A stretch of DNA of 64,000 bases from an uncultured Planctomycetota bacterium (GTDB taxonomy: Bacteria > Planctomycetota > Brocadiia > CAIUPP01), in assembly GCA_903901045.1 (NCBI GenBank), contig CAIUPP010000063.1, positions 1 through 64,000 of the forward strand. Direction: 5' to 3'. The position numbers were made by a program, and so were the translations under genes. Below the pieces are notes generated by a model. The model was given only the letters and a program-made list of their open reading frames with translations. It was not told the origin of the DNA and ran no database searches. Positions 1 to 64,000 of the stretch are shown piece by piece (position 1 is the stretch's first letter; the number at the start of each line of letters is the position of its first letter).

Positions 1-257
1 CCTCCCGGGTCGCGTCGTTCCCCACGACTCGCTTCGCTCGCCGTGGGCTACTATCCATCACCCCCTGCGGGGGTTCGCAGGAGGATTTCAACAGAGCAAA
101 CTGGTTTCACAACAGTAGCGCGGGTTATCAAACCCACGAAATTGTTGGCGCCGACCGTTCCGTCGGCGCGACATTTGAGTTGTGAAACCGGCTCTAGCGC
201 GGAGACGCAAGAGGGGCGCTCTGCGATCCGGGGCGAAGGCGGGTGCGGACCCTCACG
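1..257. other. structured, repeat-like intergenic sequence at window edge
   Basis: I see no convincing coding sequence in this stretch. It holds a hairpin with 6-bp CCCACG/CGTGGG arms (21-26 and 42-47) and a small CCCCC-TGC-GGGGG hairpin (61-73), followed by the large nested inverted repeat listed separately at 101-191. The mix of short hairpins resembles the repetitive extragenic palindromic elements found between genes in large environmental genomes. I cannot see a second copy in this window, so repeat status is inference. Confidence 0.35.
101..191. repeat. nested inverted repeat with two internal hairpins
   Basis: The outer arms CTGGTTTCACAAC (101-113) and GTTGTGAAACCGG (179-191) pair over 13 positions with one mismatch. 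Between them lie GGGTT-ATCA-AACCC and GCGCCGAC-CGTTCC-GTCGGCGC, the second an 8-bp GC-rich stem. The whole can fold as a three-way branched structure. It lies just past the 3' end of the leftward regulator gene, so it could act as transcript-end structure, a small RNA or a miniature repeat. It lacks the R and L box consensus of integron attC sites. Confidence 0.45.
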
Positions 258-1406
258 TCAATCAGCGGCCGATTTCAAGGCCGATCCCGAGGCGACCGAC
301 AGGCCGGCTTCGTGGGCCGTGTTATGCGCCACCGCGTAATTGAGGGTGGACTCACGCAACACCAGCCTGGGCTGGAGCAGTATCTGCCTTTGCACGGTCG
401 CCTTGGAGAACGTGATGGCCTCGTGGAGGATGCGCACCGCCTCGCGGGCGACTTGCTCCTTGGGCTGCTGAACGGTGGTGAGGGGCGGGCTGGCTTTGGA
501 CGCATCGGCAATGTCGTCGCACCCGGCCAGGGCGAGGTCCTCGGGAACCCGAATGCCGCACTTCCTGGCTGCCAGGAGGATGCCGATCGCGCACAGGTCG
601 TTGTGGGCCAGGATGCCGTCGGGGACCCGTCCGGCGGAGAACTCCTTCATTGCCGCCTCGTAGCCCGAGCCCAAAGTTCCGATGGCGGGAACGATCAGAT
701 TGTCGAGCGACTCGCGGGGACGAAACTCGGCGCGGAAACTCTCCACTCCCGCAATGCGTTCGAGCGGATTGCCGTAGCCTTTGAACCCGAAAAACCGGAT
801 CGTGCCGCAGCCGATCTGGTCCAGATGGCGCAGCGCTTCGTAAGCTCCGGCTCCGACATTCACCGTCACATAATTGGCGGGGATGTGCGTGGTGGTGCTG
901 ACCACCACGCAGGGATAGGCAAGTTCTTCAAGGGCGGGGGCAACCTGGTTGAATCGGCCGTAGACGGGGCCACAGATCAGGCCGTCGATGTCCCTGTGCG
1001 CCAGAAGAATCTCCCGCACCCGGGGCACCGCATCCGGCTCGGTCAGGCAAGCCGATACGCAGAGCGAAGTCAGGTAGCCGCGGTCATAGAGCTCCCGCTG
1101 AATCCCGACGAACTCCTCACGGATGTAAGTGCCTTCGTCGAACGTGAGAAGGAGAACGGACTTCTTCCGCGTTTGCGCGGGGCGCGCGTCGGGCGGCTGA
1201 GCCAGCGTGGTGCGTTTGCCTTGGCCGCGGTTCAGAAGCCCCTCGTCCACGAGAATGTCCATCGCTCTGCGCAGCGTGCACAAACTCACCCCCATGTTCT
1301 TCGCAAGGAGGGAGGCAGGCGGGAACAGATCGCCGGGCTTGTAAGAGTCGCTGATCTTCCGGCGGAGTTCTTCCGCCGCAAATTCGTATTTCTTCATCGC
1401 GCCCAT
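258..1406 (-). CDS. GntR/LacI hybrid transcriptional regulator
   Basis: This is a cytoplasmic DNA-binding repressor or activator of about 382 residues. The first ~65 residues form a GntR-type winged helix (FPPASLLAKNMGVS, then TLRRAMDILVDEGLL). The rest is a LacI/periplasmic-binding-protein-like ligand domain with the usual IDGLICGPVYG and PDGILAHNDLCAIGILLA blocks and the late GCDDI segment. This architecture is known from AraR/XylR-type sugar-responsive regulators, so the ligand is probably a sugar. I placed the start at ATG 1406; ATG 1397, just before the winged helix, and TTG 1415 are alternatives. The gene diverges from the pectin/heparinase-like run and has its own promoter and overlapping dyads at 1482-1534, suggesting autoregulation. 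The ligand is unknown. Confidence 0.9.
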   Translation of the reverse strand: MGAMKKYEFAAEELRRKISDSYKPGDLFPPASLLAKNMGVSLCTLRRAMDILVDEGLLNRGQGKRTTLAQPPDARPAQTRKKSVLLLTFDEGTYIREEFVGIQRELYDRGYLTSLCVSACLTEPDAVPRVREILLAHRDIDGLICGPVYGRFNQVAPALEELAYPCVVVSTTTHIPANYVTVNVGAGAYEALRHLDQIGCGTIRFFGFKGYGNPLERIAGVESFRAEFRPRESLDNLIVPAIGTLGSGYEAAMKEFSAGRVPDGILAHNDLCAIGILLAARKCGIRVPEDLALAGCDDIADASKASPPLTTVQQPKEQVAREAVRILHEAITFSKATVQRQILLQPRLVLRESTLNYAVAHNTAHEAGLSVASGSALKSAAD

Positions 1407-1481
1407 GTCGCCCAAAGACCGCCTTTCAAATGCCCGTCAACCTGCCGACTTCAGGGGTATATGGCATGGCCACGAGGTCAG

Positions 1482-1515
1482 TACTAATACGAATTCCGTA
1501 ATAGTATTTTACTAT
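1482..1515. promoter_or_regulatory. overlapping operator-like dyads at the regulator promoter
   Basis: Two dyads overlap here. TACTAATACG/CGTAATAGTA (1482-1491 and 1497-1506) matches at 9 of 10 positions, and ATAGTA-TTT-TACTAT (1501-1515) is perfect. They span the -10 box and the predicted start of the leftward regulator transcript. The shared TAGTA/TACTA half-sites suggest binding of one dimeric regulator, most simply the GntR/LacI hybrid itself. Confidence 0.5.
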
Positions 1516-1534
1516 CGGCAATTCGCAGGGTCAA
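1506..1534 (-). promoter_or_regulatory. sigma70-like promoter of the leftward regulator
   Basis: Read on the minus strand, TTGACC (1534-1529) and TAAAAT (1511-1506) are separated by 17 nt, close to the sigma70 consensus. They lie about 100 nt upstream of the regulator start. The -10 box lies inside a perfect inverted repeat, so a bound dimer would block it. Confidence 0.6.
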
Positions 1535-1679
1535 TACTCAGCGATCCGCGCGCCGGATTGATTGCAGCGTGGCAGCCGCTTTCAAAACCTTCCCCGCAGA
1601 CAAAGCGGGCAATATCCGGATGGGCGATATGCGCCCTGAAACAGCGGATATTTCAACCATTTCGTGGCCTCGGTGGTCA

Positions 1680-1720
1680 TAATCGAACATATACTAAGAC
1701 ACTATTGACATGTTCGATTA
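1680..1720. promoter_or_regulatory. 11-bp perfect inverted repeat, operator candidate
   Basis: TAATCGAACAT (1680-1690) and ATGTTCGATTA (1710-1720) are exact reverse complements with centres about 30 bp apart, near three helical turns. The right arm touches the -35 box of the rightward promoter candidate at 1705-1732. This is the geometry expected of a regulator binding two half-sites on one DNA face. Confidence 0.5.
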
Positions 1721-1732
1721 AGATGATATCAT
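1705..1732 (+). promoter_or_regulatory. sigma70-like promoter for the rightward run
   Basis: A consensus TTGACA (1705-1710) is followed after 16 nt by TATCAT (1727-1732), which matches TATAAT at five of six positions. It points toward the pectate lyase fragment at 1996, leaving a leader of about 260 nt. It overlaps the right arm of the 1680-1720 inverted repeat and the ATCATATGAT palindrome at 1728-1737. Confidence 0.5.
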
Positions 1733-1767
1733 ATGATTCGCCATCTGAACCATGGCGCGAACCATTA

Positions 1768-1807
1768 TCATGCGCTGCATGAATAATATAACATATTCGA
1801 ATATGTT
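1768..1807. promoter_or_regulatory. two further palindromes in the leader of the rightward run
   Basis: TCATGC-GCT-GCATGA (1768-1782) is a perfect 6-bp inverted repeat, and AACATATTCGAATATGTT (1790-1807) is a perfect 18-bp palindrome. Both lie just downstream of the rightward promoter candidate, where a repressor would stop transcription. The 18-bp palindrome shares a TTCGA core with the 1680-1720 arms. Confidence 0.45.
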
Positions 1808-1995
1808 TGGCCCTGGTTCATCAGGATAAGAAACCAGCCGAGGGCCAGAGCTGTTTCGAGGACGTTGGTTGTTACGGCGTTCCCATAATAAATTGTGGAG
1901 GTACCGCCCAGCGAACTGAGAACCGGTCGAGGCTGCGACGGCGCGCGGGAGTATGAGCCGATGCATTCAGTAGGAACTCATGTAAGGAGACAGTT

Positions 1996-2382
1996 ATGTC
2001 CAGGAACCTGCATGCGAGCGTAAAGATCGGGGATGCCTGCTGCCTGCTCTTCGTGCTTTGCCTTCTGATCGGGAGCGTCTCCTCCGCAAATGCCGTAACG
2101 GTCAACATCCGGGATTTCGGAGCCACGGGCGACGGCGTCACGAATGACACCTCTGCCATTCAGAGCGCGATGGACTATCTCGCAAGCGCGGGCGGGGGCA
2201 CGCTCTATGTCCCGGCGGGGACCTATCTGATTGACAATGTCGGGAACGCCTGGGGGGCCATGTCGTATTGCCTGACGTGGACAGGGACGACCACGCTCAC
2301 GGTGTTGGGGGACAGCCCACCCCGGCGGTCGCGACCGCGATTTGCCCCAGCGCCGGTTCCTGTTGTGCGATCTGGAGAATGA
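1996..2382 (+). pseudogene. N-terminal fragment of a secreted pectate lyase-like protein
   Basis: The reading frame opens with a signal peptide (hydrophobic CCLLFVLCLLIGSVSSANA) and continues into the diagnostic start of the pectate lyase 3 / right-handed beta-helix family: VNIRDFGATGDGVTNDTSAI, then GGGTLYVPAGTYLI. Family members run for 400 or more residues, but this frame loses similarity near residue 100 and stops at 128. Promoter-like sequence and a good AAGGAGA site remain upstream. The downstream frame belongs to a different pectin-degradation family, so this looks like a deletion or recombination scar. An assembly error is possible. Confidence 0.65.
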
Positions 2383-2605
2383 TGGCGAACTGATCCCGCT
2401 GATTCAGGAGCCGCGGGCTATGGCGCCCTCCGTGTCGCCCGATGGGACCGTCGTCTACTATTTCCTTGATCACACCGAGACCGACGGCGGCCATGTGACT
2501 CTGATGCGGGTGGGTATCGACGGTTCACGTTGCGAAACGCTTTTGACCATCGGCTGCCCCTTGTCCGGCAGCTCCTACCGGATCGGCAGCGCGCCGGGCG
2601 CGTGA
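2342..2605 (+). pseudogene. fragment resembling oligogalacturonate lyase/beta-propeller
   Basis: This short frame contains FLLCDLENDGELIPLI, then MAPSVSPDGTVVYYF and GGHVTLMRVGIDG. This is the blade pattern of the oligogalacturonate lyase / WD40-like beta-propeller families (SPDG followed by a tyrosine-rich strand, then a line reporting a value). It has no credible start, since it opens on a TTG inside the overlap with the preceding fragment, and it is far shorter than the ~380 residues of oligogalacturonate lyases. It ends about 43 nt before the next intact gene. I read it as an internal piece left by the same event that cut the pectate lyase. Confidence 0.5.
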
Positions 2606-2648
2606 ATCATCAGGTTAGCCATAGAAAGTGCAAGTGGGATACTGACAC

Positions 2649-4940
2649 ATGAAAACAACCGAACCTCCTCTGTCTTGTGGTTTCACCATGGGAAATCGCC
2701 TTGACCGTTTGCCGGTTATCGCGAACTCCGATGGGTCTCTGTGCGTGCGGTTCCAGGCGGGACCGGGCCTCTATCAATTCTCCGTGGTGATGGATGGCCG
2801 GGAGTTCGACTGGGAACATCTGTATGTGGAGATGAACGCGTTCGGCAACAAGGGGCAACGCACCGGCCCCTGGGATTTCTCGCCGGTTGCCGGCCATGTG
2901 CCGCTGGTGCCAAGCTACTGGGTTGAACTGGACGGACATGTTCTGGGGCAATGGTTCATGCAGCGGATTTCGCTGGAGGACCTCGCGCAGCGCCGGTTCC
3001 GCGGACGCATGGCCTTTGCGCTCCGCGCAGGCGGCCGGCATGAATTGCGCTTCCGCGCCCGCAGAGAGTTCTCCGTCCGGTGGGTGTCCGCGCGCCTGGA
3101 GGAAGATCCCGAAGACAGCCTTGCGCCGGTCCCCGCCGGTCTGCGGCCGGCCGGCCCCGACTTGCCCGCGGCGCGCTGGAACGATCCGGCTTTCTGGCGG
3201 GAAAAGCGCGCCAGCTTGCGCTCCACGCATGCGATGTACCGGCAACCCTTGCGGGAATCGTTCCGGTGGGCCGTCCGCCAGTCCGCGCCCCGAAAGATTG
3301 CCAAGGCTTCGCTATCGTTCTCGGACGACCTGGCGCTGCTCATCGCGGCGTATCGCCTGGGAGGCAGCGCCGCCGCGGGGCGGCAAGCGGTGCTGGTTGC
3401 GGACGCTCTGACGAAAGCGCCGGCATGGGGCAACACCAACAAGGACGCATACGGCCACAACGGCGACATGAACGTTGCCGCGGCGATGCGTCAACTGGCC
3501 TGGGCCTGCCATATGATCCCGGATCTGCTGGGGCCGAAGCGGCGTCGCCGGATATTGCGCAAGCTGCAAAAACAGGGAAACCTGTTCTATGACCTGGTTC
3601 TTCTGAACCGCGACTATTGGGGCGGGTCCGTTCTTCAAGGACACGGCTGGGTGTCGCTTTTCGGATTCGGGACCGCGGCGCTGAACCTGTACGGCATCCT
3701 GCCCGACGCCAAGCGCTGGCTGGAGTACGTGATGCCTCGCCTGCGGCGCAACCTGGAAGTGCTGGCGCCGGACGGCGTCACCCCGCAGCTTGCCCATCGC
3801 GGCCTGCGGAATTACCTGGTTGAACTGACGTCGTACGGGGAAACCTTGCGGGCGATGGGGGGACCTGACCTCTTCACGCTGCCCCCCTTGCAGCGGGTCA
3901 TTGACTTCGCATGCACGGTCGCGCTGCCGCAAGAGTACCTTCTTGTCGCCACGGCCAACCAGAGTGTCTCGCAGCATCAGGAGTATGGCGGGCATGAGTT
4001 CTTCAGTCTCATGGCCGCCCGGCATGGCGACGGCCGCGCCGCATGGCTCAACCGGCTGCTCGTGAGCACCCCGTCGGAGCGCCTGCCGGGGTCGGCGCCG
4101 GGGAGAGCTTACCGGGGCCTGATCTGGGGCTTCCTGTCATTCGACCCCGCCGTGACGCCGACGCCGCCGCATTTTGAGCCGCGCCGGCTGACCCATTTCG
4201 AGGATGCGGGGCTGATGCATTATCGCGAAGAGAAACACAATGTGACGGTGGTGGCGCAATGCGGCCCCTTTTCGGGATATCAGGCCTATCGCAGTTTGTC
4301 CGGTCCATGCGACCGGCTGACCGGAGTGCCGGTCGCGGGCCATTTCGGCGTGCTGATCGGTAGAAAGCCCATGCTGGCCTCGGTTGAGGGGGCATACCGC
4401 CTGACCTCCCTGAGCGGATCCATCCTGCTGATCGACGACCGCGGCCAGCTCGGCGATGTCGGCTATCCGATGTCCATTCCCTCCGAGCCCTGGCATGGGG
4501 AGTCGATCCGCGCGACCCGCTGGGATTCGGCGGCCGGCTCGGGATTTGCCGAGTTGGACCTGAAGCCCGCCTACCCGCAGGAAGCCGGGGTCGTCCTCTA
4601 TACCCGCACCCTTCATTTCCAGCGCAATGGCGGCATGATCTGCCGAGACCATCTGGTTCTAGACCGCCCGCGCCGGTTATCCTGGCTGTTCCAGTACCGC
4701 CGCGCCAGCGGGATCGTGTTGAAGGGGCTGGCGGCGCGCATCGGCGGCCGGAGCGGGCTGCTGATCAGCCCGCGGGCGGTCGGCGTCACGCTTCAGGCCG
4801 GAACGGCGCCCACCGAGACAGTCTGGTCCTATGCCAGCTCCACCGGATACGCGGCGGTGGATCACATTCGATATGACAGCCAAGCGCCGGCGCAAACCGC
4901 TCTGGTGGATTTTGCGCTGCAGTGGCAGACAGCGAAATAG
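2649..4940 (+). CDS. heparinase II/III-like polysaccharide lyase or related protein
   Basis: This 763-residue protein has no obvious signal peptide. The middle part (~200-480) is rich in helices with tryptophan/tyrosine-rich turns (QGHGWVSLFGFGTAALNLYG), as in the (alpha/alpha)6 toroid of heparinase II/III and alginate lyases. The C-terminal third (~500-760) is beta-rich, with HFGVLIGRKPMLASVEGAYR and GDVGYPMSIPSEPWHGESI, resembling the heparinase II/III C-terminal sheet domain. Such enzymes cleave uronic-acid-containing glycans by beta-elimination. Candidate catalytic His/Tyr residues exist (SQHQEYGGHEFF), but I cannot assign them. It is the first intact gene of the run, and a UroD-fold gene follows after 38 nt. 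The substrate is unknown and the lyase assignment is at family level only. Confidence 0.55.
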   Translation: MKTTEPPLSCGFTMGNRLDRLPVIANSDGSLCVRFQAGPGLYQFSVVMDGREFDWEHLYVEMNAFGNKGQRTGPWDFSPVAGHVPLVPSYWVELDGHVLGQWFMQRISLEDLAQRRFRGRMAFALRAGGRHELRFRARREFSVRWVSARLEEDPEDSLAPVPAGLRPAGPDLPAARWNDPAFWREKRASLRSTHAMYRQPLRESFRWAVRQSAPRKIAKASLSFSDDLALLIAAYRLGGSAAAGRQAVLVADALTKAPAWGNTNKDAYGHNGDMNVAAAMRQLAWACHMIPDLLGPKRRRRILRKLQKQGNLFYDLVLLNRDYWGGSVLQGHGWVSLFGFGTAALNLYGILPDAKRWLEYVMPRLRRNLEVLAPDGVTPQLAHRGLRNYLVELTSYGETLRAMGGPDLFTLPPLQRVIDFACTVALPQEYLLVATANQSVSQHQEYGGHEFFSLMAARHGDGRAAWLNRLLVSTPSERLPGSAPGRAYRGLIWGFLSFDPAVTPTPPHFEPRRLTHFEDAGLMHYREEKHNVTVVAQCGPFSGYQAYRSLSGPCDRLTGVPVAGHFGVLIGRKPMLASVEGAYRLTSLSGSILLIDDRGQLGDVGYPMSIPSEPWHGESIRATRWDSAAGSGFAELDLKPAYPQEAGVVLYTRTLHFQRNGGMICRDHLVLDRPRRLSWLFQYRRASGIVLKGLAARIGGRSGLLISPRAVGVTLQAGTAPTETVWSYASSTGYAAVDHIRYDSQAPAQTALVDFALQWQTAK

Positions 4941-4978
4941 TGGAGCCGGGTCCCGTTATATACAGAAAGAGCGAAGTC

Positions 4979-6010
4979 ATGACGACAGCAGAAGTTGTCC
5001 AGCCTCAACCGGTTTCCGCCGCCACCCGCGATTACTTCCGGCGGGACAAGCGTCCGGACAAGCGGCTCTTTATCGATCGCATTCAAGGCCGCCCCGTGAG
5101 CCGCCTTCCCTACTGGGAGAGCACCATCGACACGCAGCCGTGCGCCACGATTCTGGAAAAGCCCCTTCCCGCCAGGCTCCAGTCCGGCTGTTTGTCCCCG
5201 GATGATCTCGTGGAACTGGCCAGGCGCACCGGCCTGTCCGGCATCGGATTTGGCATTATGTACTCGCCTTGCCGCGGGGACAAGCGCTTGCAAACCCGCG
5301 AAGGCTTCAAGCAGGTCCAGAAGGAAGGTCCGCCGGACTTCACGGAGGCGCTGGACCGGCTGAGGGCATACAAGAAGGCGGTGGCGGGGACCGACATCGG
5401 CTTGTGGGCCTATACGCACGGGCCGCTGGACCCGATCTACCTGGGGATGGAGTTGGAGAAATTCTGGCTCCTCACCATGGACGATCCCCAGTTCCTGTAT
5501 GAGGTGGGTGACTACATCCTGGAGGTCAATACGTGGCTGGCGGAGCAGCTCATCTCGTGCGGCGTGGACTGGCTGCACATCGGCGACGACGTGGCTTTCA
5601 AGGGCGGGCTGATGGTGAAGCCGGATTTCTTTTTTGACTACTATCCCCGGCGCCTCCAGACGCTGATTGAGCCCGCCCGGAAGGCCGGCGTCCCCGTCAC
5701 GTATCACAGCGACGGCAAGGTGGACCTGATCGTTGACATGCTCGTGGACGCCGGGATCGAGGCCATGAACCCGGTGGAACCCTATAGCAACGATATCCTT
5801 GAGATCGGCCGCCTGGCCGGGGGAAGGATCGGCATGATCGGCAACGTCGAGCTGGCGCGCCGTTCCCCGGAAGAGGCCTCCGGCCGCGTCCGCGAGCTCA
5901 TCGCGAAACTGGGCTCGCGCTACGTGCCGGCCAGCAGCCATTCCGTGACCAATGACGTTCAACCCGACACCTACGCGGCGTTCCTGAAAGCCATTCATGA
6001 GGGGGCCTGA
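4979..6010 (+). CDS. UroD-fold (uroporphyrinogen decarboxylase family) protein
   Basis: This protein of about 343 residues has the uroporphyrinogen decarboxylase TIM-barrel fold, which also includes the corrinoid methyltransferases MtaA, MtbA and CmuA. Visible marks are a region like LFIDRIQGRPVSRLPYWEST at the start, DWLHIGDDVAFKGGLMVKP (~200), VTYHSDGKVDLIVDML (~240), NPVEPY and GMIGNVELARRSPEE near the end. The zinc-binding His-x-Cys of MtaA-type enzymes is replaced by His-x-Asp (YHSDG), and the later cysteine is absent. It is therefore unlikely to be a standard methylcobamide:CoM methyltransferase, and it is not a haem enzyme in this context. I chose ATG 4979 because the frame upstream overlaps the preceding gene. 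Its stop overlaps the next gene by 14 nt, indicating translational coupling. Confidence 0.75.
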   Translation: MTTAEVVQPQPVSAATRDYFRRDKRPDKRLFIDRIQGRPVSRLPYWESTIDTQPCATILEKPLPARLQSGCLSPDDLVELARRTGLSGIGFGIMYSPCRGDKRLQTREGFKQVQKEGPPDFTEALDRLRAYKKAVAGTDIGLWAYTHGPLDPIYLGMELEKFWLLTMDDPQFLYEVGDYILEVNTWLAEQLISCGVDWLHIGDDVAFKGGLMVKPDFFFDYYPRRLQTLIEPARKAGVPVTYHSDGKVDLIVDMLVDAGIEAMNPVEPYSNDILEIGRLAGGRIGMIGNVELARRSPEEASGRVRELIAKLGSRYVPASSHSVTNDVQPDTYAAFLKAIHEGA

Positions 6011-7856
6011 TGTGTCCGAGCTCTTCCTGAATCCCCCGCGCGAGTTCTCGCTCCTGCCGTTCTGGTTCTGGAACGACGACCTGCGCGAAGCGGAATTGCT
6101 TCGGCAGATGGATGATTTCCGGGCGCACGGGGTCTATGGCTTCGTGATACATCCACGCGTCGGCCTGCCACGCGAAATCAGCTTCATGTCGGAGCGGATG
6201 CTTCACTTCGTGCGATTCGCAGTCGAGGCGGCCGCGGAACGGAACATGCTCGTGGTCCTGTACGATGAGGGGATGTATCCGTCCGGCTCCGCCTCCGGCC
6301 TGGTCGTCAAGGAAAACGCCTCGCACCAGTGCCGCTGCTTCAGTCGCCGGGAGCTGATCGGGCGGTCCGAGCCTTCGTTCAGGCCGGGGGAACAACGAGT
6401 GGCCGTCGTTGCGCGGCGGAATGGGGAACGGATCGCCGTGATGGACCGGCCCCTGGCCTCCACGATGCGGGGGCTGCACTACATCGGCGACGGGCCGGAA
6501 GAGGAGCGGCCTCCGGCGGCGGATATCCTCAATCCCGACGCCGTCCGCAGCTTCATCCGCATCGTGTACGACGGCTATTTCGCCGCCGTGGGGGATCACT
6601 TCGGCAAGACGGTGATGGGCATCTTCACGGATGAACCCAACCCGCTGGGAAAGCACTTCGACGAAAAGGATGTCATCCCGGGAACCACGGGTTTCCTGGA
6701 CCGCGTCAGCTCCCTCCTGGGCTACGATTTCACGCCGCATCTTCCCGCATTGTGGTACGACGACGAGCCGGAGGCCGGTCATTTCCGGCGTGAGTACGCA
6801 AGGGCGGTCAAGCTGCATCTGGCCGAAAGCTACTACCGGCCATTGCGCCAATGGTGCGAGGCGCATGGAATCTCGCTCATGGGGCACCCCTCCCGCGCAA
6901 GCGACATTGGAATGGAGCGCTTCTTCCACATTCCGGGCCAGGACCTGGTGTGGCGCGCCGTGATACCGTGGGAGGCCAGCGGGCTGGAGGGCGAGGAGTC
7001 CACACAGGCGAAATGCTCCTCCTCCGCCATGATCCATGGAGGAGCGCGGCGCAACAGCAACGAGTGTTTCGGCGCCTACGGCCACGGGCTGACTTGGGAG
7101 GAAATGAAGGCGCTGGCCAACTGGTGCTTCGTGCGCGGCGTCAACATGCTCATACCGCACGCCTTCTACTATTCCATCCGCGGCCCCCGCCGGGATGAAC
7201 GCCCGCCGGACGTCGGGCCGCACAGCCCGTGGTGGGACCGCTACCGCGACTTCGCCGGGCACTGCATGCGCCTTTCCTGGTTGAACACGGATTGCCGCCA
7301 CATCTGCCATGTGGCGATCCTGGCCGAAGCGGATTCCCTCCCCTGGCGCGCCGCCCGGGCATGTTTCCAGCGCCAGCGGGATTTCAATTACCTGGAGCTG
7401 CAGGACCTTAGCGGGCGAGCGGTCGTGACGCCGGAAGGGGTTCGTTTGGCCGGCATGGAGTATCGAGCGATCATTCTCGAAGAGCCTGCCGGCGCGCGGC
7501 GCATGCCGGCCGAAGCGCTGGATTTGCTGGACCGCGCGGGACGCCTGATCCGTTACTCGCCGGAGGATGATCCCGAATCGCTCATCGCTCGGATGGATCG
7601 CCTCATCCCGCCGGACGTCGTCGTTGCGCCGCCGCAACCCAGCCTGCGCTGCCGCCACGTGTGGAAATGCGGCGCGCATTATTACCTCTTCGTCAACGAG
7701 AGCGCCGAGGCCGTCGAATTCGTGCCGTCGCTGAGTGAAAGAGGACCCGCGAGCGTGGTCGATCCTCTGGCGGGGAGGACGAGTCCCTATGAACCGGAGA
7801 GGGCGCTCCGGCTGGAGCGCTCGGATGTGCGGGTTCTTGTCATTAGGCCTGAATGA
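5997..7856 (+). CDS. GH106-like glycoside hydrolase (putative rhamnosidase)
   Basis: This 619-residue protein without a signal peptide begins with the block typical of GH106-like enzymes: FSLLPFWFWNDDL, then GVYGFVIHPRVGLP and MLVVLYDEGMYPSG, where the Asp-Glu pair lies in a TIM-barrel strand. Further marks are GIFTDEPNPLG (~205), GISLMGHPSRASD (~300) and GLTWEEMKALANW (~365). A beta-rich tail ends with an Ig-like segment (DVRVLVIRPE). GH106 members hydrolyse alpha-L-rhamnosides, notably in pectin, but this protein is shorter than characterised enzymes and could have another specificity. Its start overlaps the upstream UroD-fold gene by 14 nt and another UroD-fold gene follows after 15 nt, so the three are probably co-translated. 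With no secretion signal, it likely acts on imported oligosaccharides. Confidence 0.6.
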   Translation: MRGPDVSELFLNPPREFSLLPFWFWNDDLREAELLRQMDDFRAHGVYGFVIHPRVGLPREISFMSERMLHFVRFAVEAAAERNMLVVLYDEGMYPSGSASGLVVKENASHQCRCFSRRELIGRSEPSFRPGEQRVAVVARRNGERIAVMDRPLASTMRGLHYIGDGPEEERPPAADILNPDAVRSFIRIVYDGYFAAVGDHFGKTVMGIFTDEPNPLGKHFDEKDVIPGTTGFLDRVSSLLGYDFTPHLPALWYDDEPEAGHFRREYARAVKLHLAESYYRPLRQWCEAHGISLMGHPSRASDIGMERFFHIPGQDLVWRAVIPWEASGLEGEESTQAKCSSSAMIHGGARRNSNECFGAYGHGLTWEEMKALANWCFVRGVNMLIPHAFYYSIRGPRRDERPPDVGPHSPWWDRYRDFAGHCMRLSWLNTDCRHICHVAILAEADSLPWRAARACFQRQRDFNYLELQDLSGRAVVTPEGVRLAGMEYRAIILEEPAGARRMPAEALDLLDRAGRLIRYSPEDDPESLIARMDRLIPPDVVVAPPQPSLRCRHVWKCGAHYYLFVNESAEAVEFVPSLSERGPASVVDPLAGRTSPYEPERALRLERSDVRVLVIRPE

Positions 7857-7871
7857 GCGGAGAATGGACGC

Positions 7872-8936
7872 ATGAACAGCAAAGAACGTGTCCGTGTCGC
7901 GCTGGCGCGCCAGGAGCCCGACCGCGTTCCGGTCAACTACAAGGCCAACCCGGGCATTGACCAGCGGTTGAAGAAGCATTTCGGCCTCGCCGGCGATGAC
8001 CATGAAGGGCTCTGCCGGGCGCTGGGGGTCGACTTCAGGGGCGCCGCCGCACCCTACACCGGGCCTGTTCTTCACAAGGAGATCCCCGGCCGCCGCATCG
8101 ACGCGTGGGGAGTGCGCACTCGGTGGGTCGAGCACGAATCGGGCGGGTACTGGGACTATTGCGATTTTCCGTTGCGCGACGCGACGATGGAGCAGGTGGA
8201 AGCATGGCCGATGCCCTCGCCGGAGGACCTCGATTACGCCGCCTTTGCGCGCCGATGCGGAGAACTCCGGGAGCATGCCGTTGTCCTCGGCGGTCCTGGC
8301 ATCGGTGACATCATCAACAGCATCGGCATGCTGCGCACCATGGATCAAGTGCTCGTGGACCTGGTCAGCGACGACCCCGTCGGACTGCGTCTCATCGACC
8401 GGAAGTTGAACACCCAGGTCGAAATCATCCGGCGTTCGCTGGAATCTGCCAAAGGCCTGGTGGACGTGCTTTGGATCGGTGAGGATCTCGGCACCCAGCG
8501 CGGGCCGACCATCAGCCTGGAGTTGTTCCGCAGGCACATCCGTCCCCGGCACCAGAAATTCGTGGACCTCGGCAAGGCGTATGGCGTTCCGGTGGCCATC
8601 CACTCCTGCGGCTCCAGCAGTTGGGCCTTCGACGACTTCGCGGAGATGGGCATCCGCGTCGTGGATACGCTGCAACCTGAAGCCACGGACATGGCACCGG
8701 CGTACTTGAAGAAGCGCTATGGTGGGAGACTGGCCTTTCACGGTATGATCTCGACGGCCGGGCCGGTGGCCGCCGGGTCGGTGGAGGACGTGATTCGGAC
8801 GGCGCGCGAGACGCTGGAGACCATGATGCCCGGCGGGGGCTACTGCTTCGCGCCGACGCACGCGTTGCAGGACAACTCTCCCACGGAGAACGTGGTCGCC
8901 ATGTACCAGACGGCGGAACGGCACGGACGCTACTGA
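7872..8936 (+). CDS. UroD-fold methyltransferase-like protein with zinc ligands
   Basis: This 354-residue UroD-fold protein opens with the classic MNSKERVRVALARQEPDRVP. Of the three family members in this window it is the only one keeping the MtaA/MtbA-type zinc ligands: His-x-Cys in VAIHSCGSSS (~240) and a cysteine in GGGYCFAPTHALQ (~330), followed by the family's NVVAMY helix. In characterised relatives these ligands activate a thiol for methyl transfer from a corrinoid. No corrinoid-binding protein or methanol:corrinoid methyltransferase is visible nearby, so the methyl donor is unknown. Methanol or O-methyl groups released from methyl-esterified or O-methylated glycans are possible. It lies 15 nt after the GH106-like gene and is probably co-transcribed. 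Confidence 0.75.
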   Translation: MNSKERVRVALARQEPDRVPVNYKANPGIDQRLKKHFGLAGDDHEGLCRALGVDFRGAAAPYTGPVLHKEIPGRRIDAWGVRTRWVEHESGGYWDYCDFPLRDATMEQVEAWPMPSPEDLDYAAFARRCGELREHAVVLGGPGIGDIINSIGMLRTMDQVLVDLVSDDPVGLRLIDRKLNTQVEIIRRSLESAKGLVDVLWIGEDLGTQRGPTISLELFRRHIRPRHQKFVDLGKAYGVPVAIHSCGSSSWAFDDFAEMGIRVVDTLQPEATDMAPAYLKKRYGGRLAFHGMISTAGPVAAGSVEDVIRTARETLETMMPGGGYCFAPTHALQDNSPTENVVAMYQTAERHGRY

Positions 8937-9112
8937 GATGCGAAGCGCAGGCGCAGCCGGGGTTGATGCAGGCCATGGCGCGCCGTGGATTATCGATAGG
9001 AGGCGCTTGAGGTGAGTTGGAGCGAGGCGTTGAATCGCAAGCTGTTCCCGACGCGCGCGGAGGCGGAGCTCCTGGAAGTTCTTCGCCGGGCGCTCCCGAA
9101 GTTCCGCGCGCC

Positions 9113-9421
9113 ATGGAACTTATAGGACAGAACTACTCGCGCCCCATGGCTCTCGGCGATCTGTCAAGGCGCGTCAGCGTCAGTCCAAGCAAGCTCGGCC
9201 ATGCATTCAAGGAGCGGATGGGCATCTCCCCCATCGAATACCTCATCAACGTGCGCTTGTCCAAAGCCGTTTCATTGATGGAGAGCAACGGCTCCATGAA
9301 GTTGGCGGCTGTGGCGCGGAGTTGCGGCTTCTCCGATCCCCGCTACTTCGCCCGGGCTTTCCGCAAGCGGTTCCATTGCACACCCAGCGAGTATGCCCCG
9401 CACGCGGCGCGTGCAGAATAG
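9113..9421 (+). CDS. AraC-family HTH domain, probably a truncated regulator
   Basis: From ATG 9113 this encodes about 102 residues covering only the two helix-turn-helix motifs of an AraC/XylS regulator: MALGDLSRRVSVSPSKLGHA, GISPIEYLINVRLSKA, then KLAAVARSCGFSDPRYFARA and FRKRFHCTPSEY. Full-length relatives carry about 150-200 residues of sensor domain first. Just upstream, a different frame (9012-9125, GTG start after GGAGG) reads LLEVLRRALPKFRAP. This is very like the linker that normally precedes the HTH, so a frameshift near 9100 may have split a longer gene. It is either a decayed regulator or a stand-alone DNA-binding protein. It ends facing the convergent esterase operon. Confidence 0.6.
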   Translation: MELIGQNYSRPMALGDLSRRVSVSPSKLGHAFKERMGISPIEYLINVRLSKAVSLMESNGSMKLAAVARSCGFSDPRYFARAFRKRFHCTPSEYAPHAARAE

Positions 9422-9534
9422 TCCACTCCCCCGGCAACGTAAAGCCTCTCCCGGCTCCGCCCGACCTTCTAGAACGTCGGCATTACGTTCATGTGCCGGC
9501 GCATGTCAATTTCTGTCTGTCCAGCTCTCGCGGG

Positions 9535-10596
9535 CTAGGAAGCCGGGCCGTCCAGGTGCCTGGTGAAGAAGGGGACGGACTTGTTCCCCGCCCACCCGTG
9601 CTCACCCGGGTGCAAATCCAGCTCCAGCCGCTCCGGGTGGCCTGCGGCCTGGTAGATGGGGCGGAGTTTGCGATAGCACGCCATCGAACTGTCGAGTGTG
9701 AAGCAGGTGTCATGGACGCCGATATCAATGAGGAGCGGCCGCGGCGCAAGCAGCCCCTGCAAGTCGGGCAGGTCCACCAGTGCAAAGAGCCCCGGGGCCA
9801 CTTGCATGCCGCAGTAGTTGATATCGCGGATGCCGAAACAAGCCCACAAGTCGCTGTAGCAGATGATCTCGGTCGCCTTGAACCGCTCGTCGCACAGGGA
9901 CATCCAAAGCGCCATCACGCCGCCGCCGCTAAGCCCCATCACCCCAAGACGATCGGCGTCCACCTCGGGGAAAGTGCACGCGAAGTCCGTCGCGGCCTTG
10001 CCGTGGCTGACGTTGATCGCCAGCGGGGTCGTGCCGAGCATTGTGGCGTGAAGGTAATAGAGGTTGCACCAGTCGCGGCTGCCGTTTGTGTTGAGCCAAT
10101 TCGGCTTGCCGTTGTCGTTGCGCTCTCCGAACCCGATCCAGTCAATGGCAAAGGTTATGAATCCCTTCTGGGCCATGACGTGGCCGTAGTTGTACCCATG
10201 GGCGCGGATCGTCTCGCGCAGGGCGTCGGAACTGTCATTGCCCATCACCGGCTCTTTCCCGTAAGGGCCGTGACCGTGGCAGCAGAGCAGGGCGGGGCGC
10301 TTCTCCCCCTTCGTCAATCCTTTCGGTTTATTGATCAGGAAACCGGCGGAGATATGGCGCCCCACCTCGATGAGCCAGCGTTGCTTGATCAGCCCGTCGT
10401 GCTCCCATTCGGCGACCTGGACAGGGGCCGGCGGCACGCGTTCCGGGAAGCGGCCGAGCGTGGCCAGCGCCTTCGGGAGCGTCTGACGTTTCCAGCGGCT
10501 GAACTGCGCGCGGGTCTTGCCCTGAAAGGCATGGCTCGGCCGGTGCCCTGCGGCCAGTTTGAGGAACATCTCCTGAGGGCTAAAATTGCGACGCAT
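9535..10596 (-). CDS. alpha/beta-hydrolase, acetyl xylan esterase-like
   Basis: This protein of about 353 residues belongs to the dienelactone hydrolase/acetyl xylan esterase group of alpha/beta-hydrolases. The nucleophile elbow is GLSGGGVMA (serine near residue 215), the likely acid is in DIGVHDTCF (~295) and the likely histidine is in HPGEHGWAG (~335). An oxyanion/strand block CCHGHGPYGKE precedes them. Such enzymes remove acetyl or other ester groups from sugars. I chose ATG 10596, seven nt after a GGAG site; an upstream in-frame extension is less likely. There is no signal peptide, so it probably deacetylates imported oligosaccharides. It is the last of three minus-strand genes, 32 nt after a paralogous esterase. 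Confidence 0.75.
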   Translation of the reverse strand: MRRNFSPQEMFLKLAAGHRPSHAFQGKTRAQFSRWKRQTLPKALATLGRFPERVPPAPVQVAEWEHDGLIKQRWLIEVGRHISAGFLINKPKGLTKGEKRPALLCCHGHGPYGKEPVMGNDSSDALRETIRAHGYNYGHVMAQKGFITFAIDWIGFGERNDNGKPNWLNTNGSRDWCNLYYLHATMLGTTPLAINVSHGKAATDFACTFPEVDADRLGVMGLSGGGVMALWMSLCDERFKATEIICYSDLWACFGIRDINYCGMQVAPGLFALVDLPDLQGLLAPRPLLIDIGVHDTCFTLDSSMACYRKLRPIYQAAGHPERLELDLHPGEHGWAGNKSVPFFTRHLDGPAS

Positions 10597-10628
10597 AGTG
10601 TCACTCCATCGGATTGAATGGGACCTTC

Positions 10629-11750
10629 TCACAGCCATTTCTGGAAGAACTCGAATATCCTGTTTCCTTTGAACGCGTGTGCTCCCTCAAATTCCTCCAC
10701 CCCCAACCGGTCTCCGGCGCCCGCTATTTCGTACAGTTTCCTCAGCTTTCGATACGACGCCCGGCTGCCTTCAATGGGGAAGATCGGGTCGTGGGCGCCG
10801 AACTCGAGGAAGAGCGGACGCGGGGAAATGAGCCCGGCAACTTCTGCGTGGTCGCCGTACCAGAGCAGGTTGGGGATTATCTGCGAACCGCAAATCTGCC
10901 CCTTCATCATAGGGAACACCTTCCACGAGTTGAAGTACCCGCTCACTCCGGCCACCTTGATCCTCTTGTCATAAGCGGCGCTGAACAGCGTCGTCGTCCC
11001 GCCTTGCGACAAACCGACGCAGCCGATTCGCCCCTGGTCCACCTCTTTCATGCTCTGCAGGAGGCTGATCCCTCTGCCGATGTCAAAGATATGCAAGGAC
11101 AGCATGTTGTACCCCAGCAGCATGCCGAGGTCAAAGTTGATGTCGCACCAATGGTCGCCTTCCAGTATCTCGACATGTCCGTAGGCCTCCTTCGTATCGT
11201 CTACGCGCTCGCCGAAGCACCGGAGGTCCGGCGCCAGAGTTATGTATCCCCGTAAGGCGAATTGCTCCGCATAATTGTAGTTATAGTTCGCGAGATGTTT
11301 CTTCTCCCAATCAGCATGCGCGATTCCGGAAGGGTCGGCTTTGCCGCGTCCATGCCCGTGGGGGCAGATCACGGCTGGAGTCGCGCGGTCAGCGCCCCTG
11401 GGAATGAAAAGGTACGCCGGAATCCGGGAATGTTCGTCGGCGGTGTAGTGAATCTTCCGTCTGACGTACCTTTCCGTTTCGGTTTCTTCCACAACCTTCA
11501 CGTCGAGCGCAAGATTTCCCGGCGGCATCCTGCCGACGCATTGCAGGAACCTGGCCCGGAAGGCGCGCTTCCATCGCTTGTACTCCTCGAAGGACCCCGC
11601 CTTGAAGGCGAGAGCGGGTTCGTGCTCCTTGTAGCGCGCCCGCCAGTACTCCAGACAAGAGAATTCTTTCGGGACCACTTGTTTGCCGCCTCCAACCCGG
11701 CCTGTTCCGGGCTCCAATGGAAGAGAGGATGCTTCTGCGCCGCTGTTCAC
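10629..11750 (-). CDS. alpha/beta-hydrolase, acetyl xylan esterase-like
   Basis: This 373-residue alpha/beta-hydrolase is of the same subfamily as the gene downstream. It shows the strand IPAYLFIPRG, the block VICPHGHGRGK, the nucleophile elbow GLSQGGTTTL, the acid in GAHDPIFPIEG and a histidine in EGAHAFKG. These positions fit a Ser-Asp-His triad. It starts at GTG 11750 with an AGGGGG site, only 13 nt after the UroD-fold gene, so the two are surely co-transcribed. The paired esterases may remove different esters or act on different positions of a sugar. No signal peptide is visible. Confidence 0.75.
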   Translation of the reverse strand: MNSGAEASSLPLEPGTGRVGGGKQVVPKEFSCLEYWRARYKEHEPALAFKAGSFEEYKRWKRAFRARFLQCVGRMPPGNLALDVKVVEETETERYVRRKIHYTADEHSRIPAYLFIPRGADRATPAVICPHGHGRGKADPSGIAHADWEKKHLANYNYNYAEQFALRGYITLAPDLRCFGERVDDTKEAYGHVEILEGDHWCDINFDLGMLLGYNMLSLHIFDIGRGISLLQSMKEVDQGRIGCVGLSQGGTTTLFSAAYDKRIKVAGVSGYFNSWKVFPMMKGQICGSQIIPNLLWYGDHAEVAGLISPRPLFLEFGAHDPIFPIEGSRASYRKLRKLYEIAGAGDRLGVEEFEGAHAFKGNRIFEFFQKWL

Positions 11751-11763
11751 AGAATAGCGCCCC

Positions 11764-12819
11764 CTATCGTTTGGCGAGCTCTTCGTACACCTCGTTGTAG
11801 TAGAGGCAATTCTCCAGGGGGGTATTGGCAGGAATGTGGTTGCCGACGGCCATGAAGAACCCCGGACATTCCTTGCCGATTCGCATGCACCGTTCCACCT
11901 CAGCGCGGATTTGGCCCCGCGTCCCCGAGAGGAGGATGCGGCAATCGGCGTTTCCGATGAAGCCGTGGGTCCGGCCGTACTTCTTCGCGAATCCTTCCAT
12001 GTCGCAGCAGGGCTCCATCACGAACGTGTGCGCCCCGCACGCGACGAGATCGTCGAAAAACTCCGTATAGTTGCCGTCACTCGTGAAAACGAGGCGCTTC
12101 CCGGCGTCAAGGATGGGCCGCCAGCACCGCTTGTAGGCGGGGAAGACGTACTCGCGGTACCACGCCGGCGAGAAGACCGCCCCGGCAGTCCAGGTTATGT
12201 CGTCGTGACACATCACCGCCGGGACGCTGCTTTCCGCCAGCGCCTCGAAGTGCGGCATGACCCATTTCTCATACCGGCGCGTCAACTCGCCGAACCGATG
12301 GGGGTCCGTGCCCATGGCCAGGAGCAGCATGTCCCAGCCGAAAATCGCTAGCAGCCCGGAAACCAGCGTCGTGTACACCCCGGACATGTTGACCGCGTCG
12401 CTGTAGAACTCGCGCCTGAGGCCGTAGTCTTTTTCGAAGGCGGCGATCTGCGCCTTCTTGTCAATCGGGCCGTACTCCGCGAAGGGGTCAAACGCCAGGA
12501 CCTCTTCGGGATCGGTAAAGGGGCAGCGGATGCCGGTGTCAAAATCGCCCCCTCCCGCCACGTACGTAGCGTGCCCCATGTGGGTGGTGCGGCCCTTCTT
12601 CATGTACTGGTCATTGACAAGAATGGACCAGACGAAGGAGAAGCTCCACGCCTTCAGGAAGGCCTTTTGCGCCGCATCGTTCACCACGGCGGGGCTGTTC
12701 GGGGTCAGGCGGATGCCTGTGACCGCCGACACCAGTTCGGGGTGATCAACATACTCTGTGCGTGGAACCCGGGCCGGCATCTCCATGTTGAGCGCGGCCC
12801 AGCCATCTATGTATCCCAC
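11764..12819 (-). CDS. UroD-fold (uroporphyrinogen decarboxylase family) protein
   Basis: This is a 351-residue UroD-fold protein. Recognisable blocks are FGWDMLLLAMGTDPHRFGEL (~170), PAVMCHDDITWTAGAVFSP (~205), KRLVFTSDGNYTEFFDDLV (~245), EPCCDM and the end ANTPLENCLYYNEVYEELAK. The His-x-Cys zinc motif is replaced by Thr-x-Asp (FTSDG), so methyltransferase activity of the MtaA kind is doubtful. It starts at GTG 12819 behind GGGAGG and is the first gene of the leftward operon with two esterases. It diverges from the LacI regulator and is a likely target of the operator between them. Confidence 0.75.
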   Translation of the reverse strand: MGYIDGWAALNMEMPARVPRTEYVDHPELVSAVTGIRLTPNSPAVVNDAAQKAFLKAWSFSFVWSILVNDQYMKKGRTTHMGHATYVAGGGDFDTGIRCPFTDPEEVLAFDPFAEYGPIDKKAQIAAFEKDYGLRREFYSDAVNMSGVYTTLVSGLLAIFGWDMLLLAMGTDPHRFGELTRRYEKWVMPHFEALAESSVPAVMCHDDITWTAGAVFSPAWYREYVFPAYKRCWRPILDAGKRLVFTSDGNYTEFFDDLVACGAHTFVMEPCCDMEGFAKKYGRTHGFIGNADCRILLSGTRGQIRAEVERCMRIGKECPGFFMAVGNHIPANTPLENCLYYNEVYEELAKR

Positions 12820-12868
12820 TTCTGCGCACCTCCCAAACAGCCGCTTTTCAGAAAATCTTGGCTACACC

Positions 12869-12897
12869 TTGACACGGCGCGATTTACACGATAGAAT
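12869..12897 (+). promoter_or_regulatory. consensus sigma70 promoter of the LacI gene
   Basis: TTGACA (12869-12874) and TAGAAT (12892-12897) are separated by exactly 17 nt, an almost ideal sigma70 promoter. Transcription would begin near 12904, inside the operator listed next. Confidence 0.75.
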
Positions 12898-12903
12898 TCC
12901 TGC

Positions 12904-12925
12904 AACCGGTTCCGGGAGCGCTCCC
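12904..12925. promoter_or_regulatory. LacI-type operator palindrome
   Basis: GGGAGCGCTCCC (12914-12925) is a perfect 12-bp palindrome with the central CG pair typical of LacI-family operators, and resembles the CebR-type site. It is directly preceded by an 8-bp palindrome AACCGGTT (12904-12911). The position just after the -10 box of the LacI gene, and upstream of the divergent UroD/esterase operon, suits autoregulation plus control of both directions. Confidence 0.7.
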
Positions 12926-12951
12926 ACTCAGTCAGGGACGGAGTCTAACAT

Positions 12952-13971
12952 ATGCGACCAGCCCACGCAACCCTTGAGAAAATCGCGGAGATATCCGGGC
13001 TTTCCCGCTCCACCGTGTCGCGCGCGCTGGCACGGCATCCTGATGTCAGTGAGGAGACAAGGGAGATAATCAAGGAAGTCGCCAAGTCCATCGGCTACCA
13101 GCCCGATTGGGCTGCCCAGTCACTCGCCAGGGGGCGATCCAACCTTGTGGCGATGGTTCTCCCCGGCACAGGCGAAATGTGGACGAGCGAACTTGCCGTC
13201 ACGGCCGCGAAAGTCATTTATGCCGATCACTATCTGCCGGTCTCCTTCCCCACCAACGGGCATGTGGAGTGGGAGACCTCTCTGCTGGAAGTGGTGAAGT
13301 CCCAGCGCCCGGCGGGAGTCCTCTGGCTTCCCTGCCTGCAATCCCAGGTCCCGGAGACCGTCAACGCGTTCGCCTCCCGCAAGATTCCTCTCATTGTCGT
13401 GGACCGGCATGACGCGGGCTGTCCGGCCACCTTCGTTTATACGGACGACCGGAACGGCATCGGTTCAGCCGTCAGGCACGTGGTCGAGCAAGGGCACCGG
13501 CGGATCGCACTGATCGTAGGGCCGATGAGCGGGACCATGCGCTTGCGAAAGGAAAGTTTCCTGGAGGCCATTGCGAACGCCCATATTGCCCCGCAGGATA
13601 CAACGATCGTCGAAGCGCCGCTGAAGTCTTCCGAACCGTGCTACCAGCGCTGTTACGATGTCGCACGCGAGATGCTGGGCAGGAAAGACCGCCCCACCGC
13701 GATTCTGACCTGTATGGACGAGCAGGCATGGGGGTGCCTGGAAGCCGCGCGCGACATGGGCATTGCGGTTCCGCAGGAACTGCGGATCATCGGCTACGGC
13801 AATTACATCCCTGCCCATTTCACCCGGTGCCGCCTCAGCACGGTCGTTCAGGACCGCGAAAAGATTGTTGTCGAGGCGATCAACGCGCTGCTGGGTTACA
13901 TGCGGGACGATTACGAGCCGAAATACCGGTCCATTATTGTGCCGACAAGCTTGTTGATCCGGGATACATGA
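12952..13971 (+). CDS. LacI-family transcriptional regulator
   Basis: This 339-residue regulator has a textbook LacI helix-turn-helix at the N-terminus (ATLEKIAEISGLSRSTVSRA), a hinge with SIGYQPDWAAQSLARGRSN, and a periplasmic-binding-protein-like sensor domain with VVDRHDAGCPATFVYTDD, RIALIVGPMSGTMR and PTAILTCMDEQAWGCLEAA. It probably senses a sugar released from the target glycan. A consensus promoter and a perfect operator palindrome lie just upstream, so it should repress itself and the divergent UroD/esterase operon. The pilin-like gene and hydrolases that follow in the same direction are the other likely targets. Confidence 0.92.
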   Translation: MRPAHATLEKIAEISGLSRSTVSRALARHPDVSEETREIIKEVAKSIGYQPDWAAQSLARGRSNLVAMVLPGTGEMWTSELAVTAAKVIYADHYLPVSFPTNGHVEWETSLLEVVKSQRPAGVLWLPCLQSQVPETVNAFASRKIPLIVVDRHDAGCPATFVYTDDRNGIGSAVRHVVEQGHRRIALIVGPMSGTMRLRKESFLEAIANAHIAPQDTTIVEAPLKSSEPCYQRCYDVAREMLGRKDRPTAILTCMDEQAWGCLEAARDMGIAVPQELRIIGYGNYIPAHFTRCRLSTVVQDREKIVVEAINALLGYMRDDYEPKYRSIIVPTSLLIRDT

Positions 13972-14127
13972 GACGATTCCACACAGGCGTGGCTGCCCCG
14001 AGCGCGACAGCCGCCGGCAACTCGTGAAAGGAGGGTAATGACGACTTCCCGGGATCGCATATCCGTCGCATGACTGCAGAATTGTGAGGAGAGGAGTTGT
14101 CACGGCCACTATTTGGAGGGCAGAGAG

Positions 14128-15516
14128 ATGCGTACGATGCGAAACGCGCTGACAGGCGTATTTGCCCCGTTCTTCACGCTGATTGAGCTGCTAGTCGTCA
14201 TCGCTATCATAGCCATTCTGGCCGGAATGCTGCTGCCGGCGCTGGCGGCGGCGAGAGAGAAGGCGCGGCGCACCGCGTGTCTCAACAACCTGAGCCAGTT
14301 CAGCCGGGCGTTGGAGAGTTACTGCAGCGACTACGGCGGGTACTTCCCGAACTGGGCGGCGTGGGGCAAGCGCGTGGGATATCATGCGCGCGCCAACGGT
14401 GCGCAGGAAGACTTGGGCATTGTGAAGGATGCTCGTACCGGCCAGGAAGTGGACACTTTCACAGGGGAGGGGCTCGCCTCCCCGGACTACAGCAAGTACT
14501 ATAACCCCGTGATCAACTTCCGCACCATCTTTGCCGGGTACAACCCCGCCGTGGGGCTGAATGCGAACCCGAATCCCGGCACGACTCCCACCATGAATGC
14601 CGTGGGCCTGGGTTACCTGGCCTCCTGCGGCTACCTCGGCGGTATGGGCAGCTACTTCTGCCCGAGCGCATCAGGCATGCCGACGGACGCCCTCATGTTC
14701 GACGCAACCCATTCGGCCGTGGCAGCCAATTCCCTTGCTGACGTGAAGCGCGCCGGCGGCATGGATCCGGACAAGATCATCCGCGGCAATTACGGCTGGC
14801 TCGGCAACTGGTGCACCGAAAGCGGGGACGTCCTTTCCAAGGTCGTCATCTCGTCATATAACTACAGGCTGTTGCCCACCTACTTGTTCCCGGATGATTC
14901 TCTCGGGGGAGACTGCGATGCCGCCAACGCTAATAATGATGCCGCCCTCTGGAACTTGACCTACGCGGCGCTGCTCGTGCGGCCGCGGAACATCGAGCTG
15001 GCCGGCGCGCCGGTATTCAAGACCCAGAAGCAGTTGGGTGCCCGCGCCGTGGTCTCGGACACTTGGAGCAAGAACCTCGCGCTGGGCTCCTCCATGACGG
15101 GCGCGCTGCCGGAACAAGCCGGACTTGGCTTTTACGGCCATCGCGACGGATACAACGTTCTGTACGGCGACTGGAGCGCCAAATGGTATGGCGATCCCCA
15201 GGCCCGAATCATGTGGTGGCGGCCCATCGGCATCGGCAACAGTTACTCCACCGTTGCTGGCTTGTGGTATGACAACTGCCGTTACGGAATGACCGCTAAC
15301 TTCGTGTCGGACTACTGGCTGCCCTTGCAGGCTGCCGGGCAGGCATGGGGGACACTCCCTGCCAGCGCGGGTGGCTCGGGGAGCAACTATCAGGCGCCGC
15401 TGGCGCGCGCAGGTGCGACGCCGGTTGGCGTCCCCCCGATTGGTGCGGTGGGCATTTGGCACCTCTTCGATACGGCCGCCACGATTGACGTGGGCACGGA
15501 GAAGGACTCCTACTAA
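14128..15516 (+). CDS. prepilin-like protein with H-X9-DW signature
   Basis: This protein of about 462 residues begins with a short basic leader and the type IV prepilin cleavage/methylation signature [16 protein letters not shown], followed by [21 protein letters not shown] prepilin peptidase would cleave before the phenylalanine, and the helix would anchor the protein in the inner membrane or assemble it. The long remainder is a large exported domain that ends with [12 protein letters not shown], a variant of the H-X9-DG motif in which the final glycine is tryptophan. I chose ATG 14128, seven nt after GGAGGG; an upstream TTG is less likely. It sits between the LacI gene and secreted LamG proteins, with a strong terminator-like hairpin after it. 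Its role is unknown; surface glycan capture or a secretion pseudopilin are options. Confidence 0.85.
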
Positions 15517-15536
15517 CATCCACGCGGAGAAAAGCA

Positions 15537-15569
15537 GGGGGGGCCGGAGGGGCGGCCCCCCCCTTTTTT
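15537..15569 (+). terminator. GC-rich hairpin with T-run, terminator or attenuator
   Basis: A 9-bp stem GGGGGGGCC/GGCCCCCCC is followed directly by six T residues. It matches an intrinsic terminator and lies 21 nt after the pilin-like gene and 19 nt before the next start codon. Since the next gene has no visible promoter of its own, partial read-through could set a high pilin-to-hydrolase expression ratio. Confidence 0.75.
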
Positions 15570-15587
15570 GTCTGGAGGGCTCTTTCC

Positions 15588-18500
15588 ATGTCGCGACTGA
15601 TTCTGGCGGCACTGTTCGCCGCTCTTGCTCTCAACGCGCGAGCGTTGGCCGGGGACGTGATCTTCTATGCGCCGTTTGAGAACTCCCTCGATGCCGCCGT
15701 CGCAGCCGGGTCAACGAAAGCGACCTACAACGGCAAGCCAACGTTTGTGAAGGGAGCCAAAGGCCAGGGCGTGGAGTTGACCCACGAGAGAATCAGCTTC
15801 TCGACCAGGAACAATCTCGACGTGCAGCAAGGCACGGTGACGTTCTGGATTGAGCCAAAGACGGCTTGGAAGAGCGTCAAAACGCACAACTGGTTCTTCA
15901 CGGCCGGCGACTGGGTCAATACCGGCAACATATTGGTGTACTGGCTGATGGAGCCTGACAACAAGATGACGTTCCTCATGGGCAAGAGTTCCGCGAGCTA
16001 TAGCTCCATCACCAGCCCGGCGCGGGAGTGGCCGGCGGAGCAGTGGTACTTCATCGCGGCGACATGGGACAAAACGGGCGCAATCAAGTTGTATGTGGAC
16101 GGCAAGCCTGTCGCCGAGTCCCAGGTTGGCGCCGCAAACCGTCCGGTGGACGTCGGCGAAACCATGTCGGTCGGGACCGAAGTGGCCACGGCCATGGATG
16201 AGTTGACGATCTACGGCCGTCCTCTCACGGCCGAGGAGATACTGGCGAAATACTCGGAATTCCTGAAGGACCTGCCCAAGGGCGCTGCGGACGTGGAAAA
16301 GGAAACGCTGGTGGCCCACTACACGTTCGACGAGGGGCAGGGGACGGTCGCGAAAGACAGCAGCGCGTATGGGAACGACGGCCAGATCCATAACGCCGTG
16401 TACGTCCCGTCGCCCCGCGGCCATGCCCTGCAATTCAACGGCAAGGACAGCTACGTGGATTGCGGAAGCAACCCCATCCTGAACATCCGCGGCGACATGA
16501 CGTTCGAGGCATGGGTCAAAGTGGCCCTGGACACCCCGCCGGACAATTGGAATGAGAAGTTCCTGTTCGGGGACAACGCCGGCTTGACGGTCAGCCGCGA
16601 CTTTATCGTGACGACGAACAACATGCGCCTGATGCTCCAACACGGAAACGGCACTGCGAGCGAGGACTTTCTCTCCGAGGGAAAGGTGTTCGATGGGAGC
16701 TGGCAGCATGTCGCCGTCGTCTGCGAGTTCCCGACTTACTATATGTTCGTGAACGGCCGGCAGGTGGCGACCGGGGAGATGAATCTGCCGATCACGCCGA
16801 CGGCGATGACGCCGCACCGCATCGGAGGATGGTTCTGGGAGAATGGGTTCTTCAAGGGCGAAATGGACGAAATCAAGGTGTACAACCGGGCGCTCCCCGA
16901 GAAGGCCATCCGCGAACATGCCGGCCTGGCGGCGCAAGCCGCCGACGTGAGCATTCAGAAGGTCGTCTCGGCCGTCCATTATCCGCGTCAGGAAATGGTG
17001 ATCAAGGTCTTCTGCCAGCAGGTCCAGGCGGACCGCCAATCGGTGATCGTCAATCTCTTCAAGAACGGCGGCAAGACGGTCCTGAGCAAGGTGGAGCCGA
17101 TCAAGGAGACCCGTCCGGGATCTGGGCGCGCCCTGGTGGAAGTGGTGTTCGACACGAAAGGTCTCGATCCGGCCGGCTACATGGTGCAGGCGATGATCAA
17201 GGATGCGGAGGGGCGCATCGCAGCCGAAGCGCCTGCGCAATCGGTTCTGTATCCCGAGAAGCCGGAGTGGTTCGGCTCCCAGGTGGGGATCGGCGACAAG
17301 GTGTTGCCCCCTTACACGCCGATCCAGGTGGATCGAAAGGGAGATATCGCCTCAGTGCGGATGTGGGGAAGAAGCTATGACATCGCTCCGGGTCTCTTCC
17401 TCTCCGGCATTCGGAGCCAGGAGAAGGACCTGTTGACCGGTCCGATGCGGCTCATGGCCAAAGCGGATGGAAAAGCGCTGTCATTCTCCACGACCGCGCC
17501 ATCGGTGGATGCTGGACCGGCGAAAACGACGTTGACGCAGACCAGCACGGCGGACGCTGTGAAGGTCTCCATCAAGACCACCGTCGAGTATGACGGCTTC
17601 GTCCGCATGGACATGGCACTGAACGCCCTGCGGCCCATGACGATGGAGAGCCTGACGGTGGAGATTCCGCTGGACGCCCGCTCTGCGCGGTATCTTGTGC
17701 TCATGTCACACCTGGGACACTTGAGCGGCTCTACCCCCAACGGCCTCATGACGAAGAAACAGTACGATCTTTCGTTCCAGCCCACCATCTGGCTGGGGGA
17801 CGAGGAGAAGGGACTTTCCTGGTTTGCCGAATCGAGTGAGAACTGGTACCCCGCCGCGGCCGGCCAGGCCATTCAGATTCTTCGGGACGAAAAGGTGGTC
17901 ACGTTCCGCCTCAACCTGATCGGGCAAGCAGTGAAGATGGACCCGGCGAAGCCCCTGGCCTACACCTTCGGCCTGCAGGCGACGCCTCTGAAGCCGATTA
18001 AGGAGGATGCGTGGGACAACCGCATCTATGAACTGTGCCGCGGCCCCTATGGAAACGGCACGGACAACACGCTGTTCCTGCGGGTCACCGACCAGGTGCT
18101 GGACGACCTCGCGGCGAAAGGGATCAAGACGGTCCTCGCCTTTGAACAATGGACCAACCTTCATAATTACCCCAGGACCGAGTACGAAGCGGACCTCGAC
18201 AGCCTCGTGAAGCGCTGTCATCAGCGCGGGATGAAGGTCACCGTCTATTTCGGCTATCTGATCTCCGACATGATCCCCGAGTGGCCCTGGCTCGGCGACG
18301 ATTGTGTCGTCGGCCCCAGGGGCGGAATGACGGACCGGCTTCCGTTTCAGAACATTTACCGCGTCTGCCTGCACAGCGCCTATCAGGACCTCCTTGTGGA
18401 CGGCATCGCGCGCGTCATGGACCGGTTCGACATTGACGGGGTCTACCTGGACAGCACCACCATCCCGTACGACTGCATCAACCGGCTGCATGGCTGCGGC

Positions 18501-19253
18501 TATTATGATAAGGACGGCACGCTCAAGCCCACGAACCCCGTCTTCGAGATCCGGGACACCTTCAAACGCATCTACACGGTGGTCAAGCAGCGCAAGCCCG
18601 ATGGGATTGTGGAGGCGCACGTGTACGACTGCATGAACACCCCCGCGCTGGCCTTCTCCACGTGCTACCTCAACGGCGAACAACTCTACCCGGCCTATTG
18701 GAACGGGGATGAGAACACGCCGAAGGGACACCTCCCGGACGTCATCCCCCTGGACCGGTTCCGCGCGGAGATGATGGGATATAACTGGGGCGTTCCGGCG
18801 GAGTTCCTCTATCAAGTCGCCGCGCTCGGTGGCGGGCACCGCATTTCCAACGCCATCACGCTCCTTCATGGAGTGCGCTGCAACGTGTTCTTCCGCGGGG
18901 ATGCCCTCGACCTGGATGCCCAGATCGGTAAGTTGATGAACGACTTCGGGCGCCATGAGGCGGCATTCCTGCCCTACTGGAAGAACGCCGATGTCGTCAC
19001 CGTCCAGCCCGCCGAATGCTACGCCTCGCTTTATCGGCATCCGAAGAACGGCGTTCTGGTCATCCTCTCCAACCTCGGCAGGGGCGAGGCAAACGTCGTC
19101 GTGAAGCTCGACCTGGCCCGCCTCCAATTGGCCGGAGCGCCGGCGGCTACGGACGGGTTCACCGGCCAGCCCGTGGAAATGAAAGAGGGAAATTTCAGCG
19201 TGAAATTGTCCTCCATGGACTGGAAGACCATCTGGATCAAGCCGGCCAAATGA
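15588..19253 (+). CDS. secreted double-LamG, DUF6067-like putative glycosidase
   Basis: This 1221-residue protein has a signal peptide (to about residue 22, ending ARALAG). Two LamG/concanavalin-type sugar-binding domains follow (~25-215 and ~240-450; the second begins LVAHYTFDEGQGTV). A DUF6067-like part begins near residue 558 (SQVGIGDKVLPPYTPIQV). It contains a TIM-barrel-like region with GMKVTVYFGYLISDMIPEWP and RFDIDGVYLDSTTIPYDC, where Asp residues on strand ends look catalytic, and ends in a beta-domain. It probably cleaves or binds a complex glycan outside the cytoplasm. The next gene is a close paralogue. GGAGGG precedes the start. The bond cleaved is unknown. Confidence 0.7.
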   Translation: MSRLILAALFAALALNARALAGDVIFYAPFENSLDAAVAAGSTKATYNGKPTFVKGAKGQGVELTHERISFSTRNNLDVQQGTVTFWIEPKTAWKSVKTHNWFFTAGDWVNTGNILVYWLMEPDNKMTFLMGKSSASYSSITSPAREWPAEQWYFIAATWDKTGAIKLYVDGKPVAESQVGAANRPVDVGETMSVGTEVATAMDELTIYGRPLTAEEILAKYSEFLKDLPKGAADVEKETLVAHYTFDEGQGTVAKDSSAYGNDGQIHNAVYVPSPRGHALQFNGKDSYVDCGSNPILNIRGDMTFEAWVKVALDTPPDNWNEKFLFGDNAGLTVSRDFIVTTNNMRLMLQHGNGTASEDFLSEGKVFDGSWQHVAVVCEFPTYYMFVNGRQVATGEMNLPITPTAMTPHRIGGWFWENGFFKGEMDEIKVYNRALPEKAIREHAGLAAQAADVSIQKVVSAVHYPRQEMVIKVFCQQVQADRQSVIVNLFKNGGKTVLSKVEPIKETRPGSGRALVEVVFDTKGLDPAGYMVQAMIKDAEGRIAAEAPAQSVLYPEKPEWFGSQVGIGDKVLPPYTPIQVDRKGDIASVRMWGRSYDIAPGLFLSGIRSQEKDLLTGPMRLMAKADGKALSFSTTAPSVDAGPAKTTLTQTSTADAVKVSIKTTVEYDGFVRMDMALNALRPMTMESLTVEIPLDARSARYLVLMSHLGHLSGSTPNGLMTKKQYDLSFQPTIWLGDEEKGLSWFAESSENWYPAAAGQAIQILRDEKVVTFRLNLIGQAVKMDPAKPLAYTFGLQATPLKPIKEDAWDNRIYELCRGPYGNGTDNTLFLRVTDQVLDDLAAKGIKTVLAFEQWTNLHNYPRTEYEADLDSLVKRCHQRGMKVTVYFGYLISDMIPEWPWLGDDCVVGPRGGMTDRLPFQNIYRVCLHSAYQDLLVDGIARVMDRFDIDGVYLDSTTIPYDCINRLHGCGYYDKDGTLKPTNPVFEIRDTFKRIYTVVKQRKPDGIVEAHVYDCMNTPALAFSTCYLNGEQLYPAYWNGDENTPKGHLPDVIPLDRFRAEMMGYNWGVPAEFLYQVAALGGGHRISNAITLLHGVRCNVFFRGDALDLDAQIGKLMNDFGRHEAAFLPYWKNADVVTVQPAECYASLYRHPKNGVLVILSNLGRGEANVVVKLDLARLQLAGAPAATDGFTGQPVEMKEGNFSVKLSSMDWKTIWIKPAK

Positions 19254-19284
19254 ATCCGGTCAGACACAGGGAAGGCTCCACTTA

Positions 19285-22200
19285 ATGCTTAAGAGAAACA
19301 TGTTCTGCGCGCTCCTGCTCGCCCTCAGCGTCGGTTCGGTCTGGGGCGAAGAGGGCCTGGTGGCCCGGTACACTTTCGACGAGGGGCAGGGCGGCGTCGC
19401 GACCGATTCCAGCGGCAATGGGCTTGACGCCAAAATCGCGGGTGCGCCCAAGTATGTGAAGCACAACGATGGATTCGCCCTTCAATTCGCAAGCACGGCC
19501 GACGGGGTTGCATGCCCGAACTCCCCGCGCTTCTCCATCAAGGGGGACATGACCATCGAGGCGTGGATCAAGACCCCCACGGAGAACAAAGGCAGGGACC
19601 AGGTCATCTTCGGAGATTCCGCGGGCATGGCGGTCGACCGGAACGTCAACTTCTTTGCGGACAAGGGGGAGTTGTGGCTGGAGCATGGCAACGGCTTCGC
19701 CAACGAGACGCTGAAGGTCGCCGCCCCCGTGTTCAGCGGAGAGTGGCAGCACGTGGCTTTCGTGGCGGAATATCCCAACTACTACTTCTACGTGGACGGC
19801 CGACTCGTGAAGCGCGGCCGCATGAGCTTCGACATTACTCCCACCCAGGGCGGGCTGCGCCGGATCGGCGGCTGGCCGTACGGCTTCTTCGACGGACAAC
19901 TCGATGACGTTCGACTCTATAGCCGTTCACTGGGGGAAGGAGAGCTGGCCGCCCACGCGGGGGTGAAAGAGCAGCGCAAAGTCGCGCTGGACATTTCAGC
20001 GCGGGCCCTCTGGTCCGAGAAGGCGGTCGAGGTGGGACTCTGGGCGGCGGGCTTGCCTGCCGCCAAGGCAACGCTCCGGTTGAGCGTCCAGTCCCCTGGG
20101 TCAACGGCCGTCGAAACGCAGGATGTCGCGCTGGCGGAAACGAGGCCCGGCTCCGGCAGAATGGTCGCAACAGCCGCCTTCAAGTCCGCGAAACTCGCCA
20201 AAGGCGAGTACCTGATTCACGCGGCTATTCTCGGGAACGCCCAAGCCGTGCTGGCCGAGGGCGAACAGAAGTGGTCCTGCGGCGGCATCCCCGCCTGGCT
20301 CAACTCGCAGGCCGGCGTCACGGACAAAGTGTTGGCGCCCTGGACTCCGGTGACGGTGGGCAAGAAGGCCGGGGCCGCCGGACAGGTTCAGTCATTGGAT
20401 GTGGGGGTATGGGGAAGGAGCTATCACTTCGAGAAATCATCCTTCCCCGCGCAGGTGACCACGCACGGCAAGCAGATATTGTCCTCTCCTGTCCGGGTCA
20501 TCGCCCAGGTTGGCGGCAAGGAGATCGTGTTCGACGACTGCGCGATTGCTTTGGACGCAGCGACCTCGTCGGTGGCCACAGTCTCGGCTTCGGCAAAGGC
20601 CGGAGGACTGGCCCTTACGGCGCGGCATCGAATCGAATACGACGGCCTGATACGGACGGACTGGAAGCTCGCCGCTCCGGCGGGAGTCCGTCTGGAGGCG
20701 TTGACTGTCGAAATTCCATTTGCCTCCGCCGATGCCAAATATCTGTACTGCAACGACACGCTCATGTACAACGCCCATGACCCCACCTGGAAGACCGGAA
20801 GCCTGGCCGTCGGCGTGAGCATGTCCGCGTTCACCCCATTCGTCTGGATCGGGGATGAAGAAGGCGGGATGGAATGGGTCTGCGAGTCCGCCCGCAATTG
20901 GCTCAACGCCGCCCCGGCCAAGGCCATTCGCGTTATCAAGAACGCCACCAGCGCCACTTTGCGATTGACGCTGGTGGATCACCCGGTGGACCTGGCGGCT
21001 GGCGAAACACTGGACTACACCTTCGGCCTGCAGGCCTCTCCCGTCAAGCCCATGGAAAGGGATGGCTGGGATGACAGAATCGTCACCACGACCATCATTA
21101 ACTATGGCAAGGACTACGCTGGCCTGCTGAACAAGAAGGTCGGCGACACGCCCGTCCTGGACTACTACGCGCAAGCCGGGGTGCGGGCGATCATTATCTG
21201 CAACTGGAGCAAGACGCTTGCGTACACCCGCCCGGTGGGACATGAGGAGGAGTTGCGCGCGTTGGTGAAGGAGTGCCACGCGCGGGGCATCAAAGTGATA
21301 CCGTACTTCGGATACCAGATCTCGGAACTCGCCCCCGAATGGCCGGATTTCCAGCAGGACGTGGTCAAGCTGCCCGCCCAGAGCAGTCCCGACCGCTATC
21401 CGGGCGAGGACCCGCAGATCATGCATGTGGTCTGCCTTCGGAGCATGTGGAAGGATTTCCTCGCCGACACGATCTCGCGCCTGATAGATGAGTACGATGT
21501 GGACGGGGCTTACATTGATACCGCGATCCATCCCTATCCGTGCATGAACGTGGACCATGGCTGCGGGTATCTCGATAAGGAGGGGATACTCAAGCCCACC
21601 GTCCCTCTCTTTGGCGTGCGCGAAGCCATGAAACGGCTGTACGCCGTGATCAAGTCACGGAAGCCCGACGGCATTCTCGACTTGCACGTCTGGGACTCGA
21701 TGAACCTGCCGGCGCTGGCGTGGGGGACGAGCTATTGGGATGGCGAGCAGATGTTCGGAATAACCCCTGATCGCTGGAAGGAAGGACTGCCTCTGGACAG
21801 GTTCCGTGCTGAGTTCATGGGACGCAATTGGGGCGTGCCGTCGGACTTCCTTTACACCATCCTGGGCCTGGGGTACCGGCATTCCCTTGCCATCACGCTG
21901 CTTCATGACGTGCCCATCAGACCCTTGGGCGGGTCCAAGGCCGACCTCGACCTGATCTCAAGCCTCTGGAAATTGCGCGAAGCCTACGGGGTGAAGGAGG
22001 CGACGTTCCTTCCGTATTGGAAGAACGCCGACGTCATCACCGTCCAGCCCGCCGAATGCTACGCCACTCTCTATCGTCACCCGAAGAACGGCGTTCTGGT
22101 CGTCCTTTCCAACCTCGGCAAGGGGGAGGCGGACGTCACAGCGAAACTCGATCTGGCCCATCTCCAACTGTCCGGGGCGCTGACGGCCTCGGACGGACTG

Positions 22201-22293
22201 ACCGGCCAACCCCTGGAGATAAAGGACGGCAGTCTCATTGTGAAATTGCCCTCCATGGATTGGAAGACCCTCTGGATCAAACAGGCAAAGTGA
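19285..22293 (+). CDS. secreted LamG, DUF6067-like putative glycosidase (paralogue)
   Basis: This 1002-residue protein has a signal peptide ending near residue 22, one LamG domain (~23-225, starting LVARYTFDEGQGG) and a DUF6067-like catalytic region from about residue 334 (SQAGVTDKVLAPWTPVTV). The barrel block GIKVIPYFGYQISELAPEWP and the acidic block YDVDGAYIDTAIHPYPC align with the upstream gene. The last ~80 residues are nearly the same in both (AECYATLYRHPKNGVLV; SMDWKTLWIK), so the pair arose by tandem duplication, with one LamG gained or lost. The gap to the upstream gene is 31 nt and to the downstream gene 7 nt, fitting one operon. Confidence 0.7.
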   Translation: MLKRNMFCALLLALSVGSVWGEEGLVARYTFDEGQGGVATDSSGNGLDAKIAGAPKYVKHNDGFALQFASTADGVACPNSPRFSIKGDMTIEAWIKTPTENKGRDQVIFGDSAGMAVDRNVNFFADKGELWLEHGNGFANETLKVAAPVFSGEWQHVAFVAEYPNYYFYVDGRLVKRGRMSFDITPTQGGLRRIGGWPYGFFDGQLDDVRLYSRSLGEGELAAHAGVKEQRKVALDISARALWSEKAVEVGLWAAGLPAAKATLRLSVQSPGSTAVETQDVALAETRPGSGRMVATAAFKSAKLAKGEYLIHAAILGNAQAVLAEGEQKWSCGGIPAWLNSQAGVTDKVLAPWTPVTVGKKAGAAGQVQSLDVGVWGRSYHFEKSSFPAQVTTHGKQILSSPVRVIAQVGGKEIVFDDCAIALDAATSSVATVSASAKAGGLALTARHRIEYDGLIRTDWKLAAPAGVRLEALTVEIPFASADAKYLYCNDTLMYNAHDPTWKTGSLAVGVSMSAFTPFVWIGDEEGGMEWVCESARNWLNAAPAKAIRVIKNATSATLRLTLVDHPVDLAAGETLDYTFGLQASPVKPMERDGWDDRIVTTTIINYGKDYAGLLNKKVGDTPVLDYYAQAGVRAIIICNWSKTLAYTRPVGHEEELRALVKECHARGIKVIPYFGYQISELAPEWPDFQQDVVKLPAQSSPDRYPGEDPQIMHVVCLRSMWKDFLADTISRLIDEYDVDGAYIDTAIHPYPCMNVDHGCGYLDKEGILKPTVPLFGVREAMKRLYAVIKSRKPDGILDLHVWDSMNLPALAWGTSYWDGEQMFGITPDRWKEGLPLDRFRAEFMGRNWGVPSDFLYTILGLGYRHSLAITLLHDVPIRPLGGSKADLDLISSLWKLREAYGVKEATFLPYWKNADVITVQPAECYATLYRHPKNGVLVVLSNLGKGEADVTAKLDLAHLQLSGALTASDGLTGQPLEIKDGSLIVKLPSMDWKTLWIKQAK

Positions 22294-22300
22294 GAAGAGA

Positions 22301-25207
22301 ATGAAGACGTGCAATTCCCGTTTGCTGAACCCGGCCGAGTATCCCGACTACACGCGCCGCCGGATCCGTGTGCCGACCTGGAAGACTTTCGACCACCAGA
22401 CGCAGTTCACCACACTGCGCGTCTTCTCCCAGCGCAAGGGGAAGCTGGTCAACTTCGAGGAGGACCTGGACCTCTACCAGAAGTTCAACCTCGGCCGGAT
22501 TATCTGGCCCGTGATTCAGACCCTCTACGCGACTAACTTCAACGACCTTGTCGCCTCGATCAAGCGGCGCGGCCTGTATCTCTATGACTTCTGGGGCCAC
22601 ATTCCAGGCGCCAACACGGAGCAGATGTGGGGCCACCACACGCCGTTGCCGGGCCAGGTGGCCTGCCTGGAAAAGACGCTCGGCAGCCGCTTTCTCGGCA
22701 TAGACAACGGCGAACAGGACGGGCGTTACGTCGGACTCTACGCGCCCCAGCAATGCCCCTGCCCGCAGGACCGATACGAGCAATTCCTGAATTTTCACCG
22801 TCACTTCGAGCGGATGGGCGACGACCTCGGCAACCACCTGACCGTCCTTGTCTCCCTGTGCTACGGGCATTACTTCATGAAGGAGGGGAACCACATCCTC
22901 ATCGGGGCGGAGACGGCCCAGTGCCTGCCGAACAGCCAGGTCTATTACGCCTTCATCCGCGGCGCCGGCAAGCAGTACGGCGTTCATTGGTTCGGCAATG
23001 CGTCGATCTTCAACCGCTGGGGATGGAAGACATACGAAACGTCCGGCGAGAGGGGCGGATACAAGTATGGCCCGGAACAGGGCACGAGCCTTTCGCTCCT
23101 GAAGCGGCTGCTGTACAGCCATTACCTCTACAACAGCGTCGCCATCGGATTCGAGAACGCCTGGATCGTGGGCGACGACGTGGAGAAGCGGCTGCTCGGC
23201 CAGCCGGTCCGGATGGAGACGGACCCCTCCAGCCGCGTCCTCAGCCCGGTGGGGGAGATTCAATCGGCGGCCGCGGCGTTTGTGAAGAAGCATGGCCAGC
23301 CCGGCGTCATGCAGACCCCCGTCGCTCTGATGACGGACTTCTTCTCCGGTTGGGCGATGCCGCGGCACGCCTACGCGCGCAATTACGCCTACCAGGTCTG
23401 GGGCGGGATGCCGTACGACGCCGGAGACCATCTGACCGATATGGTTCTGTCCCTGCTCTATCCCGGCTACGAGGACTCCGGTTACTTCCATGACGAACGC
23501 GGCTACATGACGCCCACGCCGTACGGCGACGTGAGCGATTGCATCCTCTCCGACGCGGCGCCCCAGGTTCTGCGGCAGTACGGTTTGATTATCGTCACCG
23601 GAACACTGGCCCCCGGAGCGGAAGTGCGGGACAATCTGCGCTCATTTGTCGAGGCAGGCGGGGAAGTGATTCTCACAGCCGCCAACGCCTTCCTGGCGCC
23701 CGGGCTTGCCGTGACGGGCGCTCCGGCGCGGTTGCCGGCCGGAACGGCGGTCCGCTGGCATGGCGGCGAACGCGATGCGGAGGCGGACGCTTTTGAACTC
23801 TGCCCGGCGGTCCTCCCGAAGCGCGCGGAAGTCCTCGCCCGTTGCGGGCGCGCGCCGGCCGTCGTGCGAGTGCCCGCGGGAAAGGGAAGCTACACCGTCC
23901 TTCTGTCCTCCAGCGGGTTGAACGTTGAACCCCTCGTCAAGGGCAGTCTGCCCATCGCGGCGAATCAGGCCTATGGGGATGGCCGCAAACCGTCCAACAG
24001 CGTGGACGATCAGCCGCTGCCGCGCCCCTTCCGGCTCTTGAAACATGTGCGGCGTTTATTGGATGCCGCGCTGAAATCGCAGCGACTCTTCTCAGCGCCG
24101 GAAGGCCTCACGTTGATCACCTGCCGCAAAAAGAAGGGGGAATACACGCTGGGCCTGTTCAACAACCACCTGAGCGCGCATCCCTTGAAGATCGAATCGC
24201 ACTGCGGCGCCATACGGTCGATGAACGAACTGCCACTGGGGCAATCCGAGAAAGGCAAACCCGGCTACTGGCCCACGCTCACGCTCACGCCGGACAACGA
24301 CGGCGGCGTAAGCGACAGCGCGACCATTGCGGGCGGCGACGTGCGTCTCTTCTCCGTTCGCGTGCGCGAGCGCGGTGTCCGTTCTCTGGCGCCGGTCAGC
24401 TTCCCGGCCCGGCCGCGTGGGCGCGTGCTCAGCCTCCGTCCGGTGGGAACCCTCCAGGAGGCGATTCTCCGGCGGCCGACGTTCTTCCAGCATTTTGACG
24501 GCGTCAAGGTGGACTGGACCTGGCTGTGGCGGCGCGATGCCGCGCAGTTGGAACGTGAAAGCGGCTGGCTCCAGCGTCAGCAACTGCGCCTGATCGTGGA
24601 CTTCAGCCATGGCTGCAATTTCTATCCTGATTTGGCGCTCCTGGACACGCACATGCCGCGATACAGGGAGTCCATGGGGACGATGGAAGACGTGCTTTCG
24701 AAGATGTCCCTTCTCGGCGCAAAGGATGCCGTGCTGAGTCTGCACCGCTGGCCCGATGACCATAGTGTGGACGCCGCCCTGGCCGATGCAAGGTTCCTTT
24801 CCGGCATTCGAGAGATATGCGGCAAAGCCTCCCGGCGTGGCGTCGTGCTTCACCTGCAGACCCATCCGCACAAGTGGCACGCAACCACGGAGCGGACCCT
24901 GCAGTTCATCGAGGAAGTCGGCAAGCCCAACTTGCGCTATGCGCTCAACACCAGCCACCTCGCCATGCTGGGCGAGAACCTGCGCAAGAGCCTTGCGTTG
25001 TCGAAGAAGCGATTGGGCATGATTCTGCTGAGCGCTCCGGTCTCCGATATGTTCAACCAGGCGCTCGACGCCCACGCCCCGGTGGCGGGCTCCGGTCTGG
25101 ACCTTTCTGCGCTGCGCGCGTATGGCAACGTGCTTCAGGTGCTCGACGCCGATTTCAAGAGCCTGGACGAGGAATATCAGGATTGCCGCGCGGTCTGGGA
25201 ACGCTAA
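22301..25207 (+). CDS. multidomain glycosidase-like/xylose isomerase-like fusion
   Basis: This 968-residue protein has no signal peptide. Residues ~20-330 look like a TIM-barrel glycosidase-like domain (LGSRFLGIDNGEQDGRYVG; ILIGAETAQCLPNS). Residues ~340-545 resemble the glutamine-amidotransferase-like domain found after the barrel in GH42-type proteins (YGLIIVTGTLAPGAEVRDNL). Residues ~730-968 look like a second TIM barrel of the xylose isomerase-like/AP-endonuclease 2 superfamily (VLHLQTHPHKWHATTER; NLRYALNTSHLAML). It may combine hydrolysis with a downstream sugar step, but neither activity is proven and the first domain could be inactive. It lies 7 nt after the DUF6067-like gene, with GAGAAGAG before its ATG. 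Confidence 0.55.
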   Translation: MKTCNSRLLNPAEYPDYTRRRIRVPTWKTFDHQTQFTTLRVFSQRKGKLVNFEEDLDLYQKFNLGRIIWPVIQTLYATNFNDLVASIKRRGLYLYDFWGHIPGANTEQMWGHHTPLPGQVACLEKTLGSRFLGIDNGEQDGRYVGLYAPQQCPCPQDRYEQFLNFHRHFERMGDDLGNHLTVLVSLCYGHYFMKEGNHILIGAETAQCLPNSQVYYAFIRGAGKQYGVHWFGNASIFNRWGWKTYETSGERGGYKYGPEQGTSLSLLKRLLYSHYLYNSVAIGFENAWIVGDDVEKRLLGQPVRMETDPSSRVLSPVGEIQSAAAAFVKKHGQPGVMQTPVALMTDFFSGWAMPRHAYARNYAYQVWGGMPYDAGDHLTDMVLSLLYPGYEDSGYFHDERGYMTPTPYGDVSDCILSDAAPQVLRQYGLIIVTGTLAPGAEVRDNLRSFVEAGGEVILTAANAFLAPGLAVTGAPARLPAGTAVRWHGGERDAEADAFELCPAVLPKRAEVLARCGRAPAVVRVPAGKGSYTVLLSSSGLNVEPLVKGSLPIAANQAYGDGRKPSNSVDDQPLPRPFRLLKHVRRLLDAALKSQRLFSAPEGLTLITCRKKKGEYTLGLFNNHLSAHPLKIESHCGAIRSMNELPLGQSEKGKPGYWPTLTLTPDNDGGVSDSATIAGGDVRLFSVRVRERGVRSLAPVSFPARPRGRVLSLRPVGTLQEAILRRPTFFQHFDGVKVDWTWLWRRDAAQLERESGWLQRQQLRLIVDFSHGCNFYPDLALLDTHMPRYRESMGTMEDVLSKMSLLGAKDAVLSLHRWPDDHSVDAALADARFLSGIREICGKASRRGVVLHLQTHPHKWHATTERTLQFIEEVGKPNLRYALNTSHLAMLGENLRKSLALSKKRLGMILLSAPVSDMFNQALDAHAPVAGSGLDLSALRAYGNVLQVLDADFKSLDEEYQDCRAVWER

Positions 25208-25277
25208 GTGCGACGACCGTCTCTGTGACCATGGACTCGCTCAACGGGGAATCCCCTTTCATTGGAAAGGACGCAAC

Positions 25278-26516
25278 ATGAATGCGCCAACGCCTCTTCC
25301 GCGCGTGGCGGAATACGAGAAACTGGCCTACGGAATGTTCATTCACTGGGGGCTCTATTCGCTGCTCGGCCAGGGGGAGTGGGTGCAGTTCATGCACAAG
25401 ATCCCCGAGTCCGAGTATGCGAAGATGAAGGAACGCTTCACCGCAGCGGCCTTTGACGGGCGGGCCATCGCTCGCACCGCCAAACGCGCCGGAATGCGCT
25501 ACATCATTCTCACCACGCGCCATCATGAGGGGTTCTCCCTCTACGACACGCGCGGCCTCAGCGACTTTGACGCCCCCCACAGCGCCGCCAAGCGGGACCT
25601 CGTGGCGGACTTCGTTGAAGGATGCAGGAAGGAGGGGATCGTCCCCTTCTTCTACCACACGACCCTCGATTGGCATCACCCCGCGTACAAGAGCGACTTC
25701 AACGCCTATCTGGATTATCTGCACAAGTCCGTTGAAGTTCTGTGCACCCAGTACGGCAAGATCGGCGGTCTCTGGTTCGACGGCAACTGGGACAAGCGTG
25801 ACGTCGACTGGAAGGAAGACCGCTTGTACTCCTTGATCAGGAAACACCAGCCCGAGGCGATCGTCATTAATAACACCGGGCTAACCGCTCTCGGGAAATT
25901 GGGTCATCCCGAGATCGACGCGGTCACGTTCGAGCAGGCGCGAGCCACGCCCATGAACCGTTCAGGCATGCAGAAGTACGTCGCCGCAGAAATGTCCCAG
26001 ACGCTGAACCTGCACTGGGGGATTGCCCGGAACGATTTCGGCTACCTCTCCGTCAAGGACGTCATTGAAGACCTGTGCGCCTGCCGCAAGGTGGGGGCCA
26101 ACTATGTTCTGAATGTCGGGCCCACGGGGGAAGGCGCCATTCCCGATTGTGAAGCGGCGTTGCTGCTTCGCGCGGGAGAATGGGTCAGGACGCACGAGAA
26201 GAGCATCTATGACGGGAAGCCCTGCCATGTGCGGGGAAATGGGGCGGACTTTGCGCTTGAGGACGGCGGCAGCGTCTTCCTGTTCGTCCACAACCTGCCC
26301 ATCAACCTGCCGATATGCGGGAACTCCGGTTCTCAGGGCGCGCCCCGGGCGTTCAGCGGACTCAAGACCGGCATCAAGTCCGTGCGCTGGCTGGACAACG
26401 GCGAGGAACTCGCATTCTCTCAGAACCTGGATTCCGGCGTCTTTTCGCTCAATGCCACGGGGTATCCCTATGGCACGAATCTGGTCGTCCGTGTGGCGGA
26501 ACTCCTGCACAAATAG
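25278..26516 (+). CDS. alpha-L-fucosidase, GH29
   Basis: This GH29-type enzyme of about 412 residues has no signal peptide. The family start LAYGMFIHWGLYSLLGQGEW is clear, followed by MRYIILTTRHHEGFSLYDT and the strand GGLWFDGNWD, whose Asp is the expected nucleophile, then NYVLNVGPTGEGAIPD. GH29 enzymes release alpha-L-fucose with retention. The short C-terminal beta-domain is present. I chose ATG 25278 because upstream sequence in this frame overlaps the preceding gene and a GGAAAGG site precedes it. Cytoplasmic action on imported fucosylated oligosaccharides is likely. A second, more divergent GH29 gene lies at 45871. Confidence 0.88.
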   Translation: MNAPTPLPRVAEYEKLAYGMFIHWGLYSLLGQGEWVQFMHKIPESEYAKMKERFTAAAFDGRAIARTAKRAGMRYIILTTRHHEGFSLYDTRGLSDFDAPHSAAKRDLVADFVEGCRKEGIVPFFYHTTLDWHHPAYKSDFNAYLDYLHKSVEVLCTQYGKIGGLWFDGNWDKRDVDWKEDRLYSLIRKHQPEAIVINNTGLTALGKLGHPEIDAVTFEQARATPMNRSGMQKYVAAEMSQTLNLHWGIARNDFGYLSVKDVIEDLCACRKVGANYVLNVGPTGEGAIPDCEAALLLRAGEWVRTHEKSIYDGKPCHVRGNGADFALEDGGSVFLFVHNLPINLPICGNSGSQGAPRAFSGLKTGIKSVRWLDNGEELAFSQNLDSGVFSLNATGYPYGTNLVVRVAELLHK

Positions 26517-26533
26517 GAAACGGAGAACCTCTC

Positions 26534-26836
26534 GTGAGCAACGCATTGAAGTGGTGGCAGCGTCCTGTGCGGATGATGCGCAGGGATTACATCGGCGATT
26601 TCGCGCAATTCATGAACTCCGACCTCGACCAGCTTGCGCGCGAGTCGCGCGATCGCTGGCACATCAACTGCGAGTGGGTCATGGCCACGCACAGCGTTTC
26701 GCCGGATGGCACGCCGATTCCGGCCACGGAATTCTTCAAGGGAAAGCTCGCGGGCGTCCGCATATATAACCGCGCGTTGACGCCGGCGGAGGTCAAGGAG
26801 CGCTACGCGAGCACCAAGGCGAACGTGCAGCCCTAG
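26534..26836 (+). pseudogene. in-frame scar joining a hydrolase start to a LamG end
   Basis: Starting at GTG 26534, this 100-codon frame reads KWWQRPVRMMRRDYIGDFAQ and RDRWHINCEWVMAT, which resembles the N-terminus of larger glycosidase-like proteins. It then changes abruptly to FFKGKLAGVRIYNRALTPAE, which is the C-terminal strand block of a LamG domain (compare FFKGEMDEIKVYNRALPEKA in the gene at 15588). The middle of both parents is missing. The in-frame join could make a small product, but deletion between two genes is the simplest reading. Confidence 0.6.
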
Positions 26837-27015
26837 GGCGGGTGCGACGGCCGCATAACCATATAAAGAGTCCGGACGGCCGGCGCCAGATGAAGGCGCG
26901 GCGAGTCATGAAAGGGATACTCTGTAATGAGCGAGGCAATGCGGATCACGAAAGCTGATGTCCGTCTCTGTGAGCAACGGTCGTCATTCCATGCACAAAG
27001 AATGGCGAGGTAACC

Positions 27016-27120
27016 ATGCGTGTGATCACCAGGCTGGTCCTGTTGCTGATGTGGTTTGCCGCCACAGGTTACGGAGCAGAAACGCTCTGGCTCGACCGGG
27101 CGGATATCATTCGCCCTTGA
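27016..27120 (+). pseudogene. orphan signal peptide, truncated secreted protein
   Basis: A 34-codon frame encodes MRVITRLVLLLMWFAATGYG followed by AETLWLDRADIIRP and a stop. The first part is a good signal peptide. ETLWLD-type starts are common at the mature N-terminus of secreted NPCBM-type carbohydrate-active proteins. Nothing downstream continues it. It adds to the neighbouring scar at 26534 as evidence of gene loss. It is short, so chance is possible. Confidence 0.4.
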
Positions 27121-27155
27121 CTCACTTCAGCCTCCAACCGACTCAAAGCCACTTC

Positions 27156-27184
27156 TTGCCTTTGTTTCAGCGGGGTTCCATAAT
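27156..27184 (+). promoter_or_regulatory. promoter candidate for the gene at 27329
   Basis: TTGCCT (27156-27161) and CATAAT (27179-27184) are separated by 17 nt, matching consensus at four and five of six positions. It is correctly oriented for the downstream secreted protein gene, with a leader of about 140 nt. Confidence 0.4.
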
Positions 27185-27328
27185 ATACGCACGTCGCCAG
27201 TTGGTCCCCAGCGGGCGTCTTTGGACGCGCTTTTGGCGCAAGACGCTTGTTGTCGCCGGTTACTTCAGTGCAAGCTTGCGCCATCAGCGCTATGTTGGCG
27301 CGAATATGAAGAAAGGGAACGAAGGGAT

Positions 27329-28477
27329 ATGAAGAAGCTCACGACGGTCCTCGTGCTCCTGTCGGCACTGTGTCTGGCCGGTGGCAGAGCCAGCGGCCAG
27401 AACGCCCCGCCCCCCGCCGCCGCTTTGGGAGATAACGCCGCCTTGCGGTACTGGCTCGCCTTTGCGGTGATGCCGCAGTGGACGCCCGAGCAGGACGCGA
27501 TAGTGGCGAATTGGGAAGTGGCTGCTCTGGACGGCACGGCCAAGGCGGTCCTCGACCAGGGCGCGGAGGCTCTTGACCTTCTCCAGCGTGCAGGAGAGCT
27601 TAAACAATGTGATTGGGGGCTTGTTGCCGATGGGCCGCAGACCCTCATGCCGCATCTGGCCAAAGCGCGGCAGCTCGCCCGCCTTGCCGCCTTGCGCATT
27701 CGTTATCGCCTCCATCAAGGCGATGAGACTGGGGCTGTGACCGACACGCTGGCGCTCCTGACACTCTCGCGCCATCTGGCGTCGCACCGGTGCATGATCG
27801 AGTTGTTGGTGGAACAGGACATCGAGCAAAAGGCGATCAACGCCATGGCGGAGAATCTCAAACGCCTCCACCGTGAGGCGCTTCAGCAGTTGGACAAAGG
27901 ATTGGGCGGATTGCCGGAACCGGGGAGCTTTCGCGATGCCGTCTTCAGCGAACGCGATGACATGTTTAAGTGGTTTGCGGAGCGACTTAGGTCCGGAGAC
28001 AGCCGCGCGGCTAAGATGTTCGCTGAGACGATGGGCATAACTCAAGAGAACAACCTGAACGCCAAGGACGATGCGGCTGCCCGGACGCCGGTTGAGAACT
28101 ACATCCACGAGTTGGAGAGAATGCAGCGGTTTTATTCCCAGTGGGCGGAGATGGGCAGCCTTCCCTTGGAAACCTTTGACCGGCAGGCTCCTGTGCTTGT
28201 CGAAAAAATGAAGAAGGACTGTCCGCTCGTGGCCACGCATTTTGTGTCCGACTTGCCGAAGCTGCGCCATGAAGAGGCGCACGCGCAAGCGCAACGGGCG
28301 ATGTTCAAAGCGGCCATCGCCGTGGCCATGGAGGGTCCTGAGAAACTGCAAGCTTTCAAAGACCCCTTCGGCGAAGGGCCTTTCGAGTACCGCGAGATCG
28401 GCAATGGATTTCAGCTGAAGTCGAAGCTGCTATACAGAGACGCCGGCGAGGGGCTGACGGTCTCAGTGGCGCCATGA
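27329..28477 (+). CDS. secreted hypothetical protein, mostly helical
   Basis: From ATG 27329 this is about 382 residues with a signal peptide (LTTVLVLLSALCLAGGRASG). The mature part is mostly helical, with repeated alanine- and leucine-rich segments (ARLAALRIRYRLHQGDE; HLASHRCMIELLVEQDIEQK). It resembles the uncharacterised exported proteins common in Planctomycetota, but I recognise no catalytic motif. The frame is open upstream, but a GAAGGG site and the signal peptide favour this start. It is flanked by gene debris on the left and a convergent Nif3-like gene on the right, so it is probably a single-gene unit. Confidence 0.7.
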   Translation: MKKLTTVLVLLSALCLAGGRASGQNAPPPAAALGDNAALRYWLAFAVMPQWTPEQDAIVANWEVAALDGTAKAVLDQGAEALDLLQRAGELKQCDWGLVADGPQTLMPHLAKARQLARLAALRIRYRLHQGDETGAVTDTLALLTLSRHLASHRCMIELLVEQDIEQKAINAMAENLKRLHREALQQLDKGLGGLPEPGSFRDAVFSERDDMFKWFAERLRSGDSRAAKMFAETMGITQENNLNAKDDAAARTPVENYIHELERMQRFYSQWAEMGSLPLETFDRQAPVLVEKMKKDCPLVATHFVSDLPKLRHEEAHAQAQRAMFKAAIAVAMEGPEKLQAFKDPFGEGPFEYREIGNGFQLKSKLLYRDAGEGLTVSVAP

Positions 28478-28530
28478 ATTCGGGGGCTCTGCGGCGCGCT
28501 GAACACGCAGGAGTGTTTGGACCTGTCGGG

Positions 28531-29316
28531 CTATCGCACCACCCACGGCCTTGGGTTTTCGAAGTACTCCGCGCGCACGTCGGGAAGGTCGCGGCGGAGT
28601 CGCTCCGTGAAGTTCCGCAGGCCGATGTTCTCGCTGACTTCATGCCCGGTCTCGATCATGGGCACCCCCGCGTCGCGCGCGAAATGCATCCCGTAGGTGT
28701 CCGTCTCTCCGGCGATGAACAAGTCCGGCTTGTGGCGCAGCAGGGCGGCCTGGTAGTTGACGTTAACGAACAGCGCCGTGCCACCCCAGGGCAGGCCGAT
28801 GCGGCTGACTTTCCGCGACAAGTCCTCCCCGCCGCTGACGCGGACGGAATCCAGAAGGAGGCGCTGCTTCACCCGGTCGATCATTTCGCCCAGAGGGGTC
28901 GGCTCTATGGCGTAGATCCGGATAAACCCTCCTTCGTCCACAACCGGCTTGCCCAGACCGAGCGCGCGCGCGAAGTCGTCGTGGATGCACAGTTTGTCCA
29001 GCGCGCTGTGCAGCCGGAGGACTGCCATGCGCCCCTCGGTGTAGAGGCGGATGCGTTCGCGGTTCGGCGCCCAGGAGAGGCAGTCTGTCGGCGGGGTGCC
29101 TGAGCGGATGCCCGGATAGGGGAAGAAGGGGGCCTCGTGGACGAGCATCAGGTCCGCGCCGATGCGCAGGGCATTCTTAGCCGCGGCAACGTCTCCCATC
29201 CAGGACACCTGGATAATTCGGACCTCGGCGGTCGCGTCGCCGAACATGATTCCCTCCTCGGCGCCGAGGGAGTTGGTGAGGCCGCGCAGGTAGTTCTGAA
29301 ATTCCCAGACTTTCAT
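28531..29316 (-). CDS. Nif3-like dinuclear metal protein
   Basis: This 261-residue protein resembles the Nif3/YbgI family (GTP cyclohydrolase 1 type 2 homologues): KNALRIGADLMLVHEAPFFP near the start, RLHSALDKL in the middle, then DLFIAGETDTYGMHFARDAG and ETGHEVSENIGLRNFTERLR. Family members bind two metals through His/Asp/Glu residues, and several of these are present. The usual consecutive His-His in the first metal block is reduced to His-Glu here. The function of the family is not settled. It is transcribed toward the hypothetical protein and away from the GntR regulator, with no clear functional partner. A role in sugar metabolism is not shown. Confidence 0.75.
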   Translation of the reverse strand: MKVWEFQNYLRGLTNSLGAEEGIMFGDATAEVRIIQVSWMGDVAAAKNALRIGADLMLVHEAPFFPYPGIRSGTPPTDCLSWAPNRERIRLYTEGRMAVLRLHSALDKLCIHDDFARALGLGKPVVDEGGFIRIYAIEPTPLGEMIDRVKQRLLLDSVRVSGGEDLSRKVSRIGLPWGGTALFVNVNYQAALLRHKPDLFIAGETDTYGMHFARDAGVPMIETGHEVSENIGLRNFTERLRRDLPDVRAEYFENPRPWVVR

Positions 29317-29401
29317 GTCGTGCCTACTCCAGGCCGGGGAGCTTCACGGCATTCTCCCGGGCCGCCTCGTTGAGGACGCGGTCTTGCCATCGCCGTCTTG
29401 T

Positions 29402-29432
29402 GCTATACATGATCGGATAGCTGAAGTATAGC
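29402..29432. promoter_or_regulatory. 7-bp inverted repeat upstream of the GntR gene
   Basis: GCTATAC (29402-29408) and GTATAGC (29426-29432) are exact reverse complements with centres 24 bp apart. The site lies between the divergent Nif3-like and GntR genes, about 75 nt upstream of the GntR promoter. It could be an operator for either direction. Confidence 0.35.
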
Positions 29433-29505
29433 CAGAAAGAAGACATTCGTCAAACAACTGACATACCGGCGTTTGTGCATAAAGGCCCTTATTTGTCTTC
29501 ATATC

Positions 29506-29533
29506 TTGACATGCTTCGTACATCCGCTATAAT
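29506..29533 (+). promoter_or_regulatory. consensus sigma70 promoter of the GntR gene
   Basis: TTGACA (29506-29511) and TATAAT (29528-29533) are both perfect matches, separated by 16 nt. The promoter reads into the regulator at 29591 with a leader of about 50 nt. ATGACTAGCAT (29532-29542) at the start point has ATG/CAT arms and may be part of an operator. Confidence 0.75.
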
Positions 29534-29590
29534 GACTAGCATAAGACTCGGTTGTGATAGTCGTGTGTTGGGTTGACGTGGGAGTGAGGC

Positions 29591-30745
29591 ATGTCGCGAA
29601 AGATGAATGATGGTGCTCTCTCTGAACCGCCCAAGGTGCTGCGCGGCGCGAAATACCAGGCGGTCAGTGAGGAATTGCGTCGCAGGATCAAAAGCGGCAA
29701 ATACGGTGTGGGGCAGAGGGTCCCATCAATAAGGGAGTTGAGCCAGGAGTTCCAAGTGAGTTCCGTTACAGTCACCCGCAGCATCCAGGAACTCGTGACG
29801 GAGGAACTCGTCACCTGTGGGGCTGGTTCTCGGGGTACTGTGGTTCTGCGGCAGGATAAGTTGTCGTCGGAGGTGGCGCAACGCACCACCTTGGCCTGTC
29901 TCTTCCGCCCCCATCGTCCCCGAAACGAAGTTGACAACTTTGGTCTCGACGTCCTTCAGGGGATTCGCCAGCAAATATCCGCCCACGATTACCGCTTTGT
30001 CTACCATTGTTTCGATGAGATTGATTACCAGCGAAAGATGCTTGTCACCGCCTTCTCCCCGTGGATTGCGGGGATGGTGCTCGATGTCTATACCCCCACA
30101 GATTTCCTGCATCGATTGGCGGAGAAGAAAATTCCCATGGTGTTGTTCGGTCGCGTGGAGGTCATGGATGGGCTGTCCTGCGTTGCTCCGGACTATGAGC
30201 GGTGCGGACGGGAGAGCTTCCGGATTCTCGCCGAGAAAGGATATGAACGCTTCGGATTCTACGGTCCGCCTCTCCCCGAGGAAGCAGGTGCCGCGCATAT
30301 TTATCCCCTGGACAGTTTTCACCGCGGTTTTAAGTCCGCGGCGGATGCTGCCGGCGTCCCTGCGGATCGGTTGGTGTGTTTCCTTGAGAATAATGTTACG
30401 GAAGGCAAGGTTCTGCTGGACCCGGAAGATTTTGGATTGCCCCGGGCCAAAGATTCTTCTTGGCGCCGACTGGGAGTCTTCTGCTCGACCGACACGCGTG
30501 GCCGGCGTTTCATGGATGCCGTGGCGAAGACCGACCTCCGTGTGGGGCAGGACGTGGGCCTTATCGGCTACGGGAACCTGGAATGCAATCTCCGGGGCCG
30601 CCCTCCATTTGACACCTGGCATTCGGATCGCCTGGGCGTGGGTATCGAAATAGTCAATGAACTGATGGCCCGGATCGAAAACCCGTTACGTCCTGCGGCA
30701 ATCATCAAAATGTCCCCGCAGTACGTTGACCGCGGGAGTGTCTGA
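29591..30745 (+). CDS. GntR/LacI hybrid transcriptional regulator
   Basis: This 384-residue regulator has a GntR winged helix at ~20-90 (YQAVSEELRRRIKSGKYGVG, then VPSIRELSQEFQVSSVTVTR). A LacI-like sensor domain follows, with WIAGMVLDVYTPTDFLHRLA, MVLFGRVEVMDGLSCVAPDY and DVGLIGYGNLECN. It probably senses a sugar and controls the long plus-strand run that follows, headed by a beta-helix protein and a pilin-like protein. Its own promoter is near-perfect. The ligand is unknown. The same architecture recurs at 258 and 57132, each time heading a glycan-related run. Confidence 0.92.
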   Translation: MSRKMNDGALSEPPKVLRGAKYQAVSEELRRRIKSGKYGVGQRVPSIRELSQEFQVSSVTVTRSIQELVTEELVTCGAGSRGTVVLRQDKLSSEVAQRTTLACLFRPHRPRNEVDNFGLDVLQGIRQQISAHDYRFVYHCFDEIDYQRKMLVTAFSPWIAGMVLDVYTPTDFLHRLAEKKIPMVLFGRVEVMDGLSCVAPDYERCGRESFRILAEKGYERFGFYGPPLPEEAGAAHIYPLDSFHRGFKSAADAAGVPADRLVCFLENNVTEGKVLLDPEDFGLPRAKDSSWRRLGVFCSTDTRGRRFMDAVAKTDLRVGQDVGLIGYGNLECNLRGRPPFDTWHSDRLGVGIEIVNELMARIENPLRPAAIIKMSPQYVDRGSV

Positions 30746-31051
30746 CCGGAACAGGCGCGCGCAGCGACTTGCCCGTGCGACCTTTAAGCGGCGCGGCTCA
30801 TCCGAAAATGTCTTGACAGAAAGGAAGCCGGAGAGCAAATTACCTGCGGTCGGTGAAACGATAGCGGGCAACGCTGGAGAGCGCCCCTGTGTCTCTGAAA
30901 ACTCCGAGGTCTGGGGTGGAGCCCAGGACCTCGTGAACGCGGAGGCTTCGGATGGTCCGGAGTCTCTTATCGGCGTGAGGCGTTTGTCCATTTCACGCTG
31001 AAGCAGGACAGTCCCGCTCGTCAGGCTGAGGGCCTTTGAGGATCCGCGACA
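30746..31051. other. 306-nt intergenic leader, no gene seen
   Basis: I see no credible gene. A TTGACA (30813-30818) is present but has no good -10 at the right distance. The end carries GAGGATC before the ATG at 31052. The run could be transcribed from here or by read-through from the regulator. Confidence 0.5.
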
Positions 31052-32359
31052 ATGAAACATGTGGGAATCGTGGCGTGGGGTGCAATGATCATCTGCCTCT
31101 GCGCCTGCAGCGTCAAAGCCGCCTGCACGTACGATGCGCAGAAGAACGCGATCTCCGTTGTGGACTACCCGGAGAGTGTCCCCTGCACCCTGAATGGCTT
31201 GTTGACGGCGGATAAGATGAATGGATGGGGCAAACTCAGCTATGACCAGGCGGCGGACACTTACACCGTCGCCTGCGACCTCATCGTGGGGGCCAATAAC
31301 GGCACGCACACGTATCTTCAGGTCGGAAGCAAGGAACACCCCAATGAAGTGCTTGTTCTTCGCGGCAGCCTTGTCATTCCGCCCTATTGGGTCAAGGACG
31401 TGAATACCCAGCCGCAGCACATGGCCCCGAAATGCGTCAATCGCGTGACGCTCGGTCTGGCGAGCGATCCGAGCATCAAGGCGAGCTTGAAATTCGACTG
31501 CCGGAAATCCGGCGAGTTCGGACTGAGCGTCGGCAAAGACCTTTGCCTCGGCGGGCAGTTGCACGTCTTCAACAGCACCATTACCTCCACGGCTCAGAAG
31601 CCGGGGCTCGGCTGGGCCGGGCCGCCTCCGCTGCCGCACCCGTTCATGGGCGGGGAGAGCTTCGTTTTTGACCACGCCACGATTGCATGGTGCGAAGGGG
31701 CATTTGGCTATCACATGAACGCGCGGGCGGCCCAAGTGAAGGACACGACCTTTGAATATGGCGAGTCGGCCAACTATGGCGGAAATCACCTCTGGAGAGG
31801 ATGCACATTCCGTCACATGAAGGAGGCCATTTTCGACTCGGGCGGTCTCGACATGACCCTCATCAATGGCGTTTTCGAGGACAACGTGCGCAACTGGGCG
31901 CTGCCCTACACGGACAAGGGATTGACGCTCATTGATTGCACGATCAAGCCGCCCACGGCGGGCAACCGTATGGCCTGCTGGAAAAACGAGGGGAAGACTC
32001 GCTACCCGAACGTCTGGATCAAGCATCACGTCGTTGTCGAGGCGGCGGATGCCGCCGGTAAGCCCGTCCCCGGCGCGCAGGTGGAAGTCGCCTGTGAGCA
32101 AAAGGCGGAGAACACGGTGGGCAATGCCAAGGCTCCCACGGGTGCGGATGGGAAGACGCCCGGCAAAGAGGATGAGGCCAAGGCGATTCTCCTGACGGAA
32201 TCGCAGGAAAAGGCTACGGACGTTGAGAACAAGACGGCCGTCACGGAATATACGTACGAAATCAAGGCATCTGCGCCGGAGGTCGGCACGGTTTCGGTCA
32301 AGGGATTCAAACCCACGGAGAATTGGCAGACGGTCAAGGTCGTTTTGGCAAAACAGTAG
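31052..32359 (+). CDS. secreted right-handed beta-helix-like protein
   Basis: This 435-residue protein has a signal peptide (hydrophobic [18 protein letters not shown]). The mature part shows short repeated beta-strands with polar turns ([32 protein letters not shown]), as in parallel beta-helix proteins, though no catalytic signature of pectate lyases is clear. From about residue 330 a new domain begins ([20 protein letters not shown]) that resembles carboxypeptidase-regulatory/Ig-like folds. It could bind or cleave an acidic glycan outside the cell. It is followed after only 11 nt by the pilin-like gene, so the two should be produced together. Confidence 0.6.
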
Positions 32360-32370
32360 GAGGGAGTGCC

Positions 32371-33768
32371 ATGCGAATGTTGCGCAAGTGGGCGTCGGCC
32401 TTTACGCTGATCGAACTCTTGGTGGTCATAGCCATTATAGCCATACTGGCCGGAATGCTCCTGCCGGCGCTGGCGGCGGCGCGGGAGAAAGCGCGCCGGA
32501 TCTCATGCATCAACAATCTCAACCAGTTCGGCAAAGGGCTGGAAAGCTATACCAGCGACTACGGCGGCTACCTGCCGAGCTGGATCGGCTGGGGCAACTC
32601 GGATTACCGGAGCTACTGCGCCGGCAGCTCCTCGGCCGGCGGCGCCTGCTTGAGCGGGAACCATGCCTCCATGGGCACGCGATATAACGAAACCGCGAGT
32701 ACCATGAGGCGCTACGCCTACACCGCCATCTCCGCAAAGGGCAAAACCTACATCGATCCGACCTTTGTAGCTCAATGGCGATGCATCGCTCACGGCAGTC
32801 AGCAAGTCAACTCGAGCGGCGCTGATATCAGCGGGTTCGCCCCTTTGGGGAGTTCGAATACCACGGGCAACCTGATCCATGCGCCCAACGGTCTCGGCAT
32901 GCTGCTGGCCTGCAATTATGTCGGCAACGCCAGATCATTCTATTGCCCGAGTTCGGACGGGATGATCTCGCCCTACTATAGGGGGCCGACTGTCAACAAG
33001 GCGCCTTCCTCAATTCGTGACTGGCAGAATGCCGGAGGGTATGACGCGAACACGATGTTGTATGGAAGATGGAGCGGGATTGGTGCCAACACCAGCACCA
33101 TCTACTCGCATTATGCCTATCGTTGTGTGCCGCTGGCAGTTTATGCCGGATGGCATACGGACACCGACGGCTCCCCCGACAGCCGCTACATCACCGGCGT
33201 CAAGCCGCGCATCGGCGCGCGCATCGGGCAGCCCCTCTTCCGAACGATGAAGGATATCGGGAACCGCTCCATTGTGACCGACGCCTGGGACAAGGGCTGG
33301 CAATATGACGCGCTGGGAAGGGACCTCGAAACCGACATTCTGCACACGGCGGGTGGCTCAGCCGCCATTGCCCTCAGCCAGACCGCGGCGGGAATGGGAA
33401 TTGCAGCCCACCGCGACGGCTACAATGTTCTCTACGGCGATTGGAGCGCCAAGTGGTGTGGCGACCCTCAACAGGGCCTGATCTGGCACGCGCAAGGAAT
33501 GGGATCCTGGGGCAGCGGCGGCCCGGCCCCGACGAACATCTATTCATCCTCCAGATCAAACTATTTCTACTACGGAATGCTTGCCATCAATGGCGACATT
33601 GCCGCCACCGACGTCGCGAGTTATCAGGTCAATGACCCGGGCGGCATTGGCGGCCTCTTCGGCACCACGGCCTCGTCCCGCACGAAATGCTTCCCGGTCT
33701 CGGCGCTGTCCATCTGGCATGGCTTCGACACCTTGAACGGGGCGGATGTCGGCGTGGACGGCCTTTAA
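32371..33768 (+). CDS. prepilin-like protein with H-X9-DW signature
   Basis: This protein of about 465 residues starts with [19 protein letters not shown], the prepilin cleavage/methylation signature, and [20 protein letters not shown]. The late [19 protein letters not shown] block matches the H-X9-DG family, with tryptophan after the aspartate. The large domain between them differs from the other two copies, so it may adapt to a different glycan or partner. I chose ATG 32371, directly after AGGAGGGAG; the longer frame upstream overlaps the previous gene. It lies between a beta-helix protein and a CBM9-like protein. Its role is unknown. Confidence 0.85.
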
Positions 33769-33902
33769 TTCTGCGTCATAAGGTTTTCGGCTATTGTCAC
33801 AATGCGGCCCGCCGGCCGGGGTCATGGCTCCGTTCGGAGAGGCGGCCGTTTGTCTGATCATGTGTCCAGCGGCACGAATCCGGCCACAGGCAAGGAGATA
33901 AT

Positions 33903-36900
33903 ATGCGCACTTTGGGAACAGGGTTATTCGGGACGCTGGCCTGCGTATTCGGACTCTGGGCCGGCCAGGCGCTTGCCGCTGAACCGACGTTGCCCGAGAT
34001 CACCATCTCGAAGTGCGCCAACCCGCCCGTAATAGACGGACAACTGGATGACCCCTGCTGGAAGACCGCCACCCCCGCGGGGACCTTCCATGTGATCAAG
34101 GAGGGCGGCACAAGCGCGAAGCACAAAGCGTGGGTGACGTATGACAACGAGTGGCTGTACGTAGCTTTCGACGTAGCCCAGTCCACCTTGGAACGCGACA
34201 AGACCCGGTATTTCAAGCACGACGAAAACATTCAGCGCGAGGACAATGTTCAGGTCTCGTTTGACCCGGGCACCGACGGGGAACTGTACTATCAGTTCCT
34301 GGTGAACAAGGCGAATACACGCGCCGACTTCCGCATGACGCGCGCCGCGGGTCGCGAGCGGGAGAACTGGAACATCCCGTGGCGCTCGGCCACGCGCGAG
34401 ACCGAAACGGGCTGGCAGGTGGAGATCGCGCTGCCGTTCTCTCTGATCCTGACCCACGGCGACCCGAGCAAGGCCCGGTTCAACCTCATCATTGACACCT
34501 TCCTGCTTCAGCGCGACGCGCAGATGGCGCGCATGGGCGTCAAGAAGATTGAGTTCAGTTGGGCGCCGATCATCGAGCAGTTCCACGAGCCGGAGCATTT
34601 CGGGCGCATCCTCGGGATACAGGCCGCCGACCTGCGGGCGCCGTTCCTGCCTTTCGTGACAGCGGCGCAAGTGGCGGGCTATGAAATGAAGGACGGCCAG
34701 TATACCTACGGCGTCCTGGCGGACGTGCAGGCATTGAGCGGACGCTCGGGAAAGGTGCGGTTTGACGTCGAGGACCAACCGCTCTCCGGCAAGGCGACGG
34801 AAACGCGTGAGACGGTGGATATCCAGGGCAACAGGACCGAGAAGATCCGCGTTGCCGTGCCGGTGCAGTCGCTCTCCAAACGAACCGCCGTCCTCTCCAT
34901 GTGCGACGCCGCGTCGGGCGAGGTCCTGCAGCGGATCACATTGGATGAGACCTCGGCGCTGGACCTCTTCTCGGCGTACCTGGACCGCAACTATTACACC
35001 AGCGAAGACGCCGCCGTGGCCGTCTGCCGGATCGGGCTGCCGGAGAACACGCTGAAAGGAATGTCGCTGGTCGTCACGGACAAGGCCGGCCGGACCGTTG
35101 CGCAACAGAAGGACCCGCAGCCCCGGACCGACTTCCGCATCCCCCTGGCCGGTCTGCCCCTCGGCATGAACGCGCTGGTCGTGGAACTGCACGACAAGGA
35201 GGGGGCCGTTTCCACCCGCCAGGAAGTCTCGTTGCTCAAGAAAGCTCCGCAACCGGGGTGCGAGGTCAAGGTGAACCGCGTGGACCGCACTTTCCTCAAG
35301 GATGGCAAACCTTTCTTCCCCTTCGGTCTCTTAATGGACTCGGTCTTCCCCGAAAGCGAGTGGGCTTTTCAGGAAGTCTCGGAAATGGGGTTCAACACGG
35401 TGGTTCAATGGTATCCTCTCCGGTATGCCAAGAATCCCGGCATTGACCCGGTCGCGGACATGCGGAATTACCTGGATATGGCTGCCAAATACAACTTGGA
35501 GGTCATCGCATGCCCGGACGGCACCTACTCCAAGGGCCTGCCCCTGAGCGACCCGAACCATCTTCTGCAACCGGGGGACCTGGATTCCCTGAATGCCCGC
35601 CTCAAAGATTCGGGCAGTCTGAATGTTATGAAGGCACTGGAACTCACGCACCCGGCCCTCACGCGCCTCTCAAGGTCGGATCGGTCCACGTTCTTCACGC
35701 AGCTCTATGAGAGCAACCTGCCGAGGATGGTCGGCGGCGTCGAAGGGGCGAAGAACCACCCGAACCTGTTCGCCTATTTTCTGTTCGACGAGCCGATTAT
35801 CGTGGAATTCGAGGAATATATCGCAGGACGCGACTGGAACCGGAGACTCCATGAACTGGACGGGTACCATCCGACGCTCGTCCTTTATTCTTCCGAAATC
35901 CCGCCGGGGATTGAGACCGTGGACTGGTGCGACGGCCTGGGCACAGACCCCTATTGGGTGCCTGGCACCTCCGGTTGGGGCACCCGCGGCACGGTGAACT
36001 TCGTCTCCAAGATCGTCTCGGAAACGAAGCGCCGCGCGGACGAGATGCGCGAGGTGACCTACACCGTGGAGGTGATGGAGCGATGGAGCGCCACCAAGAA
36101 GCGTCCGCTCATGCCGGTGGAACAGGCTTGCCAGACCTATCTGGCCCTGATTCACGGCAGCAAAGGCATCTTGTACTTCCACTATCCGTTCTTCACCCGG
36201 TCCACCAACGCGGAAATGAAGGTGCTGACCGAGCAGATGAAGACGCTCGGCCCGATCTGCCTGACGCCCGACGTGCCGCAAGAGGTATCCTATTCCCCCG
36301 GCGTCCTCAATCCGGCCAAAGATCAATTCACCGACGTGCAGGTCTCTCTGCGGAAGGACCCCGCCGGCGGCTACGTCCTGATCTGCGCCAACACGGCCTG
36401 GTGTCCCGTGGACACGTCATTCACTGTTTCGCTCCTCGGACGTGACGGCGTGGTCACGCGCCTTTTCGCGGAGGACAAATACCCGGTGAAGGACGCCGCC
36501 TTCGACGACCGCATCGAGGCGATGGGAACGCGCGCCTATAAAATCGCCGGTCCTGACACCGTGACCGCGCCGGTGGCGATTTCCGTCAAAATGACGCCGC
36601 TCAAAGACCAGACCCGCTATGAGGATATCCAGCCGGAGCTTGCCACTGGGAAGCGAAACATCCTTCCCAACGCCAGCTTCGAGGAAACGGCCGTGCCCGG
36701 CTGGCCGAATTTCTACCAATACACCGGCTCCCCCCTGGTCGGGGAGGAGCGCGTCGGCGGCAAAGAGGCGTGCTGGAGCGTCGTGGAAGATCATCCGTTC
36801 CACGGACAGAAGTGTCTTAAGATGGTGGTCAAGAAAGGGATGAAGATCCGCCGCGCCACGTACAAGGAATTCTACCTGGTCAGTGACGTGGCCACGGATT

Positions 36901-37178
36901 ACGTGTTGTCCGTCTATTTGCGCGCCAACCGCGAGGGCGCGTCCGCGGTGATCGACCTGCGGTCACCGACCGACCGCAGGGAGAAGCAAGTGGCGCTGAC
37001 CACGGAGTGGAAGCGGTACGACATCGCCTGTCCCGTTCCCGCGAAGAACTCCTCCGAGAGCCACTTCTTCGTCTGGGTCGGCGACCCGAACGTCCGCGAA
37101 TTGCCGGAAGACACCATTGTCTGGATGGACGCCATTCAGATCGAAAAGGGGTCGGAGCCGACGGAATTTCAACCGTAG
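33903..37178 (+). CDS. secreted CBM9-like/TIM-barrel putative glycosidase
   Basis: This 1091-residue protein has a signal peptide ending AGQALA near residue 25. An N-terminal CBM9-like carbohydrate-binding domain follows (~30-240; ANPPVIDGQLDDPCWKTAT, WVTYDNEWLYVAFD). A TIM-barrel-like region begins near residue 460 (FLKDGKPFFPFGLLMDS, EMGFNTVVQWYP) and contains acidic blocks such as FAYFLFDEPIIVEFEEY. The C-terminal ~170 residues (from NILPNASFEETAVPGW) resemble a CBM4/9-type jelly roll. The combination suggests binding and cleavage of a cell-wall-type glycan outside the cell. An ideal AAGGAG precedes the ATG. The family cannot be fixed by eye. Confidence 0.6.
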   Translation: MRTLGTGLFGTLACVFGLWAGQALAAEPTLPEITISKCANPPVIDGQLDDPCWKTATPAGTFHVIKEGGTSAKHKAWVTYDNEWLYVAFDVAQSTLERDKTRYFKHDENIQREDNVQVSFDPGTDGELYYQFLVNKANTRADFRMTRAAGRERENWNIPWRSATRETETGWQVEIALPFSLILTHGDPSKARFNLIIDTFLLQRDAQMARMGVKKIEFSWAPIIEQFHEPEHFGRILGIQAADLRAPFLPFVTAAQVAGYEMKDGQYTYGVLADVQALSGRSGKVRFDVEDQPLSGKATETRETVDIQGNRTEKIRVAVPVQSLSKRTAVLSMCDAASGEVLQRITLDETSALDLFSAYLDRNYYTSEDAAVAVCRIGLPENTLKGMSLVVTDKAGRTVAQQKDPQPRTDFRIPLAGLPLGMNALVVELHDKEGAVSTRQEVSLLKKAPQPGCEVKVNRVDRTFLKDGKPFFPFGLLMDSVFPESEWAFQEVSEMGFNTVVQWYPLRYAKNPGIDPVADMRNYLDMAAKYNLEVIACPDGTYSKGLPLSDPNHLLQPGDLDSLNARLKDSGSLNVMKALELTHPALTRLSRSDRSTFFTQLYESNLPRMVGGVEGAKNHPNLFAYFLFDEPIIVEFEEYIAGRDWNRRLHELDGYHPTLVLYSSEIPPGIETVDWCDGLGTDPYWVPGTSGWGTRGTVNFVSKIVSETKRRADEMREVTYTVEVMERWSATKKRPLMPVEQACQTYLALIHGSKGILYFHYPFFTRSTNAEMKVLTEQMKTLGPICLTPDVPQEVSYSPGVLNPAKDQFTDVQVSLRKDPAGGYVLICANTAWCPVDTSFTVSLLGRDGVVTRLFAEDKYPVKDAAFDDRIEAMGTRAYKIAGPDTVTAPVAISVKMTPLKDQTRYEDIQPELATGKRNILPNASFEETAVPGWPNFYQYTGSPLVGEERVGGKEACWSVVEDHPFHGQKCLKMVVKKGMKIRRATYKEFYLVSDVATDYVLSVYLRANREGASAVIDLRSPTDRREKQVALTTEWKRYDIACPVPAKNSSESHFFVWVGDPNVRELPEDTIVWMDAIQIEKGSEPTEFQP

Positions 37179-37191
37179 AGTGGAAACAGAC

Positions 37192-38394
37192 ATGCCCCCG
37201 ACGTCCTTGCAGTTGCTCGCGCCGTCTGAGGAATACCGCGCCGATACGGCGGATTTTCTTGGCAAGGTGTTCTCGGCAGTCGGATACTACCGTGTTTTGA
37301 AGAACTATGAGAACACCGTCTGCACCAGCTATGACGAGCGGTCCAGCCGGATCGGCCTGAAGGACGGCCAGATCGTGACGCACTGCGGCGTGAGCCGATA
37401 CACCATGCGCGTCGGAAGCGCGCGCTTGTGCGTCGCCGGGATCGGTGGCGTGGGGACGCGCCCCGACTGCCGCGGTCGCGGATATATGAGCGAGACCATG
37501 CGCGGCGTTTTGGAGGGCGTTCGGGACCGCGGGTACGACATGAGTCTCCTCTTCGGCGTGGAGGGCATGTATGGGCGCTATGGTTACGTGCGCGCGTGGA
37601 ACGAGACATGCTGTCACGTGGCTTATCCCGACCTGCCGGAGAACGCGCAGGTCAGCAACCTCCGGCGTTTCGTGCCTGCCTGGCGGGCGGATCTGGCCGC
37701 GCTGTACAACCGGTTCCACCGTGCCGCCACCGGCTCCGCCGTGCGTTCGACCCAAGAGCGCGGTTGGTTTCACCCCCAGCCCGATGCCGCCGGATATCTC
37801 TGGACCGGCAGATCGCGAAGCCCCGCCGGCTATGTGATCGCGAAGGTTGAAGGCGATGTCCTGAACATCCTGGACTTCACAGGCGACCCGCTGGAGATTC
37901 TCGGCGCGGCGCGCCGGGTCGCGCGCATGCGCTCGTGCAGGAATCTCTGCTTCTCGTGCGTCTCGGAGGCCGACCCGCTGACAAAACTGCTCCGCCGCGG
38001 CACGTGCCGGCTGGACGTGCGTTGCCGCCGGTGCGGAGGCGCCATGGTGCGCACCATTAATCTGGCCGCCTGCCTCCAAAAGATGGCCGGCGAACTTTCG
38101 CGCCGGCTCGCCGCGTCCCCCATGTGCGATTGGCGCGGCTCGCTGCTGGTGGCGGATGCATGCGATTCCGTCTGCCTCCATATTCGGAATGGAAGCGTCC
38201 GCCCGGGGGGGGCGCAGAGTGTGAAGCATGCGCTTCGCGGCGGCCCGGCCATCGCGCAACTGCTCATCGGCACGGACAACCCGGACGAAGTGATTGACGC
38301 GGCGCGCATTCGGACATCCGGCGATGCGGCCAGTCTGACGAAGGCGCTTTTCCCGCGCCAGGACCCGCTGCTTTCGCCACTGGACCGCTTTTAG
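37192..38394 (+). CDS. Eis-like GNAT N-acetyltransferase
   Basis: This protein of about 400 residues has the Eis-type layout: an N-terminal GNAT domain with the acetyl-CoA loop GTRPDCRGRGYMSETMRGVL (~95-110), a second GNAT-like domain, and a C-terminal SCP2-like domain ending near LIGTDNPDEVI. GNAT enzymes transfer acetyl groups to amines. The acceptor here could be an amino sugar or another amine made in the same pathway. I chose ATG 37192, 13 nt after the previous stop, since the longer frame overlaps that gene. It leads a run of cytoplasmic enzymes (two creatininase-family proteins and an opine-dehydrogenase-like protein). Confidence 0.75.
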   Translation: MPPTSLQLLAPSEEYRADTADFLGKVFSAVGYYRVLKNYENTVCTSYDERSSRIGLKDGQIVTHCGVSRYTMRVGSARLCVAGIGGVGTRPDCRGRGYMSETMRGVLEGVRDRGYDMSLLFGVEGMYGRYGYVRAWNETCCHVAYPDLPENAQVSNLRRFVPAWRADLAALYNRFHRAATGSAVRSTQERGWFHPQPDAAGYLWTGRSRSPAGYVIAKVEGDVLNILDFTGDPLEILGAARRVARMRSCRNLCFSCVSEADPLTKLLRRGTCRLDVRCRRCGGAMVRTINLAACLQKMAGELSRRLAASPMCDWRGSLLVADACDSVCLHIRNGSVRPGGAQSVKHALRGGPAIAQLLIGTDNPDEVIDAARIRTSGDAASLTKALFPRQDPLLSPLDRF

Positions 38395-38406
38395 AGAGAG
38401 CCAATC

Positions 38407-39165
38407 GTGATCTGGAATCAAATGACCGGGCCGGAAGTGCTGGAGTTTGCGAAAGCGACGCAGGTTGCGCTCCTGCCCATGGGGTCGATTGAAATGCACG
38501 GGCCGCACCTGGCCACCGGAGTGGACACCGTCGCCGCGATTGCGTTGGCCGAGAAGGCCGCGCAAATCGAAAAGGCCATCGTGCTTCCGCCGATTCATTA
38601 CAATCTGAACGCGCCGATGAAATGCTATCCGGGCACGCTATCCATGCCGGTGCGCATGATCGCCGACATGGTCATGACGATATCCGCCGAAGCCGCGCGT
38701 AACGGCTTTGACCGCATGATCTGCGTGATCGGCCACGGTGGAACGCAGCTCCCGGTCGGCCTGGCTCAGCAGGACCTGCTTGAGCAAAGAACCGGCGCGC
38801 GAAATTCCACCGAAGCGCGGCGCATGGTGTTCTACGTCTATTTCGGCGCACTGTGCAAAGAGGCGTGCAAGTCGGTCCTCGAAAGCAAACCGATGCACGG
38901 CTGCGAATACGAGACCTCGTTGACGATGCAGATTCGTCCGGACATGGTCCGCCCGGAGAAAGCTCATTCCGGTCCGTACGTCCCTGATGGCGTGGATGCG
39001 GCGCACGTTGACGACTGGAACCGCATGGTGCCTCTCGGCTTCGCCGGCGAACCGCAGAAGGCGACGGCCGAAAAAGGCAAGGCGCTGCTCGACGAGGCGG
39101 TGGAAAGCCTTGTCAAGGTAATCCGCCAGGTCAAGGCATACAAGCTCGAACCGGACGGGAAGTAG
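38407..39165 (+). CDS. creatininase-family amidohydrolase
   Basis: This 252-residue protein has the creatininase/MftE fold signature LLPMGSIEMHGPHLATGVDT, whose Glu, His and Asp are the usual metal ligands, then IGHGGTQLP and CEYETSLTMQIRPDMVR with a further Glu. Family members hydrolyse cyclic amides or process peptides with two divalent metals; many act in unknown pathways. It starts at GTG 38407 after AGAGAG, 12 nt past the acetyltransferase. A second, more distant family member follows, so the two may form a mixed complex or act in sequence. A lactam or formamide-type substrate is inference. Confidence 0.8.
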   Translation: MIWNQMTGPEVLEFAKATQVALLPMGSIEMHGPHLATGVDTVAAIALAEKAAQIEKAIVLPPIHYNLNAPMKCYPGTLSMPVRMIADMVMTISAEAARNGFDRMICVIGHGGTQLPVGLAQQDLLEQRTGARNSTEARRMVFYVYFGALCKEACKSVLESKPMHGCEYETSLTMQIRPDMVRPEKAHSGPYVPDGVDAAHVDDWNRMVPLGFAGEPQKATAEKGKALLDEAVESLVKVIRQVKAYKLEPDGK

Positions 39166-39206
39166 TTCTCTTCGCGCGGACAGTCTCCATCAGCGATAGG
39201 GCGGCC

Positions 39207-39965
39207 ATGCGTGACAGCCACAAGTGGGAAGAGCTTCTTCCCGAGGAGTTCAACGAGGAGTTCCGCCGCGCGCCGATTGCGTATTTGGCATGCGGAGGGA
39301 TGGAAGAGCACGGCCTGCACAATGCCCTTGGCGTGGACCTCCACATCGCCTACGACATTTGCCTTCGAGCCGTCGCCCTTTCCGGCGGAATCCTTTTTCC
39401 GCCGGTTCCGTTTGTGCCCGCCGGCTCGCCCGCGTTGTCGCGCGAGGCGCTCCGGAGCGGCAAGCACGATCTCTTTCCGCCCAGCCTTTGGGTCAGCCGC
39501 GAGCTCTGCGAGACCCTTTACGTCGAACTGCTCGAATCCCTTGCCGACCTCGGCTTCAAAGTCTGCATTGCGCTGGGGGGCCATGGCCCCGCCTTCCTGC
39601 TTCTCCGCGAAATCGAGAAACAGCGCCAGGGTCGCGTGGGAGACATGAAGTTCTGGGGCGGCTCCGAGCGCGTCAGCCTGGACGCGATTGGAATCGGCCG
39701 GACCCGGCCGGAAGACCGCGACCTTGCCGTTCACGCCGGCATGCTGGAAACTTCCCTCATCGCCGCGTGCCGACCCGATTGGGTGGACCTCAAGCGCGTT
39801 GAGCGGACGCTGAGCAGCCCCTTGCCCCTGCAACTGAAGGCCTCGACACGCGAACAAATCGCGCTCGTTGCCGGGGCCAATCCCGAATTCGGCGAGGCGC
39901 GGCTCCGTGTCGTCAGTGAGCGCATCGCCGCTCATGCGCAGGAATTGCTGAAGGATCAATCCTGA
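39207..39965 (+). CDS. creatininase-family amidohydrolase, second copy
   Basis: This 252-residue creatininase-family protein contains ACGGMEEHGLHNALGVDLHI with Glu, His and Asp at the metal positions, ALGGHGPAFLL and AGMLETSLIAACRPDWVDL with the later Glu. The overall similarity to the preceding gene is low apart from these blocks, so they diverged long ago or were brought together. The gap of 41 nt keeps them in one transcription unit. The substrate is unknown. Confidence 0.78.
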   Translation: MRDSHKWEELLPEEFNEEFRRAPIAYLACGGMEEHGLHNALGVDLHIAYDICLRAVALSGGILFPPVPFVPAGSPALSREALRSGKHDLFPPSLWVSRELCETLYVELLESLADLGFKVCIALGGHGPAFLLLREIEKQRQGRVGDMKFWGGSERVSLDAIGIGRTRPEDRDLAVHAGMLETSLIAACRPDWVDLKRVERTLSSPLPLQLKASTREQIALVAGANPEFGEARLRVVSERIAAHAQELLKDQS

Positions 39966-40019
39966 GCATCCCGGCCTGACGTGTAATGGCGTCCGTCAAT
40001 CCAGAAAGAGAGAGGATGC

Positions 40020-41684
40020 ATGCGCAAATCCGGCGGCGATAGGTCGCAGTCCGCTCGCGCACCACGCAACCGCGGCAATCTCATCTGGGCCAATCTGCTC
40101 CACCTGGGCTTCAACATGTGGTGCGACCGGAACGCGGAAGTCTACAAGAACCTCGACGCGGGCGTTGCCAAGCCCTTCCTCCGCTTCGACCAGGACCTCT
40201 GGGATGACCTCCTCAAGGAAATGGCCGACGCCGGAATGAATATGGTGCTCATAGACCTCGGTGAAGGGGTGAAGTACGACAGCCACCCGGAACTGGGGGT
40301 GAAGGGTTCCTGGACCCCGGCCAAACTCCGCAGGGAGCTGGCCAAAGTTCGCGCGCTGGGACTGGAGCCTATTCCGAAGCTCAATTTCTCCGCCGCCCAC
40401 GACATCTGGCTCGGTCCCTATTCGCGCTGCGTTTCTACCGACAAATATTACACGGTCTGTCGCGACCTCATCGCCGAAACTCTCTCCCTCTTCGACCGCC
40501 CGCGGTTTCTCCATCTCGGAATGGACGAGGAAACCGCCAGCCACCAGCAGCACAGCAACTATGTCGTCGTCCGCCAGCATGAACTCTGGTGGCACGACCT
40601 GCTCTTCCTCGTCGGGCAGGTGGAGAAGGGCGGCTCGCGCGCCTGGGTGTGGTCGGACCAGATCTGGCGCGAGCCGGAAGAGTACGTCAAGAAGATGCCC
40701 CGTTCCGTGCTTCAGAGCAATTGGTACTACGGAGGCGTTTTCAAACGCAAGCTGCGGACAGGCAATGACTACAAGCCGTATGACCGCGCCGTCGAGTCAT
40801 ACCACATTCTCGAAGAGCACGGGTTTGACCAGGTCCCTTCGGGGGCGTGCACCGATCCCTACAATTATTTGAGGATGGTGGATTACTGCAAGCGGCATAT
40901 CGCGCCGGAGCGCCTGCTGGGTTTCATGCAGACGGTGTGGTATCCCACCCTCAACACTCAACGCGCTCGTCATCTGGACGCCATCGCCAAAGTGCGCGTC
41001 GGCATGGACTGCTGGAACGGAAAAATCCGGAACGTGAACGTCGAAAATCCGCGGACGCCGCTCGACATTCCCGATAAGCCCGGAATCCGCGTCGGCGTGT
41101 ACGGCTCCGGCATCGGAGACTTGGGAATTTTAGAGGCGCTCGCCGGCGCAAAGGACCTCAATGCCTTCAGCCTGCCCCGGCTGGACCGGAAATCGCTTTC
41201 CCAAACGGAGGTTCTTGTGATCCCCGTGCCGTCGTCGCAGGCTTTCTATTCCAGCGCGAAGAATCTCCTTTGCAGGTGGGTGGCAGGCGGGGGACGCATC
41301 ATGCTGCTGCACAGCGCCGTCGGTTACCGCCATTTCTCGCCCCTTTTCCCGAAACTCGCGAAAGCGCTCACGCATCCGAGAAGTCAGACGGTTCATGTCG
41401 TCGCGCGGCACCCCGTCACCGCCGGCCTGTCGATCGGCGAGAAGTTTGACCACAGCTACAAAGACCACGTTGCAATGAAGCCCGGCGCTGGAGCGCGCGT
41501 TCTGGTCAAGGACGAGCAGGGCTATGGCGTCGTGATAGCCGGAAAGGCCGGGCGCGGCAAGGTGCTTTTGAACGGCATGATCACCGGCTACGCCTCGGTG
41601 GGGCCCGTTGAGTTGGATCAGGCCCCCCAAGGCGGGGAGCGTGACGTGTTGATCAACGGAATTCGCTGGCTGGGAAGCCATTAG
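40020..41684 (+). CDS. GH20-like barrel protein with amidotransferase-like tail
   Basis: This 554-residue cytoplasmic protein has a TIM-barrel-like region (~25-340). The strand FLHLGMDEETASH recalls the His-x-Gly-x-Asp-Glu of GH20-type hexosaminidases, where the Asp-Glu pair is catalytic, and WVWSDQIWREPEEY follows. From about residue 353 a new domain (GIRVGVYGSGIGDLGILEAL, then GGGRIMLLHSAVGYRHFSPL) resembles the class I amidotransferase/ThuA fold. Glycosidase activity on an amino sugar or related residue is possible but unproven. It lies in the same run as the creatininase-like genes and is followed after 16 nt by an opine-dehydrogenase-like gene. Confidence 0.55.
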   Translation: MRKSGGDRSQSARAPRNRGNLIWANLLHLGFNMWCDRNAEVYKNLDAGVAKPFLRFDQDLWDDLLKEMADAGMNMVLIDLGEGVKYDSHPELGVKGSWTPAKLRRELAKVRALGLEPIPKLNFSAAHDIWLGPYSRCVSTDKYYTVCRDLIAETLSLFDRPRFLHLGMDEETASHQQHSNYVVVRQHELWWHDLLFLVGQVEKGGSRAWVWSDQIWREPEEYVKKMPRSVLQSNWYYGGVFKRKLRTGNDYKPYDRAVESYHILEEHGFDQVPSGACTDPYNYLRMVDYCKRHIAPERLLGFMQTVWYPTLNTQRARHLDAIAKVRVGMDCWNGKIRNVNVENPRTPLDIPDKPGIRVGVYGSGIGDLGILEALAGAKDLNAFSLPRLDRKSLSQTEVLVIPVPSSQAFYSSAKNLLCRWVAGGGRIMLLHSAVGYRHFSPLFPKLAKALTHPRSQTVHVVARHPVTAGLSIGEKFDHSYKDHVAMKPGAGARVLVKDEQGYGVVIAGKAGRGKVLLNGMITGYASVGPVELDQAPQGGERDVLINGIRWLGSH

Positions 41685-41700
41685 ACCAAGGAGAACCCGG

Positions 41701-42885
41701 ATGAAGGTACTGGAAAAACCGATTGCCGTCCTGGGCGGAGGCGCCTGCGCCCAGACTTTCGCCGCAGAACTCAGCCTGGAAGGATATGACGTTCGACTGT
41801 TTGAACTGCCCGAGTTCGCGTCGAAAACATTGGGGGCCGTTCTACAGACCCGGACCATTGAGCTCGGGGGACCTCAGAGCAACTTCAAGTGGTTCCGCAG
41901 GACCGGCGTCGCCAAAATCGCCGTCGTCACCACCGACATCGCCGAGGCATTGCGCGGGGCGGGCGTCGTCATCGTCGCCCTGCCGGCCAAAGGACACAAG
42001 CCGTTCTTTCAGAAAATGATACCGCATCTGGAGAGCGGGCAGATCATCAGCATCTTCCCGGACAATTTCGGCGCGCTTATTCTCCGCAACATGATGATCC
42101 AGGCGAAGTCGAAGGTCCGGGTCATTGTCGGGGGCTGGAGTTCGATGCCCTATGGCGTCCGCATGGTCGAGCCGGGGAAGCTGGACTGCATCATGCGGAC
42201 GAAGGAATTGATGGGTGACGCACTGCCAAGCCGGGATGGCGCAGCCTTCTTTGAAACCATGAAGTCGTTGCCGGTTTTCGACGGCGCCGTGAATCTGAAG
42301 CGTGCGGACACGATTCTCGCCGCCGACCTCTCCAATCCCAACCCCGTGGTGCATGTGCCCGGCTCTCTCCTTAGCGTGGGTCCCATGGAAGTCTCTGAAA
42401 TGGAAGGCACTCTCGGCATTCCGAAGGGGAAGTTCTCGATGTACAAACATGGCATGTGCCCTGCCGTGGCCCGCACGCAACTGGCATTCTACCGTGAAGA
42501 ACAGGCCATTGCCGCCGCACTCGGCATTCGCATGGTCGAATACCAGGAGGAGCAGTTCTTCTGGAAAGGCGGCGTCATGGGAATCGAGTACTGGGTTCCC
42601 TTCGTGGATGTCATCATGCCGCCCATCACCGGCCCCGATTCCGTCGAACATCGCTACTTCACCGAGGACATCCCCGTGGGGACCGTTGTCCGCTATCATC
42701 TGGCGCGGAAATTCAACATCGAAGTCCCGGTCATCGAGTCGATGATCCGGATCGGCTCCGTCGCCTGCGGACACGACTTCCTCAAGGAGGGGGTCTCTTT
42801 GGAACAGCTCGGCATTGCCCACTTGAGCGGGAAAGCGATTCGGCAGTTCGTGCGCGAAGGCGGCGCGAAAGCGTCGTCCCGCTGA
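41701..42885 (+). CDS. NAD/NADP octopine/nopaline dehydrogenase-family protein
   Basis: This 394-residue protein begins with a Rossmann motif (IAVLGGGACAQTFAAELSLE) followed by AGVVIVALPAKGHKPFF and IISIFPDNFGALILRNM. The C-terminal part, with NPNPVVHVPGSLLSVGPME and a conserved His, resembles the catalytic domain of opine dehydrogenases, which condense or split an amino acid and a keto acid. The actual substrate could be another hydroxy acid or N-linked compound. An AAGGAG site lies 9 nt before the ATG. Its location among creatininase-like and acetyltransferase genes hints at a pathway for a nitrogen-containing sugar derivative. Confidence 0.78.
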   Translation: MKVLEKPIAVLGGGACAQTFAAELSLEGYDVRLFELPEFASKTLGAVLQTRTIELGGPQSNFKWFRRTGVAKIAVVTTDIAEALRGAGVVIVALPAKGHKPFFQKMIPHLESGQIISIFPDNFGALILRNMMIQAKSKVRVIVGGWSSMPYGVRMVEPGKLDCIMRTKELMGDALPSRDGAAFFETMKSLPVFDGAVNLKRADTILAADLSNPNPVVHVPGSLLSVGPMEVSEMEGTLGIPKGKFSMYKHGMCPAVARTQLAFYREEQAIAAALGIRMVEYQEEQFFWKGGVMGIEYWVPFVDVIMPPITGPDSVEHRYFTEDIPVGTVVRYHLARKFNIEVPVIESMIRIGSVACGHDFLKEGVSLEQLGIAHLSGKAIRQFVREGGAKASSR

Positions 42886-42955
42886 ACCGATTCATGACAT
42901 CATTGTCACCGGGAGAGCAGACCGCCTGGGTCCGCAGAGGTGGAAGGAACCGGAA

Positions 42956-45880
42956 TTGAAACGCCCGCCGGAAGGCGATATCAGCGCACCGCCGCCTCAG
43001 CCCGCGGAATCATCCTGGGCATTCATGGATGAGCTGCAGTCGCCCGTGCACAGGCCGATGCATTGGGCGGGCGGCACGGCGCACCGGAATGAGCTCGGCC
43101 TTGCGGCGGGCGCAAGGATTGTCGAGTCATTCTCCGACCCCGGCGGGCTTCTGCAAACCGCCTATGGCGACCTTCGCGCTTTTCTGAAAATGGGGGGCGT
43201 TCTCGAAGGGCAAGGCGTCCCGATCATCACCCGAAAAGAACGCACCGGCCTCTTTGAGGAATACTCAATTGCCGCGTCGGATTCGGAGGTGCTGGTTTGC
43301 GCCGCGGACACGGAAGGCATCCGGAGAGGCTTGATCCACCTGGAAGACATGATGCTCCGGCGCGGCGGGCCTTTCCTGCCAAAAGGCCGGCTTCGCAGGA
43401 AGCCCATCATCCAAACGCGGATTTCCCGATGTTTCTACGGCCCGATCAATCGTCCGCCCAAGCATCGCGACGAACTGGCCGATGACGTCAACTACTACCC
43501 CGATGAGTATCTCAACCGCCTTGCGCACGATGGGGTTAACGGCCTCTGGCTGACGATTACTTTCCGCGATACCGTCCCTTCCCGCATCATTCCTGAATTC
43601 GGCAGGGACTCCGCCCGCCGGCTTGAGAAACTGCGCCAAACGGTCCGCCGTTGCGCGCGCTACGGGATACGGATTTATCCTTTTTGTATCGAACCAGCCG
43701 GGATATCCCTCGACAGCCCTCTGCTTTCCGCCCACCCGGAGATAGCCGGCCACCGACGCGGCGAGCAGGTCGCCATCTGCCCGAGTTCAAGAAAGGTGCA
43801 GGCCTACCTGGAGGAAGCCACCCGCACGCTCTTCTCGGATGTGCCGGGGCTGGGAGGACTCATTGTCATCACCGTGGGTGAGCGGTTGACGCATTGCTAC
43901 TCCGCCTCCGGCAGCAACATCAACTGTCCGCGGTGTTCGAGCAAGAGGCCCCGGGAAGTGCTGGCGCTCGAACTCTCGGCCATGGAACGCGGAATGCATG
44001 CGGTCGCGCCCCGGGCCGAGCTCATCTCATGGCCCTATTCGCAGTACATCGTCTGGGGTGAAGCCATGACGCGCGAGGCCGCCGGGCACGTTCCGCCACG
44101 CGTCGCCCTGCAGCACAATTTCGAATCGGCCGGGCGGAACAGGCAACTTGGCAAGTGGCGCAAGGCCAATGACTATTGGCTGTCCTACGTCGGCCCAAGC
44201 GACACGTTCCGCCAGTGCGCGCGTCGTGCCGTGCGTTCCGGGCGGCGCATGTTCGCCAAGCTGCAGGTCGGCTGTTCACACGAAGTCGCCACCGCCCCGT
44301 GCGTCCCTGCCCCCGGTATCCTCTACGCCAAGTACCGTGCGATGCGGGACCTCGGCGTCAGCGGGGCCATGCAATGCTGGTACTTCGGGAATTTTCCCTC
44401 CATCATGACCCGCGCGGCGGGGGAGTTGTCCTTCGCGCCCTTTCCGAAGAGCGAGCGGGAATTCCTTCTCGTCCTCGCGCGCCGCGACTGGCAAAAGGAC
44501 GCGCCCTCCGTGGCCCGGGCCTGGCGCTATTTCAGAAAAGGATACGAGCAATATCCCACGTCTCAATTCTTCGGCTATTATGGGCCGATGCACGATGGCC
44601 CGGTCTGGCCCCTGCACCTGGAACCGCGCAACCTGCCTCTCGCCCCGACCTGGAAACTTGAGTATCCGCCCAGTGGAGACCGCATTGGGGAATCCTTCCC
44701 GCAGAGTCATTCCTTGGAAGAGGTTCTGATCCTGTGCCGGCGGATGGTCTCGAATTGGCATCGCGGAGCGGAAATACTGCGCAAGTTGCGGCCTCGCTAC
44801 CTCTCAGACCCCGACCGCACCCGCGACATCAACACCGCCCTCGCGCTGGACCTGCAATTTCGCAGCGGGCTGAACATCCTCACGTTCTACGCCTTGCGCG
44901 AACGCCTGATTGCGCAGAAGGGTAATGCGAGGCTCGTCACGCTGGATCGTTTGCGCGCCGTGGTCGAAGAGGAGTTGCGGATTGACCGTCAATTGCTGCC
45001 CCTCTGTTCAGACACCTCCGCCCTGGGATTCCATTCCGAGGCGGAAGGATACAAGTATTATCCGGAACGAATCCGATGGCGGATGAACCAACTCCGCGCG
45101 TTGCTGAAGAGGGAGTTCCCGCGCGTACGAAAGCAATCCCGGTCAGGCGCGCCGCTGTTCACGGAGTACACCGGAGCCAACGCCGGGAACGCTCTTTACG
45201 TGTCGCGCCTCCTCAGCCGGAAACCCTCAATGAATGGCATCCCCCAGGGCGGGGTCTGGGATTCCATGCCGGAAGAGGTTTGCCGGAAGTGGACCGACTG
45301 CGAGGGGAAGATGCTTTCCACTCCGCCCCGAAAGGAATACGAGCGATGGGCCGCGCACTGGCGGGTGGGTCACGACCGGCGCGCCCTCTATGTGGGCGCC
45401 CGCTGCGACGTCCCGGACTTGGCGCGGTTCCGCAAGAGCCTGGCGCAGCAGAAAGGCCACGACGGCTACTGGTCCACGCAGATCGTCCTCCGGATAGAGC
45501 CGCGGAGGCTTTTCCCGGGCTACTGGCTCGCCGTCACCCCGAAGGGCTCCAGGCTGTACCGGGACTTTGAGGGCGGAACCGACGAGCAGTGGTCCGTCGC
45601 AGCTCATGCGGGCGACGATCAATGGTCAGCCACTTTCCGCATTCCGTTCGCAACTCTCGGCCTCGATAGGCCGCCGGACGAACCCATCCGGTTCCGGATA
45701 TTCAGTATCATCGGCGACTTCGAGTGGGGGCGATTGCAGAACAGTTGGGTCAAGCCCCATCCGCTCCCAGGGCGATTGGCGTATGGCGAGGAGAATCCCG
45801 CCACGGACTTTGGATGGCTGAGGTTCGAAAAGCGGCGGCCACCTTCTTCAATGAATCGAAGGGATTTTCCATGCGATTAG
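42956..45880 (+). CDS. GH20/alpha-glucuronidase-like protein with CBM9-like tail
   Basis: This 974-residue protein has no signal peptide. Residues ~50-140 resemble the small domain before GH20/GH67-type barrels (TEGIRRGLIHLEDMMLRRGG). The barrel region (~145-500) carries LIVITVGERLTHCYSA and a possible metal site CPRCSSKRP. A helical region and a CBM9-like C-terminal domain (~735-965, with VGHDRRALYVGARCDVPD) follow. The start is TTG 42956 after GGAAGGA; ATG 43026 is the alternative. Its stop overlaps the next start by 10 nt (ATGCGATTAG), which couples it to the fucosidase. Both would work on the same imported oligosaccharide. The family is a best guess. Confidence 0.55.
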   Translation: MKRPPEGDISAPPPQPAESSWAFMDELQSPVHRPMHWAGGTAHRNELGLAAGARIVESFSDPGGLLQTAYGDLRAFLKMGGVLEGQGVPIITRKERTGLFEEYSIAASDSEVLVCAADTEGIRRGLIHLEDMMLRRGGPFLPKGRLRRKPIIQTRISRCFYGPINRPPKHRDELADDVNYYPDEYLNRLAHDGVNGLWLTITFRDTVPSRIIPEFGRDSARRLEKLRQTVRRCARYGIRIYPFCIEPAGISLDSPLLSAHPEIAGHRRGEQVAICPSSRKVQAYLEEATRTLFSDVPGLGGLIVITVGERLTHCYSASGSNINCPRCSSKRPREVLALELSAMERGMHAVAPRAELISWPYSQYIVWGEAMTREAAGHVPPRVALQHNFESAGRNRQLGKWRKANDYWLSYVGPSDTFRQCARRAVRSGRRMFAKLQVGCSHEVATAPCVPAPGILYAKYRAMRDLGVSGAMQCWYFGNFPSIMTRAAGELSFAPFPKSEREFLLVLARRDWQKDAPSVARAWRYFRKGYEQYPTSQFFGYYGPMHDGPVWPLHLEPRNLPLAPTWKLEYPPSGDRIGESFPQSHSLEEVLILCRRMVSNWHRGAEILRKLRPRYLSDPDRTRDINTALALDLQFRSGLNILTFYALRERLIAQKGNARLVTLDRLRAVVEEELRIDRQLLPLCSDTSALGFHSEAEGYKYYPERIRWRMNQLRALLKREFPRVRKQSRSGAPLFTEYTGANAGNALYVSRLLSRKPSMNGIPQGGVWDSMPEEVCRKWTDCEGKMLSTPPRKEYERWAAHWRVGHDRRALYVGARCDVPDLARFRKSLAQQKGHDGYWSTQIVLRIEPRRLFPGYWLAVTPKGSRLYRDFEGGTDEQWSVAAHAGDDQWSATFRIPFATLGLDRPPDEPIRFRIFSIIGDFEWGRLQNSWVKPHPLPGRLAYGEENPATDFGWLRFEKRRPPSSMNRRDFPCD

Positions 45881-47616
45881 TTTCGCCGGTTGGGGGGGAC
45901 GCAAAGGCGACCATCCCTGCCTGGTGGCATGAGGCGCGTTTCGGCATGTTCATCCATTGGGGCCTGTATGCCCTTCCGGCTGGAACGTGGAAGGGGGAGC
46001 AGATTCCAAGTCTGGGCGAATGGATCATGCGGAACGCGCGAATTCCCGTCCCCGAGTACGAACAGCTTGCCCGCCGCTTCAACCCCGTGAAGTTCAACGC
46101 CGATCAGTGGGTCTCGCTTGCGAAACGCGCGGGGATGAAATACCTGGTCATCACGGCCAAACACCACGACGGTTTCGCCATGTACGATTCCCCTTGCGAT
46201 CCGTTCAATATCGTCAAAGCCACGCCCTTTGGCCGCGATCCTATGACCGAGCTTGCTGAGGCCTGTGGGAAGCACGGTATTCGGTTGTGCTTTTACTATT
46301 CCCAAACGCAGGACTGGCGCCACCCCGGCGGCGCCGGTCACTGGAGATTTGGGGAGAAGTGGTCGAAGGCTTTTCCCCCGCCGGAGGCATTTCAGGATTA
46401 TCTCGAAAAGAAGGCCAAGCCCCAGGTGCGCGAACTCCTGACACAGTACGGCTCCATCGGACTCATCTGGTTCGACACCCCGCTCTGCATCACCCGGGAA
46501 CAAAGCCTCGACCTCAAACGCCTTGTTAAGTCCATCCAGCCCGACTGCATCGTCTGCGGCCGTATCGGCAACCAGGTGGGCGACTATGGCACCATGGGGG
46601 ATAACATGATCCCCGCCGGCCGAGTTGCCGGGTATTGGGAAACGCCCGCCACGCTCAACGATACCTGGGGTTACAAAAGTTACGATCACAACTGGAAAAG
46701 CGCAGACCGTCTGCTCGGTCTTCTCGTGGATCTGGCCGGCAAAGGGGTGAATTACCTGCTGAACGTCGGACCTACGGGGGAAGGAGAGTTTCCCCCGGAG
46801 AGCGTGGAGCGACTGGAGGCCATAGGGGAATGGATGTCGGTCAACGGAGAAGCCATCTACGGCACTCAGCCAAGCCCCTGCCCGTGCGAGCTGCCATGGG
46901 GGCGCATCACCTGGAAAGGAAAGCGCGCTTACCTGCACGTTACCAAATGGCCTGAAGGGCCTTTGCGTATCCACGGTATTCGGAGCTCCATATCCGCCGC
47001 CCGTTTCCTGGCGGATCCCGGGGCCCGGGTGACTTACCGGCAGCAACATGACCTGGAACGTGACTGGCACACGCTGGAGTTGACCTTGCCGCCGCAGGCG
47101 CCTGGGGCGCACGTCGCCGTCCTGGCCCTGGACTTGGAGGCGCCTTTGGACATGGACGACACACCCATCCAGCAGTCCGATGGCAGCGTAACGCTGCTTG
47201 CCCACCTGGCGCAGGTGAATCCGCCCGATGCCGTCGCCTTCGAGCGCAATGGCACGACCGAGGCTTGGCACACGACCGAACCCGAACTGAGTTGGCACTT
47301 CAAAGTGGCAAACGGCGGACGGTTTACCGTGGAGATAGTCCATTGGGAGGCGCCCGGCAAGGAGGCAGAGGGTCATCATGAGGTCTCCTTGCGCATCGGT
47401 GACACCAGCCTGGAGGGGCCTCTGCTCCGCCACCGCGACCTTGACAGCTTCCGTGCGCGTCGCGTCTCCCCGGAGGCCGTGGGCATCCTGGGTGAGATTA
47501 CGCTCCCGGCGGCGGGAAGCTATGAGGCCGTCCTTCGTGCCACGCGCATTCGTCCGGATACGGCCGGCATCATGCTGTCGGAGGTGCGCCTCCGATCCGT
47601 TGCAACGCCCGACTGA
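45871..47616 (+). CDS. alpha-L-fucosidase, GH29
   Basis: This GH29-type enzyme of about 581 residues has WWHEARFGMFIHWGLYALPA at the start, MKYLVITAKHHDGFAMYDS, the nucleophile strand GSIGLIWFDTPLC, and NYLLNVGPTGEGEFPPE. The extra C-terminal ~180 residues form beta-sandwich material (ELSWHFKVANGGRFTVEIVH) not present in the copy at 25278. It has no signal peptide, so it acts on imported oligosaccharides. The start ATG 45871 overlaps the upstream stop, behind GAAGGG. The two fucosidases head different loci and probably serve different linkages. Confidence 0.88.
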   Translation: MRLVSPVGGDAKATIPAWWHEARFGMFIHWGLYALPAGTWKGEQIPSLGEWIMRNARIPVPEYEQLARRFNPVKFNADQWVSLAKRAGMKYLVITAKHHDGFAMYDSPCDPFNIVKATPFGRDPMTELAEACGKHGIRLCFYYSQTQDWRHPGGAGHWRFGEKWSKAFPPPEAFQDYLEKKAKPQVRELLTQYGSIGLIWFDTPLCITREQSLDLKRLVKSIQPDCIVCGRIGNQVGDYGTMGDNMIPAGRVAGYWETPATLNDTWGYKSYDHNWKSADRLLGLLVDLAGKGVNYLLNVGPTGEGEFPPESVERLEAIGEWMSVNGEAIYGTQPSPCPCELPWGRITWKGKRAYLHVTKWPEGPLRIHGIRSSISAARFLADPGARVTYRQQHDLERDWHTLELTLPPQAPGAHVAVLALDLEAPLDMDDTPIQQSDGSVTLLAHLAQVNPPDAVAFERNGTTEAWHTTEPELSWHFKVANGGRFTVEIVHWEAPGKEAEGHHEVSLRIGDTSLEGPLLRHRDLDSFRARRVSPEAVGILGEITLPAAGSYEAVLRATRIRPDTAGIMLSEVRLRSVATPD

Positions 47617-47689
47617 TGGATTGTGCCTCTCGAAAACTCCATCTGACAGCAAAAAGCCGCGATAGATCGGAGCGTCTTGGAGCGCCATA

Positions 47690-47702
47690 GGGGCGAAGCC
47701 CC
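47690..47702 (+). other. small hairpin between fucosidase and transporter genes
   Basis: GGGGC-GAA-GCCCC forms a 5-bp stem in the 120-nt gap. There is no T-run after it, so it is not a convincing terminator. It may only modulate RNA stability between the two genes. Confidence 0.25.
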
Positions 47703-47736
47703 TGCGGGATGATGTACTTAGTGGAGTGTTCAGCGC

Positions 47737-49737
47737 ATGCCGATCCTCGGCTCGATAATGCGGTTTTTCCGCCGGAAGGGCGCGGGCGGGGAAGGTCCCG
47801 ACCCCCTTCCTCCGTCTAAAATCAAAACCTATCACTGCGGAACCCTCACGTACACGAAGGCCGGGCTTCTGGCGATCTTTGCCTGGCTTCTGTGGGGCGA
47901 CTTCTGTTACACGATTATGGAATCGGTCGTGCCGACCGTTGTGCCGATCAACCTGAAGGGGCTGGCTTGCCCCAACTGGCTGATGGGCCTGATCATGACA
48001 ACGGTCCCGGGCATTCTGAACATGACGGTCTGTCCCGCTGTCAGCTTCAAAAGCGATCGACACCGGGGCAAATGGGGCCGACGGATTCCATTCATTATCT
48101 GGACCCTGCCGTTTCTTTGCGTAAGTCTGGTTCTGCTCGGGTGCAGCCACGACATCAGCTCCTGGCTGCAAGCGCACATGACGTTCCTGCAGCAATTCGC
48201 GCCCGCAACGGTCACCATCGCGCTCATCGGGCTCTTCATAGCCGCGTTCCAATTCTTCAATATGTTTGTCGCGTCGGTCTTTAACTGCCTGCTCAACGAC
48301 GTGGTGCCGGCGCCGCACATGGGGCGTTTCATCGGGTCGTTCCGGATCGTCGGCAACCTGGCCAGCGCGCTGTACAGTTACTTTGTCTACCAATACGCTG
48401 GAACGAATATGCGGGAGATTCTGATCGGCGCCGCGCTGCTGTACTTCGTCGGCTTTACCGTCCTGTGCGTGATGGTCAAGGAAGGCGGGTATCCCCCCGT
48501 GGAAGGCGAGGAGGTCGGCGCCTCCCGGGGCTTCCGGGGCGTGAAGACGTACCTCAAGGAGTCGTTCTGTCACAAATGGTACTGGGTGTTCTTCGGGTGG
48601 AACACCATCAGCGCTATCACGGCCGGCGTCGGCATATTCGACGTATTCTTCTACCAGGAGATGGGCCTGTCGCTGGACGACATCGGAAAGCTCGGTGCCA
48701 TCGGCGGGATCGCGGGCATGGCCGCGATGTATCTGGCCTCTGTATTTGTTGACCGTTGGCATCCCATGCGCGTGCGGGTCTATGTCAGCATCTTCCTGGC
48801 CTTTGCCGGGTTTTCAAACTGGGTCTGGATATTCGTCACGTTGCCCGGGAGATACTTCTTCTGGCTGTCCATGGGCTCGGCCGTGATTGGATGCCTCTTC
48901 GTCTCGTTGACCATCGTCAGCGGCGCCCCGCTCCAAATGAGGATCTTCCCGAAATCGCGCTACGGCCAGTTCTGCTCGGCCCAGGCGATGATTCGCGCCA
49001 TCCTCTCGCTGATGTCCGGCGTCGTCGCCGGGCTGTTCATTGATGGCATCGTGTGGCTTTTACGCAATTCCAACTGTGGCCCCAATTTCTGTTACCGTTT
49101 CACTTTTCTGTGGTCGGGCCTCTTTACGGCCATCACAGGACTGTTTGCCATCTGGGTCTATGTGTATTGGCACAGGCTCGGCGCAGCCCAGTATCAGGCT
49201 CCGGCGCCATGGAATCCCAACAAGATCGAAGCGCAGGAAATCGTTCCCACCGTCGGCCCGCAATCGCGCTGGCTGAGCTTGTCTCTGCGGTTCTTTGACG
49301 CGATCATGTGGTTGTCAGTGCTCGCCCTGCTGCCCATGATGTGGTGGATGCATCAACGCGGGGCCACGATTGCGTTGCGAGCGTATACCACCTTGGTTCT
49401 GCCCGGCCTGGTGGGCGTGTGGATCGCGTGGAAGTTTCTCGAGCGCGGGATTCGGCGCGACATGGCCCGAAGTCTCAGGAATGAACCGCTCCAGAACGGA
49501 ATCCCGCACCATGGCGTCCTGCTGGTCGTATCCATCCAGTACCTGCTGGCCCTGGGCCTTTGGGTCGCCCAGGTCATCGTGACGGTCCGGTTGAATATGG
49601 AATGGGAGTGCATCGTTATCGGGATGTCCGCCGTCGTCGCCAATCTTCTGTTGATCGCCGCCATCTGGGTGATCTGGCGGATGGAGCGCGGACGGTCCGG
49701 TGAACTGGATGTGGATACCCGAGTCTCCGCCTCTTAG
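47737..49737 (+). CDS. MFS/GPH-like sugar transporter
   Basis: This 666-residue polytopic membrane protein has at least a dozen hydrophobic segments. The loop motif SDRHRGKWGRRIPFI between the early helices is the hallmark of the GPH/SLC45 sugar:cation symporter type of major facilitator. A block near the middle, FNMFVASVFNCLLNDVVPAP, matches the SLC45-like group. It is the only evident transporter in the window and follows the fucosidase, so it likely imports the oligosaccharide. Length exceeds typical 450-residue members because of a C-terminal extension with more helices. ATG 47737 is assumed; ATG 47758 is possible. Confidence 0.85.
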   Translation: MPILGSIMRFFRRKGAGGEGPDPLPPSKIKTYHCGTLTYTKAGLLAIFAWLLWGDFCYTIMESVVPTVVPINLKGLACPNWLMGLIMTTVPGILNMTVCPAVSFKSDRHRGKWGRRIPFIIWTLPFLCVSLVLLGCSHDISSWLQAHMTFLQQFAPATVTIALIGLFIAAFQFFNMFVASVFNCLLNDVVPAPHMGRFIGSFRIVGNLASALYSYFVYQYAGTNMREILIGAALLYFVGFTVLCVMVKEGGYPPVEGEEVGASRGFRGVKTYLKESFCHKWYWVFFGWNTISAITAGVGIFDVFFYQEMGLSLDDIGKLGAIGGIAGMAAMYLASVFVDRWHPMRVRVYVSIFLAFAGFSNWVWIFVTLPGRYFFWLSMGSAVIGCLFVSLTIVSGAPLQMRIFPKSRYGQFCSAQAMIRAILSLMSGVVAGLFIDGIVWLLRNSNCGPNFCYRFTFLWSGLFTAITGLFAIWVYVYWHRLGAAQYQAPAPWNPNKIEAQEIVPTVGPQSRWLSLSLRFFDAIMWLSVLALLPMMWWMHQRGATIALRAYTTLVLPGLVGVWIAWKFLERGIRRDMARSLRNEPLQNGIPHHGVLLVVSIQYLLALGLWVAQVIVTVRLNMEWECIVIGMSAVVANLLLIAAIWVIWRMERGRSGELDVDTRVSAS

Positions 49738-49920
49738 TGATCTCGCTCGACGGGTGGGTCTCGTCTTTGTATTCGTCACAGAACGGAGTCTTTTCGAAAC
49801 AGCAATGAGAGGATAATTGGTTCTATGAGACTTTGACGTCAACCCCCAAGACCTGGTCCAGAATGGATGTGAGGAATGTTGTAGAGTTTGGCTTTGGTTC
49901 AGTCGAAAGGAGGATCATCC

Positions 49921-50853
49921 GTGCTGATTGACATGCATGTGCATTGCCGCAAGAATCGGTTTCCCTTTGTCCATGGGCGCAAGGCAAAGACCTTCGCGCA
50001 GCCGCACGAACTGCTCCGCATGATGGATGCGGCGGGGATCGACAAGGGGGTTCTGCTCCCCTCCATGAACCCGGAGTGGCATTGGGGCTACATCACGCCG
50101 GAGGAAACGCTCGAGATCGCTGCGCTTTACCCGAAGCGTTTCATTCCCTTCTGTAGCCTCGACGCGCGCATGATCGGCAATTCCCCCAAAACCGATTTCC
50201 GCCCCATGCTCCGGTACTACAAAGAGGCCGGTTGCAAGGGGGTGGGGGAGTACATGGCGAATCTGCCGTTCGACGACCCGATGACGATGAACCTCTTCCG
50301 GCAGGTGGCCGAGGTGGGGCTGCCGCTGCTGTTCCACATCGGCCCCACGCGCGGCGGCTGTTACGGCTGCTACGACGAAAAGGGACTCCCGCGCCTTGAG
50401 AAAGTCCTCAAGGCCATTCCCAACCTCATTCTGATCGGTCACTCCCAGCCCTTCTGGGCGGAGATCGGCCAGGTTACCGAGCAATCGCGCAAGGGTTACC
50501 CGACGGGCAAGGTGAAGCCGGGGCGCCTCGTCACGCTCATGCGCCGCTACCCGAACCTCTGGGGCGACCTCTCCGCCGGAAGCGGGCACAACGCCATCGC
50601 GCGCGATCCGAAGTTCGGCTACAAGTTCCTCGAAGAGTTCCAGGATCGCCTGCTGTTCGGCACGGACATCTGCTACTGCCCGCAAGTGCTGCCGCAGGTG
50701 CCTTACTTCCGCAAGGTCAAGTCGGAGAAACTCATCTCGGACACCGCCTTCCAGAAGATCACCTGGAAGAACGCCAACCGGCTGCTGGGTCTCGGGCTGA
50801 CCGAGAGTTCACCTTCGGAGATCAAGAAGGAGCCGGCGGCCGGCATGTTCTGA
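49921..50853 (+). CDS. amidohydrolase 2-family protein (TIM-barrel hydrolase)
   Basis: This protein of about 310 residues begins LIDMHVHCRKNRFPF, where His-x-His is the metal motif of the amidohydrolase superfamily. It continues with GCKGVGEYMANLPFDDPMTM, PLLFHIGPTRGGC, LILIGHSQPFWAEIG and DRLLFGTDICYCP, whose late Asp is the usual catalytic acid. Members act as decarboxylases or hydrolases on small molecules, including sugar lactones. The start is GTG 49921, seven nt after AAAGGAGG; the longer frame is not supported. It lies 183 nt after the transporter and faces the convergent pectinesterase operon. The substrate is unknown. Confidence 0.8.
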   Translation: MLIDMHVHCRKNRFPFVHGRKAKTFAQPHELLRMMDAAGIDKGVLLPSMNPEWHWGYITPEETLEIAALYPKRFIPFCSLDARMIGNSPKTDFRPMLRYYKEAGCKGVGEYMANLPFDDPMTMNLFRQVAEVGLPLLFHIGPTRGGCYGCYDEKGLPRLEKVLKAIPNLILIGHSQPFWAEIGQVTEQSRKGYPTGKVKPGRLVTLMRRYPNLWGDLSAGSGHNAIARDPKFGYKFLEEFQDRLLFGTDICYCPQVLPQVPYFRKVKSEKLISDTAFQKITWKNANRLLGLGLTESSPSEIKKEPAAGMF

Positions 50854-51023
50854 GGTTCGCGTTCCGGCAGGCTGATCGGAATTGTTGGGCGCGAATGGCG
50901 CCAGGCAATGCCGTGGCAACCGAAGGTCTCCATCCTGTCAGGGACGGCGACGACTGGCGAAAGCGAAGCTACACCGTTGTCGGTCTATCCTCATTGTGAG
51001 CGTCAACCGATATCGCCGGCACT

Positions 51024-52433
51024 TTATGGCACGTCCCCAGTCAGCATCGTGCTTCCCAGAACGGCCTTGGTTCCCTTCCCGTAGAGCAGGAGCTTGAAGC
51101 CTCGGAGCTCGTCCTTGGCGCGTTTGAGAGCAATCGCTTCCGTTTCGCGCCCAACGACGAAGAACTTTACGTCGTCGGCGCTACGGGCCACGAGGCGGTA
51201 GGTCTGCCACTCCTGGGTGTTGATCTTGATCACGGCGGCGGGATTGACACCGTCGGCCACTCCGTCAGCTTGCCACTGCACCTGCCACGCGCTGGGCTTG
51301 CAGAGATAGAGCAAGCCAATGGCGCCTTTGGGAGCGAAGCTGCATTTCATTCGGAACTCCATCACCATCGGGAGTTCGGACGTGGCGCCATAGGGGCCCA
51401 TGACCATGCCGAAGGCGTTGTCCGTCTCGCTTATGAGGACCAGTCCCTCATCGGTCATCTCCGCGCCCGCGACATAGACGTTCCGGTACGCTTCCCACGC
51501 TGCGGACTTTTTTGCCGCGCCCTCGGCCGCGCCATAGGTCTCCTTGATGCGAATCCCCGGCCGCGCCAGCGGGTTGCGGGTGCCGAGCTTCGCTGTCAAT
51601 TCTTGTCCGCTCGCCGGCGCCTGTGCGTCGTCATACCAAACCGCGCCGGTGATCCCACCTTCGGGTGTGTTGCCGCTGCCGTAGAACTCGATGAAATTCG
51701 ACTTGTCGGGCTTCTCGTTGGCCAGGCAAGCCACTTGCCGTTTTCCGGCGAGCGTGCTGTCGTGGATAACAAAGAAATCCCGCTGTTGGCTGTCCATGGC
51801 GGAGATGAGGATAGCGTCGGTCTCACCTTTCAACGCGCAATGTTCAACGGTCATGCTGCACGAGGATTCCTGTCCTTTCCCGTTGTGCATGTAAAGGGGC
51901 TGTTTGGCTTCGAGGAGCGAGTCCTTAATGACAATATGCTGTCCCGCCCACAAGCCGATGCCGAAAGCCGTGTTGTAGTCATTGGCCGGGGGCGTGCGGC
52001 GAAGGATGCAGTTGTCGACCGTGAGTACGTAGGGTCCGCCGCCGTCGCTGTGGATGCAGTACTTGACGTCGCCGCCAAGGAGAGTCAGGTTCTTGATTGT
52101 GCTGGTCGTCGTCGCCCAGATGACATGTGTGCGCGTGACTTCTTCAGCGGGCTTGCGCGAATAGCTCAGGACGCACTTGTCACGATCTTCTCCGACGAGG
52201 TTTACCCAGTTCCTCGTCGTCACCATTTCGTTATACGACCCGGGCTTGATCAGAAGGGTGACCGGATTTTCCTTCGTGGCGTCCTTGACTGAGTCGAGCG
52301 CTTCAGTGACCGTCTTGAAGGCGCCCGTGCCGTCCTGCGCTACGATGACTGTTCGTTCCGCCGCCAAACTGCTCAGAGCCGTCAGAAGAGTGGCGATTGC
52401 GGCCAGCAATATTCCATGCGCGGCGCGGGGCAT
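51024..52433 (-). CDS. secreted pectinesterase (CE8) with extra C-terminal domain
   Basis: This 469-residue protein has a signal peptide (to about residue 24, ending SSLAA) and a right-handed beta-helix of pectinesterase type: TVIVAQDGTGAFKTVTEALD at the start, NPVTLLIKPGSYNEMV, and GETDAILISAM, which corresponds to the catalytic VDFIF segment. The usual QDTLY is QPLYMH here, so one catalytic Asp appears changed and activity is uncertain. From about residue 300 a second domain follows (IRIKETYGAAEGAAKKSAAW to the end) that also exists alone as the adjacent upstream gene. AGGAG precedes the ATG. It is the last gene of the minus operon and would remove methyl esters from galacturonan. Confidence 0.8.
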   Translation of the reverse strand: MPRAAHGILLAAIATLLTALSSLAAERTVIVAQDGTGAFKTVTEALDSVKDATKENPVTLLIKPGSYNEMVTTRNWVNLVGEDRDKCVLSYSRKPAEEVTRTHVIWATTTSTIKNLTLLGGDVKYCIHSDGGGPYVLTVDNCILRRTPPANDYNTAFGIGLWAGQHIVIKDSLLEAKQPLYMHNGKGQESSCSMTVEHCALKGETDAILISAMDSQQRDFFVIHDSTLAGKRQVACLANEKPDKSNFIEFYGSGNTPEGGITGAVWYDDAQAPASGQELTAKLGTRNPLARPGIRIKETYGAAEGAAKKSAAWEAYRNVYVAGAEMTDEGLVLISETDNAFGMVMGPYGATSELPMVMEFRMKCSFAPKGAIGLLYLCKPSAWQVQWQADGVADGVNPAAVIKINTQEWQTYRLVARSADDVKFFVVGRETEAIALKRAKDELRGFKLLLYGKGTKAVLGSTMLTGDVP

Positions 52434-52492
52434 CCTTCTCTCCTTAACTTGATTGTTTTGTCCAGTTCAGCGCGGATTTCCGCGTCCTGTGT

Positions 52493-53104
52493 TTACGGCA
52501 GTTCGCCGGCGAGGGTGGTGCCGGTCAAGGTCGCCTTTGTGCCTTTTCCGTATATCAATAACTTGATCGACTGGGCGTCGTCTTTGCCCGCCTTGAGCGT
52601 GAGAGCCTCCGCCTCGCGGCCGACGACGAAGAACTTCACGTCGTCCGGGCTTCGTGCGACGAGTCGATAGGTCTGCCATTCCTCAGTGTTCACCTTGAGC
52701 ACTGAGGCGGGATTGGCGGGATCATAAATCTCGCCGGGACGCCATCCGCACATCCACATGCCCGGCTTGCAGAGGTACTGCATCTCCGCGAATCCCTTGG
52801 GGACGAAGCTCCACTTCATCCGGAATTCGAAGGCCATCGGCATGGCGATCATGGCGCCGTAGGGGCCCGTCACCATGCCAAATGTCGCGTCCGTCTCGCC
52901 GGTCAGGACCAACCCGTCGGCAGTCATTTGGGCGCTGGAAACATAGGTGCTGGTGTACTGCTCCCAGATCGCGGATCTTTTTGCCGCCCCTTCCGTCGCG
53001 CCGTAGGTTTCTTTCACACGAACGCCGGCAGGCTCGGCGGCAATAGCGCAGGTCGCCACGGCGAGCAGAAACAGCGACATAACTCCAATTTTCGGCATAC
53101 GCAT
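52493..53104 (-). CDS. small secreted protein equal to the pectinesterase tail domain
   Basis: Starting at ATG 53104 (behind AAGGAG) this encodes about 203 residues with a signal peptide (SLFLLAVATCAIA). The mature part aligns along its length with the last ~165 residues of the downstream pectinesterase: RVKETYGATEGAAKRSAIWE, FGMVTGPYGAM, EEWQTYRLVARSPDDVKFFV and LLIYGKGTKATL. It is beta-rich and probably a jelly-roll-type glycan-binding or enzymatic domain. I do not recognise the family. A longer upstream frame overlaps the rhamnosidase and is not real. It lies 59 nt before the pectinesterase in one operon. Confidence 0.75.
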   Translation of the reverse strand: MRMPKIGVMSLFLLAVATCAIAAEPAGVRVKETYGATEGAAKRSAIWEQYTSTYVSSAQMTADGLVLTGETDATFGMVTGPYGAMIAMPMAFEFRMKWSFVPKGFAEMQYLCKPGMWMCGWRPGEIYDPANPASVLKVNTEEWQTYRLVARSPDDVKFFVVGREAEALTLKAGKDDAQSIKLLIYGKGTKATLTGTTLAGELP

Positions 53105-53220
53105 GACGCGTCTCCTTCTAACCTGGACAGTGGAAGCCCTTCCGATACATCCCTGCCTTCCCGTAAGAGGTGCGGAGTAGAGACCTCCGTCCCCGCGGGG
53201 GCGTTCGCTCCGAAAGCTGC

Positions 53221-55587
53221 TTAGCGCTCGTTCAGTACAAGGGAGTGTTTTCCCGGAGGCAGCCGACGCCCGTCGCGGAGCACCCCCGTGGTTTGCGCCG
53301 GAACGGTGATTTCGACGTTCAGCGATTCCGCGTCGCGCCGCGACCATTGGACTGCGATCGGACCCTGCGGGGTTGGCGCCTGGCCACTGCACCGCTTGAG
53401 ACCCAGCGCCTGAGGTTCGAATGAGAACTCGGCGAAACCGGGGCGGAGCGGACGGATGCCGAGCAGCACGGTCTGCATGAAATACAGGGGCGCACAGGAG
53501 AATCCGTGGCAGAGGCTTCCGGCGCCGCCGAATCCGTCCCGGCCGCCGCGTACTTCCCAGACGGTGAGCGAGTTCTCGCGCACCATCTGTCCCCACAAGT
53601 CGCGAATGCACACCAGGGCCTCCTTTGCCTTCCCGCCGCGCGCCAGGGCGTTCAGCACGAAGTACTGATAGTAGTACTCCGCCTTCACCAGGGACGGATC
53701 GAGCAGCGCGTCGAGCGAGGCAGCTCGGTGAGGTTCATCGAGGAGATCAAAGTGCAGTCCGACGGCATGGGGGTGCTGGCTGAAACTGCGCGCGCCTAGC
53801 GGCGGCTTCGTGCAGTCGTAGAACTTCCCCTGGTCGGCAAGCCAGAACTTGCGGGCGATGGCGCTGGAAAGGTCGCCCGCCCTGCGCGCCAGCGCCGCGG
53901 CGCGCTCCGCGCTTCCGGCCGATTGGTGCATCCACGCCGCGCGCTTGCAGGCGGCGGCAATGAGCATGTTCAAAACGGAGGCGGTTCCGCCCAGAGCGGC
54001 CGTGTCGGCGTTATAGCCCCAGTCGATGAAGTTGGTGTACTCCTTGTGATTCGGGATGAGTCCCTCGGCGTCGCGCCATGCCTCGTACGTGTCGAGACCG
54101 AGGTCCACGGCGGGGAGCAACTCCTCCACCAGCGCGCGATCTCCGGTATAGAGGTAGTAATCGCTCAGCGCGATCGTCCAGAGCGCGGAAATGCTGGTGT
54201 ACACGACGTGCGGATTGTTGTGATCCGAGGGGTAGACCGCCGGCATCATCCCGTCCCGCACCTGTCCGTCCGCGCCGAGCCGGAGCGAGCGCGTTGCCAG
54301 CGCCCGGTCCGAAGTCAGCGACAGGTAGAACGGCGTCTCAGCCACGATGTCGCAGAGCCAGAACGCCTGTTCCCGCCAGGGGCAGTCGATGAATGTATCG
54401 GTGGCGCAGGCGGTCAGGGTGGTCGCGCACATTTGCCAGAGTTGGTTCAGGAAGGGGTCGTCGCACTCGAACGCGGCCTGAACCGGCGTCGGATAGACGC
54501 GGTGGACTGCCTTCAGCGAGTGGATCGTGACGGGTTCCTGGAAGTTCCTCAGCACCAGTTGCAGCAGGCGGAAGCCCCTGTCCTGGAGGCGGTGCTCGAT
54601 GCGTTGGCGTCCCGCGCGCAGAATGTACCGGTCCGCAAATCGATAGGAGTACCGCCGGGTGTTCACGCGACCGTCCTGCAGCGACTCGGAATAACCGATA
54701 TCCAGAATGGTCCCCGCGGGAGCTTCCAAGTCGATCAGGACGCTGCCGATCAACTCGCGCTCGAAATCGACGATGCAGTATCCTCCGCGACCGGTCCTGG
54801 ACGGGATCACTTTCAGCGATCCCTCCTTGGACTGAAAACTCGGCAGGCCGGCTTTGAAGTGCAACTCCGACTGCATGAGGTCCGCAAAGTTCGTGTCCTT
54901 CTCAACGTCCCCCTCCGCCCAGGGCACGCCGCCCGCGGCGATCATGCGCTGGAATGAGTGCTCCCCGGAGGTCAGGGCAGGAATGTCTCTCGGCACAAGG
55001 GCGCGCCCTCCGAGATCATTGGCCCCGCCCAGTTCTTCGGCCTCCGCCCATCCCTCGCCGGAATCGGTGAAGAGTTGCCAACCGACGATCTCCTTGCGCA
55101 TGTCGCGCAGTTCCGAGAACCCGGTCTGCTCCGTATAGAGCGGCGAGTCGGAGCGCCGCGACGGGTCGGGACGCACTTGCCACGACGCATCCGTTTGCGC
55201 GATGCCATCGAGCTGCACCCAGAGCGCGGGGGTCACCGGCGCGGCGAGGTACGTGGCGATGACGGAGCAATGCACCTCGGCGGCGAGGACATTCGAACCC
55301 GCGCGAAGCAGCTTCGCCACGTCGATGCAATCATAGAAATAGCGCTTGTGGCTGTGCTTGACGGGTCCCACGCCGACCAACTGGCCGTTCAGGTACAGCG
55401 TATAGCGCGAATCGGCGCAAGCCCTCAGAAGGGCCTCCGCGGGTATTCGCTCAAGAGCGAACTTCTTTCGCGCTAGAAAAGTGTAGTTCGGCTTCTTCTC
55501 TCCGCGCGGCGCAATCCAGCGCGCGCGCAGCGGCTGCGCGCTTTCGCCTTCCGGCCGCCACGATCTTTGTGAAGAATTGGAAGTCAT
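53221..55587 (-). CDS. alpha-L-rhamnosidase, GH78
   Basis: This protein of about 788 residues has the layered beta-domains and (alpha/alpha)6 barrel of GH78. The catalytic block DTFIDCPWREQAFWLCD (near 400) matches the family's D-x-P-x-R-x-E motif with the expected acidic residue. VYTSISALWTIALSDYYLYT and the tail GSLCHGFSCAPLYFMQTVLL follow, then a C-terminal beta-domain (PGKHSLVLNER). GH78 enzymes release L-rhamnose with inversion. No signal peptide is evident from ATG 55587, so it probably works inside. It is transcribed after the pilin-like gene and before the pectinesterase pair, so it belongs to one pectin-type operon. Confidence 0.88.
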   Translation of the reverse strand: MTSNSSQRSWRPEGESAQPLRARWIAPRGEKKPNYTFLARKKFALERIPAEALLRACADSRYTLYLNGQLVGVGPVKHSHKRYFYDCIDVAKLLRAGSNVLAAEVHCSVIATYLAAPVTPALWVQLDGIAQTDASWQVRPDPSRRSDSPLYTEQTGFSELRDMRKEIVGWQLFTDSGEGWAEAEELGGANDLGGRALVPRDIPALTSGEHSFQRMIAAGGVPWAEGDVEKDTNFADLMQSELHFKAGLPSFQSKEGSLKVIPSRTGRGGYCIVDFERELIGSVLIDLEAPAGTILDIGYSESLQDGRVNTRRYSYRFADRYILRAGRQRIEHRLQDRGFRLLQLVLRNFQEPVTIHSLKAVHRVYPTPVQAAFECDDPFLNQLWQMCATTLTACATDTFIDCPWREQAFWLCDIVAETPFYLSLTSDRALATRSLRLGADGQVRDGMMPAVYPSDHNNPHVVYTSISALWTIALSDYYLYTGDRALVEELLPAVDLGLDTYEAWRDAEGLIPNHKEYTNFIDWGYNADTAALGGTASVLNMLIAAACKRAAWMHQSAGSAERAAALARRAGDLSSAIARKFWLADQGKFYDCTKPPLGARSFSQHPHAVGLHFDLLDEPHRAASLDALLDPSLVKAEYYYQYFVLNALARGGKAKEALVCIRDLWGQMVRENSLTVWEVRGGRDGFGGAGSLCHGFSCAPLYFMQTVLLGIRPLRPGFAEFSFEPQALGLKRCSGQAPTPQGPIAVQWSRRDAESLNVEITVPAQTTGVLRDGRRLPPGKHSLVLNER

Positions 55588-55643
55588 GGTGCGCCTTGTA
55601 TCACAAATTGCGCCGATGCAAAATCTGAGAACCCTCAAAGTGA

Positions 55644-55674
55644 GACCGGCCCGCCGATCGGAGGCGGGCCGGTC
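55644..55674 (-). terminator. strong hairpin after the pilin-like gene
   Basis: GACCGGCCCGCC (55644-55655) and GGCGGGCCGGTC (55663-55674) pair perfectly over 12 bp with a 7-nt loop. It lies just past the 3' end of the leftward pilin-like gene. The sequence after it on the minus strand is only moderately T-rich, so it may stabilise the 3' end or attenuate rather than fully terminate. It parallels the hairpin after the pilin-like gene at 14128. Confidence 0.55.
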
Positions 55675-55708
55675 AAGAGCTTCACGCAATGCAACGTCTG
55701 GCGCGCGA

Positions 55709-57058
55709 CTACCACACTATGTTCTCTTGGCTTCCATAGCCCGGTCCAGCCGGCGGCGTGGCGGAAGAAGTGCCATAGCCGGCGGGCATCGTGTCTATGC
55801 CGGCCGCCAGATCGAACTGATGGGGTATGAGCATGCCCTGCGAGCAGCCGGCGTCCGTGACGGTATCATAAATGGCGTAGGCGACTCGCGTCGATCCGGC
55901 GTACCTGGGCCCATAGACGTCCGCGGGCGTCTCGTTCGGTTTTCGCTGCCACATGATCCGCTGTTGCGGGTCGCCGTACCACTTGGCGCTCCAGTCTCCG
56001 TAGAGCACGTTATAGCCGTCCCGGTGGCCGTAATAGCCGTCGCCGGGGATGGCCGTTCGCTGTGCGGTCGTCGTGCCCTGTCCGTAGTCAGAGGCGCCGA
56101 AGCGGTCGCTGGAGATCATGCGCCCGGCGAGGATCTTCTGAGTCTTGAACGGCGCGCAGTTGGCTTTGGTCATGACGCTGGGTTTGGTGTAGGGGACATA
56201 AAACGGTTGCGTCACCAACGCCATGATCGGCGCCGTGTTTTGCCTGCAGGTCACCGCCACCGGTTGGTTGCGGTACGCGTAGCTGCAGCCGATGGCCACG
56301 GCATCATGGCCGCACTTCAACTTGTCCGCCGTCGCGTCGCCGGGGTTCTCCCAGCCGTTCCAGTTGTAGTAAACAGTCCAAGCGGCCACAGATGGCGTGT
56401 TGCCTGTGCCGGGTGTGCCATAATTTCCCGCGATGAGCGCGAGTCCATCACGACCGCCCAGCGCCCGGAGAGCCTGAGTGGTGGTGTTGAGGATGCCGGC
56501 GCAGTAGTTCGTGGAGGGCCGGCTGTTGGCGAGACCGGCAGCCATGATTGTGGCATCAAGTTCCGGCGTCGTGGGACAGTACAGCCCGGCGATGTCTCCG
56601 AGATAGCCGGCGGTGGCGAGCATTCCCAGGCCGACAGGCGCGGTGTGCAGCGAGCCTGCTCCCCAGTTGCCAGCGGTGCTGGTTGCCTGGGCGGCAGCGA
56701 TGACACCGTACGCGCTAAACATATGCGAGCTGTTGGACCCGTAGGCATAGTAGGGCTCGGGCGTGTAGAGCGTGACGGTCTGCTGAGCTCCCTTGATGTT
56801 TGTGGTGTAGGTTGCGAACCCCGGCGCTGCGCCATCCGCCGGCCAGGTGGGGAAGTAGCTGGCGTAGTCGCTGCAATACGACTCAAGTGCCTTGGCCTGC
56901 TGGTTGAGATTGTTCAGGCAGGCGGTCCGCCGGGCCTTCTCGCGCGCCGCCGCCAAGGCGGGCAGGAGCATCCCGGCGAGGATGGCGATAATGGCTATGA
57001 CGACCAGAAGTTCGATCAACGTAAACGCGCTCCACAGTCGCTTAAACATCCTTTTCAT
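55709..57058 (-). CDS. prepilin-like protein with H-X9-DW signature
   Basis: This 449-residue protein starts [20 protein letters not shown] with the prepilin cleavage/methylation signature, then [20 protein letters not shown]. It ends with the [19 protein letters not shown] block seen in the copies at 14128 and 32371. The central domain is different again. AGGAGGAAGACCG precedes the ATG. It lies 73 nt after the GntR/LacI regulator and upstream of the GH78 gene on the same strand. As with the other copies, a surface or secretion role in glycan use is inference. Confidence 0.85.
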
Positions 57059-57131
57059 CGGTCTTCCTCCTGTCCAATGGAACTACGCCACACGGGACAC
57101 GCATGCGGACGGCTTGTCGGCAATTTTCCTC

Positions 57132-58232
57132 CTAACGAACCGAGACGGAAATGAGCGAGCCTCGCTCAACCCATGCACCGGGGATGGCGATGTCTCTCGC
57201 GGGCCGACGCTTATCGCGGCAGCGCTCAACGACTTCCTCCACGGCAGTCCTGCCGATACATGATGGCTCAAATCGGAAGGTCGTGAGCGGGGGAACAACC
57301 TGCTGCGCCAGAGGAAGATCCAGTGTCCCGACAATAGAGATGTGGTCGGGTATGCGCTGGCCACTTGCGGAGAGATTCATGCAAGTCATGTTCGCCAGAA
57401 GGTCGTCTGTGCAGTAAATGGCCGTCGGGACGGGGACGGAACACACGATCTGCTTGATGAATTCCTTGAGGCCATCGTCCGGGATCTCATCATAATACAT
57501 GCCTACGCGTTTGGCGGGGATGGCCAAATTCGCCTCATACATTGCGGCGAGAAAAGCATCCGCCGCCTGGTGGCTGTTCCAGGTATCGCGGCATATGCAA
57601 CTGACCACGCGGTGGCCGTGCGCGACGATCTGCCGCGCGGTCTCGCGCGCGGCCTGCGCATTGTCGCGATAAACCGAACTCACGCCGTCGACCGGGCACT
57701 TGCGATCGATCACCGCCACCGGTCGGCCGGTAGCCGCCATTTGCGCGACCACATCGTCGGGCACCCAATCGTCCACAACGAAGCCATGTGCGGAATGTTC
57801 CACGAACTGCCGTACGACATCCGCCGCTATCTCTCTCCCCTCAAACGAAGGAGTGAAGAGAACCGTCTTATGGCTGCCATCCGTCAGCGCCTTCTGGATG
57901 CCATGGAACATGCCCAGTCCGTAATTGTCCCCCTGCGTCCATGCGGGTACCGCTCGGAAGATGACGCCCAGTTCCATTGAAGCAGGCACCTGAAAGGGTC
58001 CCGATCCTACTACGGTCCCCACACGAGGGTGCCGATGCACCAAGCCTTCGACTTCAAGTGTGGAGAATGCCGCATGAATGGGACCATAGCTAATGCCCAA
58101 TTCCTGAGCCATGGTTCGGATCGATGGCAGTCTTTCGCCGGAATGAATTCTTCCCGACAGAATCAGTGCCCGGTAGTGCTCCGCTACCTGCGATGCTACA
58201 CTGCTAGCGCCGGTCTTTAGAACGAGAGGCAT
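57132..58232 (-). CDS. GntR/LacI hybrid transcriptional regulator
   Basis: This 366-residue regulator has a GntR winged helix (~15-80; RALILSGRIHSGERLPSIRT, AQELGISYGPIHAAFSTLEV) and a LacI-like sensor domain (HGFVVDDWVPDDVVAQMAA; PTAIYCTDDLLANMTCM). It heads the minus operon with the pilin-like gene, GH78, the jelly-roll-like protein and the pectinesterase. It diverges from a GH123-like protein across only 90 nt. It therefore probably controls both directions in response to a pectin-derived sugar. AGGAT lies just before the ATG. The ligand is unknown. Confidence 0.92.
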   Translation of the reverse strand: MPLVLKTGASSVASQVAEHYRALILSGRIHSGERLPSIRTMAQELGISYGPIHAAFSTLEVEGLVHRHPRVGTVVGSGPFQVPASMELGVIFRAVPAWTQGDNYGLGMFHGIQKALTDGSHKTVLFTPSFEGREIAADVVRQFVEHSAHGFVVDDWVPDDVVAQMAATGRPVAVIDRKCPVDGVSSVYRDNAQAARETARQIVAHGHRVVSCICRDTWNSHQAADAFLAAMYEANLAIPAKRVGMYYDEIPDDGLKEFIKQIVCSVPVPTAIYCTDDLLANMTCMNLSASGQRIPDHISIVGTLDLPLAQQVVPPLTTFRFEPSCIGRTAVEEVVERCRDKRRPARDIAIPGAWVERGSLISVSVR

Positions 58233-58252
58233 CTGTTATCCTGAACAAGGCC

Positions 58253-58301
58253 TTGACTCAACGGCTGCTATTATGCTATATGCATCCCATCGGTTTGTCA
58301 A
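58253..58301. promoter_or_regulatory. overlapping divergent promoters with a small dyad
   Basis: Rightward, TTGACT (58253-58258) is followed after 18 nt by TATATG (58277-58282). Leftward, TTGACA (58301-58296) is followed after 17 nt by TAGCAT. ATGC-TATAT-GCAT (58273-58285) is a perfect short dyad located where the two promoters overlap. A regulator bound there would control both directions at once. Confidence 0.5.
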
Positions 58302-58322
58302 GTCAAAAATGAGGAGATTCCT

Positions 58323-61300
58323 GTGGGCCGGATTTCATTGACTTGGTTGGCGGTCATTGTCACGGGGTTGCTCATAGTGCGAACTTCTGAGGCGGCAGAG
58401 TTGCCGCCCTACTTCGGGGCCGTGGTCCTCCCGGCGCAACGGCTGCCGTGGACCGCAGAGGCGTCGGCGGACTTCGGCGCGCTTCTGGGTCGATTGGGAG
58501 AACAGACGGCCCTGGATCCCGCTTCGGTGCGCGTTGTGGATGCCGCCGGCACGGTGCTCCCGACGAGGTTCGAGCCGGACAAAGGCGCCACCGATCGTGG
58601 CATTGTGCGCTGGAACGTGCCGGCCGCGGCGGTCGAGCAGAAGGTCGATTTCAAGATCTGTTTCGCACCGAAGTCCAGCCAGAAGTGGCAGGCCGTTCAA
58701 CCTGAGGTGGTGGGACCGGCCAACCTTCTGCCGAATGGGGACTTCGAGACGCCCGACGAAACGGGCAAGCTCCCGAAGTACTGGACCAGAATAACGCAGA
58801 ACGCCGAACTCGTGAAAGACGCCAAGCGCGCGCACTCCGGCGAGCATTGCATGAAACTCATTCCGTTCATTCGCGAAGGGCAAACGGCCTCCGAGGCGAA
58901 CATCCAGACCCCCGGCGTTCCCGGGATAGTCGTTGAAGGCGGCAAGAACTACAGTTGCCGGTTCTGGACGAAAGCGGAGGGCGCGGCCAAGGGGTTGGTC
59001 TGCGCTGCGGCGGTATATTTCTATGACGCGGAGAAGCAATACATTCTCCACGACGGCATCGGCGCGACGTTCGATGGCGAATATGACTGGCTGGAGACCT
59101 CGAAGACATTCCAGTCGCCCCCCAAGGCGCGCTATGCCATGTTCTATCCGATGTTCTACTCCACCAGGGGGGCGCTCTACCTCGACGATTTCTCGATCTC
59201 CCTGGCGCAAGCGCCGCAACTCGATTCCGCGCAGAACGCCGATGGGAGCAAGAAGGCGTCTCTCGGCATGGCGGCGGCGGGGGTGAAGCGCTTCGACTTC
59301 GGCCCGGAGAACGCCGCGGTCTGGCCGAACTTTGTGGCCGTGACGCCGAAGATGGCCTACGCAAAGGAGCAGGGATTCGGATGGGTCGGCGACACGCGGC
59401 CCATGGATGGCCTGCGCGACCTGCCCGACACTCTGGCGCGGACGTTCGTCTTTCCGGTCAACCCGTGCCGCTTCGCTGTCGACCTGCCCGATGGCGACTA
59501 CAAGGCGTGGTTCCTCATCGGCGACAACGGCCTCGGCGAGACGATCATCCCGACGAACGTCAACGAGTCGATCAAGCTCGGCGGCGTCGAACTCTTCGGC
59601 TACCATCCCGACGCGAAGAGCTGGTACGAGACGGTGGTCTTCCGCAACCTGAACGACTGGTGGACGCCGGGAATCGACGTCTACGAGCGCTTCATCGCAC
59701 CGCAGTACTCGGAGAGGACATTCGATCTGAAGGTGACGGGCGGACAGGCGGCGATTGAGTTGCAGGGCCTGCCGGTTGGCGCGCTGGTGGTCTACCCCGC
59801 GGCGCTGGACGCGGCCATGCGCGATGAATTAGCCCGCCTGCGGGCGGACCGCAAGCGAAGCGTTCCGGTGCGCTACAATCCGAGCGCACCGGAGGCGGCG
59901 ACGGCCCTCAGCCCGGCGGAACAGGGACGCGGCTACGCTCTCTTTGCGCGCGACGCCGCCAGGGAAGTTTTCCCTGCCAGCGCCCCGCAGGAAGGAGAAC
60001 TCGTAACGAAGCTTTCGACCTTCGCCGCGCCCGGCGAGTTGAAGGGAGTCTCCTTTGCGCTCTACCCGCTGCGCGACCTGGGGGAGGTCTCCGTCACCGT
60101 CTCGGACCTCAAGGGCCCCGGGGGACTCCTCCCGGCGCAGGCCGTCGAGGTCGGCGTTGTGCGCTACGTCGAGTCGCTCCTCGACAGCAAGGAATACCGC
60201 TACACCGTCGTTCCAGGCCCCATCCAGCCGCGCAATCCCATGCCGGTTCCGAAAGGAATGACCGTGCGCTGGTGGCTGACGTTGCGCACGCCGGCGGAGG
60301 TGAAGCCGGGCGACTACAGCGGCAAGATCACCATCGCCCCATCGAAGGCCGCAAAAGCGGAACTTGACCTGACCGTCAAGATTCTTCCGATCCCCCTCGA
60401 CTCTGTGCCGATCACCGCCGGGCTGTACCACTTCGACCGCACCTACTGGTACATCTACTGGTGGCGGGGATGCTTTGGGGCCGACGCCTGGCTGCGCGAG
60501 GCCACGATCCAGCACGAGAAGGAGGATTTCCGGCTGCTCAAGGAATTCGGGATGAATTCGCTTTCATTCTGCGAGGACAACCGCGGCATGGCATGGAACG
60601 GCCAGGGGTGGGTCTTTCCGAAGGAGGATCGTTTCACCCTCTGGATGGACCTCTACAAGGAAGCGGGGATGGGACCCATGCCGTGGTATGGCTTCGCGGG
60701 TCTGGGCATCCCGTATCTGTCCGAGGGGCTGTACACGTCCGGAAGAAAGCTCGAGATGTTCTCGCCGGAGTGGGAGAAGGCCTACAGGAGCATGATCGAC
60801 TGGGTGCAGAAGACGCGGGCCGAGCGCGGCTGGCCGGAGGTGATCTTCTACCTCTCCGACGAGCTTTCCAATGAAGGCGAAAAGGGCGCGGAGATGGGTC
60901 GCAAGCTTGTCCAACTCACCAAGGACATCCCCGGCATCCGCACGGTGGCCTCCATGAACGGTCCCTTTGAGAAGGTATTGCTCCCCGGCCTGAAGATCGC
61001 CATGCCCAACCATGCCTTTCCGATCAACGAGGAGACGATAGCCCAGGTGCGCAGGAATGGCGATGAACTTTTCGTATATAACTGCGGCAACAGCCGCGTG
61101 ATGTGGGGGCTCTATCTCTGGCGCATCGGAGCCAAAGGGCGCTTCCAGTGGTATGATCGCTACGCCTACGGCGAACCATGGAACGCTTTCGACGGGAACA
61201 ACGACTACAGCGTCACGTGGGTCACGCCGGGCAAACCGCTGCCGAGCGTCGATCTGTGGTGGATACATGAGGGACTGACGGACCTGCGCTATCTCGCGGC

Positions 61301-61556
61301 GCTGGAAAAGGCCATCGCCGTGGCGAAGCGGTCCGGCAAGCCGGCGGCCGCGCAGGCGGCGGAGGCCGGCCAAAAGGCGCTGGACGCCCTGCGCGACCTC
61401 GTGCCCGAAGAGGCGCGCCTCCTCACCGGGGCCATGGACCCGCGCGAAGCGGGCAAGCCTGCCGTCGGCAAACTGGCCGATAGCGCATTCCTCGATCAAC
61501 AGCGGGAGAGCATCGCCAACTGCATCGTGGCGATTCAGGCGGCACTTGGACAATAG
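58323..61556 (+). CDS. secreted GH123/DUF4091-like putative glycosidase
   Basis: This 1077-residue protein has a signal peptide ending EAAEL near residue 25. A CBM4/9-like segment (~128-300, NLLPNGDFETPDETGKLP), another beta-domain (~310-480) and a DUF4091/GH123-type C-terminal catalytic region (~650-1010) follow. Marks of the latter are LRTPAEVKPGDYSGKITI, LSDELSNEGEKGAEMGR and the WWIHEGLTDLRYLAALEKA end. In GH123 the acid is a Glu after an Asp in a barrel strand; DELSNE is a candidate. GH123 enzymes act on N-acetylgalactosaminides, but this relative may act elsewhere. The start is GTG 58323 behind GAGGAG. It is divergent from the GntR regulator. Confidence 0.6.
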   Translation: MGRISLTWLAVIVTGLLIVRTSEAAELPPYFGAVVLPAQRLPWTAEASADFGALLGRLGEQTALDPASVRVVDAAGTVLPTRFEPDKGATDRGIVRWNVPAAAVEQKVDFKICFAPKSSQKWQAVQPEVVGPANLLPNGDFETPDETGKLPKYWTRITQNAELVKDAKRAHSGEHCMKLIPFIREGQTASEANIQTPGVPGIVVEGGKNYSCRFWTKAEGAAKGLVCAAAVYFYDAEKQYILHDGIGATFDGEYDWLETSKTFQSPPKARYAMFYPMFYSTRGALYLDDFSISLAQAPQLDSAQNADGSKKASLGMAAAGVKRFDFGPENAAVWPNFVAVTPKMAYAKEQGFGWVGDTRPMDGLRDLPDTLARTFVFPVNPCRFAVDLPDGDYKAWFLIGDNGLGETIIPTNVNESIKLGGVELFGYHPDAKSWYETVVFRNLNDWWTPGIDVYERFIAPQYSERTFDLKVTGGQAAIELQGLPVGALVVYPAALDAAMRDELARLRADRKRSVPVRYNPSAPEAATALSPAEQGRGYALFARDAAREVFPASAPQEGELVTKLSTFAAPGELKGVSFALYPLRDLGEVSVTVSDLKGPGGLLPAQAVEVGVVRYVESLLDSKEYRYTVVPGPIQPRNPMPVPKGMTVRWWLTLRTPAEVKPGDYSGKITIAPSKAAKAELDLTVKILPIPLDSVPITAGLYHFDRTYWYIYWWRGCFGADAWLREATIQHEKEDFRLLKEFGMNSLSFCEDNRGMAWNGQGWVFPKEDRFTLWMDLYKEAGMGPMPWYGFAGLGIPYLSEGLYTSGRKLEMFSPEWEKAYRSMIDWVQKTRAERGWPEVIFYLSDELSNEGEKGAEMGRKLVQLTKDIPGIRTVASMNGPFEKVLLPGLKIAMPNHAFPINEETIAQVRRNGDELFVYNCGNSRVMWGLYLWRIGAKGRFQWYDRYAYGEPWNAFDGNNDYSVTWVTPGKPLPSVDLWWIHEGLTDLRYLAALEKAIAVAKRSGKPAAAQAAEAGQKALDALRDLVPEEARLLTGAMDPREAGKPAVGKLADSAFLDQQRESIANCIVAIQAALGQ

Positions 61557-61567
61557 AGGAGAGGACT

Positions 61568-64000
61568 ATGAAACGCATCGCCGTCGCACTGGCCGTGGGC
61601 GCAATTCTTCTCGCGGCCGTGCGCGCTCAGGCGCTGGACCTTATCCGTGACGGGCGGCCGGCCAGCACCATCGTTCTCCCCGATAACGCCACGCCGCTGG
61701 AGCAGGAGGGTGCGCAGACGCTCGTCAAGTATCTGAAACTCGCCTCGGGCGCGGAGTTGCCGATTGCGAAAGAATCGGACAAGCCCGCAGGAACCCTCAT
61801 CTCCATCGGCCACACGAAGCTGGCCGAGCGCGCCGGGGTGACGGAGAAAGGGCTGAAGTTCGACGGCTATCGGCTCGTTGCGAAGAAAGGAACGCTCTAC
61901 CTCCTCGGCCGCGATCAGGAGATCATGAAGGCGCCGCCGGGCCAGGGCGACCGGATCGGCGCTCAAGGTTCCCGGTGCGCCGCGCTGGGGCTGCTCGAAC
62001 AGCTCGGTTTCCGCTGGCTGGCACCCACGCCCATGGGCACGTACGTGCCGGAGATGAAGACCGTCGCCGTTCCCGACGACCTTCAGTACATGCACGAGCC
62101 CGCGTTCATGTACGTCGCCGGGCGTCTTTACACGTGGGGGGACTGGTCGCTGGCCAACAGTTTCCGCAAAGCCGCCAGGCTCTTTTCCACCGGCGGCCAT
62201 ACCTGGAATGAGGCCGTGCCCGTCTCAATGTGGCAGGAGCATCCTGAGTACTTCCGCATGCAGGGGGGCGTGCGCATCCGCCCGACGGAACTGGACCACC
62301 AGCTCTGCCCCTCCAACCCCGAGGTCGTCCGCCTGATCACGGAGTACACTTTGAAGCGTTTCGAGGAGGGACACGACATTGTCGCTTTGGGGCATCCCGA
62401 TGGCTGGAAATCCTGCGAGTGCCCCAATTGCCTGGCCTTGGGCAAGGGGGAGGCCGCCGGCGATCAGGTCCACCGGACCAACCTGAAAATCATCGAAGCC
62501 TGCCGGAAGAAGTACCCCAATGGCTATGTGCATATGATCGTCTACGGCCCAACGCAGACGCCTCCGGTGGCGTTCAAGAAATACCCGGCCAACACCATGG
62601 CCGAGGTTGCCCCGCCGACCAGTGAGAATCTTGAACTCTGGAACCGCATTATCCCCGGCGGGAACACCGTTTATGTCTACTACATGGGACCCTACCACCA
62701 GACCGGGCTCTGCCCGATCTACACTCCAAAACAGGCGACCGAGGACGTGAAGATGCTCCTGTCGCGCGGCGTTAAGGGAATCTACTACTGCGGCGCGGGG
62801 GAGAACTGGGGGGCGCAAGGGCCCGTCTGTTACGCCATCGGCCGCGTCGCAACCAATCCCGATACGGAGTGGAGCGCGGCCCTCGATGAATACTGCAACC
62901 TCACCTTCCGCAACGCGGGCCGGACCATGCGGCAGTACTACGACCTCCTCTACGCGCGTCTGGAGATGAATATCGAAGGGGAGAGCATTTGCGACACCCT
63001 GACCGGCACCTATACGCCGGAAGTGCTCGAGCGCCTGGCCAATCTCCTCGCTCTGGCAAAGACGCAGGCCGCCGGCGACGAGCGCGCCCTTGGCTGGATC
63101 CGCCTGACCGAGCTTTCCTGCACCCAGTTCACGCTCCTGGCGAAGGTCTTCCACATCTACCAGGTCTACCAGCTTCAGCCCAGTGTGAGTAACCTGGAGC
63201 AGATGCGCGACGCGGTGGCGGCTTGGCATGCCTTCTGTAAACAGATCGCCGACCTGCCGAACAAGGAGCCCGCTTTCTGCGTCAATTACTTCCCGAACGT
63301 CGGCGCGTGGGACGGTGGATTGATGTCCACGAATTACAACACGCTCGCCTCCCCCTTCACCTGGGACTTCGACTCCCTCCTGAAGACCGGCTACCTGCCC
63401 GGCGCGAAGCGCACCCAGACCGTTTTCACCCGGCTGAAGAACGCGCCCGTCATCGACGGCGATATCTATAAAGAGGCGTGGAAAGACGCCCCTTGGATCA
63501 ATGTCAAGGGCGTCGCACTTCAGAAGATGGAGGCCGTGACCCGCGCCAAGCTCGGTTATGACGAGAAGAATCTCTACTTTGCCTTCGAGTGCGGCGAGCC
63601 GCTCTTCGACCAGATGAAGATCACGCAGTGCGGCCGCGACGGCAAGGTCTACAATACCGAGGATATCGAAATTCTCCTCGCGCCCGACGGGGTCGGCCAG
63701 AAACGCATCCAACTCTGCGTCTCGCCTGCGCCCGGGTCCATTTGGGACGGACGTTATGGCTACATTGACGACCCTCTCAACCCCCTGAATGTCTACAAGA
63801 TGGCGGACGTCTCCTGGAACGCCAACGTGTCCACCGCTTACAAGCTCGACGCCGCAAACAAGCGCTGGACGATGGAGATTGCCTTCCCCTTCAGCGAACT
63901 GGATGCCGCCTGTCCCTCCGAAGGGGCGCGCTGGCGAGGGAATCTCGGACGCGAACGTCACCGCAGCGTCTGGGACAGCGCAAAGTGGAGATTTGACGAA
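61568..64000 (+). CDS. secreted DUF4838-like protein, runs off the window
   Basis: From ATG 61568 the frame stays open for 811 codons to the window end, so the gene is incomplete on the right. It has a signal peptide (ALAVGAILLAAVRAQA), then an alpha-glucuronidase-like N-terminal domain (IVLPDNATPLEQEGAQTLVK), a DUF4838-like region with the CXXC segment SCECPNCLALG (~280), and a CBM9-like domain from about residue 620 (APVIDGDIYKEAWKDAPW). DUF4838 proteins cluster with glycan-use genes, but their activity is unsettled. It lies 11 nt after the GH123-like gene, so both are in one unit. The stop codon lies outside this window. Confidence 0.75.
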   Translation, partial: MKRIAVALAVGAILLAAVRAQALDLIRDGRPASTIVLPDNATPLEQEGAQTLVKYLKLASGAELPIAKESDKPAGTLISIGHTKLAERAGVTEKGLKFDGYRLVAKKGTLYLLGRDQEIMKAPPGQGDRIGAQGSRCAALGLLEQLGFRWLAPTPMGTYVPEMKTVAVPDDLQYMHEPAFMYVAGRLYTWGDWSLANSFRKAARLFSTGGHTWNEAVPVSMWQEHPEYFRMQGGVRIRPTELDHQLCPSNPEVVRLITEYTLKRFEEGHDIVALGHPDGWKSCECPNCLALGKGEAAGDQVHRTNLKIIEACRKKYPNGYVHMIVYGPTQTPPVAFKKYPANTMAEVAPPTSENLELWNRIIPGGNTVYVYYMGPYHQTGLCPIYTPKQATEDVKMLLSRGVKGIYYCGAGENWGAQGPVCYAIGRVATNPDTEWSAALDEYCNLTFRNAGRTMRQYYDLLYARLEMNIEGESICDTLTGTYTPEVLERLANLLALAKTQAAGDERALGWIRLTELSCTQFTLLAKVFHIYQVYQLQPSVSNLEQMRDAVAAWHAFCKQIADLPNKEPAFCVNYFPNVGAWDGGLMSTNYNTLASPFTWDFDSLLKTGYLPGAKRTQTVFTRLKNAPVIDGDIYKEAWKDAPWINVKGVALQKMEAVTRAKLGYDEKNLYFAFECGEPLFDQMKITQCGRDGKVYNTEDIEILLAPDGVGQKRIQLCVSPAPGSIWDGRYGYIDDPLNPLNVYKMADVSWNANVSTAYKLDAANKRWTMEIAFPFSELDAACPSEGARWRGNLGRERHRSVWDSAKWRFDE

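Follow-up and report, generated by a model that had tools for sequence, protein, structure and literature searches.

Certain PVC bacteria break down highly complex glycans although they have no SusC/SusD, and their genomes contain 'prepilin-type' genes by the score that still lack an explanation. The stretch of DNA analysed here (the window, 64,000 nucleotides) raises the question of what a large pilin-like protein does between a sugar regulator and a set of glycan-active genes. The first-pass annotation of the window had claimed that a sugar regulator is followed on the same strand by a pilin at three loci, and all three pairs were indeed found (12952/14128, 29591/32371 and 57132/55709). Likewise, the glycan-active genes reported to follow the pilins are present in the window and include GH123-like genes with laminin-G domains, as well as fucosidase, CBM9, alpha-L-rhamnosidase and pectinesterase-like genes. 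The features of the three units are as follows.

12869..12897, + strand: putative sigma-70 promoter of unit 1, near-consensus TTGACA-17-TAGAAT (11/12)
12952..13971, + strand: LacI-family regulator of unit 1, LacI HTH plus Peripla_BP_3
14128..15516, + strand: large prepilin-like protein 1, 462 aa, with H-X9-D motif
15525..15574, + strand: intercistronic stem-loop 3' of pilin 1, core 15537-15562 followed by CTTTTTTG, terminator-like
15588..19253, + strand: Laminin_G_3 plus GH123_N-like protein of unit 1, 1221 aa
19285..22293, + strand: Laminin_G_3 plus GH123_N-like protein of unit 1, 1002 aa
22301..25207, + strand: 968-aa protein of unit 1 with a xylose-isomerase-like barrel at its C-terminus
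25278..26516, + strand: alpha-L-fucosidase family protein of unit 1
29506..29533, + strand: putative promoter of unit 2, consensus TTGACA-16-TATAAT (12/12)
29591..30745, + strand: GntR-HTH/LacI-type sensor chimera (with Peripla_BP_3), regulator of unit 2
31052..32359, + strand: 435-aa protein in the regulator/pilin interval of unit 2, no Pfam match
32371..33768, + strand: large prepilin-like protein 2
33903..37178, + strand: CBM9-domain protein (1091 aa) encoded by the gene that follows pilin 2
51024..52433, - strand: pectinesterase-like protein of unit 3
53221..55587, - strand: alpha-L-rhamnosidase-like protein encoded by the gene that follows pilin 3
55644..55674, - strand: intercistronic stem-loop 3' of pilin 3, 12-bp GC stem GACCGGCCCGCC...GGCGGGCCGGTC
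55709..57058, - strand: large prepilin-like protein 3
57132..58232, - strand: GntR-HTH/LacI-type sensor chimera, regulator of unit 3
58273..58301, - strand: promoter-like site of unit 3, TTGACA-17-TAGCAT (10/12)

The regulators of units 2 and 3 have an AraR-like architecture (GntR HTH plus LacI-type sensor domain) and that of unit 1 is a plain LacI protein, while a fourth GntR/LacI chimera of the window (258-1406, - strand) has no adjoining pilin. At locus 2 one extra gene (31052-32359) separates the regulator from the pilin. The statement that each unit holds exactly one pilin describes the usual arrangement but is not a rule, as two or three tandem pilins occur at three fetched loci of the window genome and at several of the sister genome.

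It had been proposed that pilin-like genes should lie beside regulators or CAZymes more often than expected by chance, and when this check was run the enrichment was found. Using strict next-gene adjacency, and counts drawn from family searches and fetched stretches, a large pilin-like gene directly adjoins 35 of the 58 LacI or GntR/LacI regulators of the window genome and 35 of its 59 large pilins are paired in this manner, where random placement would give about 1-1.4% (binomial P about 1e-50). The same holds for 23/39 regulators in a genome of the same family and for 74 of the 150 scored pilins of Victivallis vadensis, and pilins of Lentisphaeria are paired with a LacI/GntR-type regulator in 13/35 cases. 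That the pairing is a chance outcome or by-product of abundant pilins and regulators might be argued from the large numbers of both gene classes, yet the counts exclude it and we assign it next to no probability: the binomial P is about 1e-33 to 1e-56 across the three genomes, spacing and order are fixed, the promoter pattern is of operon type, and the internal controls behave otherwise, with AraC, tried and rejected as an alternative pilin partner, reaching only 1/9, and the small pilins of the window genome 0/28. Several clusters of these small pilins adjoin T2SSE (secretion/pilus) ATPase genes. Some 40% of the large pilins do not adjoin a LacI/GntR gene, which counts against the explanation preferred below. 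Among Verrucomicrobiae 0/37 pilins are paired with a LacI/GntR-type regulator, and only three Planctomycetota loci could be tested, none of which showed it; thus, the pairing does not explain pilin abundance across 'these phyla', as had been supposed, and its restriction to certain clades is a warning against treating all PVC pilin expansions alike.

In the window's family, 75% of codirectional units have a promoter that matches at 10/12 positions or more in front of the regulator gene; the figure is 0% in front of the pilin, 1% in front of the first enzyme and 8% for control genes, and the corresponding values for V. vadensis are 87%, 0%, 4% and 7%. A scan for palindromic operators showed no excess relative to control promoters. 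Just 3' of the pilin stop codon, a GC-rich stem-loop is present in 30/44 cases versus 10/109 other gaps (P 5e-13), which corresponds to the stable stem-loop 3' of an abundant gene that is a feature of SRPS/internal-terminator operons. Within the window the stem-loop of pilin 1 (-37 kcal/mol) has a z of -1.6 and that of pilin 3 a z of -3.9, and that of pilin 2 is not significant (z +1.35). These elements were rejected as ordinary intrinsic terminators, since a T-run is found in only 3/35, though the stem-loop of pilin 1 has one. Among the lineages compared they are confined to the window's family; V. vadensis units have a median gap of 20 nt and no post-pilin stem-loop, and this lack also counts against the preferred explanation.

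The gene behind the pilin in the window's family is mostly large, often with glycan-active domains and a secretion signal, and control genes are unlike it. The first downstream genes (n=47) include laminin-G lectin (12), CBM9 (6), GH123 (4), DUF4838 (4), beta-helix (3) and rhamnogalacturonan-lyase-like (2) domains, of which the controls (n=101) have almost none; their median length is 714 aa versus 305 aa in controls, and secretion-signal-like N-termini occur in 53% versus 19%. In V. vadensis, 36 downstream genes carry beta-helix, GH5, GH2, GH39, GH10 and CBM4_9 domains.

The window pilins possess the class III N-terminal motif (cleavage/methylation) and hydrophobic helix, matching PF07963 (N_methyl) and TIGR02532, and fall outside DUF1559/SBP_bac_10 as whole-domain families, which they match from position 2 to about 37-49 of 268 only. 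Their solved relatives, PilA and geopilin, align over residues 8-72 only, and their scores against GspG of about 35 bits cover only the N-terminus and lie below the equivalog cut-off of 88.85 bits. H-X9-DG-CTERM (TIGR04294) did not match the window pilins even at E 10, matched the planctomycete protein L020 at 25.7 bits, and about 100 residues lie C-terminal of the H-X9-D motif in the window pilins. The near-identical N-termini show a codon identity of 0.47 versus 0.43 expected, so their likeness mostly reflects protein-level constraint, and gene conversion was rejected on the same figures. The middle domains, described earlier as different, are indeed only 23-27% identical, but they belong to one homologous family, as 4503/4950 pilin pairs match at E<1e-5 with the N-terminus and H-X9-D hairpin excluded. 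Structure predictions for pilins 1 and 3, from alignments of 12 and 7 rows containing window and related-locus sequences only, reached pLDDT 35 and 32, and AlphaFold gave no confidence beyond the N-terminal helix. Regulator similarity and pilin-head similarity are not correlated.

Taken together, these data suggest, with a confidence that we place at about even, that each unit forms a single, self-regulated operon for glycan utilisation in which the pilin is made in excess and its head holds the polysaccharide of that locus. A strong sigma-70 promoter would drive the gene for a LacI or AraR-like (GntR/LacI) repressor, then the large pilin and then the enzymes, which are predicted to be secreted, glycan-active and lectin- or CBM-bearing. 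Judging from the protein families, a sugar signal would free the repressor and allow transcription of the operon, while the stem-loop, in the window's family, may raise pilin over enzyme via partial termination or protection of the pilin mRNA. A prepilin peptidase, of which the window genome has two, would cleave the pilin, whose conserved N-terminal helix would place it in a common type II secretion/type IV pilus machine; the variable 400-residue head, shown in or through the envelope, would hold the polysaccharide for the co-produced enzymes.

Glycan capture is the likeliest role of the pilin, although unproven, and several observations weigh against it: carbohydrate-binding families gave no match in the pilins, lectin-like domains being on the enzymes instead, and V. 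vadensis pilins have only about 240 aa. This ordinary pseudopilin size also fits a locus-specific pseudopilin or secretion adaptor that sits at the tip of, or becomes part of, a common type II secretion pseudopilus and aids export of the hydrolases of its own locus without binding glycan, a role for which the best N-terminal scores being those against GspG, the often large, secretion-signal-bearing partner enzymes and the several T2SSE ATPases of the genome also speak. However, several machines own a small-pilin cluster that is never regulator-paired, the stem-loop points to more pilin than enzyme, a surplus that a tip adaptor would not need, and the pilin heads follow the enzyme set only weakly; we regard this adaptor role as rather unlikely. 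Similarity of middle regions predicts common downstream enzymes only weakly, in 20% versus about 5%, and this weak co-inheritance of head and enzyme set counts against the preferred explanation. It also speaks for the pilins being general substrate adhesins or retractable pili that bring the cell to polymer particles, sharing the regulation of the enzymes without being tailored to a particular glycan. Type IV pili are known adhesins and a single homologous head family is seen throughout, but general adhesion would not call for more than 50 diverged copies, many of them controlled by a sugar repressor of their own, and the closest heads have downstream families in common at about four times the frequency of typical pairs; such a general function appears improbable to us.

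Should the pilin prove to be the dedicated capture component of every glycan operon, much of the prepilin gene excess would be accounted for in two lineages, and the order promoter-repressor-pilin-enzymes would become a sequence rule by which to locate glycan loci in them and to predict what their enzymes do. It would also supply genes for the pilus-capture idea drawn from Planctomycetes microscopy. In this regard, dextran has been reported to bind pilus-like fibres in Planctomycetes (Boedeker et al. 2017, PMC5394234), and the 'fishing rod' hypothesis for planctomycete pilus uptake is stated in PMC12078418. Both there and here pilus-type fibres are proposed to capture polysaccharide, the aim there being periplasmic uptake, in a related group of the superphylum; in the accessible portions of these articles the fibres are known from microscopy without named genes, whereas the present unit is a genetic one. 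In Akkermansia (Verrucomicrobiota), the MUL2 locus ties the type IV pilin-like Amuc_1102 (MUL2A) to glycan use (PMC13174399, citing Davey et al. 2023), but this is a four-gene locus that includes a PilM protein and lacks hydrolases, in contrast to dozens of units with their own repressor and enzymes. In the open-access literature that was searched, no description of regulator-pilin-CAZyme units was found.

Stem-loops 3' of substrate-binding-protein genes of Ruminiclostridium cellulolyticum ABC importers raise their transcripts (PMC9045158), and stem-loops also set stoichiometry in its cip-cel operon (PMC4423207). These resemble the present elements in being GC-rich, with few U residues, directly after the gene of an abundant capture or scaffold subunit; here the stem-loop is 3' of a pilin gene and its effect on transcripts is a predicted one. 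The AraR-type GntR/LacI chimeric sugar repressors, with a GntR HTH fused to a LacI-type periplasmic-binding-protein sensor, find their counterparts in the regulators of units 2 and 3, each of them paired with a pilin. A further parallel is to the SusC/SusD PULs of Bacteroidota, in which each locus has one regulator, a dedicated surface component and secreted glycan enzymes, with tens of loci per genome; the clustering of glycan-active enzymes with a dedicated regulator, as in a PUL, is also found here. They differ in that the window genome has no match to SusD (PF07980), which was detected in a Bacteroides control genome, nor to the plug of TonB-dependent SusC-type transporters (PF07715), in that the constant component is a pilin, and in that repressors take the place of hybrid two-component or ECF regulators. 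Of the modular glycan-use system envisaged in the first-pass annotation, the recurrence of a sugar-regulated regulator-pilin-enzyme unit, with tens of copies in each genome and in two lineages, is supported, as is the lack of SusD and TonB-plug proteins in the window genome. These dozens of switch-pilin-enzyme operons suggest that made-to-order pilins help to capture glycans in cells without the Bacteroidota import proteins. That they amount to a pilin-based counterpart of SusC/SusD, in which dozens of repressor-controlled operons of the window's family and Lentisphaeria each contribute a dedicated glycan-capturing pilin head and re-equip a shared secretion/pilus machine per substrate, is a possibility that we put forward tentatively, at somewhat less than even confidence.

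The first-pass annotation had described three loci, each combining a LacI or GntR/LacI regulator with one pilin and glycan-active genes, and all three are present, with their gene families matched. Units 2 and 3 each have a GntR-HTH/LacI-sensor chimera as regulator, and unit 1 has a plain LacI; the pilins (449-465 aa) share a nearly invariant N-terminus of 33 residues and a 16-residue hairpin late in the protein, and one additional gene separates regulator from pilin in unit 2. Among the downstream products are GH123-like proteins that bear laminin-G domains, a fucosidase, a CBM9 protein, an alpha-L-rhamnosidase and a pectinesterase-like protein. Other features of the window are:

258-1406, minus strand, a fourth GntR/LacI chimera with no pilin adjoining, an exception to the pairing
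1996-8936, close to this chimera, a gene cluster that includes DUF4962, URO-D-like and GH106-like members
4922-6010 and 11764-12819, two URO-D-like genes, of the uroporphyrinogen decarboxylase family, adjoining glycan loci; the family occurs once after pilins and twice among control genes
38407-42885, inside unit 2, two creatininase-family proteins, a ThuA-like protein and an octopine-dehydrogenase-like protein, odd in a glycan operon
42956-45880 and 27329-28477, parts of the glycan region that encode large or mid-sized proteins with zero Pfam matches, candidates for undescribed enzymes

The genome of the window (4.77 Mb, 154 contigs, 94% complete) contains 87 matches to N_methyl, of which 59 lie in frames of 380 aa or more (large pilins), and, over the cut-off, 17 LacI, 41 GntR and 9 AraC genes. 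If only immediately neighbouring genes count, a pilin adjoins 35 of the 58 LacI/GntR genes versus about 1% expected (25 codirectional, 10 divergent), and one of the nine AraC genes; all 35 paired pilins are large, and none of the 28 small ones adjoins a LacI/GntR regulator under this rule. Since T2SSE ATPase genes adjoin several small-pilin clusters (contigs C26, C100, C130 and C142), the small pilins look like machine parts and the large ones like orphan, operon-borne pilins. Pairing recurs for 23 of 39 regulators in a genome of the same family and for at least 74 of 150 scored pilins in Victivallis vadensis (of 308 candidates; regulators among the matches listed). Adjacency exceeds chance, and the original observation is confirmed and strengthened. 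The 5.2-Mb V. vadensis genome has 133 GntR and 72 LacI matches, and roughly half of its scored pilins come after one. At four loci of the sister genome (L173, L178, L187 and L189) two to three large pilins stand in tandem after one regulator; these neighbours are far more similar than other pairs (median 197 versus 69 bits), and local duplication is therefore their likely origin.

Domains carried by the first genes after pilins in the window genome (n=47) include Laminin_G_3 (12), CBM9 (6), GH123 (4), DUF4838 (4), beta-helix (3) and PcRGLX (2), all absent from the 25 commonest families of 101 control genes from ten stretches, where GH42M (2) is the sole glycan-active family. Among 36 such genes of V. 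vadensis are beta-helix (5), rhamnogalacturonase-like (3), GH5 (3), GH2 (3), GH39 (3), CBM4_9 (3) and GH10 (2) members. In the window and sister genomes these genes are longer than controls (median 714 versus 305 aa), and secretion-signal-like N-termini are commoner among them (53% versus 19%, by a home-made hydrophobicity rule). The codirectional run after the pilin in the window genome has a median of 4 genes with a regulator, the ceiling of the count, versus 1 without.

The promoter pattern was missed by the first-pass annotation. In codirectional units of the window and sister genomes a site (TTGACA-N16-18-TATAAT, at least 10/12 positions, at most 170 nt upstream) precedes 75% of regulators, 0% of pilins and 1% of first enzymes, against 8% of control genes and 2% of shuffles; the V. 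vadensis values are 87%, 0%, 4% and, for control genes, 7%. Window units 1, 2 and 3 score 11/12, 12/12 and 10/12. With this single strong promoter ahead of the repressor, pilin and enzymes are most likely read on one transcript. Divergent units have good promoters on both sides (50% ahead of the pilin, 67% ahead of the regulator).

A GC-rich stem, usually 12-21 bp long, lies directly 3' of the stop codon of the pilin, at a median distance of 27 nt, in 30 of 44 units of the window genome. Such a stem occurs in 10 of 109 other gaps between codirectional genes (P 5e-13), in none of 20 regulator-pilin gaps and in no shuffles. Compared by eye, the stems vary in sequence and are constant in position; a T-run follows 3 of 35. 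Pilin 1 has a stem-loop (core 15537-15562) with a T-run, CTTTTTTG, that of pilin 3 (z -3.9) lacks one, and the stem-loop of pilin 2 is not significant by z-score. The signal is weaker in the sister genome (10/21 versus 1/13, at a lower cut-off), and V. vadensis units lack the stem-loop (gap median 20 nt). In cellulosome and ABC-importer operons, a stem-loop after the abundant-subunit gene raises its transcript over downstream genes (PMC4423207, PMC9045158); by analogy, we infer that the pilin would be made in excess over the enzymes.

The pilin middle domains, earlier noted as differing, are not unrelated but form one homologous family (4503 of 4950 pilin pairs at E<1e-5). Downstream families are common to 20% of pairs with heads more than 150 bits alike versus about 5% below 100 bits, and to 14 of 74 best-head partners versus 4.9 expected, a value reached in at least one of 300 shuffles, which hints weakly that heads may be matched to substrate. 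Predicted pilin structures were unusable, and solved relatives found by sequence cover the N-terminal helix only.

Among the collection loci (clades as in the record titles), a LacI/GntR regulator lies upstream of 13 of the 35 pilins from Lentisphaeria, but of none of the 37 from Verrucomicrobiae and none of the 3 from Planctomycetota. Around the Verrucomicrobiae pilins neither such regulators nor glycoside hydrolases are among the 25 commonest families, and the proposed extension to 'these phyla' thus fails there. The modular glycan operon of regulator, pilin and enzymes is well supported.

It had also been proposed that the pilin is the counterpart of SusC/SusD. The window genome has two prepilin peptidases and no SusD or TonB plug; to the extent that a 94%-complete assembly can show it, the genome thus lacks the Bacteroidota route. 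Given this absence, and reports of dextran bound on pilus-like fibres of Planctomycetes (PMC5394234), the 'fishing rod' hypothesis (PMC12078418) and a pilin-like protein in the Akkermansia mucin system (PMC13174399), the likeliest role of the pilin would be capture of the polymer of its own locus, and a SusC/SusD-like function is a plausible candidate. In conclusion, these units are a carbohydrate utilisation locus in a new form, of which the pilin is the constant non-enzymatic part.
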